From the NCBI RefSeq assembly GCF_028281565.1, contig NZ_JANQJQ010000021.1, forward strand, positions 1 through 64,000: 64,000 nucleotides of DNA, given 5' to 3'. The notes under the pieces are model-generated. The model searched no databases, was not told where the DNA came from, and was given only the letters and a program-made list of their open reading frames with translations. This stretch comes from Seonamhaeicola sp. (GTDB lineage Bacteria; Bacteroidota; Bacteroidia; Flavobacteriales; Flavobacteriaceae). The position numbers and the translations under genes were made by a program. Of this stretch, positions 1 to 64,000 are shown piece by piece. Positions within the stretch are counted from its first letter, which is position 1. Each line of letters opens with the position of its first letter.

Positions 1-260
1 ATTCGTGAATTTGTGGCTAAAGAATCCGTTTCTATTTGTCAATAGTTAATTACCACTGATGACTTTATTTGCCACGAATACACCAATCATTTTTTTAAAA
101 GGCATATTCAATCATTCGTGAATTTGCGGCAAAAGAATTTGCTTCTATTTGTTAATAGTTTATTACTACTGATGACTTTATTAGCCACGAATGCACTAAT
201 CATTTTTAAAAGCAATGCTCAATCATTTGTGAATTTGTGGCTAAAGAATCCGTTCTAATT
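1..260. repeat. Tandem repeat of about 112 bp, 2.3 copies, cut by window edge
   Basis: Copy 1 spans 1-113, copy 2 spans 114-224, and a partial copy starts at 225 and fades near 260. The copies share the order 'ATTCGTGAATTTGYGGC', 'CTATTTGT.AATAGTT', 'ACTGATGACTTTATT', 'GCCACGAAT'. The 'attcgtg..tggc' and 'gccacgaat' parts are inverted relative to each other, so each unit can fold. The same 17-bp core recurs at 16786 and 20805. The array may extend to the left of the window. No ORF is seen in it. It is not a CRISPR: the unit is long, there are no unique spacers, and the copies diverge along their whole length. Confidence 0.8.
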
Positions 261-813
261 ATAAAATACGGCGCGCTTCCACAAAGGATTTGTTCCAGTA
301 GTCCTCAGAGAGTTTAGAAATGATAACGCCTTTTTTCGTGGTGGCATGGATAAACTCCAGGGTTTTGGATGTGGACCTGGTAACCAGTCCCACATGGTTA
401 ATGGCATTTCTCCGGTTCCTGGTTTTAAAGAACAGTAAATCGCCTTCCTGAACCTCCTTTAATTTTATTTTTTTGCCTTTTTTGGCCATGTCCCTCGAAA
501 TTCTGGGTAAATAGATATCATGCACCCTAAACGATTCGTAAACCAACCCGGAACAGTCCATACCCGCTTTGGTGGTGCCTCCCCACCTGTATTTTACCCC
601 TTTGAATTGTTTGGCAAACTTAACGATGTCATTGGCTTTAGATGTTGAGGTTTCTTCTTTTGGGGTTGCATTATAAATACCATCGGAATTATCGGTTTCA
701 GTTGTTTTAGTGATTACTTCTGAAGTAGTTTTCTTCTTGTTTTTAGCTTTTTTAGACGATTTGCAACCGCTAAAACTTAGAATTAAAAAGAATATTAGGA
801 AACCCTTTTTCAT
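259..813 (-). CDS. NlpC/P60 family lipoprotein, putative peptidoglycan endopeptidase
   Basis: A 184-residue protein. The N-terminus is a lipoprotein signal with a lipobox ending FSGC at Cys17, followed by a Lys/Thr-rich linker to about residue 60. The NlpC/P60 domain fills residues 60-184. Cys87 in the MDCSGLVY motif is the expected nucleophile, His140 in NHVGLV the expected catalytic His, and His156 a likely third polar residue. Family members cut peptide cross-links or stems in peptidoglycan. The start codon overlaps the lpxB stop as ATGA, so the two genes are probably translationally coupled. The exact bond cleaved cannot be read from the sequence. Confidence 0.88.
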   Translation of the reverse strand: MKKGFLIFFLILSFSGCKSSKKAKNKKKTTSEVITKTTETDNSDGIYNATPKEETSTSKANDIVKFAKQFKGVKYRWGGTTKAGMDCSGLVYESFRVHDIYLPRISRDMAKKGKKIKLKEVQEGDLLFFKTRNRRNAINHVGLVTRSTSKTLEFIHATTKKGVIISKLSEDYWNKSFVEARRIL

Positions 814-1922
814 GATTTAACAGATTCATAAATCAATTTAGCAGTATTTTCACTGGCGCCTTTGCCGCCTAAGGCCTTTTCCAGGTTGTGGTAATCTTCA
901 AATACTTTTGTACGCCTTTCAGAGGTTAAAATATTTTGAAGTTCCAGTTTAAGTCGTTTTTTATTAAAGTCATGTTGAATAAGCTCCGTCACCACTTCTT
1001 TATCCATGACCAAATTCACCAAAGAAATAAATTTAAGTGTGATGATCCTTTTAGCTATGTGGTATGAAATGGTACTTCCTTTATAACAAACTACCTGTGG
1101 TACTTTAAATAAAGCGGTTTCTAAAGTAGCTGTACCTGATGTAACCAACGCTGCATGTGAAATACTTAACAGGTCGTAAGTTTTATTGGGAATAAACTTA
1201 ACCTGGTCGGTCCTGATAAACTGCTTATAAAAACTGTATTCCTGACTGGGGGCACCGGCAATTACAAATTGATACTTCGGAAAATCATCCACCAAACTCA
1301 GCATGACCGTAAGCATCTTTTTTATTTCCTGTTTTCGGCTTCCGGGTAATAACGCAATGATGGGTTTGTCACTTATGTTGTACGTTTTTCTGAATTCTGA
1401 TTCGTCAATTTGGTCTCTGTTAGCAATAGCACCGATTAGCGGATGTCCGACAAAATGTACCTCGTAGTTATACTTTTCGTAAAAAGGTTTTACAAAAGGC
1501 AGGATAACGTACATGGCATCAATATCACGTTTGATGGATTCAACTCGGCCGGCTCTTGAGGCCCAAACCTGAGGTGAAATGTAATAATTGGTTCTGAAGC
1601 CTGCTTCTTTGGCCCATTTTGCTATGCGTAAATTAAAACCGGAATTGTCTATAAAAATGAGGGCATCCGGGTTGAAATTCTTAATATCCTCTTTACAAAA
1701 AGCAATCAGTTTGAAGATCTTGGAGAGGTTCATAATCACCTCGGTAAACCCCATAAAAGCACGTTCTTTATAGTGCTTAACCAGGGTGCCTCCAACGGCT
1801 TCCATAAGGTCGCCACCCCAAAACCTGAAAGTGGCATTAGCATCTTCTTTTTGCAATGCCTTCATAAGGTTAGAGCCATGTAGGTCTCCCGATGCTTCTC
1901 CTGCAAGGATATAGTATTTCAT
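810..1922 (-). CDS. lpxB: Lipid-A-disaccharide synthase
   Basis: A 370-residue GT19-family glycosyltransferase. LpxB joins UDP-diacylglucosamine and lipid X into the lipid A disaccharide at the inner membrane. The N-terminus has the typical YYILAGEASGDLHG motif, and later segments include FVGHPL near residue 157, LPGSRKQEI near 192 and the SGTATLETAL sugar-nucleotide motif near 263. Length and motif order are normal for the family. surE lies upstream on the same strand, with a small membrane protein gene and an inverted repeat between them. The downstream NlpC/P60 gene overlaps by 4 bp. It indicates a Gram-negative outer membrane. Confidence 0.96.
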   Translation of the reverse strand: MKYYILAGEASGDLHGSNLMKALQKEDANATFRFWGGDLMEAVGGTLVKHYKERAFMGFTEVIMNLSKIFKLIAFCKEDIKNFNPDALIFIDNSGFNLRIAKWAKEAGFRTNYYISPQVWASRAGRVESIKRDIDAMYVILPFVKPFYEKYNYEVHFVGHPLIGAIANRDQIDESEFRKTYNISDKPIIALLPGSRKQEIKKMLTVMLSLVDDFPKYQFVIAGAPSQEYSFYKQFIRTDQVKFIPNKTYDLLSISHAALVTSGTATLETALFKVPQVVCYKGSTISYHIAKRIITLKFISLVNLVMDKEVVTELIQHDFNKKRLKLELQNILTSERRTKVFEDYHNLEKALGGKGASENTAKLIYESVKS

Positions 1923-1936
1923 TTTTTAGTGTCAGG

Positions 1937-1986
1937 TCGAGCGCAGTCGAGACCTTTCTTGTTGTTAACCTCTCGACTGCGCTCGA
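1937..1986. repeat. Perfect 16-bp inverted repeat
   Basis: The left arm TCGAGCGCAGTCGAGA (1937-1952) and the right arm TCTCGACTGCGCTCGA (1971-1986) are exact reverse complements separated by 18 bases. It lies just upstream of lpxB and downstream of the small membrane protein gene. No clear T-tract follows on either strand, so it looks more like a dispersed palindromic element than a classic terminator, although an RNA hairpin could still affect transcription between the two genes. Confidence 0.75.
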
Positions 1987-2010
1987 GGAGACAAAAATAT
2001 ATAAAAGCCA

Positions 2011-2292
2011 TTAAAATAGTTTAAAAACAAATGTAAATACAGCTATGAAAACAGTAATCAATAACACGCCTCTGGCCCTGTAATCCTGTTTTTTTCTTAA
2101 GAATAGAAAAAAGGCAATTAAATTTAAAATAGCTCCCAAACTAATGAGCTTTCCTAAAAAGCCTTCCTCAGCGGCCGCCTTAATGACATTGGTGAAATCG
2201 TCACCCTTACCTAATAAAGTGGCTGCAATAATTAAACCGGTACCGTTGGCAATCAGACCAACGAACATGCCTATAAAAATCTCTTTTTTCAT
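2011..2292 (-). CDS. Small membrane protein, function unknown
   Basis: About 93 residues from the ATG at 2292. A longer in-frame start exists at 2340, but the 2292 start gives an N-terminus (MKKEIFIGMF) that enters directly into a hydrophobic helix, so it is preferred. There are three likely transmembrane helices, at about residues 3-25, 40-60 and 70-92, separated by short polar loops (GKGDDFTN and RKKQDYRARG). It is not confidently assigned to a named family. It sits between surE and lpxB on the same strand and may be cotranscribed with them. Confidence 0.7.
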   Translation of the reverse strand: MKKEIFIGMFVGLIANGTGLIIAATLLGKGDDFTNVIKAAAEEGFLGKLISLGAILNLIAFFLFLRKKQDYRARGVLLITVFIAVFTFVFKLF

Positions 2293-2408
2293 CTGTTTAA
2301 ATTTTTTTGATTCCTCAATGTTCAAAAAAATTGAATACATTCAGGAACTCACATAAATTTTAATCATTCTTCAATATAAATTTGATATGATGAAAATTAA
2401 TGTTCGTT

Positions 2409-3191
2409 TCATCCAGAGTTATTTAAATTCCAAGTGTTTAGTTCTTTAATAAAGGGATGCGCGGTTAAATCGAATTGCACCGGAACAACGGATATATGGC
2501 CGTTTTCTAAAGCATGTTCATCGGTATCTTCACCGCCATCTAAATTTACAAATTTGCCCGAAAGCCAATAATAATCCTTTCCCGAAGGATTTTGGCGTTT
2601 ATCAAAAGCCTCTACCCAGTTGCCTTTGGCTTGCCGGCATACTTTTACGCCTTTTATGTCGCCTTTTGGAAGGTTAGGGATATTCACATTTAAAACCACA
2701 CCGTTGGGCAATTTGTTTTTTAAAACCTGTTTGGTAATACGTTCTACAAACGATTTTGAAGCTTCAAAATCAGCGTTCCATGAGTAGTCCAATAATGAAA
2801 AACCAATAGCCGGAACCCCTTCAATACCAGCCTCAACCGCGGCACTCATGGTACCCGAATAGATCACATTTATTGAAGAATTTGAGCCATGGTTTATCCC
2901 GGAAACACAAATATCAGGTTTTCGGTCTAGCAATTCCCTGATAGCAAGTTTAACACAGTCGGCCGGCGTACCGGAACATCGGTATTCGGTTTGCGGGCCA
3001 TCATCTACCTTAACTTTGTTGACATAAAGCGTGGCGTCAACCGTTATGGCGTGACCCATACCGCTTTGCGGACTATCAGGTGCCACTACCACCACATCTC
3101 CCAGGGTATTCATAATGCTAATCAGGGTTCTGATCCCCGGTGCATTGATACCATCATCGTTAGTTACTAAAATAAGCGGTTTTTCTGTCAT
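2409..3191 (-). CDS. surE: 5'/3'-nucleotidase SurE
   Basis: A 260-residue protein of the SurE family, a metal-dependent phosphatase that dephosphorylates nucleoside monophosphates in the cytoplasm. The N-terminal ILVTNDDGINAPGI motif carries the metal-binding Asp12-Asp13 pair. GINHGSN near residue 98 and SGTMSAA near 112 supply further active-site residues. Length is normal. It heads a minus-strand group with the small membrane protein, lpxB and the NlpC/P60 gene. It is divergent from the Prc protease gene, with about 165 bp between them that should hold both promoters. Confidence 0.95.
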   Translation of the reverse strand: MTEKPLILVTNDDGINAPGIRTLISIMNTLGDVVVVAPDSPQSGMGHAITVDATLYVNKVKVDDGPQTEYRCSGTPADCVKLAIRELLDRKPDICVSGINHGSNSSINVIYSGTMSAAVEAGIEGVPAIGFSLLDYSWNADFEASKSFVERITKQVLKNKLPNGVVLNVNIPNLPKGDIKGVKVCRQAKGNWVEAFDKRQNPSGKDYYWLSGKFVNLDGGEDTDEHALENGHISVVPVQFDLTAHPFIKELNTWNLNNSG

Positions 3192-3356
3192 GGGCTTCCT
3201 GATAAATCATCGCTAAAATACATAATTTCATGAGTAAACGCTTATTTTCTTCGGTTTAACAAAAAATTACAGGTATTTCCCCCTGTTGGCATGGTTTTTT
3301 CGTTATTTTAGTGAAAAATTACTATTATTTTAATAGAACTCTTAAACATTAAACTG

Positions 3357-5525
3357 ATGCGAAAAATTATGAAAAGGAATTATAAAGTTCTATCCTTATT
3401 ACTGCTACTTGCGTTTGCATCCTGCAGTTTTACTACAAAAACATTTGATAACCCTGATAAAGATAAATTGCTGGTTCAGATCATAACCTTTGTTTTGGAA
3501 CGAGGTCATTTTGATCCTATTGCTATGGATGATACATTTTCAGAAGAGTTATTTAAAGATTACATAGAAACCCTGGATCCTTTTAAGCGGTATTTTTATG
3601 AATCCGATATTAAAGATTTTGAAAAGTATAAGCTAAAGTTAGATGACCAGCTTAAGGCTACCGATGTTACTTTTTTCAATGTTATGCATGAGCGCTTATT
3701 AAAACGCATCGCTGAGGCCAAAGACATCTATAATGAAGTATTGGCAACGCCTTTTGATTATACTGTAGACGAAACGTTCAATACGGATTATGATAAAGAC
3801 GTATTCGCTAAAAACAAAAAGCAATTAAAGGAACGTTGGAGAAAACAACTGAAGTTTTCAACACTTTCCAATTATGATGATATTCATATCCAGGAAAAGC
3901 AGACCAAGGAAAATGATGGCGCTTATATAATGAAAAGTGAAGCGGAAATTGAAAAGGAAGCGCGTGAAGCCACATTGAAATCCATTGAAATTTATTTCAA
4001 CGATAATATTGATGACCTGCAACGTGAAGACTGGTTTGGTATTTATGTAAATGCCATTGTGGAACAGTTCGATCCCCATACTTACTATTTGGCGCCCAGA
4101 AATAAAGAGGCGTTTGATATGGATATGTCAGGTAAGTTGGAAGGTATTGGTGCCAGGCTCCAAAAAAGAATGGATTACATTAAAATTGTGGAGCTTATTT
4201 CCGGGGGGCCAGCCTGGCGAAGTAAGGAACTTGAAGTTGAAGATATCATTCTTAAAGTAAAACAGGAAGACGAAGAGTTTCCTATTGACATAGTTGGAAT
4301 GCGCATCAATGACGCCATTAAGTACATTAAGGGGCCAAAAGGAACCAAGGTAACGTTAACCATTAAAAAAGTGGATGGTACCATTAAAGATGTTGAGATC
4401 GTAAGAGATGTCGTGGAATTAGGTGAAACCTATGCGAAATCGTCTGTGGTTGAAAAGAATGGAAAAACCTTTGGGATTATCAATTTACCTAAGTTTTATG
4501 TAGATTTCAATGATTATAAAAACATCAATGCGGCCCAGGACGTCAAGAAAGAAATTGAGCGTTTAAAGGACGAGGGCATGGAAGGCTTGGTACTTGATTT
4601 AAGAAACAACGGAGGTGGATCTTTGCCAACCGTTGTAGATATGGCCGGTTTATTTATTAAAGATGGTCCGGTTGTACAAGTGCGTTCTACCGGTGCCAAT
4701 AAAGAGGTGTTGAAAGATAAAGACAAATCTATTGCCTGGGATGGTCCGTTGGTAATTTTAGTAAACGAATTATCAGCCTCCGCTTCTGAAATTATGGCTG
4801 CTGCCATGCAGGATTACAAGCGTGCCATTGTGATCGGCAGTAAGCAAACCTATGGAAAGGGTACGGTTCAAAACGTATATAATTTAAACGATCTTGTTAG
4901 AAGCAGCACCAGTGGTGATTTAGGGGCTTTGGCCTTTACAACCCAAAAATATTATAGGATTAACGGAGGCTCCGTACAGCTTGAAGGGGTTCAGAGTGAC
5001 GTAAAAGTGCCTGGTAGATTTAGTTTTATTGAAGTAGGAGAAAAGGAAAAGGACAACCCGTTGCCTTATGATGAGATCACCGCGGCAGATTTTACGCCAT
5101 GGGAGTATTACTTTGATTATGAAACCACGATCAACAAGAGTAAAGAGCGCATGAATAACAATCCGCAGTTAAAGCTTATTGAGGAAAATGCCCGATGGGT
5201 GAAAAGTAAGATCGATGAAACCGTAGTGTCTCTAAACTATGATACCTACAAGAAAGATTATGAGTTGAATAATGAAGAAGGAAAGAAGTTTGATGCTATT
5301 TCAAAGTATAAAACCAATTTAACCTTCCGGTCCCATGCTTATGAAAAATCACTCTTTGCTCAGGATACCACAGACTTACAGGAAAAGCGTGAGCGCTGGC
5401 ATGAAAGTTTAGCTAAAGATGTGTATGTGGAAGAAGCGCTTAATGTATTAGAAGATCTAAAAATATCCTATCCTATAAAAAAAGTAGCGGCTACTCAAAG
5501 AAAAGAAGCCACAGTAAAACAATAG
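3357..5525 (+). CDS. prc: Carboxy-terminal processing (tail-specific) protease, S41 family
   Basis: A 722-residue periplasmic or lipid-anchored protease of the Prc/Tsp type. The signal segment ends in a Cys (AFASC), suggesting a lipoprotein. An N-terminal Prc-type domain is followed by a PDZ domain near residues 240-345 and the S41 catalytic domain. The expected Ser/Lys dyad lies in NELSASASEIM (about residue 475) and TYGKGTVQ (about residue 500). The C-terminal part is the usual Prc extension. The start at 3357 is followed by an in-frame ATG at 3369 (MKRNYK) that may be the true start. The permease gene follows after 12 bp. Confidence 0.93.
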   Translation: MRKIMKRNYKVLSLLLLLAFASCSFTTKTFDNPDKDKLLVQIITFVLERGHFDPIAMDDTFSEELFKDYIETLDPFKRYFYESDIKDFEKYKLKLDDQLKATDVTFFNVMHERLLKRIAEAKDIYNEVLATPFDYTVDETFNTDYDKDVFAKNKKQLKERWRKQLKFSTLSNYDDIHIQEKQTKENDGAYIMKSEAEIEKEAREATLKSIEIYFNDNIDDLQREDWFGIYVNAIVEQFDPHTYYLAPRNKEAFDMDMSGKLEGIGARLQKRMDYIKIVELISGGPAWRSKELEVEDIILKVKQEDEEFPIDIVGMRINDAIKYIKGPKGTKVTLTIKKVDGTIKDVEIVRDVVELGETYAKSSVVEKNGKTFGIINLPKFYVDFNDYKNINAAQDVKKEIERLKDEGMEGLVLDLRNNGGGSLPTVVDMAGLFIKDGPVVQVRSTGANKEVLKDKDKSIAWDGPLVILVNELSASASEIMAAAMQDYKRAIVIGSKQTYGKGTVQNVYNLNDLVRSSTSGDLGALAFTTQKYYRINGGSVQLEGVQSDVKVPGRFSFIEVGEKEKDNPLPYDEITAADFTPWEYYFDYETTINKSKERMNNNPQLKLIEENARWVKSKIDETVVSLNYDTYKKDYELNNEEGKKFDAISKYKTNLTFRSHAYEKSLFAQDTTDLQEKRERWHESLAKDVYVEEALNVLEDLKISYPIKKVAATQRKEATVKQ

Positions 5526-5537
5526 AAATGTTTGTTT

Positions 5538-6632
5538 ATGAGTCGTAAACCAAACTCATTAAAACAATTAGCGCTCCAAAAGTTTAAAAAGAACTTTTGG
5601 GGCGTTTTTAGTTTTTACTTTTTGGTGCTTGTGGGGTTGATATCGATATTCGCTTATGTGATCGCGCCTGATAATTCCAGGCATGCCAATCAGATGCATT
5701 TGTCAATCCATTCCAAAAAACCGGGTTTTAAAGTAACTATGCTTACGATACCCTCACAATTTGAAACGAAGCAAAGTGCTTTAAGTAAATTGTTTTTTGG
5801 AAAGAAAAATGCCGATACCGAAGTGCCGATCTCTGAATATACTGTTGAAGGAGAGATATTAACCTATAAAGAGTATGCATCTGATGGGGTGGAAGGTGTT
5901 GAAAAAACGATTGGTTTGGATGCCTTTCCTGATGGCGATGTGAACCGTTTTATAGAAGAAAAAAAATTCCTTTTCGGTACTGATAAATACGGCAGGGACC
6001 TGTTGAGCAGGGTCTTGGTTGGTGCCAGAATATCCTTTTTTATCGGTTTTGTGGCGGTCTTTATTTCGTTGCTTATCGGGGTGTTGATGGGAAGCTTAGC
6101 CGGCTATTTTGGAGGCAAAACAGATGCGGTTATCATGTGGTTCATCAATGTGACCTGGTCCATACCAACCTTACTTTTGGTAATTGCCATTACATTGGCA
6201 TTAGGAAAAGGGTTTTGGCAGGTTTTCATTGCGGTGGGGCTCACCATGTGGGTTGAGGTGGCCCGGGTGGTGCGCGGACAAATAATCAGTACAAAGGAAA
6301 TGCAATATGTTACCGCCGCCAGGGCTTTGGGTTTTGGTGATCTACGGATCATAGTCAAACATATCCTTCCAAATATTATGGCGCCGGTTATTGTGATCTC
6401 TGCGGCTAATTTTGCTGCGGCTATTCTAATAGAAAGCGGGTTAAGCTTTTTAGGCATTGGCGCACAACCGCCTATGGCCAGTTGGGGAGCTATGATAAAA
6501 GATCACTACAACTACATCATTCTCGGGAAGCCTTATCTGGCCATTATTCCCGGACTTTGCATTATGAGTTTAGTTATGGCGTTTATGCTTATTGGCAATG
6601 CCTTACGCGATGCTCTGGATGTTAAGAGCTAG
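5538..6632 (+). CDS. ABC transporter permease, oligopeptide/dipeptide (OppC/DppC) type
   Basis: A 364-residue inner-membrane permease. After a conserved N-terminal segment (LKQLALQKFKKNFWG) and one helix there is a periplasmic insertion of about 100 residues. The motif FGTDKYGRDLLSR leads into the binding-protein-dependent transport domain with five helices. The EAA-type loop (ARALGFGDLRIIVKHILPN) near residue 270 contacts the ATPase. A TTG at 5532 extends the frame by two codons, but ATG 5538 is preferred. No partner permease, ATPase or binding protein is nearby, which is often the case in Bacteroidota. The cargo is unknown. Confidence 0.9.
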   Translation: MSRKPNSLKQLALQKFKKNFWGVFSFYFLVLVGLISIFAYVIAPDNSRHANQMHLSIHSKKPGFKVTMLTIPSQFETKQSALSKLFFGKKNADTEVPISEYTVEGEILTYKEYASDGVEGVEKTIGLDAFPDGDVNRFIEEKKFLFGTDKYGRDLLSRVLVGARISFFIGFVAVFISLLIGVLMGSLAGYFGGKTDAVIMWFINVTWSIPTLLLVIAITLALGKGFWQVFIAVGLTMWVEVARVVRGQIISTKEMQYVTAARALGFGDLRIIVKHILPNIMAPVIVISAANFAAAILIESGLSFLGIGAQPPMASWGAMIKDHYNYIILGKPYLAIIPGLCIMSLVMAFMLIGNALRDALDVKS

Positions 6633-7137
6633 TCATTTGTCATTCTGACACTGAGCTTGCCGAAGTGGAAGAATCTCTCCGTTATTCTTTATATCACACT
6701 GAGCTTGTCGAAGTGAAACCGGGGATCAATTAAGGTTAACTGGTATTCCTAATGAGGTAAGTAGGGAAGCTGGTTTCTTTTATAAACTTATAACACACCC
6801 CTTACTCCCCTCTTTTTTGAACAGTTGAAGTGTCAATAAAGGCCAAAATCTATCATAAAATTCCTGTCATGTCGAAATGTGGTACGATTGAGACATCTCA
6901 TTATTCTATTTCCTCTGATAATGAGATTTAACTCCGTTGAACCTAGCGGTTTCTCAACTACGTTCGAAATGACAAATGCTTTAAAAATGGCCATAGTCCT
7001 TATTTCGAGATCATATCAGGATAATTGACTTGTCATTCCTGCGAAATCGAAGATTCATGAATTCAAAAATTTAAAATAAGAATCAATGAATAAAGCAGGA
7101 ATCCACAATGTGCTAACTGTTTTAAATAAAGAGTTGA
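6633..7137. repeat. Intergenic repeat cluster without genes
   Basis: This 505-bp gap contains stacked dispersed repeats. Two copies of the CACTGAGCTTGYCGAAGTG motif lie at about 6649-6667 and 6696-6715. A larger inverted element spans 6866-6973, with outer arms 'gtcatgtcgaa' and 'ttcgaaatgac' and inner arms CTCATTAT (6897-6904) and ATAATGAG (6918-6925). A further 'cattcctgcg ... gcaggaat' pair lies at about 7034-7106. No plausible ORF is seen. The convergent ends of the permease and DinB-like genes face this region, so some hairpins may also act as terminators. Confidence 0.7.
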
Positions 7138-7614
7138 TTATTGGCCTTTTGTTTCAAGCAGTTTTTTAATTAAAACCATCTGCCCAAAATGGTAATAACT
7201 ATGCTCAATGATCACATTGATGTTTCTGTGATAGGTCCCGTATTTTTTATCAAAAAATATTTGATCTAACTCGGCATCGGTCATTTGTTCCACAGCTTTA
7301 ATAAACTCTTCGGAATCGTTACAGAACCTGTCAATTAAGGCCTGCCAATCGGCTTCGGATTTGATTTCCGGGCCGTCAAAACTATATTGGTCCTTGATGT
7401 CCAGGTTTCCGGTTTTAAAAAAGTGCACCAGGCCTGCAATGTAGTAATTGGTATGGAACAAAAGGTCGACAATGGTATTTAAAGAACCGACTTTTGTAGT
7501 GGCCTGCTCCCAGGTTAAATCGGATACCTGTTCTTTAATGTTGGTTCCGGCCACCCATTTACCGCTGAGTAAAACTTCTTGTATTCTATTTGCCAGTTGT
7601 TTTTGAGTTGTCAT
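7138..7614 (-). CDS. DinB-like four-helix-bundle protein
   Basis: A 158-residue soluble protein resembling the DinB/YfiT putative metalloenzyme superfamily. Metal-binding His residues are expected near HTNYY (about residue 54) and in HSYYHFGQ (about residues 139-143), the typical C-terminal signature. The WKxxx-like N-terminus and helical character fit the fold. No signal peptide is present. Reactions are known for only some family members, such as thiol transferases, so no substrate is assigned. The DUF4419 gene lies 11 bp upstream on the same strand. Confidence 0.75.
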   Translation of the reverse strand: MTTQKQLANRIQEVLLSGKWVAGTNIKEQVSDLTWEQATTKVGSLNTIVDLLFHTNYYIAGLVHFFKTGNLDIKDQYSFDGPEIKSEADWQALIDRFCNDSEEFIKAVEQMTDAELDQIFFDKKYGTYHRNINVIIEHSYYHFGQMVLIKKLLETKGQ

Positions 7615-7625
7615 TTACAAACTTT

Positions 7626-8816
7626 TTAATTTCTGTATACAATCCAATTAATATCAGTATTTAACGTGTTATTTAATTCGGATTCCTTTATACCGATAAA
7701 ACCAGAAACGAAATTCATTTCTAAGGCTTTATCAAAATATTGCCATTTAAACGGTACAGTAGATAGGCCCGATGGAAAATTATCTAACTTTAATGGGTAA
7801 TCATTATAGTCCGTTAATCTTGGATTTTTAATCAATACGGTATGAATATTATGCTTCTCATAGTCATCAAAACTAGCGTCTTCAATATCGGTGGTTTTTA
7901 GAACCTGGAGTTTGGAATTAGGGTGTTCATCATAGTCCATTACACCATTCCGTTCAAGGCAGCGTGTTTTTAAATATGGGAAGAAATCAGCAATCCAACC
8001 GGTAATAATGGGCCCGCCACATTCATCGTTTTCTTTGTAAATAGAATTCCAAAACTCAAAATTGGCTTCGCCTTTTAAAGTTTCGATAATCTTATTGATC
8101 TTAGGTGTAATTGCATTAATCCACCAGTCTAAATTATATTTTTTAAGGCCTTCTAAGGCATTTATGATTTTGTGATAATCTTCAATAGTTCCCCTGATTT
8201 CTATTTCGGGAATGCCACATATAGTAATGAACTCATAATCAAAATAGCTCGACATGGAGTCCATGAAGGCGATCTCAAAGGCATTTATTTCTTTTTTCGT
8301 TGAGGTGGAAAAATTTAATATAATATTTGAGTAGAGGTCTTCATTTATGGATTGGGCAATTTTTTTAGAGAACTCTGGAAATACATCTTCCCAGGGATTA
8401 TCATCGCCAATTACAAAGTCGTCTCTTCTGACCTGGATGGTTTGTCTTTCGTCCACGCCAAATATATCTTTAAAATCCTCAGAATAAAGTTTTATATGCT
8501 CAGAGAACCCCTGGCAGATCAATAACCAAAGATCATCGGGAGATATGGCAATAGGTTTATGCTGATTGAAGGCAATTTGAAGCATCAGCAGGAAATGGTT
8601 CGTTTGAATTATTTGCTCATTTAGCTCAACATATTTGGAGGCTTTGTCCAGAGATGTTCCTTCAATTGTAGTGGGTAAGACCGTGTCAAGTAAGTCATTA
8701 CCATCTACTGTATCCAGGGCTTCCGTATTTAGGTTAACATGGGCTGCTTTTACTGTTGTTTTGTTTTCGGTTTTATTCATTGAGGATTTGGTATTGTTTA
8801 TAGTCATTACTGACAA
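7626..8816 (-). CDS. DUF4419 domain-containing protein
   Basis: A 396-residue soluble protein. The recognisable core includes HKPIAISPDDLWLLICQGF at about residues 85-103, VRRDDFVIGDDNPWEDVF, and later GWIADFFPYL. These are typical of the DUF4419 family, found in bacteria and some eukaryotes with no established function. There is no signal peptide or membrane segment. An alternative start lies three codons inside (ATG 8807). It ends 11 bp before the DinB-like gene and begins 6 bp after the TIGR02117-like gene, so the three may form an operon. Confidence 0.8.
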   Translation of the reverse strand: MSVMTINNTKSSMNKTENKTTVKAAHVNLNTEALDTVDGNDLLDTVLPTTIEGTSLDKASKYVELNEQIIQTNHFLLMLQIAFNQHKPIAISPDDLWLLICQGFSEHIKLYSEDFKDIFGVDERQTIQVRRDDFVIGDDNPWEDVFPEFSKKIAQSINEDLYSNIILNFSTSTKKEINAFEIAFMDSMSSYFDYEFITICGIPEIEIRGTIEDYHKIINALEGLKKYNLDWWINAITPKINKIIETLKGEANFEFWNSIYKENDECGGPIITGWIADFFPYLKTRCLERNGVMDYDEHPNSKLQVLKTTDIEDASFDDYEKHNIHTVLIKNPRLTDYNDYPLKLDNFPSGLSTVPFKWQYFDKALEMNFVSGFIGIKESELNNTLNTDINWIVYRN

Positions 8817-8822
8817 ATGTAT

Positions 8823-9470
8823 TTATTTATATTTATTCATTAACCCAAAATCAAAAGGCGTCCAAAGGCATGCCTTTAAACCACTTTGTTTAAAGGCGGT
8901 ATTCACCCAACTGTTACAAGTATTAAAACAGGAATAGCTGCCTTTGGCTCTGTAAAAATCGTCAATTATTGTGTAGCCTTTGTTTTTAAGTATGGTTTTC
9001 ATACCGTTTTCATCGGTCTCAAAGGTATTTAATAAATATGTATTCAATTTTTGTAACTCGGATGCGCTTAGGTTTACCTCCACCCAATCCGGATGTTTTT
9101 GCCTGTATCTGGTTACGTGGACTAAGGTGGTGCTTTTTAGAAACATGGCTTTAAATGCTGTACTGAAAGTCAGGTCATCCCAGGTTGGAGTGTTTAAGTA
9201 AAAGTTCTCGTCGCCCCAGCCAAAGGCTAAATAATGTTCTGTCGTATTATGTTTTATGTCTGATAAAAACAGGTTGTCTAGCTCCTTTTTGGGAATAACT
9301 ATATCCAAGTGAACGCCGTTGGTATTTAAATAGATCGTTTTGTCTAAAACGGTATCATCAGCTTTGCCATTTACTGTTATGGTGGTTAAGATCAAAGAAA
9401 CAATGCCATAGGTGACGGGAATCAGCAGAATGTATAAGAGCCATTTAAATAGTTTTTTAACCAGTTTCAT
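8823..9470 (-). CDS. TIGR02117/DUF2459 family protein
   Basis: A 215-residue protein with an N-terminal hydrophobic helix (about residues 8-30) that anchors it in the membrane or acts as a signal. The soluble part carries GVHLDIVIP, HYLAFGWGDENFYLNTPTW and the C-terminal SCFNTCNSWVN motif, features of the TIGR02117/DUF2459 family. The conserved Cys and His residues suggest an enzymatic fold, but no reaction is established. It is the first gene of a probable three-gene minus-strand operon with the DUF4419 and DinB-like genes. Confidence 0.78.
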   Translation of the reverse strand: MKLVKKLFKWLLYILLIPVTYGIVSLILTTITVNGKADDTVLDKTIYLNTNGVHLDIVIPKKELDNLFLSDIKHNTTEHYLAFGWGDENFYLNTPTWDDLTFSTAFKAMFLKSTTLVHVTRYRQKHPDWVEVNLSASELQKLNTYLLNTFETDENGMKTILKNKGYTIIDDFYRAKGSYSCFNTCNSWVNTAFKQSGLKACLWTPFDFGLMNKYK

Positions 9471-9644
9471 TTTTTGATTTCGTCGTACTTAGTTTTTTGC
9501 GCCTTGTACATAAACTTGTTTATATAAGGAATTTTTATCCTTTTATACCGCCTTTTTCAATGGCTATATGGGATTCCTGATTCTAAAATATACGTGTAGT
9601 TGACACTCTCAAATGTATAGATTATCTCTTATAAAATAATGTGG

Positions 9645-10247
9645 TTATTCCACTAAATTCTTATTTAAAGCATCAATATATTCCAGGAGGTCATCCTTTC
9701 CAATCCCTTTAGAAGAAGAGGTAATAAAGTAGGTGGGCATTTCTTCCCAGGTTTCCAGTAGAATGGTTTTATAGTCCGCTACATGGGTTTCAATAGCTTT
9801 GGGTTTTAGCTTGTCGGCTTTGGTAAAAATGATACAAAACGGGATACCGTTTTCGCCCAGCCATTGCATAAATTCCAGGTCAATAGGCTGGGGTTTATGC
9901 CGGATATCCACCAAAACAAATCCGCAAACCAGCTGCCGGCGCTTACCAAAATATTGGGTGATAAACTTTTGAAATACTTTTTTAGACGACTTAGACACCC
10001 GCGCATACCCATACCCGGGCAGATCCACCAAATGCCAGTTCTTATTAATTAAAAAGTGATTGATAAGTTGCGTTTTTCCAGGCCTTCCGGAGGTCTTAGC
10101 CAAACTCTTTCTACCGGTCAGCATGTTGATAAGCGAGGACTTCCCCACATTACTCCGGCCAATAAAGGCATATTCCGGCAGCATGCTCTTTGGGCATTTC
10201 GCCACATCGGAATTGCTCATTACAAATTCGGCAGACTTAATTCTCAT
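9645..10247 (-). CDS. engB: Ribosome biogenesis GTP-binding protein EngB/YihA
   Basis: A 200-residue TrmE-Era-EngA-EngB-Septin GTPase needed for large-subunit assembly. The P-loop is GRSNVGKSS (residues 30-38), the switch II motif is DLPGYGYA, and the base-recognition motif is TKADK. The N-terminal SAEFVMSNSDVAKCP segment is the usual EngB leader. It stands alone on the minus strand, flanked by a 174-bp gap on one side and a repeat-rich 200-bp gap on the other. Confidence 0.95.
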   Translation of the reverse strand: MRIKSAEFVMSNSDVAKCPKSMLPEYAFIGRSNVGKSSLINMLTGRKSLAKTSGRPGKTQLINHFLINKNWHLVDLPGYGYARVSKSSKKVFQKFITQYFGKRRQLVCGFVLVDIRHKPQPIDLEFMQWLGENGIPFCIIFTKADKLKPKAIETHVADYKTILLETWEEMPTYFITSSSKGIGKDDLLEYIDALNKNLVE

Positions 10248-10251
10248 CTTT

Positions 10252-10420
10252 TTTCCATTCCCGCGAAAGCGGGAATCTCTTATTTAAAACTTATTAATAT
10301 TCGTTTTATCACTTAATCATTCCCAATGTCACACTGAGCTTGCCTGTACTGAGCGCTGTCGAAGTATCGAAGTGTATACCGGAATCTCCTATTTAAAAGC
10401 TTATCAATGTTCGTTCTTGG
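10252..10420. repeat. Dispersed palindromes and a 38-bp direct repeat
   Basis: This stretch between engB and the hydrolase gene contains the hairpin 'attcccgcgaaagcgggaat' near 10256-10275, and a long version of the ACTGAGCTTG..TCGAAGTGT element at 10329-10374. Two direct copies read 'cgggaatctcttatttaaaacttattaatattcgtttt' style, at about 10269-10307 and 10380-10419, roughly 111 bp apart. It looks like repeat-within-repeat insertion. No gene is seen. Confidence 0.65.
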
Positions 10421-10449
10421 AATTTGGAATTCGTTTTTTGAGATTTGCG

Positions 10450-11214
10450 CTAGAAACCTCTAGCGCTTAACCACTTCTCCATAATGGTATTGAACTCATC
10501 AGGATGTTCCATCATAGCGGCGTGCCCACACTTATCGATCCAAAACAGGTCGGAGTCCGGTAAAAGCTCATGGAACTCTTCGGCCACTTCCGGCGGTGTC
10601 ACATTATCATTCTTACCCCAGATGATACAGGTGGGTGTTTGCATTTTCGGCAGGTCCTTCGCCATGTTATGTCGGATAGCACTTTTGGCAATAGCCAGGG
10701 TTTTTACAAGCTTATTCCGGTCATTGACCGTAGCATAAACCTCATCTACAATCTCTTTAGTGGCTACCTCCGGATCGTAAAAAACCTCCTGGGCTTTCTT
10801 TTTAATAACCTCGTAATCACTGCGCTTGGTATAGCCGCCGCCCATAGCACTTTCGTAAAGGCCCGAGCTTCCTGTAATGATCAAGGCTTTCACCTTTTTA
10901 GCGTATAGTTTGGTATGGTATAAACCAATATGGCCGCCCAGGGAATTTCCCAGTAAGATCACCTGGTCAAACCCCTTAAACTCAATAAAGTCGTATAAAT
11001 AATTGGCAAAACTCTTTACATTGGTTTTTATTAAAGACATGGTATAGATAGGGAGCTCCGGTATGATGACCTGGTAGCCTTTTGTGCTAAAAAAATTGAT
11101 TACGGAATCAAAATTACTTAAGCCTCCCATCAATCCGTGTAGCACAATAATCGGTGTGCCTTCACCTGCTTCAATATAACTGTAATTGCCTTCTTTTTTT
11201 AAGCGATGCGTCAT
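10450..11214 (-). CDS. Alpha/beta hydrolase
   Basis: A 254-residue cytoplasmic protein with the alpha/beta hydrolase fold. The oxyanion segment is VLHGLMGG near residue 24. The nucleophile elbow is GNSLGGH near residue 90. The acid residue lies in WGKNDNVTP, and the His in CGHAAMMEHP near residue 234. There is no signal peptide. The substrate is not predictable from these motifs, which also fit dienelactone- or meta-cleavage-type hydrolases. It is divergent from mraZ. Confidence 0.88.
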   Translation of the reverse strand: MTHRLKKEGNYSYIEAGEGTPIIVLHGLMGGLSNFDSVINFFSTKGYQVIIPELPIYTMSLIKTNVKSFANYLYDFIEFKGFDQVILLGNSLGGHIGLYHTKLYAKKVKALIITGSSGLYESAMGGGYTKRSDYEVIKKKAQEVFYDPEVATKEIVDEVYATVNDRNKLVKTLAIAKSAIRHNMAKDLPKMQTPTCIIWGKNDNVTPPEVAEEFHELLPDSDLFWIDKCGHAAMMEHPDEFNTIMEKWLSARGF

Positions 11215-11432
11215 TAATCAGTTGGTCGTTTCGTTAAAAACAAATATAGTTATTTCATTCATATTACAACCATTTTAATTCATTCGGAAAAATAAATGGC
11301 CCAAAAGCCAATGTTGATAATATTTTGGGACCCTGTGTTTTTTTTGTAATCCTTTGACTATTAATGGCTGCTATTTTTTTTCGCCTCAAAAATCTTCTTA
11401 AATCAGCGTTTCATCGAAAAATTATTAACAAA

Positions 11433-11457
11433 GTGGTAAATTGTGGTAAATTGTGGT
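11433..11457 (+). promoter_or_regulatory. MraZ operator: three GTGGT repeats at 10-bp period
   Basis: GTGGT occurs at 11433, 11443 and 11453, each followed by AAATT or a close match, giving an exact 10-bp period. MraZ of E. coli binds three TGGG-type direct repeats spaced by five bases upstream of mraZ, so this matches the known operator layout with a GTGGT core. It lies about 50-75 bp before the mraZ start and overlaps the likely -33 region, which fits autorepression of the dcw cluster. Confidence 0.82.
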
Positions 11458-11468
11458 AAATTTTTCGA

Positions 11469-11476
11469 TATATTTG
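11469..11476 (+). promoter_or_regulatory. Probable dcw promoter -7 element (TATATTTG)
   Basis: TATATTTG matches the Bacteroidota -7 consensus TAnnTTTG exactly. It lies 31 bp before the TTG start of mraZ and directly after the GTGGT operator repeats. TTG triplets at 11441 and 11451 are candidate -33 elements, with spacers of 25 and 15 bases. Neither is ideal, so the exact pair is uncertain. Confidence 0.5.
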
Positions 11477-11507
11477 AATTTCAAATAGCATAACCAACAA
11501 ACCACGT

Positions 11508-11978
11508 TTGAGCTTTTTAACCGGAACATACGAGTGCAAAGTAGATGCCAAGGGCAGGCTAATGGTGCCGGCGCCTTTAAAAAAGCAGCTGGCTGCTGTA
11601 TTGGCGGAAGGCTTTGTATTGCGTCGTTCGGTGTTTCAAAAATGTTTGGAACTGTATCCCATGGCCGAGTGGCAGGTGCTCATGCAAAAAATGAACAAGC
11701 TTAACAGGTTTAAAAAGAAGAACAACGATTTTATCAGAAGGTTTACGGCCGGCGTTAAAATGGTTGAGGTGGATGTAAACGGGCGGTTATTAATTCCTAA
11801 GGATTTAACGGTGTTTGCCAGTATTTCAAAAAATATTGTGGTGGCTTCGGCTATCAATATTATTGAGATCTGGGATAAAGATTTATACGAACAGGCCATT
11901 GATGATGCAGCGATTGACTTTGCAGACCTGGCCGAAGAAGTTATGGGACAAGATGATGATGATCATGGCCTATCATAA
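11508..11978 (+). CDS. mraZ: Division/cell wall cluster transcriptional repressor MraZ
   Basis: A 156-residue protein with two SpoVT/AbrB-like halves. The first has the DAKGRLMVP motif near residue 13 and the second DVNGRLLIP near residue 87, the usual MraZ duplicated DNA-binding motifs. The start is TTG at 11508, which gives the family-typical N-terminus SFLTGTYECKVDAKGR. No suitable upstream ATG is present. It is the first gene of the dcw cluster, and its operator lies upstream. It overlaps rsmH by 14 bp. Confidence 0.95.
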   Translation: MSFLTGTYECKVDAKGRLMVPAPLKKQLAAVLAEGFVLRRSVFQKCLELYPMAEWQVLMQKMNKLNRFKKKNNDFIRRFTAGVKMVEVDVNGRLLIPKDLTVFASISKNIVVASAINIIEIWDKDLYEQAIDDAAIDFADLAEEVMGQDDDDHGLS

Positions 11979-12861
11979 TCCGGTGTTGTTAACAGAAACT
12001 GTTGACGGTTTAAGTATTAAACCCGATGGTGTTTATGTAGATGTCACATTTGGAGGTGGTGGGCATAGTAAAGAAATATTGAAAAGGCTTGGTGAAAAGG
12101 GAAAGCTGTTTGCTTTTGATCAGGACGAAGACGCTCTTAAAAATACAATTGATGATCCTCGATTTACGTTAATAAATGAGAACTTCAGGTATGTAAAGCG
12201 CTTTTTGAGGCTTTACGGTATCAGGCAGGTGGATGGGATCTTAGCTGATTTTGGGGTGTCCTCACATCAGTTCGATGTTCCGGAACGCGGTTTTTCTACA
12301 CGTTTTGAAGCGAATCTTGATATGCGGATGAATCAGCGTAATGAACTGTCGGCGTTTCATGTGGTAAACGAATACGAGGAGGAGCAATTAAGACAGGTTT
12401 TTGCACAATATGGAGAATTAAGGCCGGCGCCGGCTATGGCAAGGTTAATTGTGGAGCACAGGCGAACAGAGCCTATAGTGACCAGTGAACAGTTGAAGGC
12501 GGTTTTAAGAAAGTTTTTGCCGCCGCGTCATGAGAACAAAGTGCTGGCGCAGATATATCAGGCCATCAGGATTGAGGTTAACCAGGAAATAGAAGCGCTT
12601 AAAGAGTTCTTGTTGCAAACCCCGGAGCTCCTGGTGCAGGGTGGCAGGTTGAGTTTTATCTCGTACCACTCGTTAGAAGACAGGCTGGTAAAGCGTTTTA
12701 TAAGAAACGGCCTGTTTGAAGGCGAACCGGAACGTGATGTATTTGGAAATTTTGAAGTGCCACTTAAAAAAGTAAACGGACTGATTGTACCGTCACAAGA
12801 AGAAATAAAAATTAATAACAGGGCAAGAAGTGCCAAGCTGCGTATAGCGGAAAAACTATAA
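11965..12861 (+). CDS. rsmH: 16S rRNA (cytosine-1402-N4)-methyltransferase RsmH
   Basis: A 298-residue SAM-dependent methyltransferase acting on C1402 of 16S rRNA. The start MAYHNPVLLTETV at 11965 is family-typical. The SAM motif is DVTFGGGGHSKEIL near residue 23, followed by DFGVSSHQFD and DMRMN. Upstream in-frame ATGs at 11953, 11956 and 11959 are encoded by the Asp run of mraZ in another frame, so the initiation site is ambiguous by a few codons. It overlaps mraZ and is followed by ftsL. Confidence 0.95.
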   Translation: MAYHNPVLLTETVDGLSIKPDGVYVDVTFGGGGHSKEILKRLGEKGKLFAFDQDEDALKNTIDDPRFTLINENFRYVKRFLRLYGIRQVDGILADFGVSSHQFDVPERGFSTRFEANLDMRMNQRNELSAFHVVNEYEEEQLRQVFAQYGELRPAPAMARLIVEHRRTEPIVTSEQLKAVLRKFLPPRHENKVLAQIYQAIRIEVNQEIEALKEFLLQTPELLVQGGRLSFISYHSLEDRLVKRFIRNGLFEGEPERDVFGNFEVPLKKVNGLIVPSQEEIKINNRARSAKLRIAEKL

Positions 12862-12906
12862 TTATAATCTTCTCTTTGGGAAGGTGTCCCGAAGGGACGG
12901 ATGGGA

Positions 12907-13224
12907 ATGAAAAAGCGTATTTACAGCATATTAAAAGGAACGTTTTTGGTAAGCGATGATTCGTTTAAGAATTGGAGGTTTATCATTTTCATTTCGTTTT
13001 TGTCGGTAATCATGATTGCCAGTTCGCATAGCGCCGATAAAAAGGTATATGAAATAGCCAGGTTAAAAAATGAAGTAAAAGAAATTCGGTCCACATTTTT
13101 AGAGGGTCGCACCAAACTCATGCGGCTTAAAATGGAATCGAATGTTATAGATATAATGAAAGAAAAAGGCATTGAGCCTTCGGTGATTCCGCCCAAAAAG
13201 ATAAAAGTAAAATCTCAAAATTAA
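12907..13224 (+). CDS. ftsL: FtsL-like cell division protein
   Basis: About 105 residues from the ATG at 12907; ATG 12901 is two codons upstream. There is one transmembrane helix, about residues 24-42 (FIIFISFLSVIMIAS), followed by a coiled-coil-like periplasmic part with regular charged heptads (VYEIARLKNEVKEI). This matches the bitopic FtsL-like protein found between rsmH and ftsI in Bacteroidota. FtsL helps activate septal peptidoglycan synthesis with FtsQ and FtsW/FtsI. Identification rests on position and topology more than on sequence motifs. Confidence 0.85.
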   Translation: MKKRIYSILKGTFLVSDDSFKNWRFIIFISFLSVIMIASSHSADKKVYEIARLKNEVKEIRSTFLEGRTKLMRLKMESNVIDIMKEKGIEPSVIPPKKIKVKSQN

Positions 13225-13233
13225 ACAGAAGCT

Positions 13234-15249
13234 TTGGCAGTTGACGAGAAAAGCATATTAAACCGACTCTACTTTATATCAGGATGTATGTTTGTCTTCG
13301 GACTTGCCGTAGTCCTGAAGCTTCTTAGTATTCAGTTTATAGATGGGGAGAAATACAAAGCGTTAGCTGAGAAACGTGTTGTAAAAGATGTGGTGATCCC
13401 TGCTAACAGGGGGAATGTGTATTCTGTTAACGGTAATTTGCTGGCTACTTCCATTCCAAAATATGATATCAGAATTGATGCGGTAACGCCGTCAGCCATT
13501 AATTTTAAAAAATATTTAAAGCCCTTATCGGATTCGTTGTCAAAATTCTCCGGAAAGTCATCAGGCTATTATCAAAACGAATTGCAAAAAGCCAGGGCCA
13601 ACAAAAACAGGTATTACTTACTGGCCAGAAATATTGGGTATTCGGATTATATAAGACTGCGAAACTTTCCACTATTGAACCTTGGAGCTTTTAAAGGCGG
13701 ATTGATCGTTGAGCAACGCACAAAACGCGAGCATCCTATGGGTGGGATCGCCCAAAGGACTATTGGTTATGAGCGTATAGATGAGCAGGGCAATTTAACG
13801 CGTCCCGGAATTGATGGTGCGTTTGGGATAAAATATTTACGTGGTGTTGACGGAAAGAGGAAAAAGCAGCGTATTGGAAAAGGCCAGTGGAAACCTTTAA
13901 ACGATGCCAATGAAATTGAGCCCAAAGACGGCTATGATGTGTACACCACTATAGATGTGAATATTCAGGATATAGCACATCATGCGCTTTTACAGCAATT
14001 GGAGAAATATAAGGCAGATCATGGTTGTGTGGTGGTGATGGAAACCAAAACTGGTGAGGTTAAGGCTATATCAAATTTAGGAAGAAGCAGTAAAGGGTTC
14101 TATTATGAGAAAAGAAATTATGCAGTTTGGGAGTCGCATGAACCGGGCTCAACATTTAAGTTAATGGCGGTCACTGCAGCGCTTGAAGATAAAGTTATTG
14201 ACACGAGTGATGTAGTGGATACTGAAAAAGGCATTTTGACTTTCTACGGAAAAAAAGTGAGGGATTCCAGAAATGGTGGTTATGGAAAAATATCAGTCTC
14301 AGAAGCTTTTGAAGTGTCATCAAATACAGGGATAGTAAAAGCGATCCATCAGGCCTACGGTAAAAAGCCGGAAAAGTTTGTGGACAGGTTGTATGACATG
14401 AACTTAAATGAGACGCTTCAAATCCCCATTATTGGTGAGGGTAAACCCATTATCCCGGATCCCCGGATTAAAAATGGCCGTTGGAGCGGTATAGCGCTTC
14501 AATGGATGGCTTATGGTTATGGTGTGTCGTTCACACCATTACAAACCTTGACGTTCTACAATGCTATTGCCAACGATGGGGAAATGGTGAAGCCTCAATT
14601 TTTAAAGGAGGTAAGAGAATTTGATAAGACCATTGTGCCCTTTAAAAAAGAAGTCATTAATAAACAGGTTTGTTCCAAAGAAACTATTAAAAAGGTACAG
14701 CAACTCCTTAAAAATGTTGTAGAAAAGAAGCATGGAACGGGGAACAGGCTGTATTCAAAAAACTTTTCCATGGCGGGAAAAACCGGGACTTGTCAAAAGG
14801 ATTACAGGGATAAGGAAAAGCTGAATTATATATCGTCATTCGCTGGGTATTTTCCGGCTGAAAATCCTAAATACTCTTGTATTGTGGTGATCCATGAACC
14901 GGATAAAAGTGTTGGGTATTATGGTGCTGATGTATCGGGGCCTGTCTTTAAAAGGATCGCTCAAAAGATTTACACAGACACTCCTTTAATTGATGAGATT
15001 CAAACTTTGGAGATCAAAAAAGCTTCCATAGAAAAGGAATATGAAAGCTACTATGACCTGGCTCAAACCTATAAAACCATTATGCCCAATGTAGTTGGTT
15101 TACCGGCTATGGATGCTGTAGCACTTTTGGAAAACATGGATATAAAACTCAAAGTCAGGCTTGTTGGCAGCGGTACTGTGAAAAAGCAGTCGGTTAGCAA
15201 GAGTGTAAAATTAAAAGATAATCAAACCATCGTCTTAAGCGCATCATGA
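13234..15249 (+). CDS. ftsI: Septal peptidoglycan transpeptidase (penicillin-binding protein) FtsI
   Basis: A 671-residue class B penicillin-binding protein with one N-terminal membrane helix, a dimerisation domain, and a transpeptidase domain. The nucleophile is Ser306 with Lys309 (GSTFK), then SSNTG near residue 366 and KTGTC near 510. A PASTA domain lies at about residues 610-671 (MPNVVGLPAMDAV). The start is TTG at 13234, 9 bp after the ftsL stop, giving an N-terminus AVDEKSILNRLYF usual in this group. Its stop overlaps murE as ATGA. Confidence 0.95.
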   Translation: MAVDEKSILNRLYFISGCMFVFGLAVVLKLLSIQFIDGEKYKALAEKRVVKDVVIPANRGNVYSVNGNLLATSIPKYDIRIDAVTPSAINFKKYLKPLSDSLSKFSGKSSGYYQNELQKARANKNRYYLLARNIGYSDYIRLRNFPLLNLGAFKGGLIVEQRTKREHPMGGIAQRTIGYERIDEQGNLTRPGIDGAFGIKYLRGVDGKRKKQRIGKGQWKPLNDANEIEPKDGYDVYTTIDVNIQDIAHHALLQQLEKYKADHGCVVVMETKTGEVKAISNLGRSSKGFYYEKRNYAVWESHEPGSTFKLMAVTAALEDKVIDTSDVVDTEKGILTFYGKKVRDSRNGGYGKISVSEAFEVSSNTGIVKAIHQAYGKKPEKFVDRLYDMNLNETLQIPIIGEGKPIIPDPRIKNGRWSGIALQWMAYGYGVSFTPLQTLTFYNAIANDGEMVKPQFLKEVREFDKTIVPFKKEVINKQVCSKETIKKVQQLLKNVVEKKHGTGNRLYSKNFSMAGKTGTCQKDYRDKEKLNYISSFAGYFPAENPKYSCIVVIHEPDKSVGYYGADVSGPVFKRIAQKIYTDTPLIDEIQTLEIKKASIEKEYESYYDLAQTYKTIMPNVVGLPAMDAVALLENMDIKLKVRLVGSGTVKKQSVSKSVKLKDNQTIVLSAS

Positions 15250-16709
15250 TCCTGTTAAAAGACATATTGTATAAAGTTTCGATCAATGCGGTTGTAGGTG
15301 ATACCGGTGTTACGGTTAATGCTGTTCATTTTGATTCAAGAACCATTGGTAAAGGCGATGTGTTTGTAGCAGTTAGAGGAAGTGTGGTTGATGGGCATGA
15401 TTATATTGAAAAAGCCATTGAACGGAAAGCAACAGCTGTTATTTGTGAAACATTGCCTCAGATACTAATTGAGGGGGTTACCTATATTGAGGTGGATAAC
15501 TCCAATAAAGCTTTAGCCATTTTGGCTTCTAATTATTACGGGGCACCTTCGGAAAATTTAAGGCTGGTTGGTGTTACCGGAACAAACGGGAAAACGACTG
15601 TTGCCAGTTTGTTGTATCAGTTATTTAAAAATGCCGGGTACAAAGTGGGCTTATTGTCTACCGTAAAGATCCTGGTTGATGATAAAGTATATACAGCTAC
15701 ACATACCACGCCGGATTCGCTTACTATCAATAAGTATTTAAAGGAGATGAATGACGAAGGTGTTGAGTTCTGCTTTATGGAGGTGAGTTCTCATGGCATT
15801 CATCAAGGCAGGACCGAAGGCTTGCACTTTGAAGGGGGGATTTTTACCAACTTATCGCATGATCATTTAGATTATCACAATACGTTTGCAGAATACAGGG
15901 ATGTAAAAAAAGCATTCTTTGACGGGCTTTCAAAAAAGGCGTTTGCACTTGTAAATACTGATGATAAAAACGGTTTGGTAATGTTGCAAAATACCAAAGC
16001 CAAAAAATTCACCTATGCCTTAAAGCGTTATGCCGATTACAAAGCTCAGATTTTAGAGAATCAACTGGGAGGTTTGCTTTTAAAGGTAAATGACAATGAG
16101 GTCTGGACGAAACTTATAGGGAATTTCAATGCCTATAATATCCTGGCTATTTATGCCACTTCGGAATTATTAGGGCTTGAAAAATTTGAGATTTTAAGAT
16201 TGATCTCTGATCTGGAAAGTGTTAGCGGACGTTTTCAATACCTGGTCTCCGATGAAAAAATAACGGCTATTGTGGATTATGCGCATACGCCGGATGCACT
16301 TAAAAATGTGTTGGAAACCATTAACAGTATCAGAACTAAAAACGAGGAACTGATCACAGTGGTTGGTTGTGGTGGCGATAGAGATAAGACCAAGCGACCT
16401 AAAATGGGGCACATTGCTACGGAGTTAAGCACCAAGGTCATTTTTACAAGTGATAATCCGCGAAGTGAGGATCCGGAAGACATCCTGAAAGATATAGAAA
16501 AAGGGGTGGAGCCTCAGAATTTTAAAAAATCATTGACCATTGTAGATAGAGCGCAGGCTATTAAAACGGCATGCCAGTTGGCGCAGCCAAACGATATCAT
16601 TTTGATAGCAGGAAAAGGCCATGAAACGTACCAGGAAATTAAAGGAGAACGCTTTGATTTTGATGACTATAAAACCGTTCAGGAATATTTAAAACAATTA
16701 CAGAAATGA
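15246..16709 (+). CDS. murE: UDP-MurNAc-L-Ala-D-Glu:meso-diaminopimelate ligase MurE
   Basis: A 487-residue Mur ligase. It has the ATP loop GVTGTNGKTT near residue 111, the family His/Asp-rich segment NLSHDHLDYH near 200, and the amino-acid-selectivity motif DNPRSEDP near residue 408. In characterised enzymes DNPR is typical of meso-DAP rather than lysine addition, so a DAP-type peptidoglycan is inferred. It is coupled to ftsI by a 4-bp overlap. Confidence 0.95.
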   Translation: MILLKDILYKVSINAVVGDTGVTVNAVHFDSRTIGKGDVFVAVRGSVVDGHDYIEKAIERKATAVICETLPQILIEGVTYIEVDNSNKALAILASNYYGAPSENLRLVGVTGTNGKTTVASLLYQLFKNAGYKVGLLSTVKILVDDKVYTATHTTPDSLTINKYLKEMNDEGVEFCFMEVSSHGIHQGRTEGLHFEGGIFTNLSHDHLDYHNTFAEYRDVKKAFFDGLSKKAFALVNTDDKNGLVMLQNTKAKKFTYALKRYADYKAQILENQLGGLLLKVNDNEVWTKLIGNFNAYNILAIYATSELLGLEKFEILRLISDLESVSGRFQYLVSDEKITAIVDYAHTPDALKNVLETINSIRTKNEELITVVGCGGDRDKTKRPKMGHIATELSTKVIFTSDNPRSEDPEDILKDIEKGVEPQNFKKSLTIVDRAQAIKTACQLAQPNDIILIAGKGHETYQEIKGERFDFDDYKTVQEYLKQLQK

Positions 16710-16785
16710 TAAAGTCAGCAGTTGGAAGCCAGAAGCCTGGAGTTTTTGGTGTTTGGGGATTGAGATTTGGAATTTGTAGTGAATC

Positions 16786-16802
16786 ATTCGTGAATTCGTG
16801 GC
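16786..16802 (+). repeat. Dispersed repeat ATTCGTGAATTCGTGGC before mraY
   Basis: This 17-bp element matches the core of the tandem repeat at 1-17 with one change, and also the copy at 20805. It lies 18 bp before the mraY ATG in the only sizeable gap (111 bp) between murE and mraY, so it may form part of the mraY leader. Confidence 0.7.
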
Positions 16803-16820
16803 AAAAAAAAGAAAAATAAT

Positions 16821-18062
16821 ATGTTGTATTACCTATTTGAATATTTAGAACAGCAATTCCAGTTTCCGGGAGCTACCCTTTTTGGTTACATTACCTTCAG
16901 GGCGGCTTCTGCCATGATATTGTCGCTGTTGATATCTACAATCTACGGTAAAAGGATCATACGCTTTTTACAAAGAAAACAACTAGGTGAAACCATCAGG
17001 GATCTAGGTCTGGCAGGTCAGGCCGAAAAAGCCGGAACACCGACCATGGGAGGTGTCATCATTATTTTGGCCACCTTAATTCCGGTATTGCTATTATCAA
17101 AATTAGAAAATGTATACATCATTCTGCTCATAGTGACCACGCTTTGGATGGGAGTTATCGGCTTTATTGATGATTATATCAAGAAGTTTAAAAATAATAA
17201 GGAAGGGTTAAAAGGGCGCTTTAAGGTCATTGGCCAGGTTGGTTTAGGCTTAATAGTTGGGTTAACCTTATACTTCCATCAGGATGTGGTGATCAAGGAG
17301 AAATTGCCCATTACTGAACAACAGCAAATTTTAGAAGCCGACCCGGATGCTACGGAGTCCGCATTTTTTAAGCCGGAAGAAAAGTCTACCAAAACAACCA
17401 TTCCTTTTGTAAAAAAGAACGAGTTTGATTATGCCGATTTGATCACCTGGATCCATCCGGACTTACAAAAGTACGCCTGGGTTATATTCATATTAATTGC
17501 AATAATTATTATAACAGCTGTATCAAACGGTGCGAATCTCACAGATGGCATTGACGGATTGGCCGCGGGAACATCGGCTATCATTGTGCTTACTTTAGGG
17601 ATTTTTGCCTGGGTATCCGGTAATATTATTTTCTCAGATTACCTGAATATCATGTACATCCCCAGGGTGGAGGAAATCACCATTTACATTGCGGCTTTTG
17701 TTGGTGCCCTTATTGGGTTCCTGTGGTATAACACGTATCCGGCCCAGGTATTTATGGGTGATACGGGAAGTTTAACCATTGGCGGGATTATAGCGGTAAT
17801 TGCCATTGCAGTGCGTAAAGAATGGTTGATCCCGGTATTGTGCGGCATCTTTTTAGCAGAAAATCTATCAGTGATCATGCAGGTGAGTTGGTTTAAATAC
17901 ACCAAAAAGAAATATGGAGAAGGGCGTAGAATTTTCAAAATGTCACCATTGCACCACCACTATCAAAAACTGGGGTATCACGAAAGTAAAATTTCGACCC
18001 GCTTTTGGATCATAGGCATTTTACTGGCTATTCTGTCTATTGTAACATTAAAGATCAGATAG
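16821..18062 (+). CDS. mraY: Phospho-N-acetylmuramoyl-pentapeptide transferase MraY
   Basis: A 413-residue polytopic inner-membrane enzyme that makes lipid I from UDP-MurNAc-pentapeptide and undecaprenyl phosphate. Typical segments are [10 protein letters not shown] near residue 73, GFIDDYIKK near 115, the [13 protein letters not shown] motif near 237, MGDTGSL near 312 and the HHHYQ loop near 375. A hydrophilic insertion of about 60 residues near 155-215 is longer than in E. coli but common in Bacteroidota. Confidence 0.96.
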
Positions 18063-18079
18063 CAATTGTGTTCCCTTGT

Positions 18080-18102
18080 GTCACGCTGAGCTTGTCGAAG
18101 CG
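18080..18102. repeat. Dispersed ACTGAGCTTGTCGAAG-type element
   Basis: GTCACGCTGAGCTTGTCGAAGCG belongs to the same repeat group as the copies at 6649, 6696 and 10329. It occupies the short mraY-murD gap, inside a cluster that is probably read as one transcript. Confidence 0.65.
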
Positions 18103-18139
18103 TTGTTGAAGTAAAAGCGGAAATGGAAGAAAAGAAGAA

Positions 18140-19477
18140 ATGACAAAACAAAAACTAGTCATATTAGGCGGCGGAGAAAGTGGTGTGGGAACAGCGCTTT
18201 TAGGAAAGGAAAAGGGATACAACGTTTTTGTTTCAGATAAAGGAACGATAAAAGAAACATATAAAAAGGTTCTTATACATAATGAGATTGAATGGGAAGA
18301 TGAAAGGCATTCCGAAGCTAAAATTCTGGATGCAGATATCGTGATGAAAAGCCCGGGAATTCCTGATAAAGTGACTTTGGTCAAGCAAATCAGAGCACAA
18401 GGGATCAGGGTGGTTTCTGAAATTGAATTTGCGTCCATGTATACTAATGCAACCATTGTTGGGATAACTGGAAGCAACGGTAAAACAACCACGGCAAGTT
18501 TAACACATCACATTTTAAAACAGGCAATGGAAGTTGGTTTGGCTGGCAATATTGGCGACAGCTTTGCAAAACAGGTTTTGGAAGACAATCATCCGAACTA
18601 TGTGTTGGAGATCAGCAGTTTTCAATTGGATGATATCATCAGTTTTAAACCGCATATAGCGGTAATTACCAACATCACACCGGATCATTTGGATCGATAC
18701 GATTATCAATTTGAAAATTATATCAGATCGAAATTCAGAATTGCCGAAAACCAAACCAGAGAGGATTATTTGATCTATAATGCCGATGATGAAGTGATAG
18801 TAAATCACCTTAAAGACCACCCGGTTCAATCCACATTATTGCCATTTTCATTAGAAAAAGTAATTGAAAATGGCGCGTATTTAGATAATGATAACATAAA
18901 ACTAACAATAGATAATAAACAATTTATTATGCCAACAACAAGTTTAACATTAGAGGGAAAACACAATATTAAAAACGCCATGGCTGCTACAACGGTAGCC
19001 CATTTGCTAAAGATCAGAAAGCAGACCATCAGAGAAAGTTTAGAGAATTTTCAGGGGGTAGAGCACCGTTTGGAACACGTTTTAAAAATTAATAAGGTGC
19101 AGTATATAAACGACTCTAAAGCAACCAATGTAAATGCTACATATTATGCTTTAGAGAGTATGGATGCTCCTACGGTTTGGATCGTTGGCGGCGTAGATAA
19201 AGGAAACAATTACGAGGAGTTGTTTCCGTTTGTAAATGAAAAAGTAAAAGCCATCATCTGCCTGGGTGTTGATAACGAAAAATTGATGAATACGTTCGGT
19301 AGTATGGTAGATATCATCATTGAAACCCAGTTTATGAGTGAAGCGGTTAAGATAGCTTACAAGGTGGCCGATTCCGGAGATAATGTATTGTTATCACCAG
19401 CTTGTGCAAGTTTTGATTTGTTTGAAAATTATGAAGATAGAGGACGTCAATTTAAAGATGCCGTACGTAATTTATAA
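18140..19477 (+). CDS. murD: UDP-N-acetylmuramoyl-L-alanine:D-glutamate ligase MurD
   Basis: A 445-residue Mur ligase that adds D-glutamate to UDP-MurNAc-L-Ala in the cytoplasm. The N-terminal Rossmann-like loop is LGGGESGVG. The ATP loop is GITGSNGKTT near residue 110, followed by ITNITPDHLDRY near 177 and NDSKATN near 325. Length is normal. The start ATG at 18140 follows an A-rich leader. Confidence 0.96.
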   Translation: MTKQKLVILGGGESGVGTALLGKEKGYNVFVSDKGTIKETYKKVLIHNEIEWEDERHSEAKILDADIVMKSPGIPDKVTLVKQIRAQGIRVVSEIEFASMYTNATIVGITGSNGKTTTASLTHHILKQAMEVGLAGNIGDSFAKQVLEDNHPNYVLEISSFQLDDIISFKPHIAVITNITPDHLDRYDYQFENYIRSKFRIAENQTREDYLIYNADDEVIVNHLKDHPVQSTLLPFSLEKVIENGAYLDNDNIKLTIDNKQFIMPTTSLTLEGKHNIKNAMAATTVAHLLKIRKQTIRESLENFQGVEHRLEHVLKINKVQYINDSKATNVNATYYALESMDAPTVWIVGGVDKGNNYEELFPFVNEKVKAIICLGVDNEKLMNTFGSMVDIIIETQFMSEAVKIAYKVADSGDNVLLSPACASFDLFENYEDRGRQFKDAVRNL

Positions 19478-19483
19478 AAGGTT

Positions 19484-19556
19484 GTCATTCAGAAGGAGGG
19501 ACTACTGAAGAATCTCTAATCTATAAAAAAGATTCTTCGCTTTCGCTCTGAATGAC
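19484..19556. repeat. Palindromic dispersed element between murD and ftsW
   Basis: The ends GTCATTCAGA and TCTGAATGAC are perfect 10-bp inverted repeats, and inner arms 'tgaagaatct' and 'agattcttcg' also pair. The element fills most of the murD-ftsW gap. It resembles a small palindromic repeat or MITE-like unit rather than a terminator, since the following cluster genes need read-through. Confidence 0.7.
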
Positions 19557-19589
19557 ACAAAAAATATTAGGAGACACATTAAGAGTTAA

Positions 19590-20783
19590 GTGCAAACACT
19601 ATTTAAAAACATAAAAGGAGATCGTTTAATTTGGGCCATAGTAGCGTTGTTGGCAATACTATCTTTCCTGCCCGTTTATAGTGCCGCCAGTAACCTGGCG
19701 TACAAAGGTGGCGGCAGTAATACCTTTGCGTTTTTTGTAAAACACTTTATGCATTTGTTTTTAGGGTTTGCCATTATGTATGGGGTTCATAAGATTCCAT
19801 ACAGATACTTTAGAGGGCTCTCACTCATTATGATCCCTGTGGTTTTAGTGTTATTGGGACTTACTATGTTGCAGGGAACCGTTGTTGAAGGGGCAAGCGC
19901 CAGCAGATGGATCCAAATACCGATAGTTGGTATGTCTTTCCAAACATCGACTTTGGCTTCGGTGGTGTTAATGGTTTATGTGGCCAGATATTTGTCAAAA
20001 ATTAAAGATAAAAATATAACGTTTAAAGAATCGATCTTACCGCTTTGGTTACCGGTGTTTCTGATTCTAATAATGATTTTGCCTTATAACTTTTCAACCG
20101 CAGCAATTATTTTCTCAATGGTGTTTGTTTTGGCTTTTTTAGGAGGTTACCCTATGCGTTATATGATAATAATTGTTGGGTTAGGGGTGTTGAGTTTGAC
20201 CATGTTCGTAATGGCTGCCAAGTTAACCAATGGGCCGTTGAGTGTTAAGGTTGAAACCTGGGAAAATAGGATTAGAAACTTTTCCAATGGCGAAGATACG
20301 GAAGCGGATTATCAAATTGAAAAGGCAAAAATAGCCATTGCTTCCGGAGGTATTAATGGTGTTGGTCCGGGAAAAAGCAGGCAAAAGAACTTTTTACCGC
20401 AGTCGTCATCAGATTTCATATTTGCCATCATTATAGAAGAATATGGGTTAATAGGTGGCGCACTGATCATGATTTTATACATGTGGCTACTGTTCAGGAT
20501 TGTGATAGCAGCACAAAAATCCGATACCATTTTCGGAAAGTTATTGGTTTTAGGTGTCGGACTCCCCATAGTATTCCAGGCATTAATAAATATGGCGGTG
20601 GCCGTAGAATTATTCCCGGTGACAGGGCAAACGTTACCATTGATCAGTAGCGGAGGAACCTCCATATGGATGACCTGTTTGGCAATCGGCATTATACTGA
20701 GTGTAAGCGCCAAAAGAGAAGAAATTAAAGAACAGGAAAACATAGAAGAAAATCCGTTAGAAATATTAAGTGAAACCATTTAA
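19590..20783 (+). CDS. ftsW: Septal peptidoglycan polymerase FtsW
   Basis: A 397-residue SEDS-family protein with about ten membrane helices. It polymerises lipid II at the septum together with FtsI. Recognisable segments include GASASRWIQIP near residue 94, DFIFAIIIEEYG near 275 and the terminal signature QTLPLISSGGTS near 345. The start is GTG at 19590; no better ATG lies nearby. Confidence 0.94.
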   Translation: MQTLFKNIKGDRLIWAIVALLAILSFLPVYSAASNLAYKGGGSNTFAFFVKHFMHLFLGFAIMYGVHKIPYRYFRGLSLIMIPVVLVLLGLTMLQGTVVEGASASRWIQIPIVGMSFQTSTLASVVLMVYVARYLSKIKDKNITFKESILPLWLPVFLILIMILPYNFSTAAIIFSMVFVLAFLGGYPMRYMIIIVGLGVLSLTMFVMAAKLTNGPLSVKVETWENRIRNFSNGEDTEADYQIEKAKIAIASGGINGVGPGKSRQKNFLPQSSSDFIFAIIIEEYGLIGGALIMILYMWLLFRIVIAAQKSDTIFGKLLVLGVGLPIVFQALINMAVAVELFPVTGQTLPLISSGGTSIWMTCLAIGIILSVSAKREEIKEQENIEENPLEILSETI

Positions 20784-20804
20784 AGTATTTAAAATTAAGT
20801 AAGC

Positions 20805-20821
20805 ATTCGTGAATTAGTGGC
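20805..20821 (+). repeat. Dispersed repeat that contains the murG start codon
   Basis: ATTCGTGAATTAGTGGC matches the repeat cores at 1 and 16786. Its second GTG, at 20817, is the predicted murG start. The element fills half of the 33-bp ftsW-murG gap. Confidence 0.7.
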
Positions 20822-21923
20822 AGAAACAAAAGGACATAGAATCATATTATCAGGAGGCGGCACAGGAGGTCATATCTATCCTGCCATTGCTATTGCTAAC
20901 GAATTAAAATCGCGTTTTCCGGATGCGGAATTCTTGTTTGTAGGGGCGAAAGATAGAATGGAAATGGAAAAGGTGCCGCAAGCAGGATACAATATCAAGG
21001 GCCTTTGGATTTCCGGGATTCAGCGTAGATTAACTTTAAAGAATGTATTATTTCCATTAAAAGTAATTAGTAGCCTTTGGAAAGCTCGTAAAATCGTAAA
21101 GTCCTTTAAGCCGGATGTGGCTATAGGGACCGGAGGTTTTGCGAGCGGGCCATTGTTGTATGTGGCTGCTTCAAACAATATACCCAGTTTAATACAAGAA
21201 CAGAATTCCTTTCCGGGAATCACTAATAAATTACTGGCTAAAAAAGCACAAAAAATATGTGTGGCCTATGATAATTTGGAACGCTTCTTTCCGAAAGAAA
21301 AAATGATTAAAACAGGGAACCCTGTAAGACAGGATTTATTGGATATTGATTCTAAAACGGTAGAAGCTAAAAATCATTTCAATTTAAAACACGGCAAGTA
21401 TACGTTGTTGGTCTTAGGAGGTAGTTTGGGTTCCAGAAGGATCAATGAATTAATTGAAACGGAGTTAGATTTTTTCGACACTCAAAACGTTCAGATTATT
21501 TGGCAATGTGGAAAGTTGTATTACCAGCAATATAAAATTTACAGCAACACCAATAATGTGCAGGTATACGAGTTTTTAAACGATATGGGCTCAGCCTATG
21601 CAGCAGCAGATATCATAATTTCAAGGGCCGGTGCCAGCTCGGTATCGGAGTTATGTATTGTAGGTAAACCGGTGATTTTTATACCGTCTCCCAATGTGGC
21701 AGAAGACCATCAAACCAAAAATGCGATGGCCATTGTAAATAATGATGCTGCTATCATCATTAAAGAGGAAGATCTGGAAGTGGATTTTGAAAATAAGTTT
21801 TCACAATTAATTGCATCCCAGGAGAAACAAAAAACATTGGGGGAAAATATTAAAAAGTTAGCCCTGGTGGACGCCACAAAAGACATAGTGGATGAAGTGG
21901 AAAAACTGTTGAACAAAGCATGA
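20817..21923 (+). CDS. murG: Undecaprenyldiphospho-muramoylpentapeptide beta-N-acetylglucosaminyltransferase MurG
   Basis: A 368-residue GT28 enzyme that adds GlcNAc to lipid I to form lipid II on the inner face of the membrane. The N-terminal motif [18 protein letters not shown] is diagnostic. Further motifs are GTGGFASGP near residue 102, QEQNSFPG near 128 and [11 protein letters not shown] near 270. The start is GTG 20817; the next in-frame ATG would remove the glycine-rich motif. The stop overlaps murC by 4 bp. Confidence 0.95.
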
Positions 21924-23272
21924 ATTTAAAACATATACATAACGTTTATTTTGTTGGTATCGGAGGTATCGGTATGAGTGCTTTGGCCAGGTATTTTAAG
22001 GCAAATAAAAAGCTGGTAGTGGGGTATGACAAAACACCCTCTGAAATAACAGATGGGCTAATTGATCTGGGTATTGAGGTTCATTTTAATGATAGTGTAG
22101 AAAATATTCCGGTCCCATTCTTAAAATCGGAAAATACCCTGATAGTTTATACACCGGCCATACCAAAAAGCCATTCGGAGTTAACTTATTTCAGAAATAA
22201 TCAGTTTCAGGTTTTAAAGCGTTCCAAGGTCTTAGGGCTCATAACAGAAAACACATTTTGTTTAGCGGTTGCCGGTACACATGGTAAAACGACCACAACA
22301 AGTATTTTGGGGCATTTGTTACATGAATGCGATGTGGAGGTTACCGCATTTTTAGGAGGCGTTACGGAAAATTACAATTCGAATTTAATTATAAAAGGGA
22401 CTAAAGTTTCAGTAGTCGAAGCGGATGAATTTGACAGATCGTTCTTAACCTTATCACCTAATATGGCTGGCATTACCTCAATGGATGCCGACCATCTGGA
22501 TATTTACGGTGAAGCGGATGCTTTAAAAGCGTCGTTTATAGAATTTACAAAACGTTTAAAGCCTAAAGGAAAGCTTTTTGTAAAAAGCGGATTGCCAATG
22601 GAAGGCATCACCTATGGCATAGAGGACGATTCCGATTACTCAGCTCAAAATATAAAGATTGAAAACGGTACTTATGTTTTTGATGTAAAAACACCAAAAG
22701 CCGTACTTGAAAATATACATTTTAACCTACCTGGTAGACATAATTTGTCGAATGCATTAATAGCCTTGGCGATGGCTGTGGAGTATGGTTGCCCTCACCA
22801 GCAGCTCGCCAAAGCTTTAGCATCCTTTAAGGGTGTAAAAAGGCGATTCACCTATCATATAAAAACAGACGCCCTGGTTTTTATTGATGATTACGCCCAT
22901 CACCCGGAAGAAATTAATGCGGTGCATCAGGCGGTTAGGGAAATGTACCCTGAGAGAAAGGTGTTAGCTGTTTTTCAACCGCATTTGTTTAGTAGAACAA
23001 AGGATTTTGCAGATGAATTTGCCGATAGTTTATCGCAGTTTGATGAAATCATATTACTAGACATTTATCCGGCTAGGGAATTGCCAATTGAAGGGGTGAC
23101 TTCTGCCTGGTTATTGGGGAAAATAAGGAATGAAAATAAGCGGTTAGTTAGTAAAGAAGCATTACTTGAAAACATACTTGAAAGTGATGCCCGGATCATC
23201 TTAACAATAGGCGCCGGCGATATAGGAGAAGAAGTAAATAAAATTAAAAAAGGATTAAGCCTTGCGAGTTAA
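21920..23272 (+). CDS. murC: UDP-N-acetylmuramate:L-alanine ligase MurC
   Basis: A 450-residue Mur ligase that adds L-alanine to UDP-MurNAc. It has the N-terminal [12 protein letters not shown] nucleotide loop, the ATP motif [11 protein letters not shown] near residue 117, and [10 protein letters not shown] near residue 324, all typical of MurC. It overlaps murG as ATGA and ftsQ by 11 bp. Confidence 0.96.
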
Positions 23273-23978
23273 CTGGAACTACATAAAAATGATTGTTTTA
23301 TTGGGCCTGATAGTCTTTTTATACGCCTTTGCATCCCACAAAAATGATGCGAGAAAGGTATCCAAACCGAACGTTGAATTTATTGGGGAAAATAACCTGT
23401 ATATCACCAATGAGAATGTTAGTAAATTGTTAATACAAAATTATCAGGGCTTTAAAAATGAGTCAAAAGAAGCTTTAGATTTGAATGAATTAGAAAATGC
23501 CCTGAAATCTAATCCATTGATAAAATCTGCAGAGGTGTATGTAGCTGTAAATGGCACACTTAATGCCAAAGTTGAACAAAAAACGCCTGTTGCAAGAGTA
23601 AGTACTAACGCGTCGTATTACATTGATGACGAAGGGTCGTTTATGCCTTTGTCAGGTAATTATTCTGCCAGAGTACCATTGGTTACCGGTTATGTTGAAA
23701 AAAATAATTTAAAGAACATCTTTAAAGTTGCCCAAAAAATTAAAAATGATGACTTCTTAAAAAAGCATGTTATTGAGATCCATCAAAGCATAGATAAGGT
23801 CATTTTTTTAAGGCTCAGGCAATGTAAGTTTTTGGTACAATTGGGGGATGTGAAATTATTAGATAAAAAAATAAATAATCTGAAAGCGTTTTATCAAAAG
23901 AGCTTAAAAGAAAACACGCTTAACGATTATAAAAAGGTCAATTTACAATTTGACAATCAGGTAGTATGTAGTAAATAA
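23262..23978 (+). CDS. ftsQ: FtsQ-like cell division protein
   Basis: A 238-residue bitopic membrane protein. It has a short N-terminus, one helix at about residues 9-25, then a periplasmic POTRA-like domain (NPLIKSAEVYV) and a beta-rich domain. Position between murC and ftsA identifies it as FtsQ, a scaffold of the FtsQLB complex. The start is TTG at 23262, inside the end of murC. Sequence conservation in the family is low, so context carries much of the call. Confidence 0.88.
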   Translation: MRVNWNYIKMIVLLGLIVFLYAFASHKNDARKVSKPNVEFIGENNLYITNENVSKLLIQNYQGFKNESKEALDLNELENALKSNPLIKSAEVYVAVNGTLNAKVEQKTPVARVSTNASYYIDDEGSFMPLSGNYSARVPLVTGYVEKNNLKNIFKVAQKIKNDDFLKKHVIEIHQSIDKVIFLRLRQCKFLVQLGDVKLLDKKINNLKAFYQKSLKENTLNDYKKVNLQFDNQVVCSK

Positions 23979-24089
23979 AATGGAATAAGCTATTATTGAG
24001 AATTGAATAAAAAAGGCATTATAAACACGGTGTGAACATTGAGAATTAAATCTCAAATATCGAGCAAAAGTAAACTTTGGAAGTAAACT

Positions 24090-25394
24090 ATGGAACATAA
24101 TTTAGCAGTAGGATTAGACATAGGAACCACTAAAATTGTGGCCATGATCGGCCGAAAAAACGAGTATGGCAAACTTGAGATTTTAGGTATTGGAAAATCT
24201 AAGAGTTTAGGGGTGCACCGTGGTGTGGTAAATAATATTACACAAACCATTCAGTCTATTCAACAGGCGGTTCAGGAAGCCGAGGCTGCTGCAGATATGA
24301 AGATTGAAGATGTTACCGTTGGTATTGCAGGTCAGCACATTCGTAGTTTGCAACACAGTGATTATATCACCAGGCCTAACTCGGAAAATGTTATTGATGA
24401 TGATGACATTGACCGGTTGATCAACCAGGTTCATAAGCTTGTAATGCTTCCGGGGGAAGAGATCATTCACGTGTTGCCTCAGGAATATAAAGTTGACGGA
24501 CAAGCTGAAATAAAGGAGCCTATAGGGATGTATGGGGGCCGATTGGAAGCTAACTTTCATGTAGTGGTTGGCCAGGTATCGTCTATCAGAAACATTGGCA
24601 GATGTGTACAAAGTGCCGGATTGAACCTTGAAGGTATCACTTTAGAGCCGTTAGCTTCGGCTAATGCCGTTTTAAGCCAGGAAGAAAAGGAAGCAGGAGT
24701 GGCCTTAATTGATATAGGTGGTGGAACTACCGATTTAGCTATTTTCAGAGATGGTATTATTCGTCATACGGCGGTTATTCCGTTTGGAGGCAACGTTATT
24801 ACCGAGGACATAAAGGAAGGATGTTCCATTATTGAAAAACAAGCCGAACTTCTTAAGATAAAGTTTGGTTCCGCCTGGCCGGGAGAGAATAAAGATAATG
24901 AGATTGTATCTATTCCCGGGTTACGAGGTAGAGAACCCAAAGAGATCACTTTAAAGAACTTGTCTAAAATAATTCATGCGCGTGTTGTTGAGATTGTTGA
25001 GCAGGTGTATGTGGAGATTAAAAATTACGGGCACGAAGAGCAAAAGAAAAAGCTCATTGCAGGCATTGTTTTAACAGGTGGCGGTAGTCAATTAAAGCAT
25101 TTAAAACAACTGGTAGAGTATATCACAGGCATGGATACCAGAATTGGATATCCTAATGAGCATTTAGCCGGGGATAGTGACGAAGATATTACAAGTCCGT
25201 TGTTTGCTACAGCAGTTGGTTTGGTATTGGACGGATTGAAACGCCAGGAAAGAAAAAAGGTGGAGGCAGATGCGAAAGTGGATGAAGTAGAAGAAGATCA
25301 GGAAGACATTCAAGAAGAACCGAAAAAAGAACGCAGGTCGTTTCTGGATAAATTAACCGAAAGAGTTAAGGATTTTCTAGATAACGCAGAATGA
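24090..25394 (+). CDS. ftsA: Cell division protein FtsA
   Basis: A 434-residue actin-like ATPase that tethers FtsZ to the membrane. The phosphate-1 motif is VGLDIGTTKIVAMIG and phosphate-2 is LIDIGGGTTDLA near residue 208; ILTGGGSQL near 328 is the adenosine motif. A charged linker after residue 385 ends in an amphipathic helix (FLDKLTERVKDFL), the expected membrane-targeting sequence. A 111-bp gap separates it from ftsQ. Confidence 0.96.
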   Translation: MEHNLAVGLDIGTTKIVAMIGRKNEYGKLEILGIGKSKSLGVHRGVVNNITQTIQSIQQAVQEAEAAADMKIEDVTVGIAGQHIRSLQHSDYITRPNSENVIDDDDIDRLINQVHKLVMLPGEEIIHVLPQEYKVDGQAEIKEPIGMYGGRLEANFHVVVGQVSSIRNIGRCVQSAGLNLEGITLEPLASANAVLSQEEKEAGVALIDIGGGTTDLAIFRDGIIRHTAVIPFGGNVITEDIKEGCSIIEKQAELLKIKFGSAWPGENKDNEIVSIPGLRGREPKEITLKNLSKIIHARVVEIVEQVYVEIKNYGHEEQKKKLIAGIVLTGGGSQLKHLKQLVEYITGMDTRIGYPNEHLAGDSDEDITSPLFATAVGLVLDGLKRQERKKVEADAKVDEVEEDQEDIQEEPKKERRSFLDKLTERVKDFLDNAE

Positions 25395-25449
25395 CAAAAT
25401 AATTCATTGAATAAAAAAATAAGTACAAAACCCCAGAAAAAAAGAATTT

Positions 25450-27435
25450 ATGAGCAGCGACAAAGAATTCGAAAGTATTGCATTTGATTTACCAAAGCAT
25501 CAGTCAAATGTCATTAAGGTTATCGGTGTTGGTGGCGGTGGAAGTAATGCGATTAACCACATGTTCCAGCAGGGTATAAAAGGCGTAGACTTTTATGTCT
25601 GTAACACGGATGCCCAGGCGCTTCAAAACAGTGGTGTTCCTAATAAAATTCAGTTAGGTGTCAATCTGACCGAAGGATTAGGAGCAGGGGCCAACCCGGA
25701 TATCGGTGAGCAGGCCGCCGTTGAAAGTTTTGAAGAAATTTCAAGAATGTTGGATACCAACACTAAAATGGTATTTATCACCGCCGGAATGGGCGGTGGA
25801 ACAGGTACGGGAGCTGCACCAATTATCGCTAAAATGGCCAAAGACTTGGACATTCTGACTGTTGGTATTGTGACCATGCCGTTTCAGTTTGAAGGTAGAA
25901 TGCGTATTGAGCAATCTCAAAAAGGTATTGAAAAAATAAGAAATGTTGTTGACTCTTTAATCGTAATAAATAACAATAAACTTCGTGAAGTTTATGGAAA
26001 CCTTGGTTTTAAAGCAGGATTTTCAAAAGCAGACGAAGTGCTATCTACCGCTGCTCGTGGTATAGCAGAAGTTATTACACACCACTATACGCAAAATATT
26101 GATTTACGTGATGCTAAAACGGTATTAAGCAATAGTGGAACAGCCATTATGGGGTCAGCCATGGCATCCGGTCAGAACCGGGCACAAGACGCCATTAGAA
26201 AAGCGTTGGATTCGCCATTATTGAATGATAATAAGATCACCGGTGCTAAAAATGTGCTATTGCTTATTGTTTCAGGAACCCATGAAATTACCATTGATGA
26301 AATTGGAGAAATAAACGACCACATCCAGGATGAAGCAGGTCATGGCGCCAATATCATTATGGGTGTTGGGGAAGATGAAACTTTAGAAGAATCCATTGCC
26401 GTTACTATTATTGCCACCGGTTTTAATATGGAGCAACAAGACGAGATTTCTAATACCGAAACCAAAAAGGTGATCCACTCCTTAACAGCTGAAGACCAGG
26501 ATTTAAGCTCTGAAGAAAAAGAGCCGGTAATTATCGCGCCTGTAATAGAGTTGGAGAAGAAAGAAGAACCACCTATTGTGCGCCATACTTTGGATTTAGA
26601 TTGTGAAGACGAACAAAAACCGGAAGTTAAAAAACAAGCAAAGGAGACTGAATCCACTCCAAATGTGGATTTAATACCAACTTCAGAGATCATAAAAAAT
26701 ATGAATGTGGTTTATGAAGAAGTCAAGGCTAATATTGAAGAAGAAGAAGAAGATTTCATTATCAAGCCGGTCACAAAAATGGCTACTGATGTTGATGATG
26801 TTAAAGATATAGAGGTTATAGCTGATACTATTGAGGAGGAGGAGCAACAAATTACGTTGACATTTGATTTGCCATTATCTAAACCTGTTGAAGAGGAGAA
26901 AGAGGCGCAGGAAAATATTATTTCTTTCGATTTAAACGAAGAGGTAAAGGATATTCCTGTAAATGATTATACAGAGCTTATAACAGTTACGGAAACCAAT
27001 GAAGAGGGGGACGTTCGTTACACACTGGATGATTATGTTGAAGTTGAATCGTCTATAAATCAAAAGCAATCTCCCGAAGTACTTGAGGAAATTGATAATG
27101 ATGTGGTTTTTGAAAAGAAGATTGTTCATGAAAATGTAGTTGAAGAGGAAGTAGAAGAAGAGATAGACCCTATGAACAGTCCTATTTCAGAGTTGCTTAA
27201 AGAAAGAGCGGCAGAGCGCAGACGTAAAATGAAGGACTTCAACTATAAATTCAATAATGCGAAAATTGATGATATAGAAAAAGTGCCTGCATATAAGCGT
27301 CAGGGGGTAGATTTGGATGAAACAAAACATTCATCTGAGACCACCGATATGTCAAGAACGAGTATTGATTTAGACGATAACGATGATATTCAATTAAGAA
27401 GTAATAATTCATTTCTACATGATAATGTAGATTAA
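25450..27435 (+). CDS. ftsZ: Cell division protein FtsZ
   Basis: A 661-residue tubulin-like GTPase. The GTPase core occupies about residues 15-325, with the signature [10 protein letters not shown] near 115. It is followed by an unusually long, highly acidic linker of roughly 300 residues, rich in Glu-Glu and Asp-Asp runs. A conserved basic/helical segment near 575-610 ([15 protein letters not shown]) precedes the C-terminal tail. Long linkers are common in Flavobacteriia. A terminator lies just downstream, closing the cluster. Confidence 0.96.
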
Positions 27436-27462
27436 CAGACACTGACTTACTTATATTTGTAA

Positions 27463-27498
27463 AACCCGAAAAGTCCTCTCAACTTTCCGGGTTTTTTA
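27463..27498 (+). terminator. Intrinsic terminator after ftsZ
   Basis: AACCCGAAAAGT (27463-27474) pairs with ACTTTCCGGGTT (27482-27493) apart from one A/C mismatch region, and a run of six Ts follows. It lies 28 bp after the ftsZ stop. Confidence 0.85.
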
Positions 27499-27588
27499 TT
27501 GCGGAGACTTATGCTGAATTTGTTTTAATAAAGTAAGAATCTTATTTTTTTAGGTAAATAATAATTGATTTAAATCCAATAGGATTAT

Positions 27589-27622
27589 TTGTTATATATT
27601 AGACATCTATTTTTTATCTTCG
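27589..27622 (+). promoter_or_regulatory. Possible promoter for the yqeY-like gene
   Basis: TTG at 27589-27591 and TATCTTCG at 27615-27622 resemble the Bacteroidota -33 TTG and -7 TAnnTTTG elements with a 23-base spacer. They lie 20 bp before the ATG and follow the ftsZ terminator, so a new promoter is expected here. The -7 match has one deviation. Confidence 0.4.
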
Positions 27623-27641
27623 CATACTAAAATTTTACGAG

Positions 27642-28094
27642 ATGGGTTTACAACAAGATGTGATGACGGCTTTAAAGGAAGCTATGAAAGCTAAAGACCA
27701 AACGGCTTTAACAGCGTTACGCGCTGTAAAATCCGCTATTTTATTAGCCAAGACGGAAAGTGGTGCAGGAGATGAGTTGACCGAAGAACAAGAATTAAAA
27801 TTACTTCAAAAACAGGTTAAACAACGTAAAGATAGTGCCGCAGTATATATGGAGCAGGGCAGGGAAGATTTAGCGGCTCCTGAGCTTGCGGAAGCAGAAG
27901 TTATTAGTCAGTTTTTACCGGAAGCTTTGACTGAGGAAGAAATAGAAAAAGTGGTTGTTGCTGTGATTGATCAGGTTGGTGCAGAAGGCATGAAAGATAT
28001 GGGTAAGGTTATGGGCATGGTAAGCAAACAATTGGCAGGACAGGCCGATGGTAAAACCATTTCCGGGATCGTAAAAACAAAATTATCCAGTTAA
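27642..28094 (+). CDS. GatB/YqeY domain-containing protein
   Basis: A 150-residue protein consisting almost only of the YqeY/GatB C-terminal-like domain. Characteristic segments are LTALRAVKSAILLAKTE near residue 22, LLQKQVKQRKDSA near 54, and the C-terminal MGKVMGMVSKQLAGQADG. Related domains occur in the tRNA-dependent amidotransferase subunit GatB and contact tRNA. The stand-alone protein has no settled function. The tRNA-Arg gene follows 48 bp downstream and could share its transcript. Confidence 0.92.
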   Translation: MGLQQDVMTALKEAMKAKDQTALTALRAVKSAILLAKTESGAGDELTEEQELKLLQKQVKQRKDSAAVYMEQGREDLAAPELAEAEVISQFLPEALTEEEIEKVVVAVIDQVGAEGMKDMGKVMGMVSKQLAGQADGKTISGIVKTKLSS

Positions 28095-28141
28095 TTGGTT
28101 TTAGCAATGAACTGAGACTGCTAACTGAATACTGAAATAAT

Positions 28142-28215
28142 GGCCACGTAGCTCAGCTGAATAGAGCACTGGATTTCGGCTCCAGCGGTCGGGGGTTTGA
28201 ATCCCTCCGTGGTCA
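28142..28215 (+). tRNA. tRNA-Arg (anticodon UCG)
   Basis: A full cloverleaf can be folded by eye. The acceptor stem GGCCACG pairs with CGTGGTC including one G-T, and the D stem is GCTC/GAGC. The anticodon stem CTGGA/TCCAG encloses the loop TTTCGGC, giving anticodon TCG for CGA codons. The T stem is GGGGG/CCCTC. The discriminator is A at 28215, and CCA is not encoded. The D loop reads AGCTGAATA, with A at the usual G19 position. The T loop reads TTTGAAT, with T at the usual C56 position, so the 19-56 tertiary pair changes from G-C to A-U. Confidence 0.93.
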
Positions 28216-28244
28216 CGAATAAATCAACTAAAAGTTGAAATGAG

Positions 28245-28276
28245 GCAAGCTCAAAATAAAAGAGCTTGCTTTTTTA
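28245..28276 (+). terminator. Intrinsic terminator after tRNA-Arg
   Basis: GCAAGCTC (28245-28252) and GAGCTTGC (28262-28269) form a perfect 8-bp stem around a 9-base loop, followed by a T-rich tract. It lies 30 bp after the tRNA. Confidence 0.88.
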
Positions 28277-28336
28277 TTTTGAGTGCAGTCCTTGATTCTT
28301 TTGTTGATTTTCAGCGCGGAGCGCTCAGGGATATTC

Positions 28337-28353
28337 AATCCCTCCGTGGTCAC
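28337..28353 (+). repeat. Second copy of the tRNA-Arg 3' tail
   Basis: AATCCCTCCGTGGTCAC is identical over 17 bp to the 3' end of the tRNA plus one base (28200-28216). The bases before it (GCGCTCAGGGATATTC) still resemble the variable region and T arm of the tRNA. No acceptor 5' half or anticodon arm is present. Such tails are typical attachment-site scars of elements that integrate into tRNA 3' ends. Confidence 0.82.
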
Positions 28354-28362
28354 TTAGAGCAC

Positions 28363-28394
28363 AAAATCCATTCCTGAAAAGGAATGGATTTTTT
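28363..28394 (+). terminator. Intrinsic terminator after the second tRNA tail
   Basis: AAAATCCATTCCT pairs with AGGAATGGATTTT around a GAAA loop, followed by Ts, 10 bp after the second tail. The stem sequence is unrelated to the first terminator. Confidence 0.87.
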
Positions 28395-28508
28395 AGTTTT
28401 AGAAAATGTCAAATCATGAGTTTTGTAAATGAACTAAAACTAAAAAACAATCGCTTAGGCGATTGGATTTTGTATTGTCAGGTGGGATCGCCTGGGATCA
28501 ACGTAGTT

Positions 28509-28525
28509 AATCCTGTCGTGGTCAC
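28509..28525 (+). repeat. Third, diverged copy of the tRNA-Arg 3' tail
   Basis: AATCCTGTCGTGGTCAC matches the tRNA tail at 14 of 17 positions, including the whole acceptor half CGTGGTC and discriminator A. It lies 172 bp after the second copy. Confidence 0.7.
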
Positions 28526-28530
28526 TCGAG

Positions 28531-28570
28531 CGGAGAATTTATTAAAATTAATAGGCTCTCCGTTTTTTAT
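28531..28570 (+). terminator. Intrinsic terminator after the third tRNA tail
   Basis: CGGAGA (28531-28536) pairs with TCTCCG (28557-28562), an AT-rich inner part can extend the stem, and TTTTTTAT follows. It begins 6 bp after the third tail. From here to about 28737 no credible gene is seen. Confidence 0.8.
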
Positions 28571-28737
28571 TTCAGACAAATCCTACGCCGGTAAAAGGAT
28601 AGCAGAGAAAATAGAATTCACTCTTTTGGTTTGTTCTTCAACCCATTTATCTTTTGATATTCATTCATTTATTAGATGCCTTTCTCCTTCTGAAAAGGAA
28701 GAGCAATCCAATTCAACTATACTAAATTAAGGAGTAA

Positions 28738-29369
28738 TTATAAAGAATCCCTATCTACAAAATTAAATGGTGCTTTAATTTGATCCTGAACATTATTTAA
28801 AATTAGTTTTGCGGCAGATTCCCCCATTACTTTAAAATCAGTAGAAATGACCGTGATTCCAAATAATTCTTTCAAGGGTGTATCATTATAGCTGATCAAT
28901 CCAATATCTTCTCCTAAAACAAACTCATCTTCACGAATTTGCTTAATTAAATTAACCAAGTCATTTTCTTCTATCACTATAAACAAATCCCCTTTTTTCG
29001 ATATCATGTCCTCATATACTTCATTCAGGATTTCAAAGTTTAATTTATACTCTACACAAAATTTTCTAAATCCGTGTAAAATTCTTTTTGGGTAGGGGTA
29101 AACCGCCTTTTCCGGATATATTAAGAATATTTTATCATACTTTTTAATCTTATCTACACCTTCCTTCAATGCACTATATATATCATTTTCAAAATCTTGA
29201 TAAACCGCTTTGGTTTTTTCGTTACCCACAAATTTCAAATTATCTAAAATGACAAGTTTTTCATTGGGTATAGCATTGAGGGCATTTTTTTAGTGGTTTC
29301 GTATTTTGGTAAATAGCTTGGAATGATATTTTCTTCAAGAGACTTTCTTATAATCGTAAGCCATGTTTG
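28738..29369 (-). pseudogene. Truncated, frameshifted GntR-type regulator with periplasmic-binding-like domain
   Basis: The intact part (28738-29238) encodes 166 residues typical of the C-terminal effector domain of Bacteroidota GntR-family sugar regulators. Motifs include AVYQDFENDIYSAL, GLISYNDTPLKE and VISTDFKVMGESAA. Translating further upstream shows that homology continues: NALNAIPNEKLVILDN is in the same frame, but after a stop at a run of seven A residues (minus strand, about 29285-29291) the reading shifts to WLTIIRKSLEENIIPSYLPKYETT. One extra A in that run would join both parts. Beyond 29369 no winged-helix DNA-binding domain is found. The gene is thus dead or non-binding. It sits beside fucP, where such a regulator is expected. 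Confidence 0.78.
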
Positions 29370-29637
29370 ATATTAGTTTAACTCATTTGGTCAGGTAAAT
29401 GTAAATTTCTCTTTTCGTAGTCACAGTGCGCACTAGCTTGTCCGCAGAACATTACTTCTAGCTTAAATGGATATAATGAACCATAGCCTATCTTTTTAAT
29501 TGGTGAAGGAAATAGTGTGAATGAATTAATTATCCATGTAATTGGGTAATTTATCTATTAAGCTCTACAAAAAAAGCACAAAATTTGCCTGTTTCCTTGT
29601 GTGCAAAAGGACTAGCATGCGCAAATAATTAAGAACT

Positions 29638-30945
29638 ATGAATAAAAATTTACAAGTCCCCGTTGTTCCAAAAAAGTTATTGACCCCTTTTATATTGGTA
29701 ACTTCCTTATTTGCCTTTTGGGGCTTTGCCAATGCGGTGACCGATCCTATGGTCCAGGCCTTTAAAAAAGTACTGGAATTGTCCAATTCCCAGGCCGCTT
29801 GGGTACAGATGGCCTTTTATGGCGGCTACTTTTGTATGGCGCTTCCGGCAGCTATGTTTATGCGAAGGTATTCTTATAAAATAGGTATATTGATAGGGTT
29901 GGCTTTGTTTGCCACAGGAGCCTTGTTATTTTATCCCGCTGCTAGCTCTGAAAGTTTTATGTTTTTCTGTATCGGTTTATACATATTGACCTTTGGCCTA
30001 GCGTTTTTAGAGACAGCAGCCAATCCGTATGCCCTAGCAATGGGACCAAAGGAAACGGCGACCCAGCGATTGAATTTGGCCCAGGCCTTTAACCCCGTTG
30101 GCCTGATCGCAGGCCTGTTTGTAGCCCAGCAATTTGTTCTGAAAAACTTAAAATCAGACGATGTTGAAGATTTCAGCGCCTTGGACGAGGCGTCAAAGGT
30201 ATTGATAAAAACATCTGATTTATTGGTTATTAGAGATCCTTATGTCGCTCTAGGCTTAGTCTTGATAGGGGTGTTTGTAGTTTTTGCCGTTAGTAAGATG
30301 CCGCAATCCAAAGCCGAAGGGGATATGCCTAGTATAGGGAGGACGTTTGCTGATTTGTTTAAAAAGCCCAAATACGCCTTTGGGGTCTTATCCCAGATAT
30401 TATATGTAGGAGCCCAGATTATGTGTTGGACATATATATACCAATATGCCGAGGGTATGGGAGTGGGTAGTGTTACGGCCGGATATTACCAAATGGTGGC
30501 ATTTATAATTTTTACCATAGGAAGGGCCGTTGGTACGGCCATGTTGAGAACAATGAGCGGAGGAAGGTTGTTGATGCTGTTCGCCATTGGAGCTATGGCC
30601 TGTGTGTTGGCAACTATCTTTATTAAGGGAACGTTCGGTCTTTATGCTTTAGTAGGCGTATCGTTTTTTATGTCCTTAATGTTCCCAACGATTTATGGTA
30701 TCGCTTTAGGGGACCTGACCGAAGACGAATCAAAGGTTGGTTCAGCAGGATTGATCATGGCCATTGTGGGTGGCGCGTTAATGCCAAAGCTCCAGGGCGT
30801 GATTATCGATATAGGAGGCAATGGTGTGGCCGATACTAAAGTTATGGGGGTCTCTGAAGTAAATTTTTCCTTTGTACTTCCCTTATTATGCTTTGCATTT
30901 ATAATGTGGTATGGCCGTGCTGTAGCTACGAAGAAAATAAGATAA
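29638..30945 (+). CDS. FucP-like sugar:proton symporter (MFS, FHS family)
   Basis: A 435-residue inner-membrane transporter with about 12 helices. The N-terminal FAFWGFANAVTDPMVQAFKK and ETAANPYALAMGP near residue 124 are typical of the fucose-galactose-glucose:H+ symporter family. E. coli FucP carries L-fucose, but Bacteroidota homologues also import glucose, galactose, mannose or other hexoses, so no exact sugar is assigned. It starts at ATG 29638 after a 268-bp gap with the regulator remnant. The GH3 gene follows 35 bp later, so the two are likely cotranscribed. Confidence 0.9.
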   Translation: MNKNLQVPVVPKKLLTPFILVTSLFAFWGFANAVTDPMVQAFKKVLELSNSQAAWVQMAFYGGYFCMALPAAMFMRRYSYKIGILIGLALFATGALLFYPAASSESFMFFCIGLYILTFGLAFLETAANPYALAMGPKETATQRLNLAQAFNPVGLIAGLFVAQQFVLKNLKSDDVEDFSALDEASKVLIKTSDLLVIRDPYVALGLVLIGVFVVFAVSKMPQSKAEGDMPSIGRTFADLFKKPKYAFGVLSQILYVGAQIMCWTYIYQYAEGMGVGSVTAGYYQMVAFIIFTIGRAVGTAMLRTMSGGRLLMLFAIGAMACVLATIFIKGTFGLYALVGVSFFMSLMFPTIYGIALGDLTEDESKVGSAGLIMAIVGGALMPKLQGVIIDIGGNGVADTKVMGVSEVNFSFVLPLLCFAFIMWYGRAVATKKIR

Positions 30946-30980
30946 TTAAATATGACAAGAACATAACTACGAATTTTGAA

Positions 30981-33560
30981 ATGAAGCAATTAATAAAAAA
31001 TACTTTTACAGTTGTTTTTACACTATTTTATAGCATTACCCTATTTGGTCAAGAACTGGAATTCCCATTTAAAAATCCCGAATTACCAATCAATGAAAGG
31101 GTTGAAGATTTAATTAACAGATTAACTTTACAAGAAAAGGCAGATTTACTATGGGAATTAGCTCCTGCCATAGAACGTTTAGGTATACCTAAATACTATC
31201 ACGGCAATGAAGCATTACATGGTGTTGTACGGCCTGGTAAATTTACAGTGTTTCCTCAGGCTATTGCATTTGGTGCTACATTTAACCCAGATTTAATGAA
31301 AGAGGTGTCAACGGCTATTTCAACCGAAGCAAGAGGGCGTTGGAACGAATTAAATTATGGAAAAGAACAAAAAAGAAACCATTCAGATTTATTGACCTTT
31401 TGGTCGCCAACAATAAATATGGCAAGAGACCCTAGATGGGGAAGAACCGCAGAAACCTATGGCGAAGACCCTTATCTAACTTCAAAAATAGGAGTGCAGT
31501 TTGTCAAAGGTTTGCAGGGTAACCATCCAAAGTATTTAAAAGTGGTATCAACACCCAAGCATTATGTGGCCAATAACGTTGAAACCAACCGGTTTTCTGC
31601 AAATTCGGCCATCTCAGAAAGAACCTTAAGGGAATATTATCTACCTGCATTTAAAGCGGCGATAACTGAAGGTAAAGCAGAATCTATCATGGCAGCATAC
31701 AATGCTGTGAATTGGGTGCCGAGCAATGCGAACAGGTGGTTGTTAATAGATTTATTACGAAGAGAGTGGAAATTTAAAGGGTACGTTGTTTCAGATTGCG
31801 GAAACCCTCATTTATTAAAAAACGCTCATAAATTCACAAAAAACTTTGAAGATGCAGCTGCAGCATCTTTAAGAGGGGGGATGGATCTAGAATGTAATGG
31901 AGGCGGTTATATAATGCGTGATTATTTAGTTAAGGCAGCGAAGCAGGGGAAAATTACAATCGAAGAGATTGATTATGCCTTAACAAACGTACTAAGGGCC
32001 AGAATGAAGTTGGGGATTTTTGACCCCATAGGATTGAATCCATACAATAAAATAAGACCAGAGGTAGTTGGTTGTAAAGAGCATCAGGAGTTAGCTTTAA
32101 AAACTGCGCTAGAGTCCATTGTCTTATTAGAGAATAAAGATGATATACTTCCAATAAACCCTAAAAAAATAAAGTCAATCGCAATAATAGGTCATAATGC
32201 GAATCAAACCATTTTTGGAGACTACAGTGGGGTGCCTTTAAACGAAGCTGTATCGCCTTATGAAGGAATTAAAGGATTGGTAGGGAAAAATGCTAAAATC
32301 AATTATGTGGATACCAAGCTGAATTTTGCAGATTTAAATATGGTAAGAGCCCGTTTTTTACAAACACCCCATGGAAAAAATGGTTTAAAAGCTACTTACT
32401 TTTCCAATATGGATTTAGAAGGTGAGGGTAAAACAAGAACAGATGCCAAGATTGATATTCATTTTCAGGACAACCCTCCGGATCCATATTTGGCAGAAAA
32501 AGAAAAATCTATAAGATGGGAAGGTAATATGCTACCTCCGGTAACGGGAACCTATGATTTAGCTATTAAAGCTTCCGGTAAAGTAAAACTATGGATTAAT
32601 AATAAACTGATTATTGATGGTTGGGGAAAGAAGTATGATAACAGAATAGCATTCCATTTTGATAAAAATAAAAAATACAGCATAAAAATGGAATGGGCTG
32701 ACAAAGGTTCGGGGCATAGAGCACGTTTGTTTTGGAAAACACCCGATAATTATGTGAATTCTTATGATGCCGAAATTGAAGCTGCTAAAAAAAGCGATAT
32801 AGTAATAGCGGTTATTGGGACTGGTATGTACAATGAGAAAGAAGGACATGATAAAAAGCACCTTAATTTACCAGGGGATCAAATAGAGATGCTTAAAGCC
32901 GTATATAAAGTAAACCCAAACATAGTAGTGGTATTAATTACAGGAAGTCAACACACCATTCCATGGGTTAAGGAGCATATTCCGGGGATTGTAAATGCCT
33001 GGTATCCTGGGGAACAAGGAGGCACAGCTATTGCAGACATCCTATTTGGAGACTATAATCCGGCCGGTCGTTTACCAATTACATATTACGAAACTGTAGA
33101 AACCTTACCAGCGATGGAAAGGTATGAAGTTAGTGAGGGTAGAACCTATTTATATTATCATGGAAAGCCACTTTGGGAGTTTGGTTACGGATTAAGTTAT
33201 TCAACTTTTGAGTATTCAGATTTAAAAATTAGTTCTAAAACTCTAAAAGCCGATGCGAAACTTCAAATAAATGTATCTATTAAAAATACCAGTAAAATAG
33301 ATGGTGATGAGGTGGTTCAACTATATGTTGCTTACCCTGGGAGCAAAAAAAACAGACCGTTACAACAGTTGAGAGGTTTTAAAAGAGTCGCTATAAAGAA
33401 AGGCAAAACAGAAAATGTTAGTTTTAGTCTGACCAAAGATGATTTGAAATACTGGTCAACGGCAAAACAAGATTGGGATGTAGAGACAGGGAAGGTAGAT
33501 ATCATGATAGGAGCGTCATCAAAAGACATAAAACTTGCTACACAAATCGATGTAGAATAG
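30981..33560 (+). CDS. GH3 family glycoside hydrolase with PA14 insert
   Basis: An 859-residue exported enzyme with a signal peptide (residues 1-23). The GH3 N-terminal barrel includes GNEALHGVV, ARDPRWGRTAETYGEDP and the nucleophile motif VSDCG with Asp272. The second GH3 domain is split by a PA14 domain at about residues 470-590 (GLKATYFSN..., LWINNKLIIDGWG). A fibronectin III-like domain closes the protein (VSIKNTSKIDGDEVVQLYV). PA14 inserts shape the active site in beta-glucosidases and beta-xylosidases. Either activity is possible here. An upstream in-frame ATG at 30888 lies inside fucP and is rejected. Confidence 0.9.
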   Translation: MKQLIKNTFTVVFTLFYSITLFGQELEFPFKNPELPINERVEDLINRLTLQEKADLLWELAPAIERLGIPKYYHGNEALHGVVRPGKFTVFPQAIAFGATFNPDLMKEVSTAISTEARGRWNELNYGKEQKRNHSDLLTFWSPTINMARDPRWGRTAETYGEDPYLTSKIGVQFVKGLQGNHPKYLKVVSTPKHYVANNVETNRFSANSAISERTLREYYLPAFKAAITEGKAESIMAAYNAVNWVPSNANRWLLIDLLRREWKFKGYVVSDCGNPHLLKNAHKFTKNFEDAAAASLRGGMDLECNGGGYIMRDYLVKAAKQGKITIEEIDYALTNVLRARMKLGIFDPIGLNPYNKIRPEVVGCKEHQELALKTALESIVLLENKDDILPINPKKIKSIAIIGHNANQTIFGDYSGVPLNEAVSPYEGIKGLVGKNAKINYVDTKLNFADLNMVRARFLQTPHGKNGLKATYFSNMDLEGEGKTRTDAKIDIHFQDNPPDPYLAEKEKSIRWEGNMLPPVTGTYDLAIKASGKVKLWINNKLIIDGWGKKYDNRIAFHFDKNKKYSIKMEWADKGSGHRARLFWKTPDNYVNSYDAEIEAAKKSDIVIAVIGTGMYNEKEGHDKKHLNLPGDQIEMLKAVYKVNPNIVVVLITGSQHTIPWVKEHIPGIVNAWYPGEQGGTAIADILFGDYNPAGRLPITYYETVETLPAMERYEVSEGRTYLYYHGKPLWEFGYGLSYSTFEYSDLKISSKTLKADAKLQINVSIKNTSKIDGDEVVQLYVAYPGSKKNRPLQQLRGFKRVAIKKGKTENVSFSLTKDDLKYWSTAKQDWDVETGKVDIMIGASSKDIKLATQIDVE

Positions 33561-33627
33561 CTTAAACATTAATAAGGCGCTTTTCTAAAAGAAAATTATC
33601 ATCTATGAACGTGTTTGGCCCGGCAAT

Positions 33628-35214
33628 TTATGATAAGAGGATGTAAATCAAAATGGTTAATAGAACTAAAACGGCCCCATACGGTTTAACTTTAGACCAC
33701 GAAGCTTCTTCTTCCGTATGCTTTTTTTCTTCATAATAAGTTGCTGCCTCGGTGGTAGGGACAAACTTTGAAACTAAAAACATGATGAAAAAATTTAAAA
33801 CGAACTCTATGCCCCACAAGTGAACAAAATGAATATTTAGATTTAAAATGAATGTCGTGAGTATGTAAAAAGCAAAACCAAAGAAAAGCCCTGCTTTAGC
33901 CCCGACGGTATTTATTTGTTTAAAAAATATACCGGCGATGATTATAGATGATATTGGAATAAAAAATATACCATTTAATTCTTGCAGGAGTTGGTACAAC
34001 CCATCTGGTGCATACGCCACAAAAGGGGCGACTGCTATGGCAATAATGGCAAGTATAACCGAGGTTAGTTTTCCATACTTTACTAAAGTGGCATCGGAGG
34101 CATTTTTATTGATTATTTTTTTGTAGATGTCTAAACAAAAAATGGTGCTTGCAGAGTTTAATACACTATTAAATGTACTAAGCACAGCGCCTAAAATGAC
34201 CGCTGCAAAAAAGCCAAACAAATAGGTAGGCAATACCTTTTTTACCAGCATGGGGTAAATAAGGTCGGGAGTATTATAAAACTCATCTTGGAAGTAATAA
34301 TAGGCTATAAGGCCGGGTAAGACTATTATGGCAGGGACAAACAATTTTAAAACCCCGGTATAGATCAGACCTTTTTGAGCTTCGACCAGGTTTTTTGCTC
34401 CAAAAGCCCGTTGAATTATAGCTTGATTCATACCCCAGAAATATAACTGGTTGATCATTAGCCCTGTAAATATCACAGAAAAGGGGAGTACGGAGTTGGG
34501 TTTTCCAATAATGTCGAATTTGTCAGGGGCAAAATCGTAGACCGTTTTTAAGCCTTCCAGTACTTCACCATTACCAATTTGATGTAATGCTATAACAGGT
34601 ATTATCAAGCCTCCCAATAACAAGCCAATACCGTTAAGGGAGTCTGAATAAGCCACCGCTTTTAGACCACCAAAAATGGCATATAAAGAACCGATAACGC
34701 CTATGACCAATATGGTAAAAATTGAAGATTCCTCTTTTGAAATATTGAACATACTTGAAAAATCAAAAACACTTTCAATGTTTATGGCACCAGAGTATAA
34801 GACTATTGGAAGTAGTGTAATAACAAAAGATGACATTAATAAAAATGCAACAACGGACCGAATAGTGCCGTCAAATCTTATCTCCAAAAACTCAGGGATG
34901 GTGGTTAATCCCATTTTTATAAATTTTGGGATAAAATAGATGGCCGCAATAACCAAAGCTATGGCCGAAGTAACCTCCCATGCGATAATGATGATGCCAT
35001 TCTTATAAGAGCTACCATTCATACCAATTAAGTGTTCGGTAGATATATTAGTAAGAATCATAGAGCCCGCAATAATAGGCCCCGTTAAGCTTTTACCTGC
35101 TAAAAAATAACCCGTTGAAGTGTTAAACTTGTCTTTTCTGAGCTTGTAACTTGTATATAGTATTACAAACAAGGTAAAGCCAAAAAAGCCTAAATATGTA
35201 TAAATCATCTCCAA
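33628..35214 (-). CDS. Sodium:solute symporter (SSS family), possible inositol or hexuronate carrier
   Basis: A 528-residue membrane protein with about 13-14 helices and the SSS-family segments STGYFLAGKSLTGP near residue 32, TNISTEHLIGMNGSSY near 53 and GGLKAVAYSDSLNG near 183. Relatives of the SglT branch carry sugars or myo-inositol with Na+. It lies 26 bp downstream of the MIOX gene on the same strand, so inositol or the product glucuronate are the most natural cargo guesses, but this is inference from context. Confidence 0.88.
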   Translation of the reverse strand: MEMIYTYLGFFGFTLFVILYTSYKLRKDKFNTSTGYFLAGKSLTGPIIAGSMILTNISTEHLIGMNGSSYKNGIIIIAWEVTSAIALVIAAIYFIPKFIKMGLTTIPEFLEIRFDGTIRSVVAFLLMSSFVITLLPIVLYSGAINIESVFDFSSMFNISKEESSIFTILVIGVIGSLYAIFGGLKAVAYSDSLNGIGLLLGGLIIPVIALHQIGNGEVLEGLKTVYDFAPDKFDIIGKPNSVLPFSVIFTGLMINQLYFWGMNQAIIQRAFGAKNLVEAQKGLIYTGVLKLFVPAIIVLPGLIAYYYFQDEFYNTPDLIYPMLVKKVLPTYLFGFFAAVILGAVLSTFNSVLNSASTIFCLDIYKKIINKNASDATLVKYGKLTSVILAIIAIAVAPFVAYAPDGLYQLLQELNGIFFIPISSIIIAGIFFKQINTVGAKAGLFFGFAFYILTTFILNLNIHFVHLWGIEFVLNFFIMFLVSKFVPTTEAATYYEEKKHTEEEASWSKVKPYGAVLVLLTILIYILLS

Positions 35215-35240
35215 AGGGTATTTAATTATTCCTATTCATC

Positions 35241-36110
35241 TTAAAACTTCAAGACGTCCGGTAAATATTTTTTTACTAATTCTTCGTAATAAGGCCTTAG
35301 GGTTTCTACATCTGGTTTTACAGGTGCTTTGGTGTATAAATCATATGGATTAAACTTTTTTACCCATTTGAACATTTCTACATCTTTAGCATTCATTAAA
35401 TGGGCATATTCATTTTCTCTATGTTGGGCATAAAAGGAATGATACCTTATTATGTATAATGCCGGTTCAGGCAGGTAATCCTTTAATATTTGATACAGGT
35501 ATTCATCATGCCCCCAACTCATTTTCACATGGTCTAATCCACAATTTGGGGAATAAATACCATATTTAGTATTGTATCGTTCATCGGTATAATCCGGATT
35601 TTGTGAAAAGTATTCGTAATGCACAATTTTATTTGAAAATTTACACCCTACGGGAAAAGTGTCCCCTACAACCGCCCATTGAGGCTCATCAAAAAGACAA
35701 AGTACTTTACCAACATCGTGTAGAAATCCTGTTAATACAAACCAATCCGGATGTCCATCAGCTCTAATGGCTTCAGATGTTTGTAGCAAATGTTGCAGTT
35801 GATCCAAATCAATGTCCGGATCGCTATCGTCTACCAGCGTATTTAAAAAGTCTATAGCTTCCCAAAGAGACATTTCTTTTCTATTAAATTGTAAAAGATC
35901 TTGTTCTTTTTCGCATACAAAATCATAAGTCTGATAGCTGTGGTTCAATCTATAAAATTCTCTCACTGTTTCGGCTCTATCCGAGTCTTTATAGTTCCTG
36001 AATTCTTCTTTTGACTTTTTAGGAACCTTTGGGTCCGGATATCGCTTTAAAACATCCTCCTCCCAATGTTCTATACTTTTCAAGGGTTCTTTTTTTGGTG
36101 CGTTTTTCAT
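35241..36110 (-). CDS. Inositol oxygenase (MIOX)
   Basis: A 289-residue protein clearly related to eukaryotic myo-inositol oxygenase, the mixed-valent di-iron enzyme that converts myo-inositol and O2 to D-glucuronate. The iron-ligand set known from mammalian MIOX can be traced: His120 (GHPDW), His131-Asp132 (FLHDVGKV), His201 (SWGHDEY), His224 (RYHSFY) and Asp257 (FNPYDLYTK). The stretch EPQWAVVGDTFPVGC is almost unchanged from the animal proteins. The spacing between His120 and the following Trp is two residues shorter than in the human sequence as I recall it. The SSS symporter gene follows, and an SDR remnant lies upstream. Confidence 0.95.
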   Translation of the reverse strand: MKNAPKKEPLKSIEHWEEDVLKRYPDPKVPKKSKEEFRNYKDSDRAETVREFYRLNHSYQTYDFVCEKEQDLLQFNRKEMSLWEAIDFLNTLVDDSDPDIDLDQLQHLLQTSEAIRADGHPDWFVLTGFLHDVGKVLCLFDEPQWAVVGDTFPVGCKFSNKIVHYEYFSQNPDYTDERYNTKYGIYSPNCGLDHVKMSWGHDEYLYQILKDYLPEPALYIIRYHSFYAQHRENEYAHLMNAKDVEMFKWVKKFNPYDLYTKAPVKPDVETLRPYYEELVKKYLPDVLKF

Positions 36111-36134
36111 TTTTATCAGTTTTAAAAAGTTAGC

Positions 36135-36428
36135 CTAGAGATACAAAGACCTTTTTATGCCTGGCTCCAGGCTCCGTAATTCGGCCAGGCCACGTAAGCG
36201 CTCCATCCCGGCTTGGTCTTTAACTTCTACTAAAGAGGTTCGGCCCAATAAATTAGAAACGAAGCCTGTTGATTTTCTCACTTTATTGTTTATTTCCGAT
36301 ATTTTGTTGCCTATAGCATCCTTATCTCGGTCTAAAGTAACTATTTGAACTCCTACATTTGCTAAACTTTTACCAATGCTTCCATCAAGCATGTTTGCTA
36401 CTTTGTTTTTTATATTAAATAGATTCAT
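36135..36428 (-). pseudogene. Probable SDR oxidoreductase remnant
   Basis: A 97-codon frame that resembles the first third of a short-chain dehydrogenase. The start MNLFNIKNKVA, the segment DGSIGKSLANVGVQIVTLDRD and AIGNKISEIN match the first beta strand, helix and second strand of SDRs such as fructuronate or gluconate reductases. The TGxxxGIG cofactor loop is missing in-frame, and after about residue 70 the reading becomes unlike an SDR (LRGLAELRSLEPGIKR) and stops. No catalytic YxxxK is present. It therefore looks like a truncated, nonfunctional fragment directly upstream of MIOX. The alternative is a genuine small protein of unknown role. Confidence 0.55.
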
Positions 36429-36751
36429 AAATTAATATGTTTTTAATCTTAAATAATTATGGAAATGGTAAGTGGCTCAAAATTATAATTAATGGCCTTT
36501 TGTATGATGGAATAATAAATCAAAAACATGTACAAATCTAACACTAAAAGCATTGAGGGCGACTCATATTGTTGTTAAAAAACAGGATTGAATTTCCCCA
36601 AAGTATTACTTTTTTTGAATAAATTTTGTAATTGAAATCCTGGTTTTTGGTAATTAAAAAAGATGCTTCTCCATGTTTTTGAATAAAATGTCCATTCTAA
36701 ACTAGATGACCTATTCTAATTTTATCAGCGATTAACTAAAGAATATAAAAA
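36429..36751. other. Divergent intergenic region before susC
   Basis: This 323-bp AT-rich gap separates the leftward MIOX-side genes from the rightward susC operon, so it should hold promoters for both. I see no tRNA, no credible ORF and no exact TAnnTTTG box at a convincing distance. It is the likeliest place for the DNA-binding site of the HTCS regulator at the far end, but I could not pick out a repeat-type operator. Confidence 0.5.
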
Positions 36752-39700
36752 ATGAAAAAACTTAAACTATTATTATTAGCCTTTATTATAGGCTTTTCAT
36801 CTTCAGCATTTGCGCAAGATAGTGTGTCAGGTGTTGTAACAGATGGTCAAAATGTTCCTATACCAGGAGTTAATGTCTTAATAAAAGGCACTACTACGGG
36901 TGCAGCAACAGATTTTGATGGTAACTACCAAATTAGTGCTAGTAATGGGGATGTAATTGTGTTTTCTTATGTGGGATATCAAACTGTAGAAATCATATTT
37001 ACAGGACAATCCCCATTAAATGTTCAATTACTCGAAGATGCAGCTCAGTTAGACGAAGTAGTTGTAATTGGGTATGGTTCTGTAAAGAAAAGTGATCTTA
37101 CAGGTTCTGTTGCTTCTATAGGAAGTGACGAGGTTGTTGAGCAACGGAAAACAGATGTTGCTCAGGCTTTACAAGGGCGTTTGGCAGGTGTAGATGTAAG
37201 AACATTAAACTCTAAGCCGGGTGCTCCTTTAGCAATAACGGTAAGAGGTAATACTGCTTTACGTAATACTAACCAGGGGAATGACGGTATAAATGATAAT
37301 CCTGGAGCAGATTTAGGACAACCATTATATGTGGTAGACGGGATTTTCTTTGATAACATTAACATGTTGAATCCTGCCGATATTAAACAAATAGACGTAT
37401 TAAAAGATGCTTCTTCAACGGCTATTTACGGAGCCAGAGGTGCCAATGGTGTTGTGATTATTACAACTAAAAGCGGTATAGAGGGTAGAACAAAGTTTAC
37501 TTACGATGCTACTTTTGGCGTGCGTACTGCGGTAAATACCCCAGACTTCTTTAATGGAGATCAATACGTAGCCTTTGCAGAAGATGTAGTAAGAGCAAGG
37601 GAGTTTGGAAACTTATTAAACGCGGGAGCTGCTACTGCATCAGACTATAATAATATTGTACCTGATATGACTACAGAATTCATTGGTAGCGAAGAGCTGG
37701 ATAATGTTGCTAATAGAAGGTATACAGATTGGATAGATATGTTTCAGGAAACAGGTATTCAAACAAGTCATACTTTAGCTGCCTCCGGAGGAGAAAATGG
37801 ATTGATTTATAATGCTTCACTGGGATATTTGAAAGACGAAGGCGTTGTAGGTATAGAGGATTTTGAGCGCTATAACCTTTCAGGAGCTTTATCTAAAAGA
37901 GTAAATGATAAACTAACATTTGGCATAAAAACTTATTTGGCCTTTTCAGAACGCGAAGAAGGTAGTCGTGAATTATTTAGAAGTTCTTTCCGTTTAGCGC
38001 CTACAGTGAACCCTTATGACGAAAATGGCGATATTGATTTAATCCCTGATGAACAAGATCAACGTTTCATCAATCCATTATATGAAAAAGATGGTGCCTG
38101 GTCTGTAAACACAAAGCGTTTTGATATCATTGCCAATGCTTTTTTGGAGTATCAACCTTTGGAGTGGTTGAGTCTAAAAACACAGTTCTCTCCTAGTTTA
38201 AGTTCTATCCGTTTTGGAGAGTATAGAGGTTTATTAACTAAATCTGCCAGAAATGATCCAGGGCGTATAAGGTCTTATTACAATACAGTATTAGATGTGG
38301 CCTATACATGGGATAATATAATCAACATGAATTTTGATATCGATGAAGATCATAGTATAAAAACAACATTGATTACATCTTTGTATCAAAAAGAAATAGA
38401 AGGAAGTAATATTCAAACCAGAAACTTTAGTTCAGATTTATACTCTTTTTACGATACAAGAGCAGGTTTGGATATTCGTAACTATGATAGTTATTTTACA
38501 AAAGAAAATACAGCCTCCTTTGCTGCAAGGGTAAATTATAGCTATAAAGACAAGTATATTCTATATGTAACTGGTCGTTATGATGGCGCTTCACGTTTAG
38601 CTGAAGGTAATAAATGGGATTTTTTCCCATCGGCAGCCTTTGCTTGGAAAGTTAGTGAAGAAGACTTTATGCAAAACACCGAGTGGATCAGCAATTTAAA
38701 ACTTAGATTGAGTTACGGACAAACCGGTAATATTAATTCTGTAAGTCCTTATGGTTCCTTTTCTTTCTTAAATAATAATACCTATTTGTTTGGTGATGAT
38801 GTGTCAACAGCTCAGACTATTGGTGGTTTAGCAAACCAGGAATTAACTTGGGAGGTATCTACCGAAACAAATGTTGGGGTTGATGTAGGGTTCTTAAATA
38901 ATAGAATTGCTTTAACCATAGATTATTATAACAAAGAGACCGATGGAAGTATTTTTAACAGGGAGTTATTTAATATCTCCGGATTTGGTTCAGCCATAGG
39001 TAACTTTGGTAAAGTAAGAAATAGAGGGGTTGAAGTAGTGTTAAATACTATAAACGTATCTAATGAAAACTTTAGATGGCGTACCTCAATTAACTTTGCT
39101 AAAAACAAGAACGAAGTATTAAAAATTGATGGTGAATTAGACCAAGTGCCATTGGGTCGTCATGGTGTAATAAAAGTAGGAGCCCCTGCAGACGCTATTT
39201 TCTCTTATCAAAATGAAGGTATTTGGCAGTTGGATGAGTATGCTGAAGCTGCTTCTTTTGGAGCGCGCCCGGGACAATACAAATTTGTGGATCAAGATAA
39301 TAATGGTGTAATTAACAGTGATGATAAAGTAGTTATCGGATCACCGTCACCGGATTGGATAGCTGGTATGACCAATACCTTCTCTTACAAGAATTGGGAA
39401 GCGAGAATCCAGGTTAATACACGTCAGGGAACCTTGGGGCATTCTGAATTCTATCAAAACTTTGCGCCTTACCAAAATGATGGGGCTAAGTTCAACAAAA
39501 TAAACTTAGATTACTGGACGCCAAATAATCCTAATGCATCACGCCCGGCATTGGCTTATGCACACCCGGGAGAATACTATTATGAAGAGTTTGACTTTGT
39601 TAAAATTGCAAATATAGGGTTCACTTATACTTTACCTGATAGCATTTTGGATAAAGTGAACTTAGATGCTGTACGCTTATCATTAGATATTCAGAATCCA

Positions 39701-39811
39701 TTCATATTTACAGATTACGAAGGACCGGATCCTGAAACAGGACTACAAAATTCTTATAGCTCGAGTTATATGGTTAAAACCGTGTTGTTTGGATTAAATG
39801 TATCATTATAA
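36752..39811 (+). CDS. SusC/RagA-type TonB-dependent outer-membrane transporter
   Basis: A 1019-residue protein with a signal peptide ending at about residue 22 (SSAFAQ). It has an N-terminal carboxypeptidase-regulatory-like domain (VSGVVTDGQNVPIPGVNV), then a TonB box region near DEVVVIGYG, a plug domain with YVVDGIFF and IYGARGANGVVII, and a 22-stranded barrel ending in a terminal beta strand (VLFGLNVSL). It imports oligosaccharides across the outer membrane with its SusD partner, whose gene follows after 18 bp. It heads the long rightward PUL operon. Confidence 0.96.
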   Translation: MKKLKLLLLAFIIGFSSSAFAQDSVSGVVTDGQNVPIPGVNVLIKGTTTGAATDFDGNYQISASNGDVIVFSYVGYQTVEIIFTGQSPLNVQLLEDAAQLDEVVVIGYGSVKKSDLTGSVASIGSDEVVEQRKTDVAQALQGRLAGVDVRTLNSKPGAPLAITVRGNTALRNTNQGNDGINDNPGADLGQPLYVVDGIFFDNINMLNPADIKQIDVLKDASSTAIYGARGANGVVIITTKSGIEGRTKFTYDATFGVRTAVNTPDFFNGDQYVAFAEDVVRAREFGNLLNAGAATASDYNNIVPDMTTEFIGSEELDNVANRRYTDWIDMFQETGIQTSHTLAASGGENGLIYNASLGYLKDEGVVGIEDFERYNLSGALSKRVNDKLTFGIKTYLAFSEREEGSRELFRSSFRLAPTVNPYDENGDIDLIPDEQDQRFINPLYEKDGAWSVNTKRFDIIANAFLEYQPLEWLSLKTQFSPSLSSIRFGEYRGLLTKSARNDPGRIRSYYNTVLDVAYTWDNIINMNFDIDEDHSIKTTLITSLYQKEIEGSNIQTRNFSSDLYSFYDTRAGLDIRNYDSYFTKENTASFAARVNYSYKDKYILYVTGRYDGASRLAEGNKWDFFPSAAFAWKVSEEDFMQNTEWISNLKLRLSYGQTGNINSVSPYGSFSFLNNNTYLFGDDVSTAQTIGGLANQELTWEVSTETNVGVDVGFLNNRIALTIDYYNKETDGSIFNRELFNISGFGSAIGNFGKVRNRGVEVVLNTINVSNENFRWRTSINFAKNKNEVLKIDGELDQVPLGRHGVIKVGAPADAIFSYQNEGIWQLDEYAEAASFGARPGQYKFVDQDNNGVINSDDKVVIGSPSPDWIAGMTNTFSYKNWEARIQVNTRQGTLGHSEFYQNFAPYQNDGAKFNKINLDYWTPNNPNASRPALAYAHPGEYYYEEFDFVKIANIGFTYTLPDSILDKVNLDAVRLSLDIQNPFIFTDYEGPDPETGLQNSYSSSYMVKTVLFGLNVSL

Positions 39812-39829
39812 ATTTTAATTGTTAAGAAA

Positions 39830-41488
39830 ATGAAATCAATTTTTAAAATACAATATTTAGCATTCTTTATGGTAGTTTCCAGTTTTGTAGCTTGTGAGAA
39901 TTACTTAGAGGAAGAATTTTACGATGTAACCACCGAAAACTCGCTTACGCAGGATAATGCAGACCAATTAGTAGCAGGCGTATATCGTGGTCTTAGGGAT
40001 ATTTACAAAAACTATAATATTGCTTTTTCCGGGACAGACATGTTTACTAGTCAGGGAGATGTAAGCAGTACTTCGGATTTGAATGATTATTTTGGATTAA
40101 GCGCAGATAATGGAACTATTGGTTGGTATTGGAGTGCTAACTATAATATGATCGCCGATGCCAACATTGTAATCAATCGTTTTGAAAATCAAATTAGTTG
40201 GAGTGATTCTAAACTTGGAGATCGTGATTACGGTATAGCTCAAGCTAAAGCATTACGTGCCTTAGGGTTTTATAATTTAGTTCAACATTTTGGAGGTGTG
40301 GTTTTAGAATTAGAAGAAACAACATCCATTCGTTCAGATTATGCACGTTCTTCTGAAGAAGCCACCTTTGCTCAAATTATTTCTGATCTGGAAGCGGCCA
40401 TTCCAAACTTACAGGACAGTCCGCAAACAGGCCGTATTTCCAGAGCTGCTGCCAGACATTTATTGGCAGATGTATATTTAACAAGAGCATATAAGGCTTT
40501 TGGAAGTTCGGCTGACTTTACTACAGCCGCAAATTTAGCAGAACAAGCTATTGGTACTTATGATATTAGAAGCCAAACCTATGCTGAGGTATTTGACTTA
40601 AACAATCAGGTAAACCCGGAAGTCCTGTTTGCGGTACAATATGGTTCGCAAGGAAATAGTGAGGATAGGGATAATACAAAGCATGGTATATTCATGAACA
40701 GTGTAAATGATTATATAGGTATTGGTAGAAATAACCAATATGGTGCCAATAATACAGGTTTGATGCCTACACCTCATTTCTATTCTTTATTAGCTGATAA
40801 TGATACAAGGGATGCGGCTACATTACATCGTGTATTATTTGCAGACGAAGAAGCTACCTTTACATCAGACGTTGGAACCGATAACGTTGTGGCCGGAGAT
40901 ACCATAGCATATTACCCAAAAATGGCTTTAAGTACACCTGAGATAACAGATAAATTGAACCGCTATTGGGTATATCAGCCAGACCAGTATTTGTTTGGAA
41001 ACCCAACCAATATAGGGGGCGTAATTTACCAGTATTCATCCAATGTAATTAGAACAAATTTCCCTATTTTTAAGAAGTTTGATGATGTAAACATCGATGC
41101 CGAGCGTGGTGGTTCTCGAGATACTTATGTATTTAGAATAGCTGAAACCCATTTGTTGGCAGCAGAGGCATACCTGGGAGCTGGAAATACTACGTCAGCG
41201 TTATCACACATAAATAGGGTTAGGGAAAGAGCTACCGGTGTGGCTAATCATTATACATCTGTAGATATAGATACTATTCTGGATGAAAGAGGTATTGAGT
41301 TGGCCGGTGAAGAAAACAGATGGGCTGTATTAAAGCGTTCCGGGAAATTGCAGGAGCGTATTATGATATACAATCCTCATAATGCGGATCATAGTGCATT
41401 TAATGCCAATACGCATTTAGTAAGACCAATTCCTTCTCATGAAATTGAACTATCTGATGGTTCATTGCAGCAGAACCCTAATTACTAA
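39830..41488 (+). CDS. SusD/RagB-type glycan-binding outer-membrane lipoprotein
   Basis: A 552-residue lipoprotein, lipobox SSFVAC with Cys22 followed by an acidic stretch (ENYLEEEF) resembling the surface-export signal of Bacteroidota. The helical TPR-like RagB/SusD fold is seen in AKALRALGFYNLVQHFGG near residue 141, and the C-terminal SusD region in RIAETHLLAAEAYLGAGN near residue 435. It caps the SusC pore and captures the glycan. Confidence 0.95.
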   Translation: MKSIFKIQYLAFFMVVSSFVACENYLEEEFYDVTTENSLTQDNADQLVAGVYRGLRDIYKNYNIAFSGTDMFTSQGDVSSTSDLNDYFGLSADNGTIGWYWSANYNMIADANIVINRFENQISWSDSKLGDRDYGIAQAKALRALGFYNLVQHFGGVVLELEETTSIRSDYARSSEEATFAQIISDLEAAIPNLQDSPQTGRISRAAARHLLADVYLTRAYKAFGSSADFTTAANLAEQAIGTYDIRSQTYAEVFDLNNQVNPEVLFAVQYGSQGNSEDRDNTKHGIFMNSVNDYIGIGRNNQYGANNTGLMPTPHFYSLLADNDTRDAATLHRVLFADEEATFTSDVGTDNVVAGDTIAYYPKMALSTPEITDKLNRYWVYQPDQYLFGNPTNIGGVIYQYSSNVIRTNFPIFKKFDDVNIDAERGGSRDTYVFRIAETHLLAAEAYLGAGNTTSALSHINRVRERATGVANHYTSVDIDTILDERGIELAGEENRWAVLKRSGKLQERIMIYNPHNADHSAFNANTHLVRPIPSHEIELSDGSLQQNPNY

Positions 41489-41598
41489 AGATTAATAGCG
41501 CTTTAGATTAATTTTTGAGTTAGTCATAGTTGTTTAGTTTTATAAAGGCAGATGGAATTTATAATGTTTGTCTGCCTTTATTTTCAAATATAGTATTG

Positions 41599-43680
41599 AT
41601 GTTAAAATTACACCCATACATATTTATTCTAGTTTTGTTGCTTGTTCAATGTAAAAGACAGGAAAGCACTTTGGTTGAGGAAGATAGGGGCCTGGCCAGA
41701 TATATAAACCCCTTTATATGCACTTCCAATGATCATGGACAAACAGATGTGGCTGCGGGTGTACCTTTTGGAATGATTAAACCTTGTCCTGATACAGAGC
41801 CCATAGCACACTCAGGTTATGATTACAGTGCCAAAGAAATAATAGGGTTTTCAAATACTAGATTTTCAGGGGTAGGGTGTCGGGGTGTTGGGGGGAACCT
41901 AAGGATATTTCCCTTTGTTGCCTCGCAATCAGATTCAATACCTACCAGAGTAACTTACTCAAAGAATAGTGAAAGAGCTGTACCCGGGGCTTATGCCGTA
42001 CTCTTGGATAACGGTGTTAAAGCAGAACTTACAGGCACAAGACAAGTTGGATACCATAAATATACATTCCCCAAGTCAAAGTTTTCTGGTTTAACAATTG
42101 ATTTGGCAAGCTCTTATGTTGGCCACATTGCAGAGGAACATACCATTTTGGATAATGGCGTAATAGCCGGCAAAGTAACCAGTGTTAATGTATGCAGAAA
42201 AGGGCAATATACATTTTATTATGCCATTAGTTTTAATAAGGAAATTACAAGTGTTTCAGAGCAAAATTCTAAATTGACTTTTTCTTTTTCAACAAAAAAT
42301 GATGAAGCTGTTCAATTACTCTGTGCATTATCTGCAGTGAGTGAAGAAAATGCACAAAATACCTTGGGAAAAGCTTTGGATACCTCTTTTGAAGACGTAA
42401 AGAAATCTGCCTACAGGCAGTGGAACAAGGTCATGGGTAACGTGCAGGTGGAAACAGGTAATGATACTTTAAAAGAACTTTTTTATACACATTTATATCA
42501 TGCAACACAATCCCCATTTATTATAAATGATGATAACGGAAATTATAGGGGCAGTGACGGGAAACTATATAATAGCCATCAAAATTATTATCACGGATGG
42601 TCTATATGGGACACATTTAGAACCAAATTACCACTTTTTTCATTGGTATATCCCGAAAGATATTCAGAAATATTAAGTTCCTTAAAACAGTTATATAAGC
42701 AAGGGAAACCTGACTGGGCCACAGAAACAGAGCCGTTTTTAACAATAAGAACGGAACATGCCATTTTGGTTTTACTGGAAGCCTATAAAAAAGGACAATT
42801 ACCATTTTCCCTGGGAAGTATTTATGCAGAATTAAAAGAAGAGGCTGAGACTTTGCCTTTTAAATCACCGGATAATGTCTTGGAATCGAGTTTAGATTTA
42901 TGGGCACTTTCCCAAATTTCAAAGGAATTGGGGTATCTGGATGATCATAAAGCATACAAAGACAGGGCTTTTGAATATAAGACTTTGTGGAAAGAGAAGT
43001 TTCTCATGATGGACGAAGACGCCGATGTCATGCATGGGGATGGTTTATATGAAGGGACCTTATGGCAATACCGCTGGTTTGTTCCATTTGATATGGAAGG
43101 TATACAAAATATGGTTGGAGGACAACAAGTGTTCGAAAGCCAATTGGATTATTTTTTCGATAATGAGCTTTTTAATATAGGAAACCAACCTGATATTCAG
43201 GTGCCATACCTTTATAATTATACGGACTCACCGTGGAAAACACAGGCACTCATCCATAAACTGTTAAATACAAAAACTAATAATTGGTATGGGACGCACG
43301 AAAAGTTTGAAAAGCCAATTTTCAAAAAAATATTTACCAATACACCAGATGGTTACATACGGGAAATGGATGACGATGCAGGTACCATGTCCTCTTGGTA
43401 TGTATGGTCTACCATGGGATTATATCCCATATTTCCCGGAAGTACGGAATTAGCTTTAACAACACCACAGTTTGATAAGATAACCATTCAAACAAAAGAC
43501 AAACCATTGCAGATAATAGCCAATGGCTTATCATCTGAAAATATATATATACAACAGGTAACTTGGAATGGAGCAGAAATCAATACTGCCATAGTAGACT
43601 TCAATATGATCTCTAAGGGAGGTATTCTGAGATTTGAATTGGGAGATAAGCCTAATAAACATTGGGGTAAAAACAAATAA
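41599..43680 (+). CDS. GH92 alpha-mannosidase-like lipoprotein 1
   Basis: About 693 residues from the ATG at 41599, chosen because it gives a lipoprotein signal (LKLHPYIFILVLLLVQC); ATG 41530 would add 23 unlikely residues. The GH92 signature parts are NPFICTSNDHGQTDVAAGVPFGM, WDTFRTKLPLFSLV, YEGTLWQYRWFVPFD with the likely acid Glu, NQPDIQVPYLYNY and MDDDAGTMSSWYVWSTMGLYP with catalytic-base Asp residues. GH92 enzymes are Ca-dependent inverting exo-alpha-mannosidases. The usual VPHD motif reads VPFD here. It follows susD after 110 bp. Confidence 0.92.
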   Translation: MLKLHPYIFILVLLLVQCKRQESTLVEEDRGLARYINPFICTSNDHGQTDVAAGVPFGMIKPCPDTEPIAHSGYDYSAKEIIGFSNTRFSGVGCRGVGGNLRIFPFVASQSDSIPTRVTYSKNSERAVPGAYAVLLDNGVKAELTGTRQVGYHKYTFPKSKFSGLTIDLASSYVGHIAEEHTILDNGVIAGKVTSVNVCRKGQYTFYYAISFNKEITSVSEQNSKLTFSFSTKNDEAVQLLCALSAVSEENAQNTLGKALDTSFEDVKKSAYRQWNKVMGNVQVETGNDTLKELFYTHLYHATQSPFIINDDNGNYRGSDGKLYNSHQNYYHGWSIWDTFRTKLPLFSLVYPERYSEILSSLKQLYKQGKPDWATETEPFLTIRTEHAILVLLEAYKKGQLPFSLGSIYAELKEEAETLPFKSPDNVLESSLDLWALSQISKELGYLDDHKAYKDRAFEYKTLWKEKFLMMDEDADVMHGDGLYEGTLWQYRWFVPFDMEGIQNMVGGQQVFESQLDYFFDNELFNIGNQPDIQVPYLYNYTDSPWKTQALIHKLLNTKTNNWYGTHEKFEKPIFKKIFTNTPDGYIREMDDDAGTMSSWYVWSTMGLYPIFPGSTELALTTPQFDKITIQTKDKPLQIIANGLSSENIYIQQVTWNGAEINTAIVDFNMISKGGILRFELGDKPNKHWGKNK

Positions 43681-43683
43681 ACT

Positions 43684-45309
43684 ATGTTAAAAAGGTCAAA
43701 ATATTTAAAACATACGGTACTGGTTTTATGCAGTATTATATTCTTGAGTGGATGTAAGGAATCAACAAAAGAAGAAGTAACAGCAAAACCAAAAACCGTA
43801 GAACCGTATATAAAGAAAACTGATAATGCGGAATACCTTGTAACTGAATACGGCGCAAAAGGCGATGGTGTTTCCTTAAACACGTCCGTTTTACAAAAAT
43901 TAATAGATACGGTTAACAGTAAGGGAGGAGGAACACTTGTGTTTCCTAAAGGAGATTACCTAACCGGAAGTTTGAGTATGAAGAGCAGTGTTAGCCTTTA
44001 CCTAAAAGAAGGCGCAGTGCTTTTGGGGAGTACAAACCCGCTTCACTATGAAAATGTAGAAATGCATGGGCGGCCCGATGCCCCAAAGAAAGATGATAAC
44101 TCACAAATGGCACTCTTGGTAGCCTATAAGGCACATAACTTTAAAATTTATGGCCAGGGTAAAATTGACGGACAAGGATTAAAATTGGCCTTGGCAGTGG
44201 ATAGTTTGCATCATGCGGGTATTAAGATTGACCCTAAATACAATTATAGGCGTATGAGGACAAATGAAACGGCCAGACCTAAGTTGTTTCGTTTTTCATC
44301 TTGCAAAAACGTGGAGCTATTGGATTTAAATCTTCATAATGGTTCCTGTTGGGGGCTGTCTTTTGAATTGTGCAGAAATTTAAGATTCGATAATTTAAAA
44401 ATTGTAAACCGCGCCTATTGGAACAATGACGGTATGGATATTACCGATTGTAAAAACGTACAAGTAACCAATTGCGATGTGGATGCAGCAGATGATGGTA
44501 TTTGTTTAAAATCGTATTATCCGGAGACATTTAATGACAGCATTTATATTGCCAATTGTACGGTTAGGAGTAGCGCCAGTGCCATAAAATTTGGAACAGC
44601 TTCTTACGGCGGTTTTAAAAATGTCACAATTGAGAATATAGAAGTCTTTGATACCTTTCGTTCAGCCATAGCCATTGAAAGCGTTGACGGTGGTGTCATT
44701 GAAAATATTAAAGTATCCAATATTGTAGCAAAAAATACCGGCAATGCCATTTTCATCAGATTGGGCCATAGAGCAGGTGATAAACCTGGAATTGTAAAGA
44801 ATATTCATATTAAGGATATGAAGGTTCAAATACCCTTTGGAAGACCGGATATAGACTATGATTTACGCGGACCTGAAGTGAATTTCTTTCACAACCCTTT
44901 CCCTTCCTCTATAGTTGGAATTCCGGATCATAATATTGAAAATGTACGTATTGAAAATGTTGAAATTACCTATCCGGGTCGCTCCTCTAAAGGAATGGCT
45001 TATGTCCCATTATCAAGACTAAATCAGGTTCCTGAAAAAATAAAGGACTATCCCGAGTTTTCTATGTTTGGAGAACTACCATCCTGGGGGTTTTATGTAC
45101 GTCACGTAAACAACATAACATTTAAAAATGTAAGGCTCAACTTAGAGAATACCGATTATCGTCCAGCCTATGTATTGGACGATGTAAAGGGAATTAGCTT
45201 TGAAAATATCAAAATTCCGCAAACATTGCATAAACAAATTGTATTAAAAAACACAGGGTCCATAAGCAGTAATCCTAATATGGATAACACCATATTCAAA
45301 ACCCAATAG
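43684..45309 (+). CDS. GH28 (polygalacturonase-like) lipoprotein 1
   Basis: A 541-residue lipoprotein (lipobox LSGC) with a parallel beta-helix. Motifs in order are YGAKGDGVSLNT at the N-terminus, YWNNDGMDITDC near residue 240 (the NDGxD site), AADDGICLKS near 265 (the paired Asp site) and AIKFGTASYGGFKNV near 300, where GH28 enzymes have RIK. The family hydrolyses alpha-linked galacturonic acid or related residues; the exact sugar here is unknown. It is packed 3 bp after GH92-1 and 4 bp before GH92-2. Confidence 0.9.
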   Translation: MLKRSKYLKHTVLVLCSIIFLSGCKESTKEEVTAKPKTVEPYIKKTDNAEYLVTEYGAKGDGVSLNTSVLQKLIDTVNSKGGGTLVFPKGDYLTGSLSMKSSVSLYLKEGAVLLGSTNPLHYENVEMHGRPDAPKKDDNSQMALLVAYKAHNFKIYGQGKIDGQGLKLALAVDSLHHAGIKIDPKYNYRRMRTNETARPKLFRFSSCKNVELLDLNLHNGSCWGLSFELCRNLRFDNLKIVNRAYWNNDGMDITDCKNVQVTNCDVDAADDGICLKSYYPETFNDSIYIANCTVRSSASAIKFGTASYGGFKNVTIENIEVFDTFRSAIAIESVDGGVIENIKVSNIVAKNTGNAIFIRLGHRAGDKPGIVKNIHIKDMKVQIPFGRPDIDYDLRGPEVNFFHNPFPSSIVGIPDHNIENVRIENVEITYPGRSSKGMAYVPLSRLNQVPEKIKDYPEFSMFGELPSWGFYVRHVNNITFKNVRLNLENTDYRPAYVLDDVKGISFENIKIPQTLHKQIVLKNTGSISSNPNMDNTIFKTQ

Positions 45310-45313
45310 AGCC

Positions 45314-47626
45314 ATGAAACGAACACGTTTATACATAAAATCATTGCTGTTAATTCTGTTTGTGGTCTCATGCAATTCAAATAAAGAAGAACGGGCAAAC
45401 CAAGATCTTGTTTCACAGGAGGCATACCTGTCTGAAATGGTATATCCTACTTTAGATACAGAGAATTCCAGATGGTTTTTTTTCTCATCTGCCTGTCGGC
45501 CTTTCGGGATGGTTAACCTGAATCCGGATACAGAGATAGATGGTGCTTGGGGTAGTGGCTATAGATATAAAACAGATACTATTAAGGGGTTTAGTCATAT
45601 ACACGCCTGGCAAATTTCTGGTGTATCGGTAATGCCAGTTACAATACCCGAATCCCATAGTTCCGGTATATTCTCTGATTTTTATTCAAAATTTAAGCAT
45701 GAAAATGAAGAAATTACACCAGGATATCACAAAGTAGAGTTGGATCGGTATAAAATAAAGGCCGAATTAACCAGTACAAAACGTGTTGGTTTTCACAAAT
45801 ATACATATCCCGAAAATACAAATAAGCATATTCTTTTCAATTTAAATACTATACTCGGCCCCTGCGAAAATGGTGATGGGGAATTAGTACAACTTAACGA
45901 AACAGAATTTGCCGGTTCGGTAATAGCCTATCCAACAAAGCGCAGACCAAAACCACTTAAGATATACTTTAAAGTAGTGCTGAATAAACCGGTTGACGCT
46001 TTAATAAGAGACGAAAAAACAAAAAACTACGCATTAAGTTTTAAAGATTTTGATGGCGCACTATTAATGAAGATAGGTATTTCATATACCTCTTTGGAAA
46101 ATGCTGCTTTAAACATACAAAAAGAGTTGCCGCATTGGGACTTTGAAGGCACTATTAAGGACTCCAGGGAAGCATGGAGCGATTTACTTGGTAGAATAGT
46201 TGTTGAAGGGGGGACGGATACGTCTAAGCAACGGTTTTATACAGACTTATGGCACGCGCTTCAAGGTAGAAGAATTATTAGTGATGTAAATGGAGCGTAC
46301 CCTGACAATACTAGAGACACATTTAAAATTGGGCAGTTACCATTAGACGAAAAAGGAATCCCGTTATTTAACCATTATAACTCTGATGCCCTTTGGGGAG
46401 CTCAATGGACGCTAAATACACTTTGGGGGCTGGTTTATCCGGAAATATACGAAGAGTTTGTGCTTTCCTTTTTGCAATACTACAAGGATGGCGGTTTAGT
46501 GCCAAGAGGACCTTCGGGAGGAAATTATACTTATGTAATGACTGGAAATCCAGCAACGCCTTTTTTTGTTAGTGCTATCCAGAAAGGGATTATAAAGAGT
46601 AATCATGAATATATATATCAGGCATTAAAGAAGAACCATCTTTCCGGAGGTATTATGGAAAAGGCAGGGTATGAGCATAATACCTTTAAGGGAGGTGGCT
46701 TGCAGCACTATTTGAAAGAAGGTTTCGTGCCACATCCGAATCCTCAAGGTAAGTTTGGGATACATCAAGATGGTGCAGGACTTACTTTGGAGTATGCTTA
46801 TCAAGATTGGACCTTGGCCCAATTGGCAAAAAAACTGGGGCATCAAGAAGACCATGCCTACTTTGTAAAGCGTAGCAAAAACTATCACAACGTATTTAAC
46901 AAGGAATCAGGCTGGATGAGAGCCAAAGATTCTAATGAGCAGTGGATTAGCCCTTTTGATCCCTATCAATATGAAAATGGGTTTATCGAGTCTAACGCAG
47001 CGCAATCTACATGGTTTGTGCCTCACGACCTGCAAGGATTAGCATTGCTTATGGGGGGAATGGATAAAGCTATTGAAAAATTAAATGAACAGTTTAAACA
47101 GGCTGATTTATTGGGGTTCACTTCTGGCAGTTCCCATGCCGTGGAAGGCCATCCCGAGTATAGAAGGATCCCAATTAATTACGGTAACCAACCATCTATT
47201 CAAACGGCCTTTGTATTTAGTGGTTTGTCCAGGCCCGATTTAACGCAATATTGGTCAAGAAAAGTAGCTACAACAGTTTTTGGAGGGCTTTCACCAGCAA
47301 CCGGCTATAATGGAGATGAAGACCAAGGGCTCATGGGAAGCCTTGCTGTTTTAATGAAAATTGGCCTTTTTCAGGTGAATGGTGGAACTGATGATAATCC
47401 GGAATACCAAATAGGAAGCCCTGGTTTTGATAAAGTAACCATTCAATTAAACCCGGATTATTATAGCGGAAAAACGCTAGTCATTAAGGCGGAGAACAAT
47501 AGTGAAGACAATGTTTATGTAAACCATATCCATTTTAATGATAAAGCTATAAACGACTATAAAATTGATCACAAACAATTGACCAATGGTGGTCTCTTAA
47601 ATCTTAAAATGTCGAATAATAAATAA
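45314..47626 (+). CDS. GH92 family lipoprotein 2, divergent
   Basis: A 770-residue lipoprotein (lipobox FVVSC). GH92 hallmarks are RPFGMVNLNPDTE, GFSHIHAWQISG, the acid segment IESNAAQSTWFVPHDLQGL, YGNQPSIQTAFVF and the base segment GYNGDEDQGLMGSLAVLMKIGLF. The last differs strongly from the DDCGQMSAWY-type motif of GH92-1 and GH92-3, and the WDTFRxxxP motif is replaced by SDALWGAQWTLNTLWG. This suggests a separate GH92 subgroup with different specificity, or a different calcium site. Alpha-mannosidase activity is therefore less certain. Confidence 0.82.
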   Translation: MKRTRLYIKSLLLILFVVSCNSNKEERANQDLVSQEAYLSEMVYPTLDTENSRWFFFSSACRPFGMVNLNPDTEIDGAWGSGYRYKTDTIKGFSHIHAWQISGVSVMPVTIPESHSSGIFSDFYSKFKHENEEITPGYHKVELDRYKIKAELTSTKRVGFHKYTYPENTNKHILFNLNTILGPCENGDGELVQLNETEFAGSVIAYPTKRRPKPLKIYFKVVLNKPVDALIRDEKTKNYALSFKDFDGALLMKIGISYTSLENAALNIQKELPHWDFEGTIKDSREAWSDLLGRIVVEGGTDTSKQRFYTDLWHALQGRRIISDVNGAYPDNTRDTFKIGQLPLDEKGIPLFNHYNSDALWGAQWTLNTLWGLVYPEIYEEFVLSFLQYYKDGGLVPRGPSGGNYTYVMTGNPATPFFVSAIQKGIIKSNHEYIYQALKKNHLSGGIMEKAGYEHNTFKGGGLQHYLKEGFVPHPNPQGKFGIHQDGAGLTLEYAYQDWTLAQLAKKLGHQEDHAYFVKRSKNYHNVFNKESGWMRAKDSNEQWISPFDPYQYENGFIESNAAQSTWFVPHDLQGLALLMGGMDKAIEKLNEQFKQADLLGFTSGSSHAVEGHPEYRRIPINYGNQPSIQTAFVFSGLSRPDLTQYWSRKVATTVFGGLSPATGYNGDEDQGLMGSLAVLMKIGLFQVNGGTDDNPEYQIGSPGFDKVTIQLNPDYYSGKTLVIKAENNSEDNVYVNHIHFNDKAINDYKIDHKQLTNGGLLNLKMSNNK

Positions 47627-47635
47627 GCTACCTCA

Positions 47636-49159
47636 ATGAGTACTAAAACAGTGTTAATCCATATACAACTAGTGCTTATAATCGTTCTATTGTGTGGCTG
47701 TAGTCAGGAAAAGGCCGTATATAATATTGTGAATTTTGGGGCTGTTGGAGATGGTCAAACATTAAATACCCAAAGCATTCAAAAGGCTATTGACCAAGCG
47801 CATCAAAATGGAGGTGGAAAAGTTATTGTTCCCTCAGGAACATTTTTATCGGGAACCCTTTTTTTAAAAAGCAACGTCAATCTTCATTTGGAGATAGGGG
47901 CTATACTTTTGGGGTCTCCCCATATTGAAGATTATACGGAACTATCCTGGGGACATAATAAAGACCGTCAACCATGGCACTTAATTTACGCTGATTCAAT
48001 TTCCAATGTGGCCATAACGGGTTTAGGCACCATCGATGGAAATGGAGAACATTTTTGGGAAGCTTATGAAAAAGATGATAATGATAATATGGTGGTTCCC
48101 AGATGGATTAAAGCTAAAGAGCAGAAGGTAAGTCCGTTAATTGATATTAACCATTCCGAACGTATTACCATAAAAGATATTACAGTAAAAACTGGAGGCG
48201 GTTGGAATATCCATTTATTCAATTCAAAAATAGCAACTATAAATAGCGTTAAGGTTATTAATAACATTTATAGCCCGAACTCCGATGGTATTGATTTAAC
48301 TGGCTGTAGCGATATTACGGTTTCAGACTGTTTTATAAAAACATGTGACGATGCCATTGTTATAAAAACCGTTGCAGATAGTAATGAATCGGAACGTATT
48401 TCGGTTTCAAACTGTGTCATGGAAACCTTGTGCGTTGGTATTAAGTTAGGAGCCGGAGAATCCTATAAGGACATGCGTGATATTAGTTTTTCTAATTGTG
48501 TGTTTAATGGAACCTCGCGTTTTTTTGGACTGTATTCAAAAAACGGTGCCGTTATCGAAAATATCGTGGTTAATAATTTAACCGGAAATACAAATGCTAA
48601 ATTGGTGTATAACAGACCCATTCAACTAATGGTGGAGAAAAATGGCAAAGGTGAGGTAGGAGGGATAAGGAATGTCATTATTTCGAATGTGGCCGCTCAT
48701 ACAGACGGAAGGATATTAATGACATCAGATCCTGATGGTTTTTTGGAAGACATATATTTTAGGGATGTCATTTTAACCTATCCCCGAATTGAAGACCCCG
48801 CAAGCATGATTGAAGGAGCCAGGAGTAACCAATTTCCAAGAGTGTCGGAGTTTAAAGAAGCAGGGGCCGCTAGAGCTGTTTTTGTAGCCGAAAATGTTTC
48901 TAATCTGGTATTGGATAATGTAAAACTAAATTGGCCAACAGCTAATGTGCCTTTAAACTGGCAGCACCCGGAAAGAATTGAAAACGGAACCACCAGAGTA
49001 CATAAACCAGATTATACAAACCCCAGAGAGACCGAATTCTCGGTGTTATGGGCTAAAAATGTTCAGGGAGGTTATTTAGATGCCGTTCTTGCAGCCCCTT
49101 CAAATATTAGCCTGCCTAAATACAATTTAAATGCATCCACTATACGAATTAAAAATTAA
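47636..49159 (+). CDS. GH28 (polygalacturonase-like) lipoprotein 2
   Basis: A 507-residue lipoprotein (lipobox LLCGC) with a right-handed beta-helix. It has FGAVGDGQTLNTQSIQ at the N-terminus, SPNSDGIDLTGC near residue 213, TCDDAIVIKT near 236 and VGIKLGAGESYKDMRDI near 265. The Asp residues of the GH28 active site are kept. The C-terminal part (ENGTTRVHKPDY) differs from the other two GH28 genes. It lies 9 bp after GH92-2. Confidence 0.89.
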   Translation: MSTKTVLIHIQLVLIIVLLCGCSQEKAVYNIVNFGAVGDGQTLNTQSIQKAIDQAHQNGGGKVIVPSGTFLSGTLFLKSNVNLHLEIGAILLGSPHIEDYTELSWGHNKDRQPWHLIYADSISNVAITGLGTIDGNGEHFWEAYEKDDNDNMVVPRWIKAKEQKVSPLIDINHSERITIKDITVKTGGGWNIHLFNSKIATINSVKVINNIYSPNSDGIDLTGCSDITVSDCFIKTCDDAIVIKTVADSNESERISVSNCVMETLCVGIKLGAGESYKDMRDISFSNCVFNGTSRFFGLYSKNGAVIENIVVNNLTGNTNAKLVYNRPIQLMVEKNGKGEVGGIRNVIISNVAAHTDGRILMTSDPDGFLEDIYFRDVILTYPRIEDPASMIEGARSNQFPRVSEFKEAGAARAVFVAENVSNLVLDNVKLNWPTANVPLNWQHPERIENGTTRVHKPDYTNPRETEFSVLWAKNVQGGYLDAVLAAPSNISLPKYNLNASTIRIKN

Positions 49160-49163
49160 GATT

Positions 49164-50645
49164 ATGAAAAAAGTATGTGTAACACCGTGCATCCTTTTGG
49201 CCTTTATAATCATTACAGTTTTTAGTTGTAAAGAGCATCCAACAAGCCCTGGTTACAATGTGCTTGAATTTGGAGCTATTGGGGATGGTATAACATTAAA
49301 TACCGGGGCTATTCAAGAAGCCATAGATAAGTGTCATGAAGCAGGAGGCGGACAGGTAATTATCCCATCAGGAACCTTTCTATCCGGTACTATTACATTA
49401 AAGGATAACGTGAAAATACATTTTGAAAATGGAGCCACTTTACTGGCCAGTGAAAACCACGATGATTTCCCTAGGCAAATACAACCTGAATACCGTTCTC
49501 AAAAGGATATTGGTGGCTGGTATGCTCTAATCTATGCCCATAAAGTAAAAAATATAGCCATTACGGGGCATGGTATTGTTGACGGACAAGGTGCAAAACA
49601 AAAACCAAGGCCATATGAAGCTGGTGGTGATAAAGACGGCAGACCAAGAAATATTCTATTTATTAGTTGTTCTGAGGTTGTGGTTAAGGATATTTATCTA
49701 AAAAACTCCGGAATATGGAATCAGCATTACCTTAATTGTGAGGATGTATTGGTTGATGGTATTAAAGTTTGGAATCACGGCAATAGAAACAATGATGGTA
49801 TTGATATCGATGGATGCAGGCGGTTTGTTTTAGCCAATAGTATCTTTGATTCAGATGATGATGCTATTTGCTTAAAAAGTACAGGAACATCACCCTGCGA
49901 AGATGTTGTAATAACAAATTGTATAGCCAGTAGTTATTGCAATGGCATAAAAATGGGAACGGAATCAACCGGAGGTTTTAAAAATATTAATATAAACAAT
50001 TGCATAGTGAAACCCACAAGATGTGAAACACCTCCAACTGGCAATAAGTTTGGTATAGGTATTACCGGTTTGTCCCTTGAAATTGTGGATGGAGGTACAA
50101 TGGAAGGTGTTACGGTGAGTAATCTAACTATTAACGGTACCATGTGTCCTATTTACATTAGGTTAGGAGGAAGAAGTAGAAAGCATATTGCCGAAGCTCC
50201 GGAACCTCAAATAGGAACTTTGAGAAATGTTACCATTAGCAATATTACAGCCTATAATAGTGGTAATTGGGCCTGTTCTATTACAGGGATTCCAGACCAC
50301 AAAGTCGAAAATATCCGATTAGATAATATCAATATTATTCAAAAAGGAGGCCTAAAGAAAGGGGACTATTTAGCTACATTGAATGATGTAAAAGAAGATA
50401 TAAAAGGGTATCCCCAACCAACTGTTTGGAAAAAGCTGCCGTGCTCCGGCATGTTTATTCGCCATGCCAAGGATATTTCGGTGACAAATTTTTCATTAAA
50501 CACATTGGAACCAGACCCCAGGCCCGTTTTTTTGGCCGACGATGTTGAAGGTCTAAGAATTAATACTGTAAATGTTGGAGCAAATTGTAATCAAAAAGAG
50601 CTTTTGGTTAAAAACAATGTTTCAAACTCAAAAATTAAATTCTAA
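49164..50645 (+). CDS. GH28 (polygalacturonase-like) lipoprotein 3
   Basis: About 493 residues from ATG 49164, which gives the lipoprotein signal MKKVCVTPCILLAFIIITV..FSC. An ATG at 49131 inside the previous gene would add 11 residues ahead of the signal and is rejected. Active-site motifs are NRNNDGIDIDGC near residue 210, SDDDAICLKS near 232 and NGIKMGTESTGGFKNI near 260. It resembles GH28-1 more than GH28-2. It is followed directly by GH92-3. Confidence 0.9.
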   Translation: MKKVCVTPCILLAFIIITVFSCKEHPTSPGYNVLEFGAIGDGITLNTGAIQEAIDKCHEAGGGQVIIPSGTFLSGTITLKDNVKIHFENGATLLASENHDDFPRQIQPEYRSQKDIGGWYALIYAHKVKNIAITGHGIVDGQGAKQKPRPYEAGGDKDGRPRNILFISCSEVVVKDIYLKNSGIWNQHYLNCEDVLVDGIKVWNHGNRNNDGIDIDGCRRFVLANSIFDSDDDAICLKSTGTSPCEDVVITNCIASSYCNGIKMGTESTGGFKNININNCIVKPTRCETPPTGNKFGIGITGLSLEIVDGGTMEGVTVSNLTINGTMCPIYIRLGGRSRKHIAEAPEPQIGTLRNVTISNITAYNSGNWACSITGIPDHKVENIRLDNINIIQKGGLKKGDYLATLNDVKEDIKGYPQPTVWKKLPCSGMFIRHAKDISVTNFSLNTLEPDPRPVFLADDVEGLRINTVNVGANCNQKELLVKNNVSNSKIKF

Positions 50646-53600
50646 ATGAATTTCAGAGTAATAACAATTTTATTGGTTGTGCTAATAATATGGTCCTGTG
50701 AAAAGCAAGAACCTAAAAACATTATTGATTATGTAAACCCTATGATAGGAACGGATGGTTTAGGGCATACCTTTCCTGGCGCAACCACGCCGTTTGGAAT
50801 GGTACAGTTAAGCCCCTCTGAGGATATAGAAGAATGGGATTATTGTTCGGGGTACCATTATAAATCAACTTCATTAAAAGGCTTTGCTCATACACATTTT
50901 AGTGGAACTGGCCTAACAGGTTTGGGAGACTTTTTATTTATTCCTACAACGGGAGACTTAAAATTGAAACCCGGAACCATGGAAAATCCAGATAAAGGAT
51001 ATAGGTCGCGGTTTTCCCATGAAAATGAAAAAGCTTCGGTTGGCTATTATCAGGTTTTATTGGATGATTACAATGTAAATGTAGAATTAACAACCACACC
51101 TAGGGTAGGAGTTCATAGATACACTTTTAAGGAAGATGGGATTCACAGGATTCTAATCGACCCAACACACAACACAAGGGGGCAAACCAAATTAACTGAG
51201 TTAAAGGTGCTTTCCAATAATTCAATACAAGGAATGAAACATGCTTTTGATGCTTCGTGTGGAAATAGAAAGGTTTATTTCTATGCTGAATTTTCGAAGC
51301 CATTTTCTAAATCAGACATGGCCATTGACGATATCATAATTGGAAAAATTAATGAAAGTGCTTTTAAAAACACCAAAGCTGTGTTTGAGTTTGAGGGTAC
51401 GCCTAATGAACAGGTAGAGGTTTACGTGGCCATTTCTTTTGTGAGTTATGATGGAGCCAAAGCCAACTTCGAGGCAGAAGTTAGAGGTAAAGGTTTCAAT
51501 GAAGTTCATAAAGAAGCCATAGCCTTATGGGAAGATAAAATAGACCGTATAGAAATTGAAGCAACGCCTGAGCAAAAGACCATTTTTTATACAGCCATGT
51601 ATCACAATTTTATAGCCCCGAACATTATTTCAGATGTTAACGGTGATTATATTGTTGAGGGTAAACGATATCATTCTCCAAAACAGACTCAGTATAGTAA
51701 TTTCTCAACTTGGGACACCTTTAGGGCTACACATCCACTTTGGTCTATAATTGACCAGGAAACCAATAAAAAAATGGTGAATGTGCTGCTATCCAGATTT
51801 ACCGATACCAAAACAGGGCTAGCCCTTTGGGAAGCTTTAGGCCATGATAATTATTGTATGCCGGGATACCCCGGAATTTCAGCAATGGCAGAAGCAGCCT
51901 TAAAACATCCAGAAGGTTTGGATGTAGATTTAATCTATGAGAGTATAAGGGAAACGGCTTTTAGAGATGGCGGCAGTAGTGTTAATTATGGATCGGATAA
52001 TGGTGTGCGTTATTATGTGAATTATGGTTTTGTCCCTGCCGAAGTGGGATGTGGCGTAACAAAAACAACCGAAAACAATTATTACGATTTTGCCATTGCC
52101 CAATTAGCAGAGAAGCTGGGGAAAAAAGAAGATGCCCAATACTTTAAAAAACGAAGTTTAGGCTATAGGAATTTATATAATCCCACAACAAAATATTTAT
52201 GGCCTAGGCAGTCATCCGGAAGATTTATAGAGATGGATACCACACATTGGGATGGTTTGGTTCATAATTATGTTTCTGGGAATATATGGGCATATTCGGC
52301 CTATACACCTCATGATATGTTGGGGGCCATAAACTTATTTGGTGATAATGATAGCTACTCCAAATGGTTAGACGATATGATTAATAACCCAATAGAGATG
52401 CAAGGTGAAGAACATGTAGATATAGCTGGATTTATAGGTAAGTACAGTCATGGTGATGAGCCTGGACATCAAATTCCTTATCTATATAATTTTGCTGGCA
52501 AACCTTGGAAAACACAGGAATTGGTAAGAAGGGTCATGACAGAGATGTATTCCCATCATTTAGATGGCATGGTGAATAATGAGGATTGCGGACAAATGTC
52601 TGCCTGGTACATCCTTTCGGGAATGGGATTCTACCCCGTGGCACCGGCAGATATGAATTATTATTTGGGTTCGCCGTCCTTCCCGAAATCTGTAATAAAA
52701 TTAGAGAACGGAAAAACCTTTACCGTATTGGCAAATAATGTTTCAGAAAAGAATAAGTACATCCAATCTGTGACATTGAACGGGAAGTCCATAGACAAGA
52801 TTTTTATTAAGCATCAAGACGTCTCAAATGGAGGCGAGTTGATTTTTGAAATGGGGCCAAAGCCTAACAAGGAATGGGCATCAACAAAAGAAGCCTTGCC
52901 ACAATATCAAAAAGAGCTATTGGCATATAAAACGAAACCAATGGCCTGTTATACCCCTTTTATAAAGGATGAAGTATTTAGGTTTGGCAAGCAATTGAAA
53001 ATTGAGCTAATATCAAATAATAAAAACGATCAAATTTATTATACTTTAGATGGAAATGACCCTACCCAAAATTCGTATTTGTATACAGGACCTTTTTCTG
53101 TAAATAAATCGACACAAATTAAAGCGGTTTCTTTTCAAGAAGGGTTTGAGCCTAGTCCCGTTTTCTCAAAATCCATCGTAAAATCAATTTTTGAAGGTTT
53201 AGAAAAGGGCTATCCAAAAATAACTTTCGATAATATTCCTGAAAAGTATGGAGAAAAAGATGGTAGCCAATTAATAGATTTAATAGAGGCTTCTACTACC
53301 TTTTCCGATAGAAAATGGACAGGGGTAAACAATAAAGACCTCATCATAAATTTAGACTTAGGTAAAGTCTGTGAATTCAGTTCCATAAAGTTAAATACCC
53401 TTACTTCTACAAAAAAGTGGCGTTTTCCTCCAAAAAGTATTTCAGTATTTATAAAAGATGATTTAGGAAGTTATAAACTAATTAAAAAAGAGTCCTACCA
53501 AAAGCTGAAAGCTGGTCAAAAGCAAATAATCCATCATAGTTTAAAATTCAAGAAGGTAAAAGCACAACATATTAAGCTGGAAGTTGAAAACTATGGTGAA

Positions 53601-53669
53601 TTACCAAAATGGCATGAAGGCGCAGGCAAATCTCCTTGGATTTTTGTTGATGAGTTAAATGTCGAGTAA
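50646..53669 (+). CDS. GH92 alpha-mannosidase-like lipoprotein 3 with C-terminal binding domains
   Basis: A 1007-residue lipoprotein (lipobox IIWSC). The GH92 part covers residues 25-755 and has the classical motifs GTDGLGHTFPGATTPFGMVQ, WDTFRATHPL, YVSGNIWAYSAYTPHD, HQIPYLYNFAGKPWKTQ and NNEDCGQMSAWYILSGMGFYP. The C-terminus adds a chitobiase-type segment (YYTLDGNDPTQNS, about residues 798-850) and a discoidin/F5-8-like domain (about 870-1007) that may bind carbohydrate. It starts one base after the GH28-3 stop. Of the three, it is the best candidate for a standard exo-alpha-mannosidase. Confidence 0.93.
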   Translation: MNFRVITILLVVLIIWSCEKQEPKNIIDYVNPMIGTDGLGHTFPGATTPFGMVQLSPSEDIEEWDYCSGYHYKSTSLKGFAHTHFSGTGLTGLGDFLFIPTTGDLKLKPGTMENPDKGYRSRFSHENEKASVGYYQVLLDDYNVNVELTTTPRVGVHRYTFKEDGIHRILIDPTHNTRGQTKLTELKVLSNNSIQGMKHAFDASCGNRKVYFYAEFSKPFSKSDMAIDDIIIGKINESAFKNTKAVFEFEGTPNEQVEVYVAISFVSYDGAKANFEAEVRGKGFNEVHKEAIALWEDKIDRIEIEATPEQKTIFYTAMYHNFIAPNIISDVNGDYIVEGKRYHSPKQTQYSNFSTWDTFRATHPLWSIIDQETNKKMVNVLLSRFTDTKTGLALWEALGHDNYCMPGYPGISAMAEAALKHPEGLDVDLIYESIRETAFRDGGSSVNYGSDNGVRYYVNYGFVPAEVGCGVTKTTENNYYDFAIAQLAEKLGKKEDAQYFKKRSLGYRNLYNPTTKYLWPRQSSGRFIEMDTTHWDGLVHNYVSGNIWAYSAYTPHDMLGAINLFGDNDSYSKWLDDMINNPIEMQGEEHVDIAGFIGKYSHGDEPGHQIPYLYNFAGKPWKTQELVRRVMTEMYSHHLDGMVNNEDCGQMSAWYILSGMGFYPVAPADMNYYLGSPSFPKSVIKLENGKTFTVLANNVSEKNKYIQSVTLNGKSIDKIFIKHQDVSNGGELIFEMGPKPNKEWASTKEALPQYQKELLAYKTKPMACYTPFIKDEVFRFGKQLKIELISNNKNDQIYYTLDGNDPTQNSYLYTGPFSVNKSTQIKAVSFQEGFEPSPVFSKSIVKSIFEGLEKGYPKITFDNIPEKYGEKDGSQLIDLIEASTTFSDRKWTGVNNKDLIINLDLGKVCEFSSIKLNTLTSTKKWRFPPKSISVFIKDDLGSYKLIKKESYQKLKAGQKQIIHHSLKFKKVKAQHIKLEVENYGELPKWHEGAGKSPWIFVDELNVE

Positions 53670-53701
53670 TTAAATATTAAATGATGCAAATTTTAGGATT
53701 T

Positions 53702-54457
53702 ATGAAAAAAATAATTGCAGGACTTGGTATAATTATATTAACAGTCTGTTGTAAAGGCAACAATGTAATTAAAATTAGCAATACAAATTACGAATTGGCA
53801 TTTTCAGATGAATTTGATGAACAATCATTAAAAACAGATATTTGGGATTATCGCACGGATAGTAAACATTGGAGTACGCAAAAAAAAGAAAATGTCGAGG
53901 TAAAAGATGGGTTTCTATATCTTAATCTTAAAAAAGAAAAATCATTAGATAAAGAATATACAGGAGCCGGTTTGATATCCAAAAAAAAATTTAAATATGG
54001 GTATTATGAAGCAAGATTAAAAACTCCTTTTGGAGGTGGGTGGCATACATCGTTCTGGTTAATGACTCATGATGGTTCTGGTGGCACTAACACCAATGTA
54101 GCTACGATAGAGATTGATATTTTAGAAAATGATTCCAAAGACCGAAAGGGATACCATGTAAACTTGCACAAATGGTACGACGGTCATAAAGATTATATTG
54201 GAAAACATGTTGAAGCTTTTGGTATAGATGAAAAATTTCAGGTTTTAGCATGCGAATATACCCCAGAGTATGTTAGGTACTATTTAAATGGAGAAGTAGT
54301 ACGTGAAATAAATATTAAAGATTTAAATCACAGTGGTTTAAATATTTGGCTCACGAGTATTGCCTCCTTTTTAGGGGGAACAGAATCTGTAGATGATACA
54401 AAATTACCATCATCTGCCATATTTGATTATGTCAGATATTATAAACCAGTAAAGTAA
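53702..54457 (+). CDS. GH16 family glycoside hydrolase lipoprotein
   Basis: About 251 residues from ATG 53702, which gives a short lipoprotein signal ending TVCC; ATG 53681 is seven codons upstream. It has a beta-jellyroll with the GH16 motif IEIDILEND, the catalytic pair being Glu137 and Glu142 with Asp139 between them. N-terminal ELAFSDEFDEQSL and GYYEARLKTP also fit. GH16 enzymes are endo-acting beta-glucanases or beta-galactanases. The specific polymer is not evident. Confidence 0.92.
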   Translation: MKKIIAGLGIIILTVCCKGNNVIKISNTNYELAFSDEFDEQSLKTDIWDYRTDSKHWSTQKKENVEVKDGFLYLNLKKEKSLDKEYTGAGLISKKKFKYGYYEARLKTPFGGGWHTSFWLMTHDGSGGTNTNVATIEIDILENDSKDRKGYHVNLHKWYDGHKDYIGKHVEAFGIDEKFQVLACEYTPEYVRYYLNGEVVREINIKDLNHSGLNIWLTSIASFLGGTESVDDTKLPSSAIFDYVRYYKPVK

Positions 54458-54465
54458 AAAGAACA

Positions 54466-55911
54466 ATGTATATGGCAAGCAGAAGGAATTTTATAAAAAA
54501 TACAACATTGGCTACGGTAGGACTTTCCACCTTAAATAGTCCAGCATTAAATTGGGTAATGACTTATCAAGAGTTTAAATCGAATAGACCAGCCATAGCT
54601 GACCGAACATTTACAAGTATAGCGGTTGAGAAAACAATAAAAAAGGTAAAGAAAGGCATAGATAGCCTAGAATTGTCATGGATGTTTGAAAACTGTTTTC
54701 CAAATACTTTGGATACCACAGTAGATTTTGAATATATCGACGGCAAACCGGATTCGTATATTATTACAGGTGATATTGACGCCATGTGGTTACGTGATTC
54801 AACAGCACAGATTTGGCCCTACCTTCCATTAATCAAGGAAGAAAAAAAGTTAGCCGATTTGTTTAAAGGACTAATAAATCGCCAAACAAAATGCATCAAT
54901 CTGGATCCCTATGCAAATTCCTTTTTGAAAGATTTTAACAGGGAAACGCATTGGAAAAATGATGAACCAATGCCACGCCCGGGTGTTCACGAACGTAAAT
55001 GGGAGATTGACTCATTGTGTTATGCCGTGCGTTTGGCACATGGTTATTATAAGGAAACGGGGGATACTTCAATTTTTGATTCAGACTGGGATAATGCAGC
55101 GCGTTTAATAGTAGAGGTGTTTAAAACCGAACAGCGAAAGGATGGGGAAACTCCTTATTATTTTAGACGTTTAAGGTGGAATAACAATATTGTGGCACCA
55201 TTTAAAGGAAAAGGAAGGCCAATGAAACCCGTTGGGTTGATCGCTTCAGCCTTCCGTCCTTCAGATGATGGTTGTATGTATCCGTTCCTAATTCCTTCCA
55301 ATTTATTTGCAGTAGAATCATTAGCGCAATTAAGCGAGATCTACAAAGAGGTTTTACACGATACAGCATTTGCAAATGAGTGTGAAGCTTTTTCAAAAGA
55401 AGTATTGGAAGCTATTAACCAATATGCCATTGCTGAACATTTGGATTATGGAAAAATTTACGCTTATGAGGTAGATGGTTATGGCAATAAAGTCTTTATT
55501 GATGACCCAAACATTCCTTCCTTAATAGCAATGAAATATTTGAACAAGAAAAAGTATTATCAACCGGAAGTATATCAAAATACGCGTAAATACTTGTTAA
55601 GTGCCGATAACCCGTACTATTTTAAAGGTAAAGCTGGAGAAGGACAAGGTGGGCCTCATGCAGGGTTAGATACCATTTGGCCAATGGGTATTATTTTAAG
55701 AGCCATGACCAGCGAAGATGATAATGAAATTGTTTGGTGTATCAAACAATTAATGAAAACCCATGATAATACAGGTTTTATGCATGAAACATTTAACAAA
55801 GATGATGCTTCTAAATTCTCTAGAAAATGGTTTGCATGGGCCAATACCTTGTTTGGTGAGTTGATTGTAAAACTGTATAATGAAAAACCAGCGTTGCTGA
55901 AATCCATTTAA
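54466..55911 (+). CDS. GH125 exo-alpha-1,6-mannosidase-like protein
   Basis: A 481-residue protein with a Tat-type signal (SRRNFIKNTTLATVG). The (alpha/alpha)6 barrel shows GDIDAMWLRDSTAQIWPYL near residue 102, HERKWEIDSLCYAVRLAHGYY near 177 and GPHAGLDTIWPMGI near 395, typical of GH125. Characterised GH125 enzymes are inverting exo-alpha-1,6-mannosidases acting on mannan and N-glycan-type linkages. Together with GH92 it argues that the substrate carries alpha-mannose. The next gene starts 1 bp after its stop. Confidence 0.92.
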   Translation: MYMASRRNFIKNTTLATVGLSTLNSPALNWVMTYQEFKSNRPAIADRTFTSIAVEKTIKKVKKGIDSLELSWMFENCFPNTLDTTVDFEYIDGKPDSYIITGDIDAMWLRDSTAQIWPYLPLIKEEKKLADLFKGLINRQTKCINLDPYANSFLKDFNRETHWKNDEPMPRPGVHERKWEIDSLCYAVRLAHGYYKETGDTSIFDSDWDNAARLIVEVFKTEQRKDGETPYYFRRLRWNNNIVAPFKGKGRPMKPVGLIASAFRPSDDGCMYPFLIPSNLFAVESLAQLSEIYKEVLHDTAFANECEAFSKEVLEAINQYAIAEHLDYGKIYAYEVDGYGNKVFIDDPNIPSLIAMKYLNKKKYYQPEVYQNTRKYLLSADNPYYFKGKAGEGQGGPHAGLDTIWPMGIILRAMTSEDDNEIVWCIKQLMKTHDNTGFMHETFNKDDASKFSRKWFAWANTLFGELIVKLYNEKPALLKSI

Positions 55912-55912
55912 A

Positions 55913-56980
55913 GTGAACGGTAAAATATTCATAGCGGTTATTTTAAGTGTTATGCTTTTGGCTTGTTCAAATAACACAGGAAAGGCTCAGAAGTTAAACG
56001 ACATTCAGGTAATAGGTAGCCACAATTCTTATAAAATGGCTATTGAGGGACCGCTATGGGATTATCTGTATACTCAAGATTCTTCTGGAGCAAAGTCATT
56101 GCAATACGACCATATTCCAATTGAAAAACAGCTTGATTTAGGATTGAGAAACCTGGAATTGGATGTGTTTTACGACCCGGAAGGCGGGCGTTTTTCAAAT
56201 CCAAAAGGACTCGAAATAGTGAAAGCCTCGGGTAAAGCTCCTTTAGCTTTCGATGTGTCAGGGAAATTAGCCCAACCGGGATTAAAGCTGTTTCATATAC
56301 AGGATATTGATTTTAGAAGTCATTATTTATTATTTAAGGACTGCCTAAAGGCACTTAAAAATTGGTCTGAAACGCATCCAAACCATACTCCTGTTTTCAT
56401 TTTAATGAATACAAAAGATAAAGTAATAGATGGTTTAACGCCACCTTTATCGTTTACAAAAAGGGCCTATGATGATTTGGATAATGAAATTCGTTCCGTA
56501 TTTTCAAACGACCAATTAATAACACCGGATGACGTACGTGGCCATTACAATACTTTAGAAGAAGCCGTTTTAACCAAAGGTTGGCCAAATTTGGAAACCT
56601 CTAAAGGGAAGTTTCTTTTTGTTTTGGATGAGAAAGCGGAGAAAATTGGCAGGTACTTGGAGGGGCACCCTGCCTTAAAAGGTCGCGTGCTTTTTGCAAA
56701 TAGTAAGGAGGGAAACCCGGAAGCGGCCTTCAGGATTATAAATAATCCCATTAAGGATTTTGACTATATTCAACAGTTGGTTGCCAAAGGTTATATGGTA
56801 CGTACAAGAGCTGATGCCGGTACTAAAGAAGCGCGTACCAACGATTACTCCAAGTTTATAAAAGCCAAGGCCTCAGGGGCTCAGGTTATTTCAACAGACT
56901 ATTATATCCCCACAGGTTTATTCCCGTCTACTTTCAAAGTAAGTTTTGAAGACGGTACCTACGAGCGCATAAAAAATTAG
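55913..56980 (+). CDS. Ca2+-dependent phosphoinositide phospholipase C-like lipoprotein
   Basis: A 355-residue lipoprotein (lipobox VMLLAC) with a GTG start at 55913. It resembles the bacterial Ca-dependent PI-PLC family, a TIM-barrel phosphodiesterase. The first catalytic His is His37 in IGSHNSYK, LRNLELDVFYDPEGG near residue 80 supplies acidic metal ligands, and the second His is His128 in LFHIQDIDFRS. Such enzymes cleave phosphatidylinositol to diacylglycerol and a cyclic inositol phosphate. The actual lipid cut by this protein is not known. Its place between GH125 and GH115 in a glycan operon is unusual. Confidence 0.85.
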   Translation: MNGKIFIAVILSVMLLACSNNTGKAQKLNDIQVIGSHNSYKMAIEGPLWDYLYTQDSSGAKSLQYDHIPIEKQLDLGLRNLELDVFYDPEGGRFSNPKGLEIVKASGKAPLAFDVSGKLAQPGLKLFHIQDIDFRSHYLLFKDCLKALKNWSETHPNHTPVFILMNTKDKVIDGLTPPLSFTKRAYDDLDNEIRSVFSNDQLITPDDVRGHYNTLEEAVLTKGWPNLETSKGKFLFVLDEKAEKIGRYLEGHPALKGRVLFANSKEGNPEAAFRIINNPIKDFDYIQQLVAKGYMVRTRADAGTKEARTNDYSKFIKAKASGAQVISTDYYIPTGLFPSTFKVSFEDGTYERIKN

Positions 56981-56983
56981 ATT

Positions 56984-59926
56984 ATGTATAAATATGCTTT
57001 ACTAATATTAGGGCTTCAGTTGGCATTTTCGCAACAACAACAGTTTTTAGTTGTAGATAATAACAAGCAAGCGAGCATACTAATCGATAAGCAAGATGCA
57101 AAAGTAGTAGAGATTGCGGCCCATATTTTTGCTGCTGATGTGCTTAATATAACGGGCACAAAGCCTTTGATAACTACAAAAAAGCCAAAATCAAACTCGT
57201 TGATAATAGCAGGAACATTAGGAAACAACCGGTGGATTGATACCATGGTTTCAAATGGGAAAGTGAGCATAGAAGCAATTAAATCAAAATGGGAAAGCTA
57301 TAATATACAGATTGTTAATAATCCAATAAAAGGCGTAAAGGAGGCTTTGGTAATTATTGGTAGCGATAGAAGGGGAACTGCTTATGGGATATTGGAGTTA
57401 TCCAGAATGATGGGCGTTTCCCCCTGGGAATGGTGGGCCGATGTAACGCCAAATAAAAAAGAAAAAGTAGTCTTAAATATAAACAACAAAACTTATGGAA
57501 GCCCTTCAGTTAAATACCGTGGTATTTTTTTAAATGATGAAGACTGGGGACTGCAACGTTGGGCAGCCTTAAATTATGAACCGGAAACTGGGGATATCGG
57601 ACCAAAAACCTATGCAAAAGTATTTGAGTTATTATTGCGTTTAAGAGCCAATACCATTTGGCCTGCCATGCATAAATGCACAAAAGCATTTTACCATTAC
57701 CCCAAAAATAAAGAAGTAGCAGATCAATATGCCATTGTGGTTGGTAGTTCACACGCAGAACCTATGCTTTGTAATATTAATGCGGAATGGAACCATGATG
57801 AGATGGGGGATTACCGTTACGATACAAATTCAGAATCTATAAGAACATTATTCGAGAAGCGTGCTAAAGAAACAAAAAATTACGAAGGTATTTATACCGT
57901 TGGTATGAGAGGAGAGCACGATTCACCTATGATTGTAGGCGAAGACAATACAGATTCACAAGTAAAACTCTTGGAAAAAGTCATAACAGATCAAAGAGTC
58001 ATCCTTAAAGCGAATACAAAAAAAGGCGTTGCCAAGCCACAAGCATTTGTGCCCTATAAAGAGGTGCTTCATTATTACCAAAACGGATTAAATCTACCTG
58101 AAGATGTTAGCTTGGTCTGGACAGATGATAATTATGGATATATTCGACAACTAAGTAACCCCGAAGAACAAAAGAGGTCAGGAGGGGCAGGCGTTTATTA
58201 TCATACATCTTATTGGGGAAGGCCACATGATTATTTATGGTTAAACTCCACAAATCCCGTGTTGATGTGGGAGGAAATGTCTAAGGCATTTGAGTTTCAA
58301 TCCAGGGATATTTGGATCCTAAACTGTGGAGACATTAAACCGCATGAGTACAATATAGAACTGTTTTTAGATATGGCCTGGAATATGAGCGCATTTAAAG
58401 ACAGTAAATCGGTTAAACAGCATCATACGGCATGGGCTTCACGTGAGTTTGGAAAAAAACATGCCAAAGAGATAACAGATCTGATGTTTAAAAACAATAC
58501 CCTGGCATTTAAACGTCGACCGGAATTTATGGCCTGGAGCCAGGTAGAACCAGTCACCAAGGCAGGAAAAATGGAATTGACGCAATACCATTATGGCGAT
58601 GAGGTATCCAAAAGAATTCATGATTATCAAAAATTGATAGATAAGGTTGACTATTTAAAACCAAAAATACCGGCTAATAGACAAGATGCTTTTTACCAAT
58701 TAATCTATTACCCGGTGGTTGGAGCATCAAGTTTAAATCATAAATGGTTATACACTTACAAAAATGAATTTGTTGCCGACCAGGGACGGGCTAGTGCCAA
58801 TTATTTTGCTGAAAAAGCCTATAAAGCTTTTAAACGCATTCAAACGGAAACTGATTATTTTAACAATACATTGCAAGCAGGCAAGTGGCATCATATCATG
58901 AGTGCATCCCCAAGACATTTGCCGGTGTTTTCCAGGCCCACGGCTACTATGCCTCTGAGTAAGGAAAGTACTGCACTCGGAATAGCTTTAGAAAGCTACC
59001 AAATGGAGGTAAACCAGTCCATTATTAATTCCTATGCCGATGTACTGCCAGTTTTTAATAGCTATACAAAAAACAGCTACTATGTAGATGTGTTTTTAAA
59101 AGGTGAAGGAAGTGTAGCTTGGGAAGCAAAGCCCAGGGCAGATTGGATAATACTATCAAAAACCTCGGGAACATTAAACGTCAATAACCTAGAAGAACGC
59201 CTTTGGGTAACCATAGATTGGGAACAAGTACCAAAAGGTGAAGACAAAAAAGAAGCGCCTTTAGGACATGACTATCAGTTAATTCCGCCAAGTTATAAGG
59301 TGAATTCGGCCATTGATTTTTTAAGTGGCGATGCCCATACGACCATTGGAGTTTCAGTATTTAATCCGAAGCTTCAAGACTTGGAGAATTATAAAGGTTT
59401 TGTTGAAGATAAGGGCTACGTATCCATAAACGCAGAGCAATATTCAAGAAAGTATGATGGTAAGGAGGCCTCTTGGAATATTTTGGAAGGTATTGGATAT
59501 TCAGGACAAGTTAGTGTGGCCTTACCCAGAACAGCGGATTCACAAGTGAGTATTTCAGATATTATAAGCAAAAGCCCTTCATTGGAATATGATTTTTATT
59601 CATTTAACTTTGGAGAAGCAGCTGTTTATGTGCAGGCGGTACCAACGCATGCATTTCATAAAGGAAAAGGTGTAAGATGTGCCGTTGCTATTGATGATGC
59701 AGAGCCTGTAATTATGGATTTTCAAACGTTTGGAAGAAGTGATATTTGGAAACAAAATGTATTGAAGAATGCTTCAGTTAAATCCGCTAGACAAATAGTA
59801 AATAAAGCAGGTAAGCATAATTTGAAGATTTGGATGGTAGACCCAGGAGTCATGATCGATCAGATATTAATTGATTTGGGAGGCTGGAAATCCTCGTATG
59901 CCTTTCCGCCGGAAACAAAAATGTAA
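56984..59926 (+). CDS. GH115 alpha-glucuronidase-like protein
   Basis: A 980-residue exported protein with signal peptide (residues 1-16, LAFS). An N-terminal domain contains IIGSDRRGTAYGILELS and WEWWADVTP. The barrel holds YRGIFLNDEDWGL near residue 179, LRANTIWPAMH near 214, GMRGEHDSPM near 307 and WTDDNYGYIRQL near 376, all typical of GH115. The C-terminal domains are beta-rich. GH115 enzymes remove alpha-1,2-linked glucuronic or 4-O-methylglucuronic acid, best known from xylan. No xylanase is seen in the window, so another GlcA-bearing glycan is likely. Confidence 0.94.
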   Translation: MYKYALLILGLQLAFSQQQQFLVVDNNKQASILIDKQDAKVVEIAAHIFAADVLNITGTKPLITTKKPKSNSLIIAGTLGNNRWIDTMVSNGKVSIEAIKSKWESYNIQIVNNPIKGVKEALVIIGSDRRGTAYGILELSRMMGVSPWEWWADVTPNKKEKVVLNINNKTYGSPSVKYRGIFLNDEDWGLQRWAALNYEPETGDIGPKTYAKVFELLLRLRANTIWPAMHKCTKAFYHYPKNKEVADQYAIVVGSSHAEPMLCNINAEWNHDEMGDYRYDTNSESIRTLFEKRAKETKNYEGIYTVGMRGEHDSPMIVGEDNTDSQVKLLEKVITDQRVILKANTKKGVAKPQAFVPYKEVLHYYQNGLNLPEDVSLVWTDDNYGYIRQLSNPEEQKRSGGAGVYYHTSYWGRPHDYLWLNSTNPVLMWEEMSKAFEFQSRDIWILNCGDIKPHEYNIELFLDMAWNMSAFKDSKSVKQHHTAWASREFGKKHAKEITDLMFKNNTLAFKRRPEFMAWSQVEPVTKAGKMELTQYHYGDEVSKRIHDYQKLIDKVDYLKPKIPANRQDAFYQLIYYPVVGASSLNHKWLYTYKNEFVADQGRASANYFAEKAYKAFKRIQTETDYFNNTLQAGKWHHIMSASPRHLPVFSRPTATMPLSKESTALGIALESYQMEVNQSIINSYADVLPVFNSYTKNSYYVDVFLKGEGSVAWEAKPRADWIILSKTSGTLNVNNLEERLWVTIDWEQVPKGEDKKEAPLGHDYQLIPPSYKVNSAIDFLSGDAHTTIGVSVFNPKLQDLENYKGFVEDKGYVSINAEQYSRKYDGKEASWNILEGIGYSGQVSVALPRTADSQVSISDIISKSPSLEYDFYSFNFGEAAVYVQAVPTHAFHKGKGVRCAVAIDDAEPVIMDFQTFGRSDIWKQNVLKNASVKSARQIVNKAGKHNLKIWMVDPGVMIDQILIDLGGWKSSYAFPPETKM

Positions 59927-59940
59927 ATTTGGGTAATCAT

Positions 59941-61782
59941 ATGAAACATACCATCATAATTATTAGTGTTAGTTGGCTTTTAGTTTCATGTATACCGAAA
60001 CATGAGCTTAGTAAAAACAGCTTGCAGATAGCCTTTATGGCAGATGTACATTTGCAGGATATTTATGGGGAATTTCAAGACTCACATTATGAGGGCGTAA
60101 AAAACCCGAAGACGGGCAAATTTACCTTAGCACGTACTATGAAATCGCAACTGCAGTCCACAAGGCTTTTTAACGAAAATTATTTTGCCTTTATAGCGGC
60201 TTTAGATGATGTTGTTTCACGAGGTATAAGGTACGTAGTTTTACCGGGCGATTTTAGTGATGACGGACAACTTTTAAATATCAGAGGATTAAGGGAGATT
60301 TTAAATACCTATTCGGAGCGACACAACATAAAATTTATAGCCACAACGGGTAATCATGACCCGGTTCGCCCATTCTTTCAAGATGCGGGGAAGCCGGATT
60401 TTTTGGGAGCAGGAGGGAAGCAACAGCCCATTTATAGTAAAGAAGGTATGTATGTTGCTAAAGACACCTTAAGCTTACCGGTTGTCATTTCAAAAGATAT
60501 AGCCAAGTTGGGGTATGACCAGATTTTAGGTGAATTAAGTGCCTTTGGGTTTTTCCCAAAAAAAACAGACGTTTACTGGGAAACACCGTTTTCATCATAT
60601 GCCTATGAAAATTATAAATTTCAAGAAGCTTTACAGCAGTCCGAATTATCACAAAGGCAATATAAAATACCGCCAATTAATTCATTAATGCCAGATGTAA
60701 GTTATTTGGTAGAACCTGGAGAAAATTTATGGTTTTTAGCCATTGATGCCAATGTATATGTGCCTAAGGAAAACATTAAGAACAAGGAATTAAATCCCAT
60801 TAGTTATCATAGTGCCAGCATAGGATATAATAATGTGTTAACCCATAAAAAGCATTTGATTCCTTGGGTACACTCGGTGACTAATCGTGCTGAGCAGTTA
60901 GGCAAAACATTAATAGTATTCAGTCATTATCCAATGGTTGAATTTAATGATGGAGCATCGAAGAAAATACGATCATTTTTTGGAAATAAAAAAATGCAAC
61001 TACACCGTGTGCCTCATGACGATGTAGCTGACGCATTTACCGAAGCAGGTGTTAACGTTCATTTTGGGGGACACATGCATATTAATGATACAGGTATAAG
61101 AACAACTAAAAAAGGACAGACGATAATCAACATTCAAATACCATCGTTGGCCGCTTATATTCCCGCCTATAAAATACTAACAGTGCATTCAAATACTGAG
61201 TTTGAAATCGAAACGGTGGTAATGGATTCCGTTCCGGGATTTAATAATCTTTTCCCTTTGTATGCAAAGGAATATGAATATTTACAAAGCGTCAATGATT
61301 CTAAGATTTGGAACAAGGACGTATTAAAGGCGCAAACTTATAAAGAGTTTACCCAATGGCATTTAAAGGAATTGGTCAGGCTTAGGTTTTTACCCAATGA
61401 TTGGCCGCCAGAATTTTTGGGCACTTTTTCCCAATCTACTGGCAGGGACTTGCTGCTATTGGACACTGCCTTAGATGTCGATGTATTAAATAAAACATTA
61501 AAGGATAAAGGCCTGGTTTTAGACGATTTTGGCACTTGGACAGGCTTTGATATGATTTTTGACTTTTACCGTTTAAGAAGTGCCGATGAATTGGCAATAC
61601 CCGATATTGGTTTAAAACAATTGGAACAATATAAAATAGTGTGTGATAAATTAAAGCAATCAGGCCACAGTCAATTTCAATTGTGGAGTGCTATTTTTAA
61701 AAGGACGACTAATGGACAACCATCTAATCATTTTACAATAGATTTAAAATCCAATACCATTCAACAAGTTTCTGCCGAATAA
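59941..61782 (+). CDS. Calcineurin-like metallophosphoesterase lipoprotein
   Basis: About 613 residues from ATG 59941 (a TTG at 59929 is rejected). The lipobox is LLVSC. The five metallophosphoesterase motifs occur in order: MADVHLQ with Asp35 and His37, LPGDFSDDG, TTGNHDP, FSHYPMV and FGGHMHIND. A C-terminal region of about 200 residues (about 410-613) has no motif I recognise. The family hydrolyses phosphomono- or diesters using two metal ions. Its position after PI-PLC and GH115 suggests it dephosphorylates an inositol-phosphate or phosphorylated glycan, but this is inference. Confidence 0.9.
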   Translation: MKHTIIIISVSWLLVSCIPKHELSKNSLQIAFMADVHLQDIYGEFQDSHYEGVKNPKTGKFTLARTMKSQLQSTRLFNENYFAFIAALDDVVSRGIRYVVLPGDFSDDGQLLNIRGLREILNTYSERHNIKFIATTGNHDPVRPFFQDAGKPDFLGAGGKQQPIYSKEGMYVAKDTLSLPVVISKDIAKLGYDQILGELSAFGFFPKKTDVYWETPFSSYAYENYKFQEALQQSELSQRQYKIPPINSLMPDVSYLVEPGENLWFLAIDANVYVPKENIKNKELNPISYHSASIGYNNVLTHKKHLIPWVHSVTNRAEQLGKTLIVFSHYPMVEFNDGASKKIRSFFGNKKMQLHRVPHDDVADAFTEAGVNVHFGGHMHINDTGIRTTKKGQTIINIQIPSLAAYIPAYKILTVHSNTEFEIETVVMDSVPGFNNLFPLYAKEYEYLQSVNDSKIWNKDVLKAQTYKEFTQWHLKELVRLRFLPNDWPPEFLGTFSQSTGRDLLLLDTALDVDVLNKTLKDKGLVLDDFGTWTGFDMIFDFYRLRSADELAIPDIGLKQLEQYKIVCDKLKQSGHSQFQLWSAIFKRTTNGQPSNHFTIDLKSNTIQQVSAE

Positions 61783-61924
61783 TGACTAAATTGATATGGC
61801 AGTTTTAAAAATTTAATTTGCAGTATATGTAATGAAGCCTATAGAACCGCCTTCATCATGGGATTTGAAAAATAAATTGAAGCCTCTTTAAGTATAGAAG
61901 ATTTGGTAATCTAAATTTAGATAA

Positions 61925-64000
61925 GTGAGATTTAAAACCTACATATTATTATTTTGTTTTATAGCCATCTGGAGTATAAAAGGACAGAACATCACATTTG
62001 ACCATTATAATGATAGTGATGGCCTATCGCATAGTTCTGTTAGACATATAGTACAGGATAAATATGGGTTTTTATGGTTGGGGACATTTTCAGGGCTGAA
62101 TCGATTTGATGGCTATGAATTTAAAACATTCACAAGCTCGGATTCCGGAAATAACAAATTATTGAATGATGATATAACGGCACTAAAGTTAGATAATGGG
62201 TCAAATAATTTATGGATTGGTACAAGGAATGGTCTTACGCGTTTAAATTTGCTAACAAACACATTTACCACTTTTTTACCCGATGTAAACAATAATTTTA
62301 GTTTGCCTGACAAAGAAATAAGGTCCGTTTATATCGATAAATTTAACCGTATATGGGTCGGTACGAAAAATAGGGGACTATACTTATTTGAACAGGATGT
62401 CAATAAATTCACTAAAGTTCCACTAAAGGATTTTTATTATATAAAGGCAATATTTGAAGATAATAGCGGGAATATTTGGATTGGAAGTTATGAGACGGCA
62501 TCTATTGCAAAAATTACCTTAGATGACAATGGAAATATTTCGGAAATAGATGATTATACCATTAAAATACCTAACTCCACCGAGATTAACCCTTATGTGA
62601 ATTTTATTTATGAAGACGCCAAGAAAGATATTTTTGTAGGAACCCGTGAGGGACTTTATAAATTTGATAAATCGGAAGCTACTTTTAAAAATTTAACCTT
62701 TGAAAATGAGGATGTCAAAAATAAATTAGGCACCTATTTTATTTCTGTAGCCAGATCCCCTAATGGTCGGTATTGGGTAGGTACTTTAGGAGGGCTTTTG
62801 GTATGCGACACCTTGGAAGAGATTGGTAAAGGGGAATACCAATGGTATTATTCTGTGCTATCCGATAATGCTTCTATTGTCGATAATTTGATCTCATCCC
62901 TTTACTTTGACGCCTCCGGAGTGCTTTGGATTGGAACCGAAGATGGTTTAGACAAATATGATCCCTTTAAGAATCAGTTCAAGGTTAACAAAGACATTTC
63001 AAAATATATTGACAATCAATTACCAAGAATTAGGGGGTTTACAAAAAGTGTAAACAATGAAGTCATTGTAGCCACAAGACATGATGGACTCTTTATATCC
63101 AGGGAAGGGGAATTTGTGCCATTGTATAATAACGGTAGTGACTTGGCGAGTATTTACTCCAAGGATGGCAATACTATATATTGTGGGTTGTGGAACGGGA
63201 AGATATTACGTTATAATTACACCAAAACCGCCTCTCAAATTTTGGATCTTGGTTTTAATTCGGCTCCCATTTTTAGCGTTATTGAATTAGACGGTAAACT
63301 AATTGTGTGTTCTTTTGGAGAGGGAGTGAAGATTTTTGAAGCCAAAAGCTTAAAACAACTGGATCATATTTTGCATAACTACGAAGTAAATAATGTGGTA
63401 TCACATTCCGATGGAAAATTGTGGTTTGCTACAGAAAATGGAGTCGTTAACTATAATTTTATTAATAGGAATGTGACATCATTTAATCAGGACCAGGCAA
63501 CGGGTCTTGGTTTACCTCACGACAATGTCAGTGATATTCTTTCAAGTTCTAATGGACAGGTTTGGGCAGCTACCCGTAAGGGTTTAGGTGTTTATAATCC
63601 GGATACAAATGCGTTTATTGAAGTGGTAGATGAAATTAGTGAATTGAAAGGGAGGTGGATTACCGATATCCTTGAGGATACTAAGGGAAATCTATGGTTG
63701 AATATGAATAACAATAGAATGGCTAAATATCATGTTGAAACCAATGAGGCTCATATATATAATATAAGTAGTGGCAACAGGTTGGATGTTTTTAGCTCCA
63801 GTGGCTTTTATAATTTTAATGATTCTGTTGTTTATCTGGCTGGAAAAAACGGAGTCATTTATTTTGAACCTTATAACATCGATGAGAATAAATGGACCCC
63901 TAAACCGGTTATTACAGAATTCAGAATAAATAACAAGCCGGTATTGCCAGGTTTAACGGTAAATGGTCAAGTACCGCTTGAATCCAATATAAATTATTCA
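61925..64000 (+). CDS. Hybrid two-component system (HTCS) regulator, N-terminal part, cut by window end
   Basis: An open frame of 692 codons from GTG 61925 to the window edge with no stop. A signal sequence (YILLFCFIAIWSIKG) is followed by repeated two-component regulator propeller units such as LSHSSVRHIVQDKYGFLWLGT, IWVGTKNRGLYLFE and WIGTEDGLDKYDPF, which form two seven-bladed periplasmic propellers. The last codons (FRINNKPVLPGLTV) begin the Y_Y_Y domain. The kinase, receiver and AraC-type domains should lie beyond the window. HTCS proteins bind oligosaccharide in the periplasm and activate their PUL. The 142-bp gap before it has no gene. Confidence 0.93.
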   Translation, partial: MRFKTYILLFCFIAIWSIKGQNITFDHYNDSDGLSHSSVRHIVQDKYGFLWLGTFSGLNRFDGYEFKTFTSSDSGNNKLLNDDITALKLDNGSNNLWIGTRNGLTRLNLLTNTFTTFLPDVNNNFSLPDKEIRSVYIDKFNRIWVGTKNRGLYLFEQDVNKFTKVPLKDFYYIKAIFEDNSGNIWIGSYETASIAKITLDDNGNISEIDDYTIKIPNSTEINPYVNFIYEDAKKDIFVGTREGLYKFDKSEATFKNLTFENEDVKNKLGTYFISVARSPNGRYWVGTLGGLLVCDTLEEIGKGEYQWYYSVLSDNASIVDNLISSLYFDASGVLWIGTEDGLDKYDPFKNQFKVNKDISKYIDNQLPRIRGFTKSVNNEVIVATRHDGLFISREGEFVPLYNNGSDLASIYSKDGNTIYCGLWNGKILRYNYTKTASQILDLGFNSAPIFSVIELDGKLIVCSFGEGVKIFEAKSLKQLDHILHNYEVNNVVSHSDGKLWFATENGVVNYNFINRNVTSFNQDQATGLGLPHDNVSDILSSSNGQVWAATRKGLGVYNPDTNAFIEVVDEISELKGRWITDILEDTKGNLWLNMNNNRMAKYHVETNEAHIYNISSGNRLDVFSSSGFYNFNDSVVYLAGKNGVIYFEPYNIDENKWTPKPVITEFRINNKPVLPGLTVNGQVPLESNINYS

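Follow-up and report, generated by a model that had tools for sequence, protein, structure and literature searches.

A flavobacterial gene cluster whose enzyme families suggest feeding on glycosyl inositol phosphoryl ceramides

A PUL of Seonamhaeicola sp. encodes enzyme families that correspond to the linkages of the head group, made of sugars and inositol, in glycosyl inositol phosphoryl ceramides (GIPCs), the chief membrane sphingolipids of plants and green algae. This suggests bacterial feeding on these lipids. We put the probability that the locus is a PUL for GIPCs, as GlcA-type sphingolipids, at roughly 0.74. An extract of PMC11907402 describes GIPCs as major sphingolipids on Earth; our literature search found no bacterial route for their use, for some queries among the top-ranked matches. 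The DNA analysed, hereafter the window, is a stretch of 64,000 nucleotides from this marine-type flavobacterium (positions 1–64,000 of contig NZ_JANQJQ010000021.1, assembly GCF_028281565.1).

Gene content of the locus

The window holds one PUL in which a SusC/SusD pair is combined with three GH92, one GH125, one GH115, a PF16670 PI-PLC, a metallophosphoesterase (MPE), MIOX, an SSS symporter, three GH28 and one GH16. The named families all scored above the Pfam cut-off, with E values of 3e-56 for SSS, 2e-108 for MIOX, 4e-100, 8e-131 and 3e-146 for the three GH92, 2e-158 for GH125, 1e-127 for PI-PLC-C1 (PF16670), 6e-131 for GH115 and 3e-9 for the metallophosphoesterase. Together with matches to solved structures, these results bore out an earlier note, made from the letters of the window, that had placed the families in one PUL. 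The genes of the SusC-type TonB-dependent transporter (36752..39811, plus strand, as are all genes below unless stated; PF13715, PF07715) and the SusD-type lipoprotein, with a lipobox and then acidic residues (39830..41488; PF07980, PF14322), adjoin those of the glycan enzymes. A linked sensor-regulator, as in SusCD-type PULs, is encoded from 61925: an HTCS hybrid two-component regulator (61925..65962; PF07494) whose 1345-aa frame runs past the window end at 64000.

The same note had drawn the cluster at 33628–61782. The genes it listed there were confirmed, but the cluster proved longer, because the HTCS runs past the window and homologues of two upstream genes lie inside related clusters. 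One encodes an MFS transporter for probable sugar uptake (29638..30945; PF07690), with homologues of up to 770 bits that adjoin the HTCS in Seonamhaeicola, Algibacter, Hyunsoonleella and other versions. The other encodes a GH3 beta-glycosidase with PA14 (30888..33560; PF00933, PF01915), whose real start is probably downstream of 30888; its homologues occur at 959–1013 bits in 16 of the 48 named loci compared below, plus one at 368 bits, and its closest solved structures are beta-xylosidases and beta-glucosidases. When the LacI-like ORF at 28738–29238 was searched by tblastn against the sister species' LacI gene, no match was obtained.

Mannose-directed candidates are encoded by GH92a (41530..43680; PF07971, PF17678) and GH92b (45314..47626; PF07971), both of the alpha-mannosidase family, by GH92c, with an Fn3-associated domain and a weak F5/8-type match (50646..53669; PF07971, PF13287), and by a GH125 alpha-mannosidase (54466..55911; PF06824). 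GH92b and GH92c matched GH92 structures, and GH92b is the most frequent GH92 of the cluster (35 of the 48 named loci). The N-terminus of GH125 reads MASRRNFIK after MY, which is twin-arginine-like by eye. Between and after these genes lie GH28a (43684..45309), GH28b (47636..49159) and GH28c (49131..50645), all PF00295, and a GH16 (53681..54457; PF00722) whose closest solved structures are laminarinases. GH28b and GH28c were not seen in the cluster of the sister species. As the earlier note had conceded, GIPC alone does not explain GH28 and GH16, and we found no GIPC role for the three GH28 and the GH16. Xylan was also weighed as a target and ranked below GIPC; GH10 and GH11 were absent among the 17 scanned proteins of 29638–61782.

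Conservation of the gene set

We compared 48 named loci, all with a close PLC, against 32 in which the PLC is more distant. Of the former, 46 contain GH92, 43 contain GH115 or its divergent form, 47 the MPE and 47 the HTCS, whereas GH92 or GH115 was found in none of the latter. Counting the window, a close PLC with most of the gene set occurs in 56 distinct loci, and the grouping therefore exceeds chance. The close PLC is itself uncommon: it was present in 16 of the 397 genomes of the family sample, and in the phylum draw (395 genomes) only the window's PLC and one other reached its score range. Five weak PF16670 matches, one each in G072, G195, G320 and G121 and an additional one in G127, were unmapped and left out of these counts. 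Full-length MIOX was encoded in all 16 family-sample genomes with a close PLC, compared with 46 of the 381 others, and it sits at the cluster in all 16; the SSS accompanies MIOX within the stretch in 15 of these loci and lies further out in the sixteenth (G228). In the window genome, PI-PLC, MIOX and GH115 gave one match each, all inside this cluster. Co-occurrence of PI-PLC, GH115, GH92 and MIOX in related genomes, a check that the earlier note had set beforehand, was thus found. Several host names hint weakly, as names alone, at plants or algae (Hyunsoonleella ulvae, Maribacter ulvicola, Flavobacterium algicola, F. pokkalii and F. glycines).

GH28, GH16, GH3, GH29 and GH43 are families of enzymes for polysaccharides. 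GH28a occurs in 18 of the 48 named loci, and in five relatives the locus is PLC-free, yet keeps GH92, MPE and MIOX; in two of these five the PLC is absent genome-wide. The PLC is thus not part of every version of the proposed GIPC pathway. These observations would suit a lipid-free target, either an acidic polysaccharide or the glycan of a glycoprotein (of glucuronomannan, RG-II or arabinogalactan type), with PLC, MPE and MIOX harvesting co-released membrane inositol lipids. We nevertheless consider this unlikely. In the stretch examined of Maribacter ulvicola (L179), a small version carries, besides SusCD, only a GH115-like protein, GH92b, PLC, MPE, HTCS, and MIOX with SSS, and the PLC-MPE-SusCD module was also found standing alone. 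Neither a polysaccharide lyase nor a sulfatase was present in the window PUL or among the 9 scanned of 23 unmatched same-strand ORFs, and both the PLC-MPE linkage and the GH89 and HGSNAT-like genes of some relatives would be unexpected for a lipid-free polymer.

Lipid and phosphate cleavage

The Ca-dependent PI-PLC family protein (55913..56980; PF16670) matched the PI-PLCs 3h4w (E 2e-7) and 5fyo (E 7e-9) distantly and over part of the chain, and searching with a profile built from the aligned PLCs gave no extension into the N-terminal part of either. We take 3h4w to be Streptomyces antibioticus PI-PLC1 and 5fyo to be a Pseudomonas PI-PLC. On the strength of PF16670 and these solved relatives, the window PLC is predicted, at the family level only, to be a phospholipase C acting on inositol lipids. 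The calcineurin-like MPE (59929..61782; PF00149) had no meaningful match when its sequence was compared with the PDB, and its motif positions DxH, GD, GNHD, SH and GHxH are invariant in 32 aligned rows. A simple pattern found a lipobox in both proteins, in agreement with their earlier description as lipoproteins. According to a crude pattern, 21 of the 48 close PLCs have a lipobox and one has an acidic export-like signal; surface location is therefore putative.

In plants the published position of GlcA is inositol O-2. GlcA at this position would block a PI-PLC of the classical 1,2-cyclising kind until GH115 had acted, a point against the GIPC reading. A literature search on whether the Streptomyces enzyme works through a cyclic inositol phosphate returned nothing useful.

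Glucuronate and inositol

The GH115 (56984..59926; PF15979, PF17829) matched BtGH115A (5by3) with 587 bits. In a tree, the cluster copies formed their own group, and the lowest-scoring of them was 59% identical to the window GH115, compared with 32–43% for eight other host GH115 rows. The tree left out two full-length copies whose locus had not been retrieved, three shorter ones (about 740 aa or broken) and divergent 685-aa copies. Neither kind of GH115 was seen in five of the 48 named loci, of which one lies on a short contig, and genome G369 had no match anywhere. The window GH115 is a candidate for the alpha-1,2-GlcA bond on inositol, with putative inositol activity, and GH92 and GH125 are candidates for the Man-GlcA bond, with putative alpha-1,4 specificity; Man-a1,4-GlcA-a1,2-Ins is a known GIPC-derived fragment, as given in an extract of PMC4230332.

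GH115 also bears on fungal mannosyl inositol phosphoceramides as the target. The GH92 copies, PLC, MPE and MIOX would fit Man-Ins-P-ceramide, and fucose can occur on fungal GIPCs. GH115 would be left without a role on such lipids, since GlcA-IPC is described as plant-specific in a passage of PMC9113257, and some host names point, weakly and as names alone, to plants or algae; we regard a fungal target as extremely improbable.

MIOX (35241..36110, minus strand; PF05153), predicted to convert myo-inositol to D-glucuronate, aligned full-length with the inositol oxygenase 2huo over 264 residues (E 4e-85), including the HD motif, which is read here with its known meaning in MIOX. Next to it lies the SSS sodium:solute symporter (33628..35214, minus strand; PF00474, NF007790), for which we propose inositol uptake. 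UxaC and UxuA are encoded in the window genome, and MIOX accompanies the cluster in all 16 family-sample genomes with a close PLC; inositol catabolism is thus linked to the locus. In two relatives UxuA adjoins MIOX, and in a third it is at most three genes away.

Accessory genes in relatives

Seven of the 48 named loci, all with GH115, add homologues of GH89 and an HGSNAT-like protein; some Flavobacterium versions gain an alpha-N-acetylglucosaminidase and an HGSNAT-like acetyltransferase. Other versions add a GH29 fucosidase, GH2, GH43, galactosidases including an alpha-galactosidase, an AraF-type protein or UxuA. A 188-aa protein of some versions had no Pfam family and no meaningful PDB match. 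Published plant GIPC heads carry Man or GlcN(Ac) on alpha-GlcA-inositol-P-ceramide. The loci that combine GH89, the HGSNAT-like protein and GH115 would fit GlcN(Ac)-GlcA-Ins, and GH29, GH2, GH43, alpha-galactosidase and AraF-type genes would fit GIPC heads that bear Fuc, Gal and Ara, as reported in an extract of PMC12201980.

The earlier note had proposed glycosylated inositol phospholipids, of GIPC or GPI type, as the target. Co-occurrence supports such a lipid, and its GPI half is disfavoured. If the target were the GPI anchor of a mannoprotein or of an algal GPI protein, GH92 and GH125 would strip mannose, GH89 and the HGSNAT-like protein would act on GlcN and the PLC would cut the phosphate; the alpha-mannose core on inositol phosphate, GH125 in 9 of the 48 named loci and GH89 with the HGSNAT-like protein in 7 are in keeping with this. 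To our knowledge, however, GPI carries no GlcA. GH115 or its divergent form is present in 43 of 48 loci, including all seven with GH89, so the GPI core does not explain all the glycosidases, and a peptidase is absent from the window PUL. GPI anchors are thus a very improbable target, and what the related loci add to the set favours GIPC of GlcA type over GPI or a lipid-free polymer.

Discussion

We infer the substrate, the order of steps and the exact activity of each enzyme from the gene families, and propose the following route for GIPCs. GH92 and GH125 would trim mannose, and the PI-PLC would cut inositol phosphate from ceramide in place of the usual endo-glycanase. The phospho-glycan would then be imported by SusCD. 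GH115 would take alpha-1,2-GlcA off inositol, and the MPE, as a proposed inositol phosphate phosphatase, would remove the phosphate. Inositol taken up by the SSS would be converted by MIOX to glucuronate, which would join the freed GlcA in the UxaC/UxuA route. A search for an alkaline ceramidase gave no match, but its control was likewise silent.

Beyond the window, we think it fairly probable that a class of PULs with a membrane lipid as substrate is shared by Flavobacteriaceae and a small number of other Bacteroidota, and that in this class a PLC replaces the endo-glycanase, modular exo-glycosidases mirror host-specific GIPC heads, and GlcA and inositol flow through glucuronate. PLC-free versions would depend on other organisms to release the inositol phosphate glycans that they use. 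A PUL built for a glycolipid, if true, would widen what PULs do; the cluster could supply enzymes for GIPC head-group sequencing, and its modular accessory genes would predict the head group for each host.

Among known systems, BtGH115A (5by3) and the xylan alpha-glucuronidases belong to the same GH family as the window GH115, with the cluster copies as their own group. The enzymes 3h4w and 5fyo, presumably Streptomyces antibioticus PI-PLC1 and a Pseudomonas PI-PLC, are distant relatives of the window PLC, likened to it by sequence alone. According to extracts of PMC11496612, GIPC-PLC1 of Botrytis cinerea (BCIN07g04350) is a secreted phospholipase C that acts on plant GIPCs and frees inositol phosphate glycans, as proposed for the window PLC; unlike the latter, it is annotated as a sphingomyelinase, probably belongs to another family, and is fungal, with no PUL. 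The SusCD/HTCS PULs of Bacteroidota resemble the window in their SusC/SusD pair, HTCS, and GH92 and GH125 with export signals. Yeast alpha-mannan PULs carry GH92 and GH125. Unlike the SusCD/HTCS PULs, the small version of M. ulvicola shows no endo-glycanase in the stretch examined, and the window adds a PI-PLC, a phosphoesterase, an SSS symporter and MIOX.

Gene layout of the cluster

The enzyme families that the earlier note had read from the DNA were confirmed by Pfam at their places. SSS (33628-35214) and MIOX (35241-36110) lie on the reverse strand. After MIOX, and reaching to 61782, the forward strand carries SusC, SusD, GH92a, GH28a, GH92b, GH28b, GH28c, GH92c, GH16, GH125, a PI-PLC family protein (PF16670, 55913-56980; PLC), GH115 and a calcineurin-like metallophosphoesterase (MPE), in this order. 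An HTCS regulator runs from 61925 to 65962, ending beyond the window. MFS and GH3 genes at 29638-33560 are probably part of the cluster as well, because their homologues sit within related clusters; cell-wall and division genes of ordinary kind lie to the left. Beside the MFS gene, a 166-aa reverse-strand ORF (28738-29238) with a partial LacI-type sensor domain (PF13377) resembles a regulator that is incomplete. In the sister species of the same genus a complete LacI gene comes after the MFS gene, and tblastn gave no match between this gene and the ORF.

In alignments, GH92c (50646-53669, forward strand) has a serine (VSGN) opposite a TEG-motif glutamate of 6f91, unlike GH92b, which has a glutamate opposite the same motif in 6f8z. 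Lack of the general acid in GH92 marks enzymes with a phosphate-like leaving group.

Conservation of the cluster

Among 397 genomes of the family, 32 contained PF16670. Of its strong matches (n=30, including that of the window), the other 29 were fetched with up to 20 kb per side and mapped using the window proteins, and five weak matches were left out of the mapping. The PLC occurred in two contexts: 16 type-A loci (window included), with a close PLC and the GH92/GH115 set, and 14 type-B loci, with a more distant PLC. The earlier note had proposed co-occurrence in related genomes as a check, and this held: type A had GH92 in 16/16 loci, MPE in 15/16, GH115 (counting a divergent, GH115-like form of 685 aa) in 15/16, and MIOX inside the fetched stretch in 15/16; in genome G228 the sixteenth MIOX is separated from the PLC by about 20 kb and lies just beyond SusC. 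Full-length MIOX was present in all 16 type-A genomes compared with 46 of 381 others (Fisher p = 2e-14, which is not a true probability as the genomes are related). Type-B loci paired the PLC with SusC, mostly a SusD-like protein and often MPE. They lacked the type-A glycoside hydrolases except in genome G006, which had GH92 copies with seemingly decayed SSS, MIOX and GH3 nearby. At this locus (L139, G006:C3 80000-99999), short pieces of SSS, GH3 and MIOX, the last with two stops, lie beside GH92 genes and the type-B PLC; it is perhaps a decaying type-A cluster.

Genome contigs scanned with 15 type-A PLCs gave at least 530 confirmed relatives, of which the best 80 were taken; their division into 48 type-A and 32 type-B loci was made by context after the map had been seen and coincides with listing order. 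Among these best 80 of at least 530, type A had GH92 in 46/48 loci (the two without it, L149 and L186, are each cut by a contig end), GH115 or its divergent form in 43/48, MPE and HTCS each in 47/48, and MIOX in 22/48 within an examined flank of only 10 kb. Among the 48, GH115 immediately followed the PLC in 37 loci, and MPE did so in 10. Type B had GH92 or GH115 in 0/32, MPE in 20/32 and SusC in 26/32. Both samples together gave 56 distinct type-A loci, eight named loci being repeats of family-sample loci; the hosts were Flavobacteriaceae, one Prolixibacteraceae MAG and one Ancylomarina. On the PLC tree 3 switches of type (A or B) suffice, compared with a shuffled mean of 35, with type A not cleanly a single clade. 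L192, an 8.5-kb contig counted as type B, sits among type-A rows. Type A is a real, conserved PUL class. It is not common; in a phylum draw of 395 genomes, 29 of which matched the PLC profile, only the window's genome and G586 exceeded 600 bits (G579 scored 497).

A simple module of SusC, SusD-like protein and PI-PLC, often with MPE and lacking GH92 and GH115, was seen in L188-L219, G317, G143, G335 and others, with Algoriphagus, Zobellia and Cytophaga among its hosts. Plain inositol phospholipids are the candidate substrate of this locus.

GH115 was found in 19 of 20 chosen genomes (16 type A and four PLC-less); the G369 genome has none. The cluster copy is the sole GH115 in the window genome, its sister species G374, G044, G339, G152, G260 and G153. 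In a tree of 46 cluster and 8 other rows, where a score cut helped to decide which rows were labelled as cluster copies and three rows duplicate others, cluster copies form one side of a branch with an SH-aLRT of 92, under the 95 mark. The tree omits two full-length copies lacking a fetched locus, three shorter copies (about 740 aa or broken) and the divergent 685-aa copies. Identity to the window GH115 was 59% for the lowest-scoring cluster row and 32-43% for the eight others. Five of the 48 type-A loci (best 80 of at least 530) had neither kind of GH115, one of them on a short contig. GUX enzymes add the alpha-1,2-GlcA of xylan, and GH115 cuts that bond.

Proposed substrate and mechanism

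Plant and green-algal glycosyl inositol phosphoryl ceramide (GIPC) is the best-supported target of this PUL class. PMC4230332 gives a rose GIPC-derived fragment as alpha-Man-(1,4)-alpha-GlcA-(1,2)-myo-inositol and calls alpha-GlcA usual on plant GIPCs, in contrast to fungal ones. GlcA-IPC is called plant-specific in PMC9113257, with Man-GlcA-IPC predominating in Arabidopsis and hexosamine-bearing forms occurring in tobacco and rice. In PMC12971971, the results place the MOCA1/IPUT1 glucuronosyltransferase in the GUX branch of GT8, the introduction disagrees, and one tree includes green algae. According to PMC12201980, mannose, glucose, GlcN(Ac), galactose, arabinose and fucose are among the sugars carried by GIPCs. 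For all of these but glucose, at least one version of the cluster contains a fitting gene family, and glucose could be handled by GH3.

The PLC would cut a water-soluble phospho-inositol glycan free of ceramide, GH92 would take the mannose, GH115 the GlcA and MPE the phosphate, and inositol would be imported by SSS and turned into glucuronate by MIOX. The window genome has UxaC and UxuA at C41:108549-111912, and the MPE metal motifs DxH, GD, GNHD, SH and GHxH are kept in 32/32 chosen aligned rows, window included. With GlcA at inositol O-2, a classical PI-PLC would be able to act only once GH115 has acted. The Streptomyces enzyme of the PLC's family reportedly works via the 6-OH; such a mechanism would avoid the O-2 GlcA block and exclude GPI as a substrate. 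By a crude pattern, 21 of the 48 type-A PLCs (best 80 of at least 530) start with a lipobox and 26 with another signal-like sequence; acidic residues of the export signal were found in 1/48.

Seven of the 48 type-A named loci (best 80 of at least 530) carry GH89 (alpha-N-acetylglucosaminidase) and an HGSNAT-like acetyltransferase, and GH115 is present in all seven; the G228 copies of the two were assigned by Pfam, and the seven match those copies by phmmer. The hosts are Flavobacterium daejeonense, F. sufflavum, F. glycines, F. undicola, F. palustre, F. pokkalii and one Flavobacterium MAG. In heparan breakdown, GlcN is first acetylated and then cleaved; by analogy, this pair would provide both steps required to take alpha-GlcN off GlcA. 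Other versions add GH29; GH2 with an arabinofuranosidase-type protein; or GH43, alpha-galactosidase and a rhamnosidase-type protein. UxuA adjoins MIOX in G115 and G260 and is at most three genes away in G164; among these three genomes only G260 has the PLC, and a short-chain dehydrogenase also lies beside its UxuA/MIOX. The smallest version, Maribacter ulvicola L179, holds SusC, SusD-like, GH115-like, GH92b, PLC, MPE, HTCS and MIOX in a 21 kb stretch, with SSS at its end. The 48 type-A loci (best 80 of at least 530) contain 23 same-strand ORFs without a match, and no lyase or sulfatase was found among the 9 that were scanned. A 188-aa protein follows a GH92 gene (L073:18720-19286 and homologues) in several Flavobacterium-type versions, including PLC-less ones; it had no Pfam match and no meaningful PDB match.

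Genes outside the proposed pathway

GIPC does not explain everything. As the earlier note had remarked for both families, the three GH28 genes and GH16 find no role here; GH28a is present in 18 of the 48 type-A named loci (best 80 of at least 530). The higher-scoring MIOX class covers 31 genomes, 16 of them type A. The remaining 15 loci divide into 10 within PLC-less PULs and five with no PUL gene in the stretch examined. PUL genes were absent from all three loci fetched as a check out of 33 in the lower-scoring class; the G006 locus described above was examined in addition. Among the ten PLC-less PULs, five (G308, G317, G127, G153 and G115) keep GH92 and MPE, three of them with GH115 too. A type-B PLC occurs at another place in the genomes G317, G127 and G153, and G308 and G115 have none. 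These PULs may use inositol phosphate glycans released by others; alternatively, the PLC may matter less than proposed. Other PLC-less PULs (L128, L132 and L133) contain MIOX, GH89, HGSNAT/DUF5009-like genes and a GH28-like gene, and in L128 Pfam also identified GH43 and a protein with an SSF domain; these PULs possibly serve glucosaminyl inositols.

Relation to known systems

A literature search, with most subscription journals and all preprints outside its range, found no report of bacterial GIPC use, or of PI-PLC or MIOX in PULs, among the papers listed. The nearest system found is the fungal GIPC phospholipase C described in PMC11496612, which acts on GIPC and is annotated as a sphingomyelinase.
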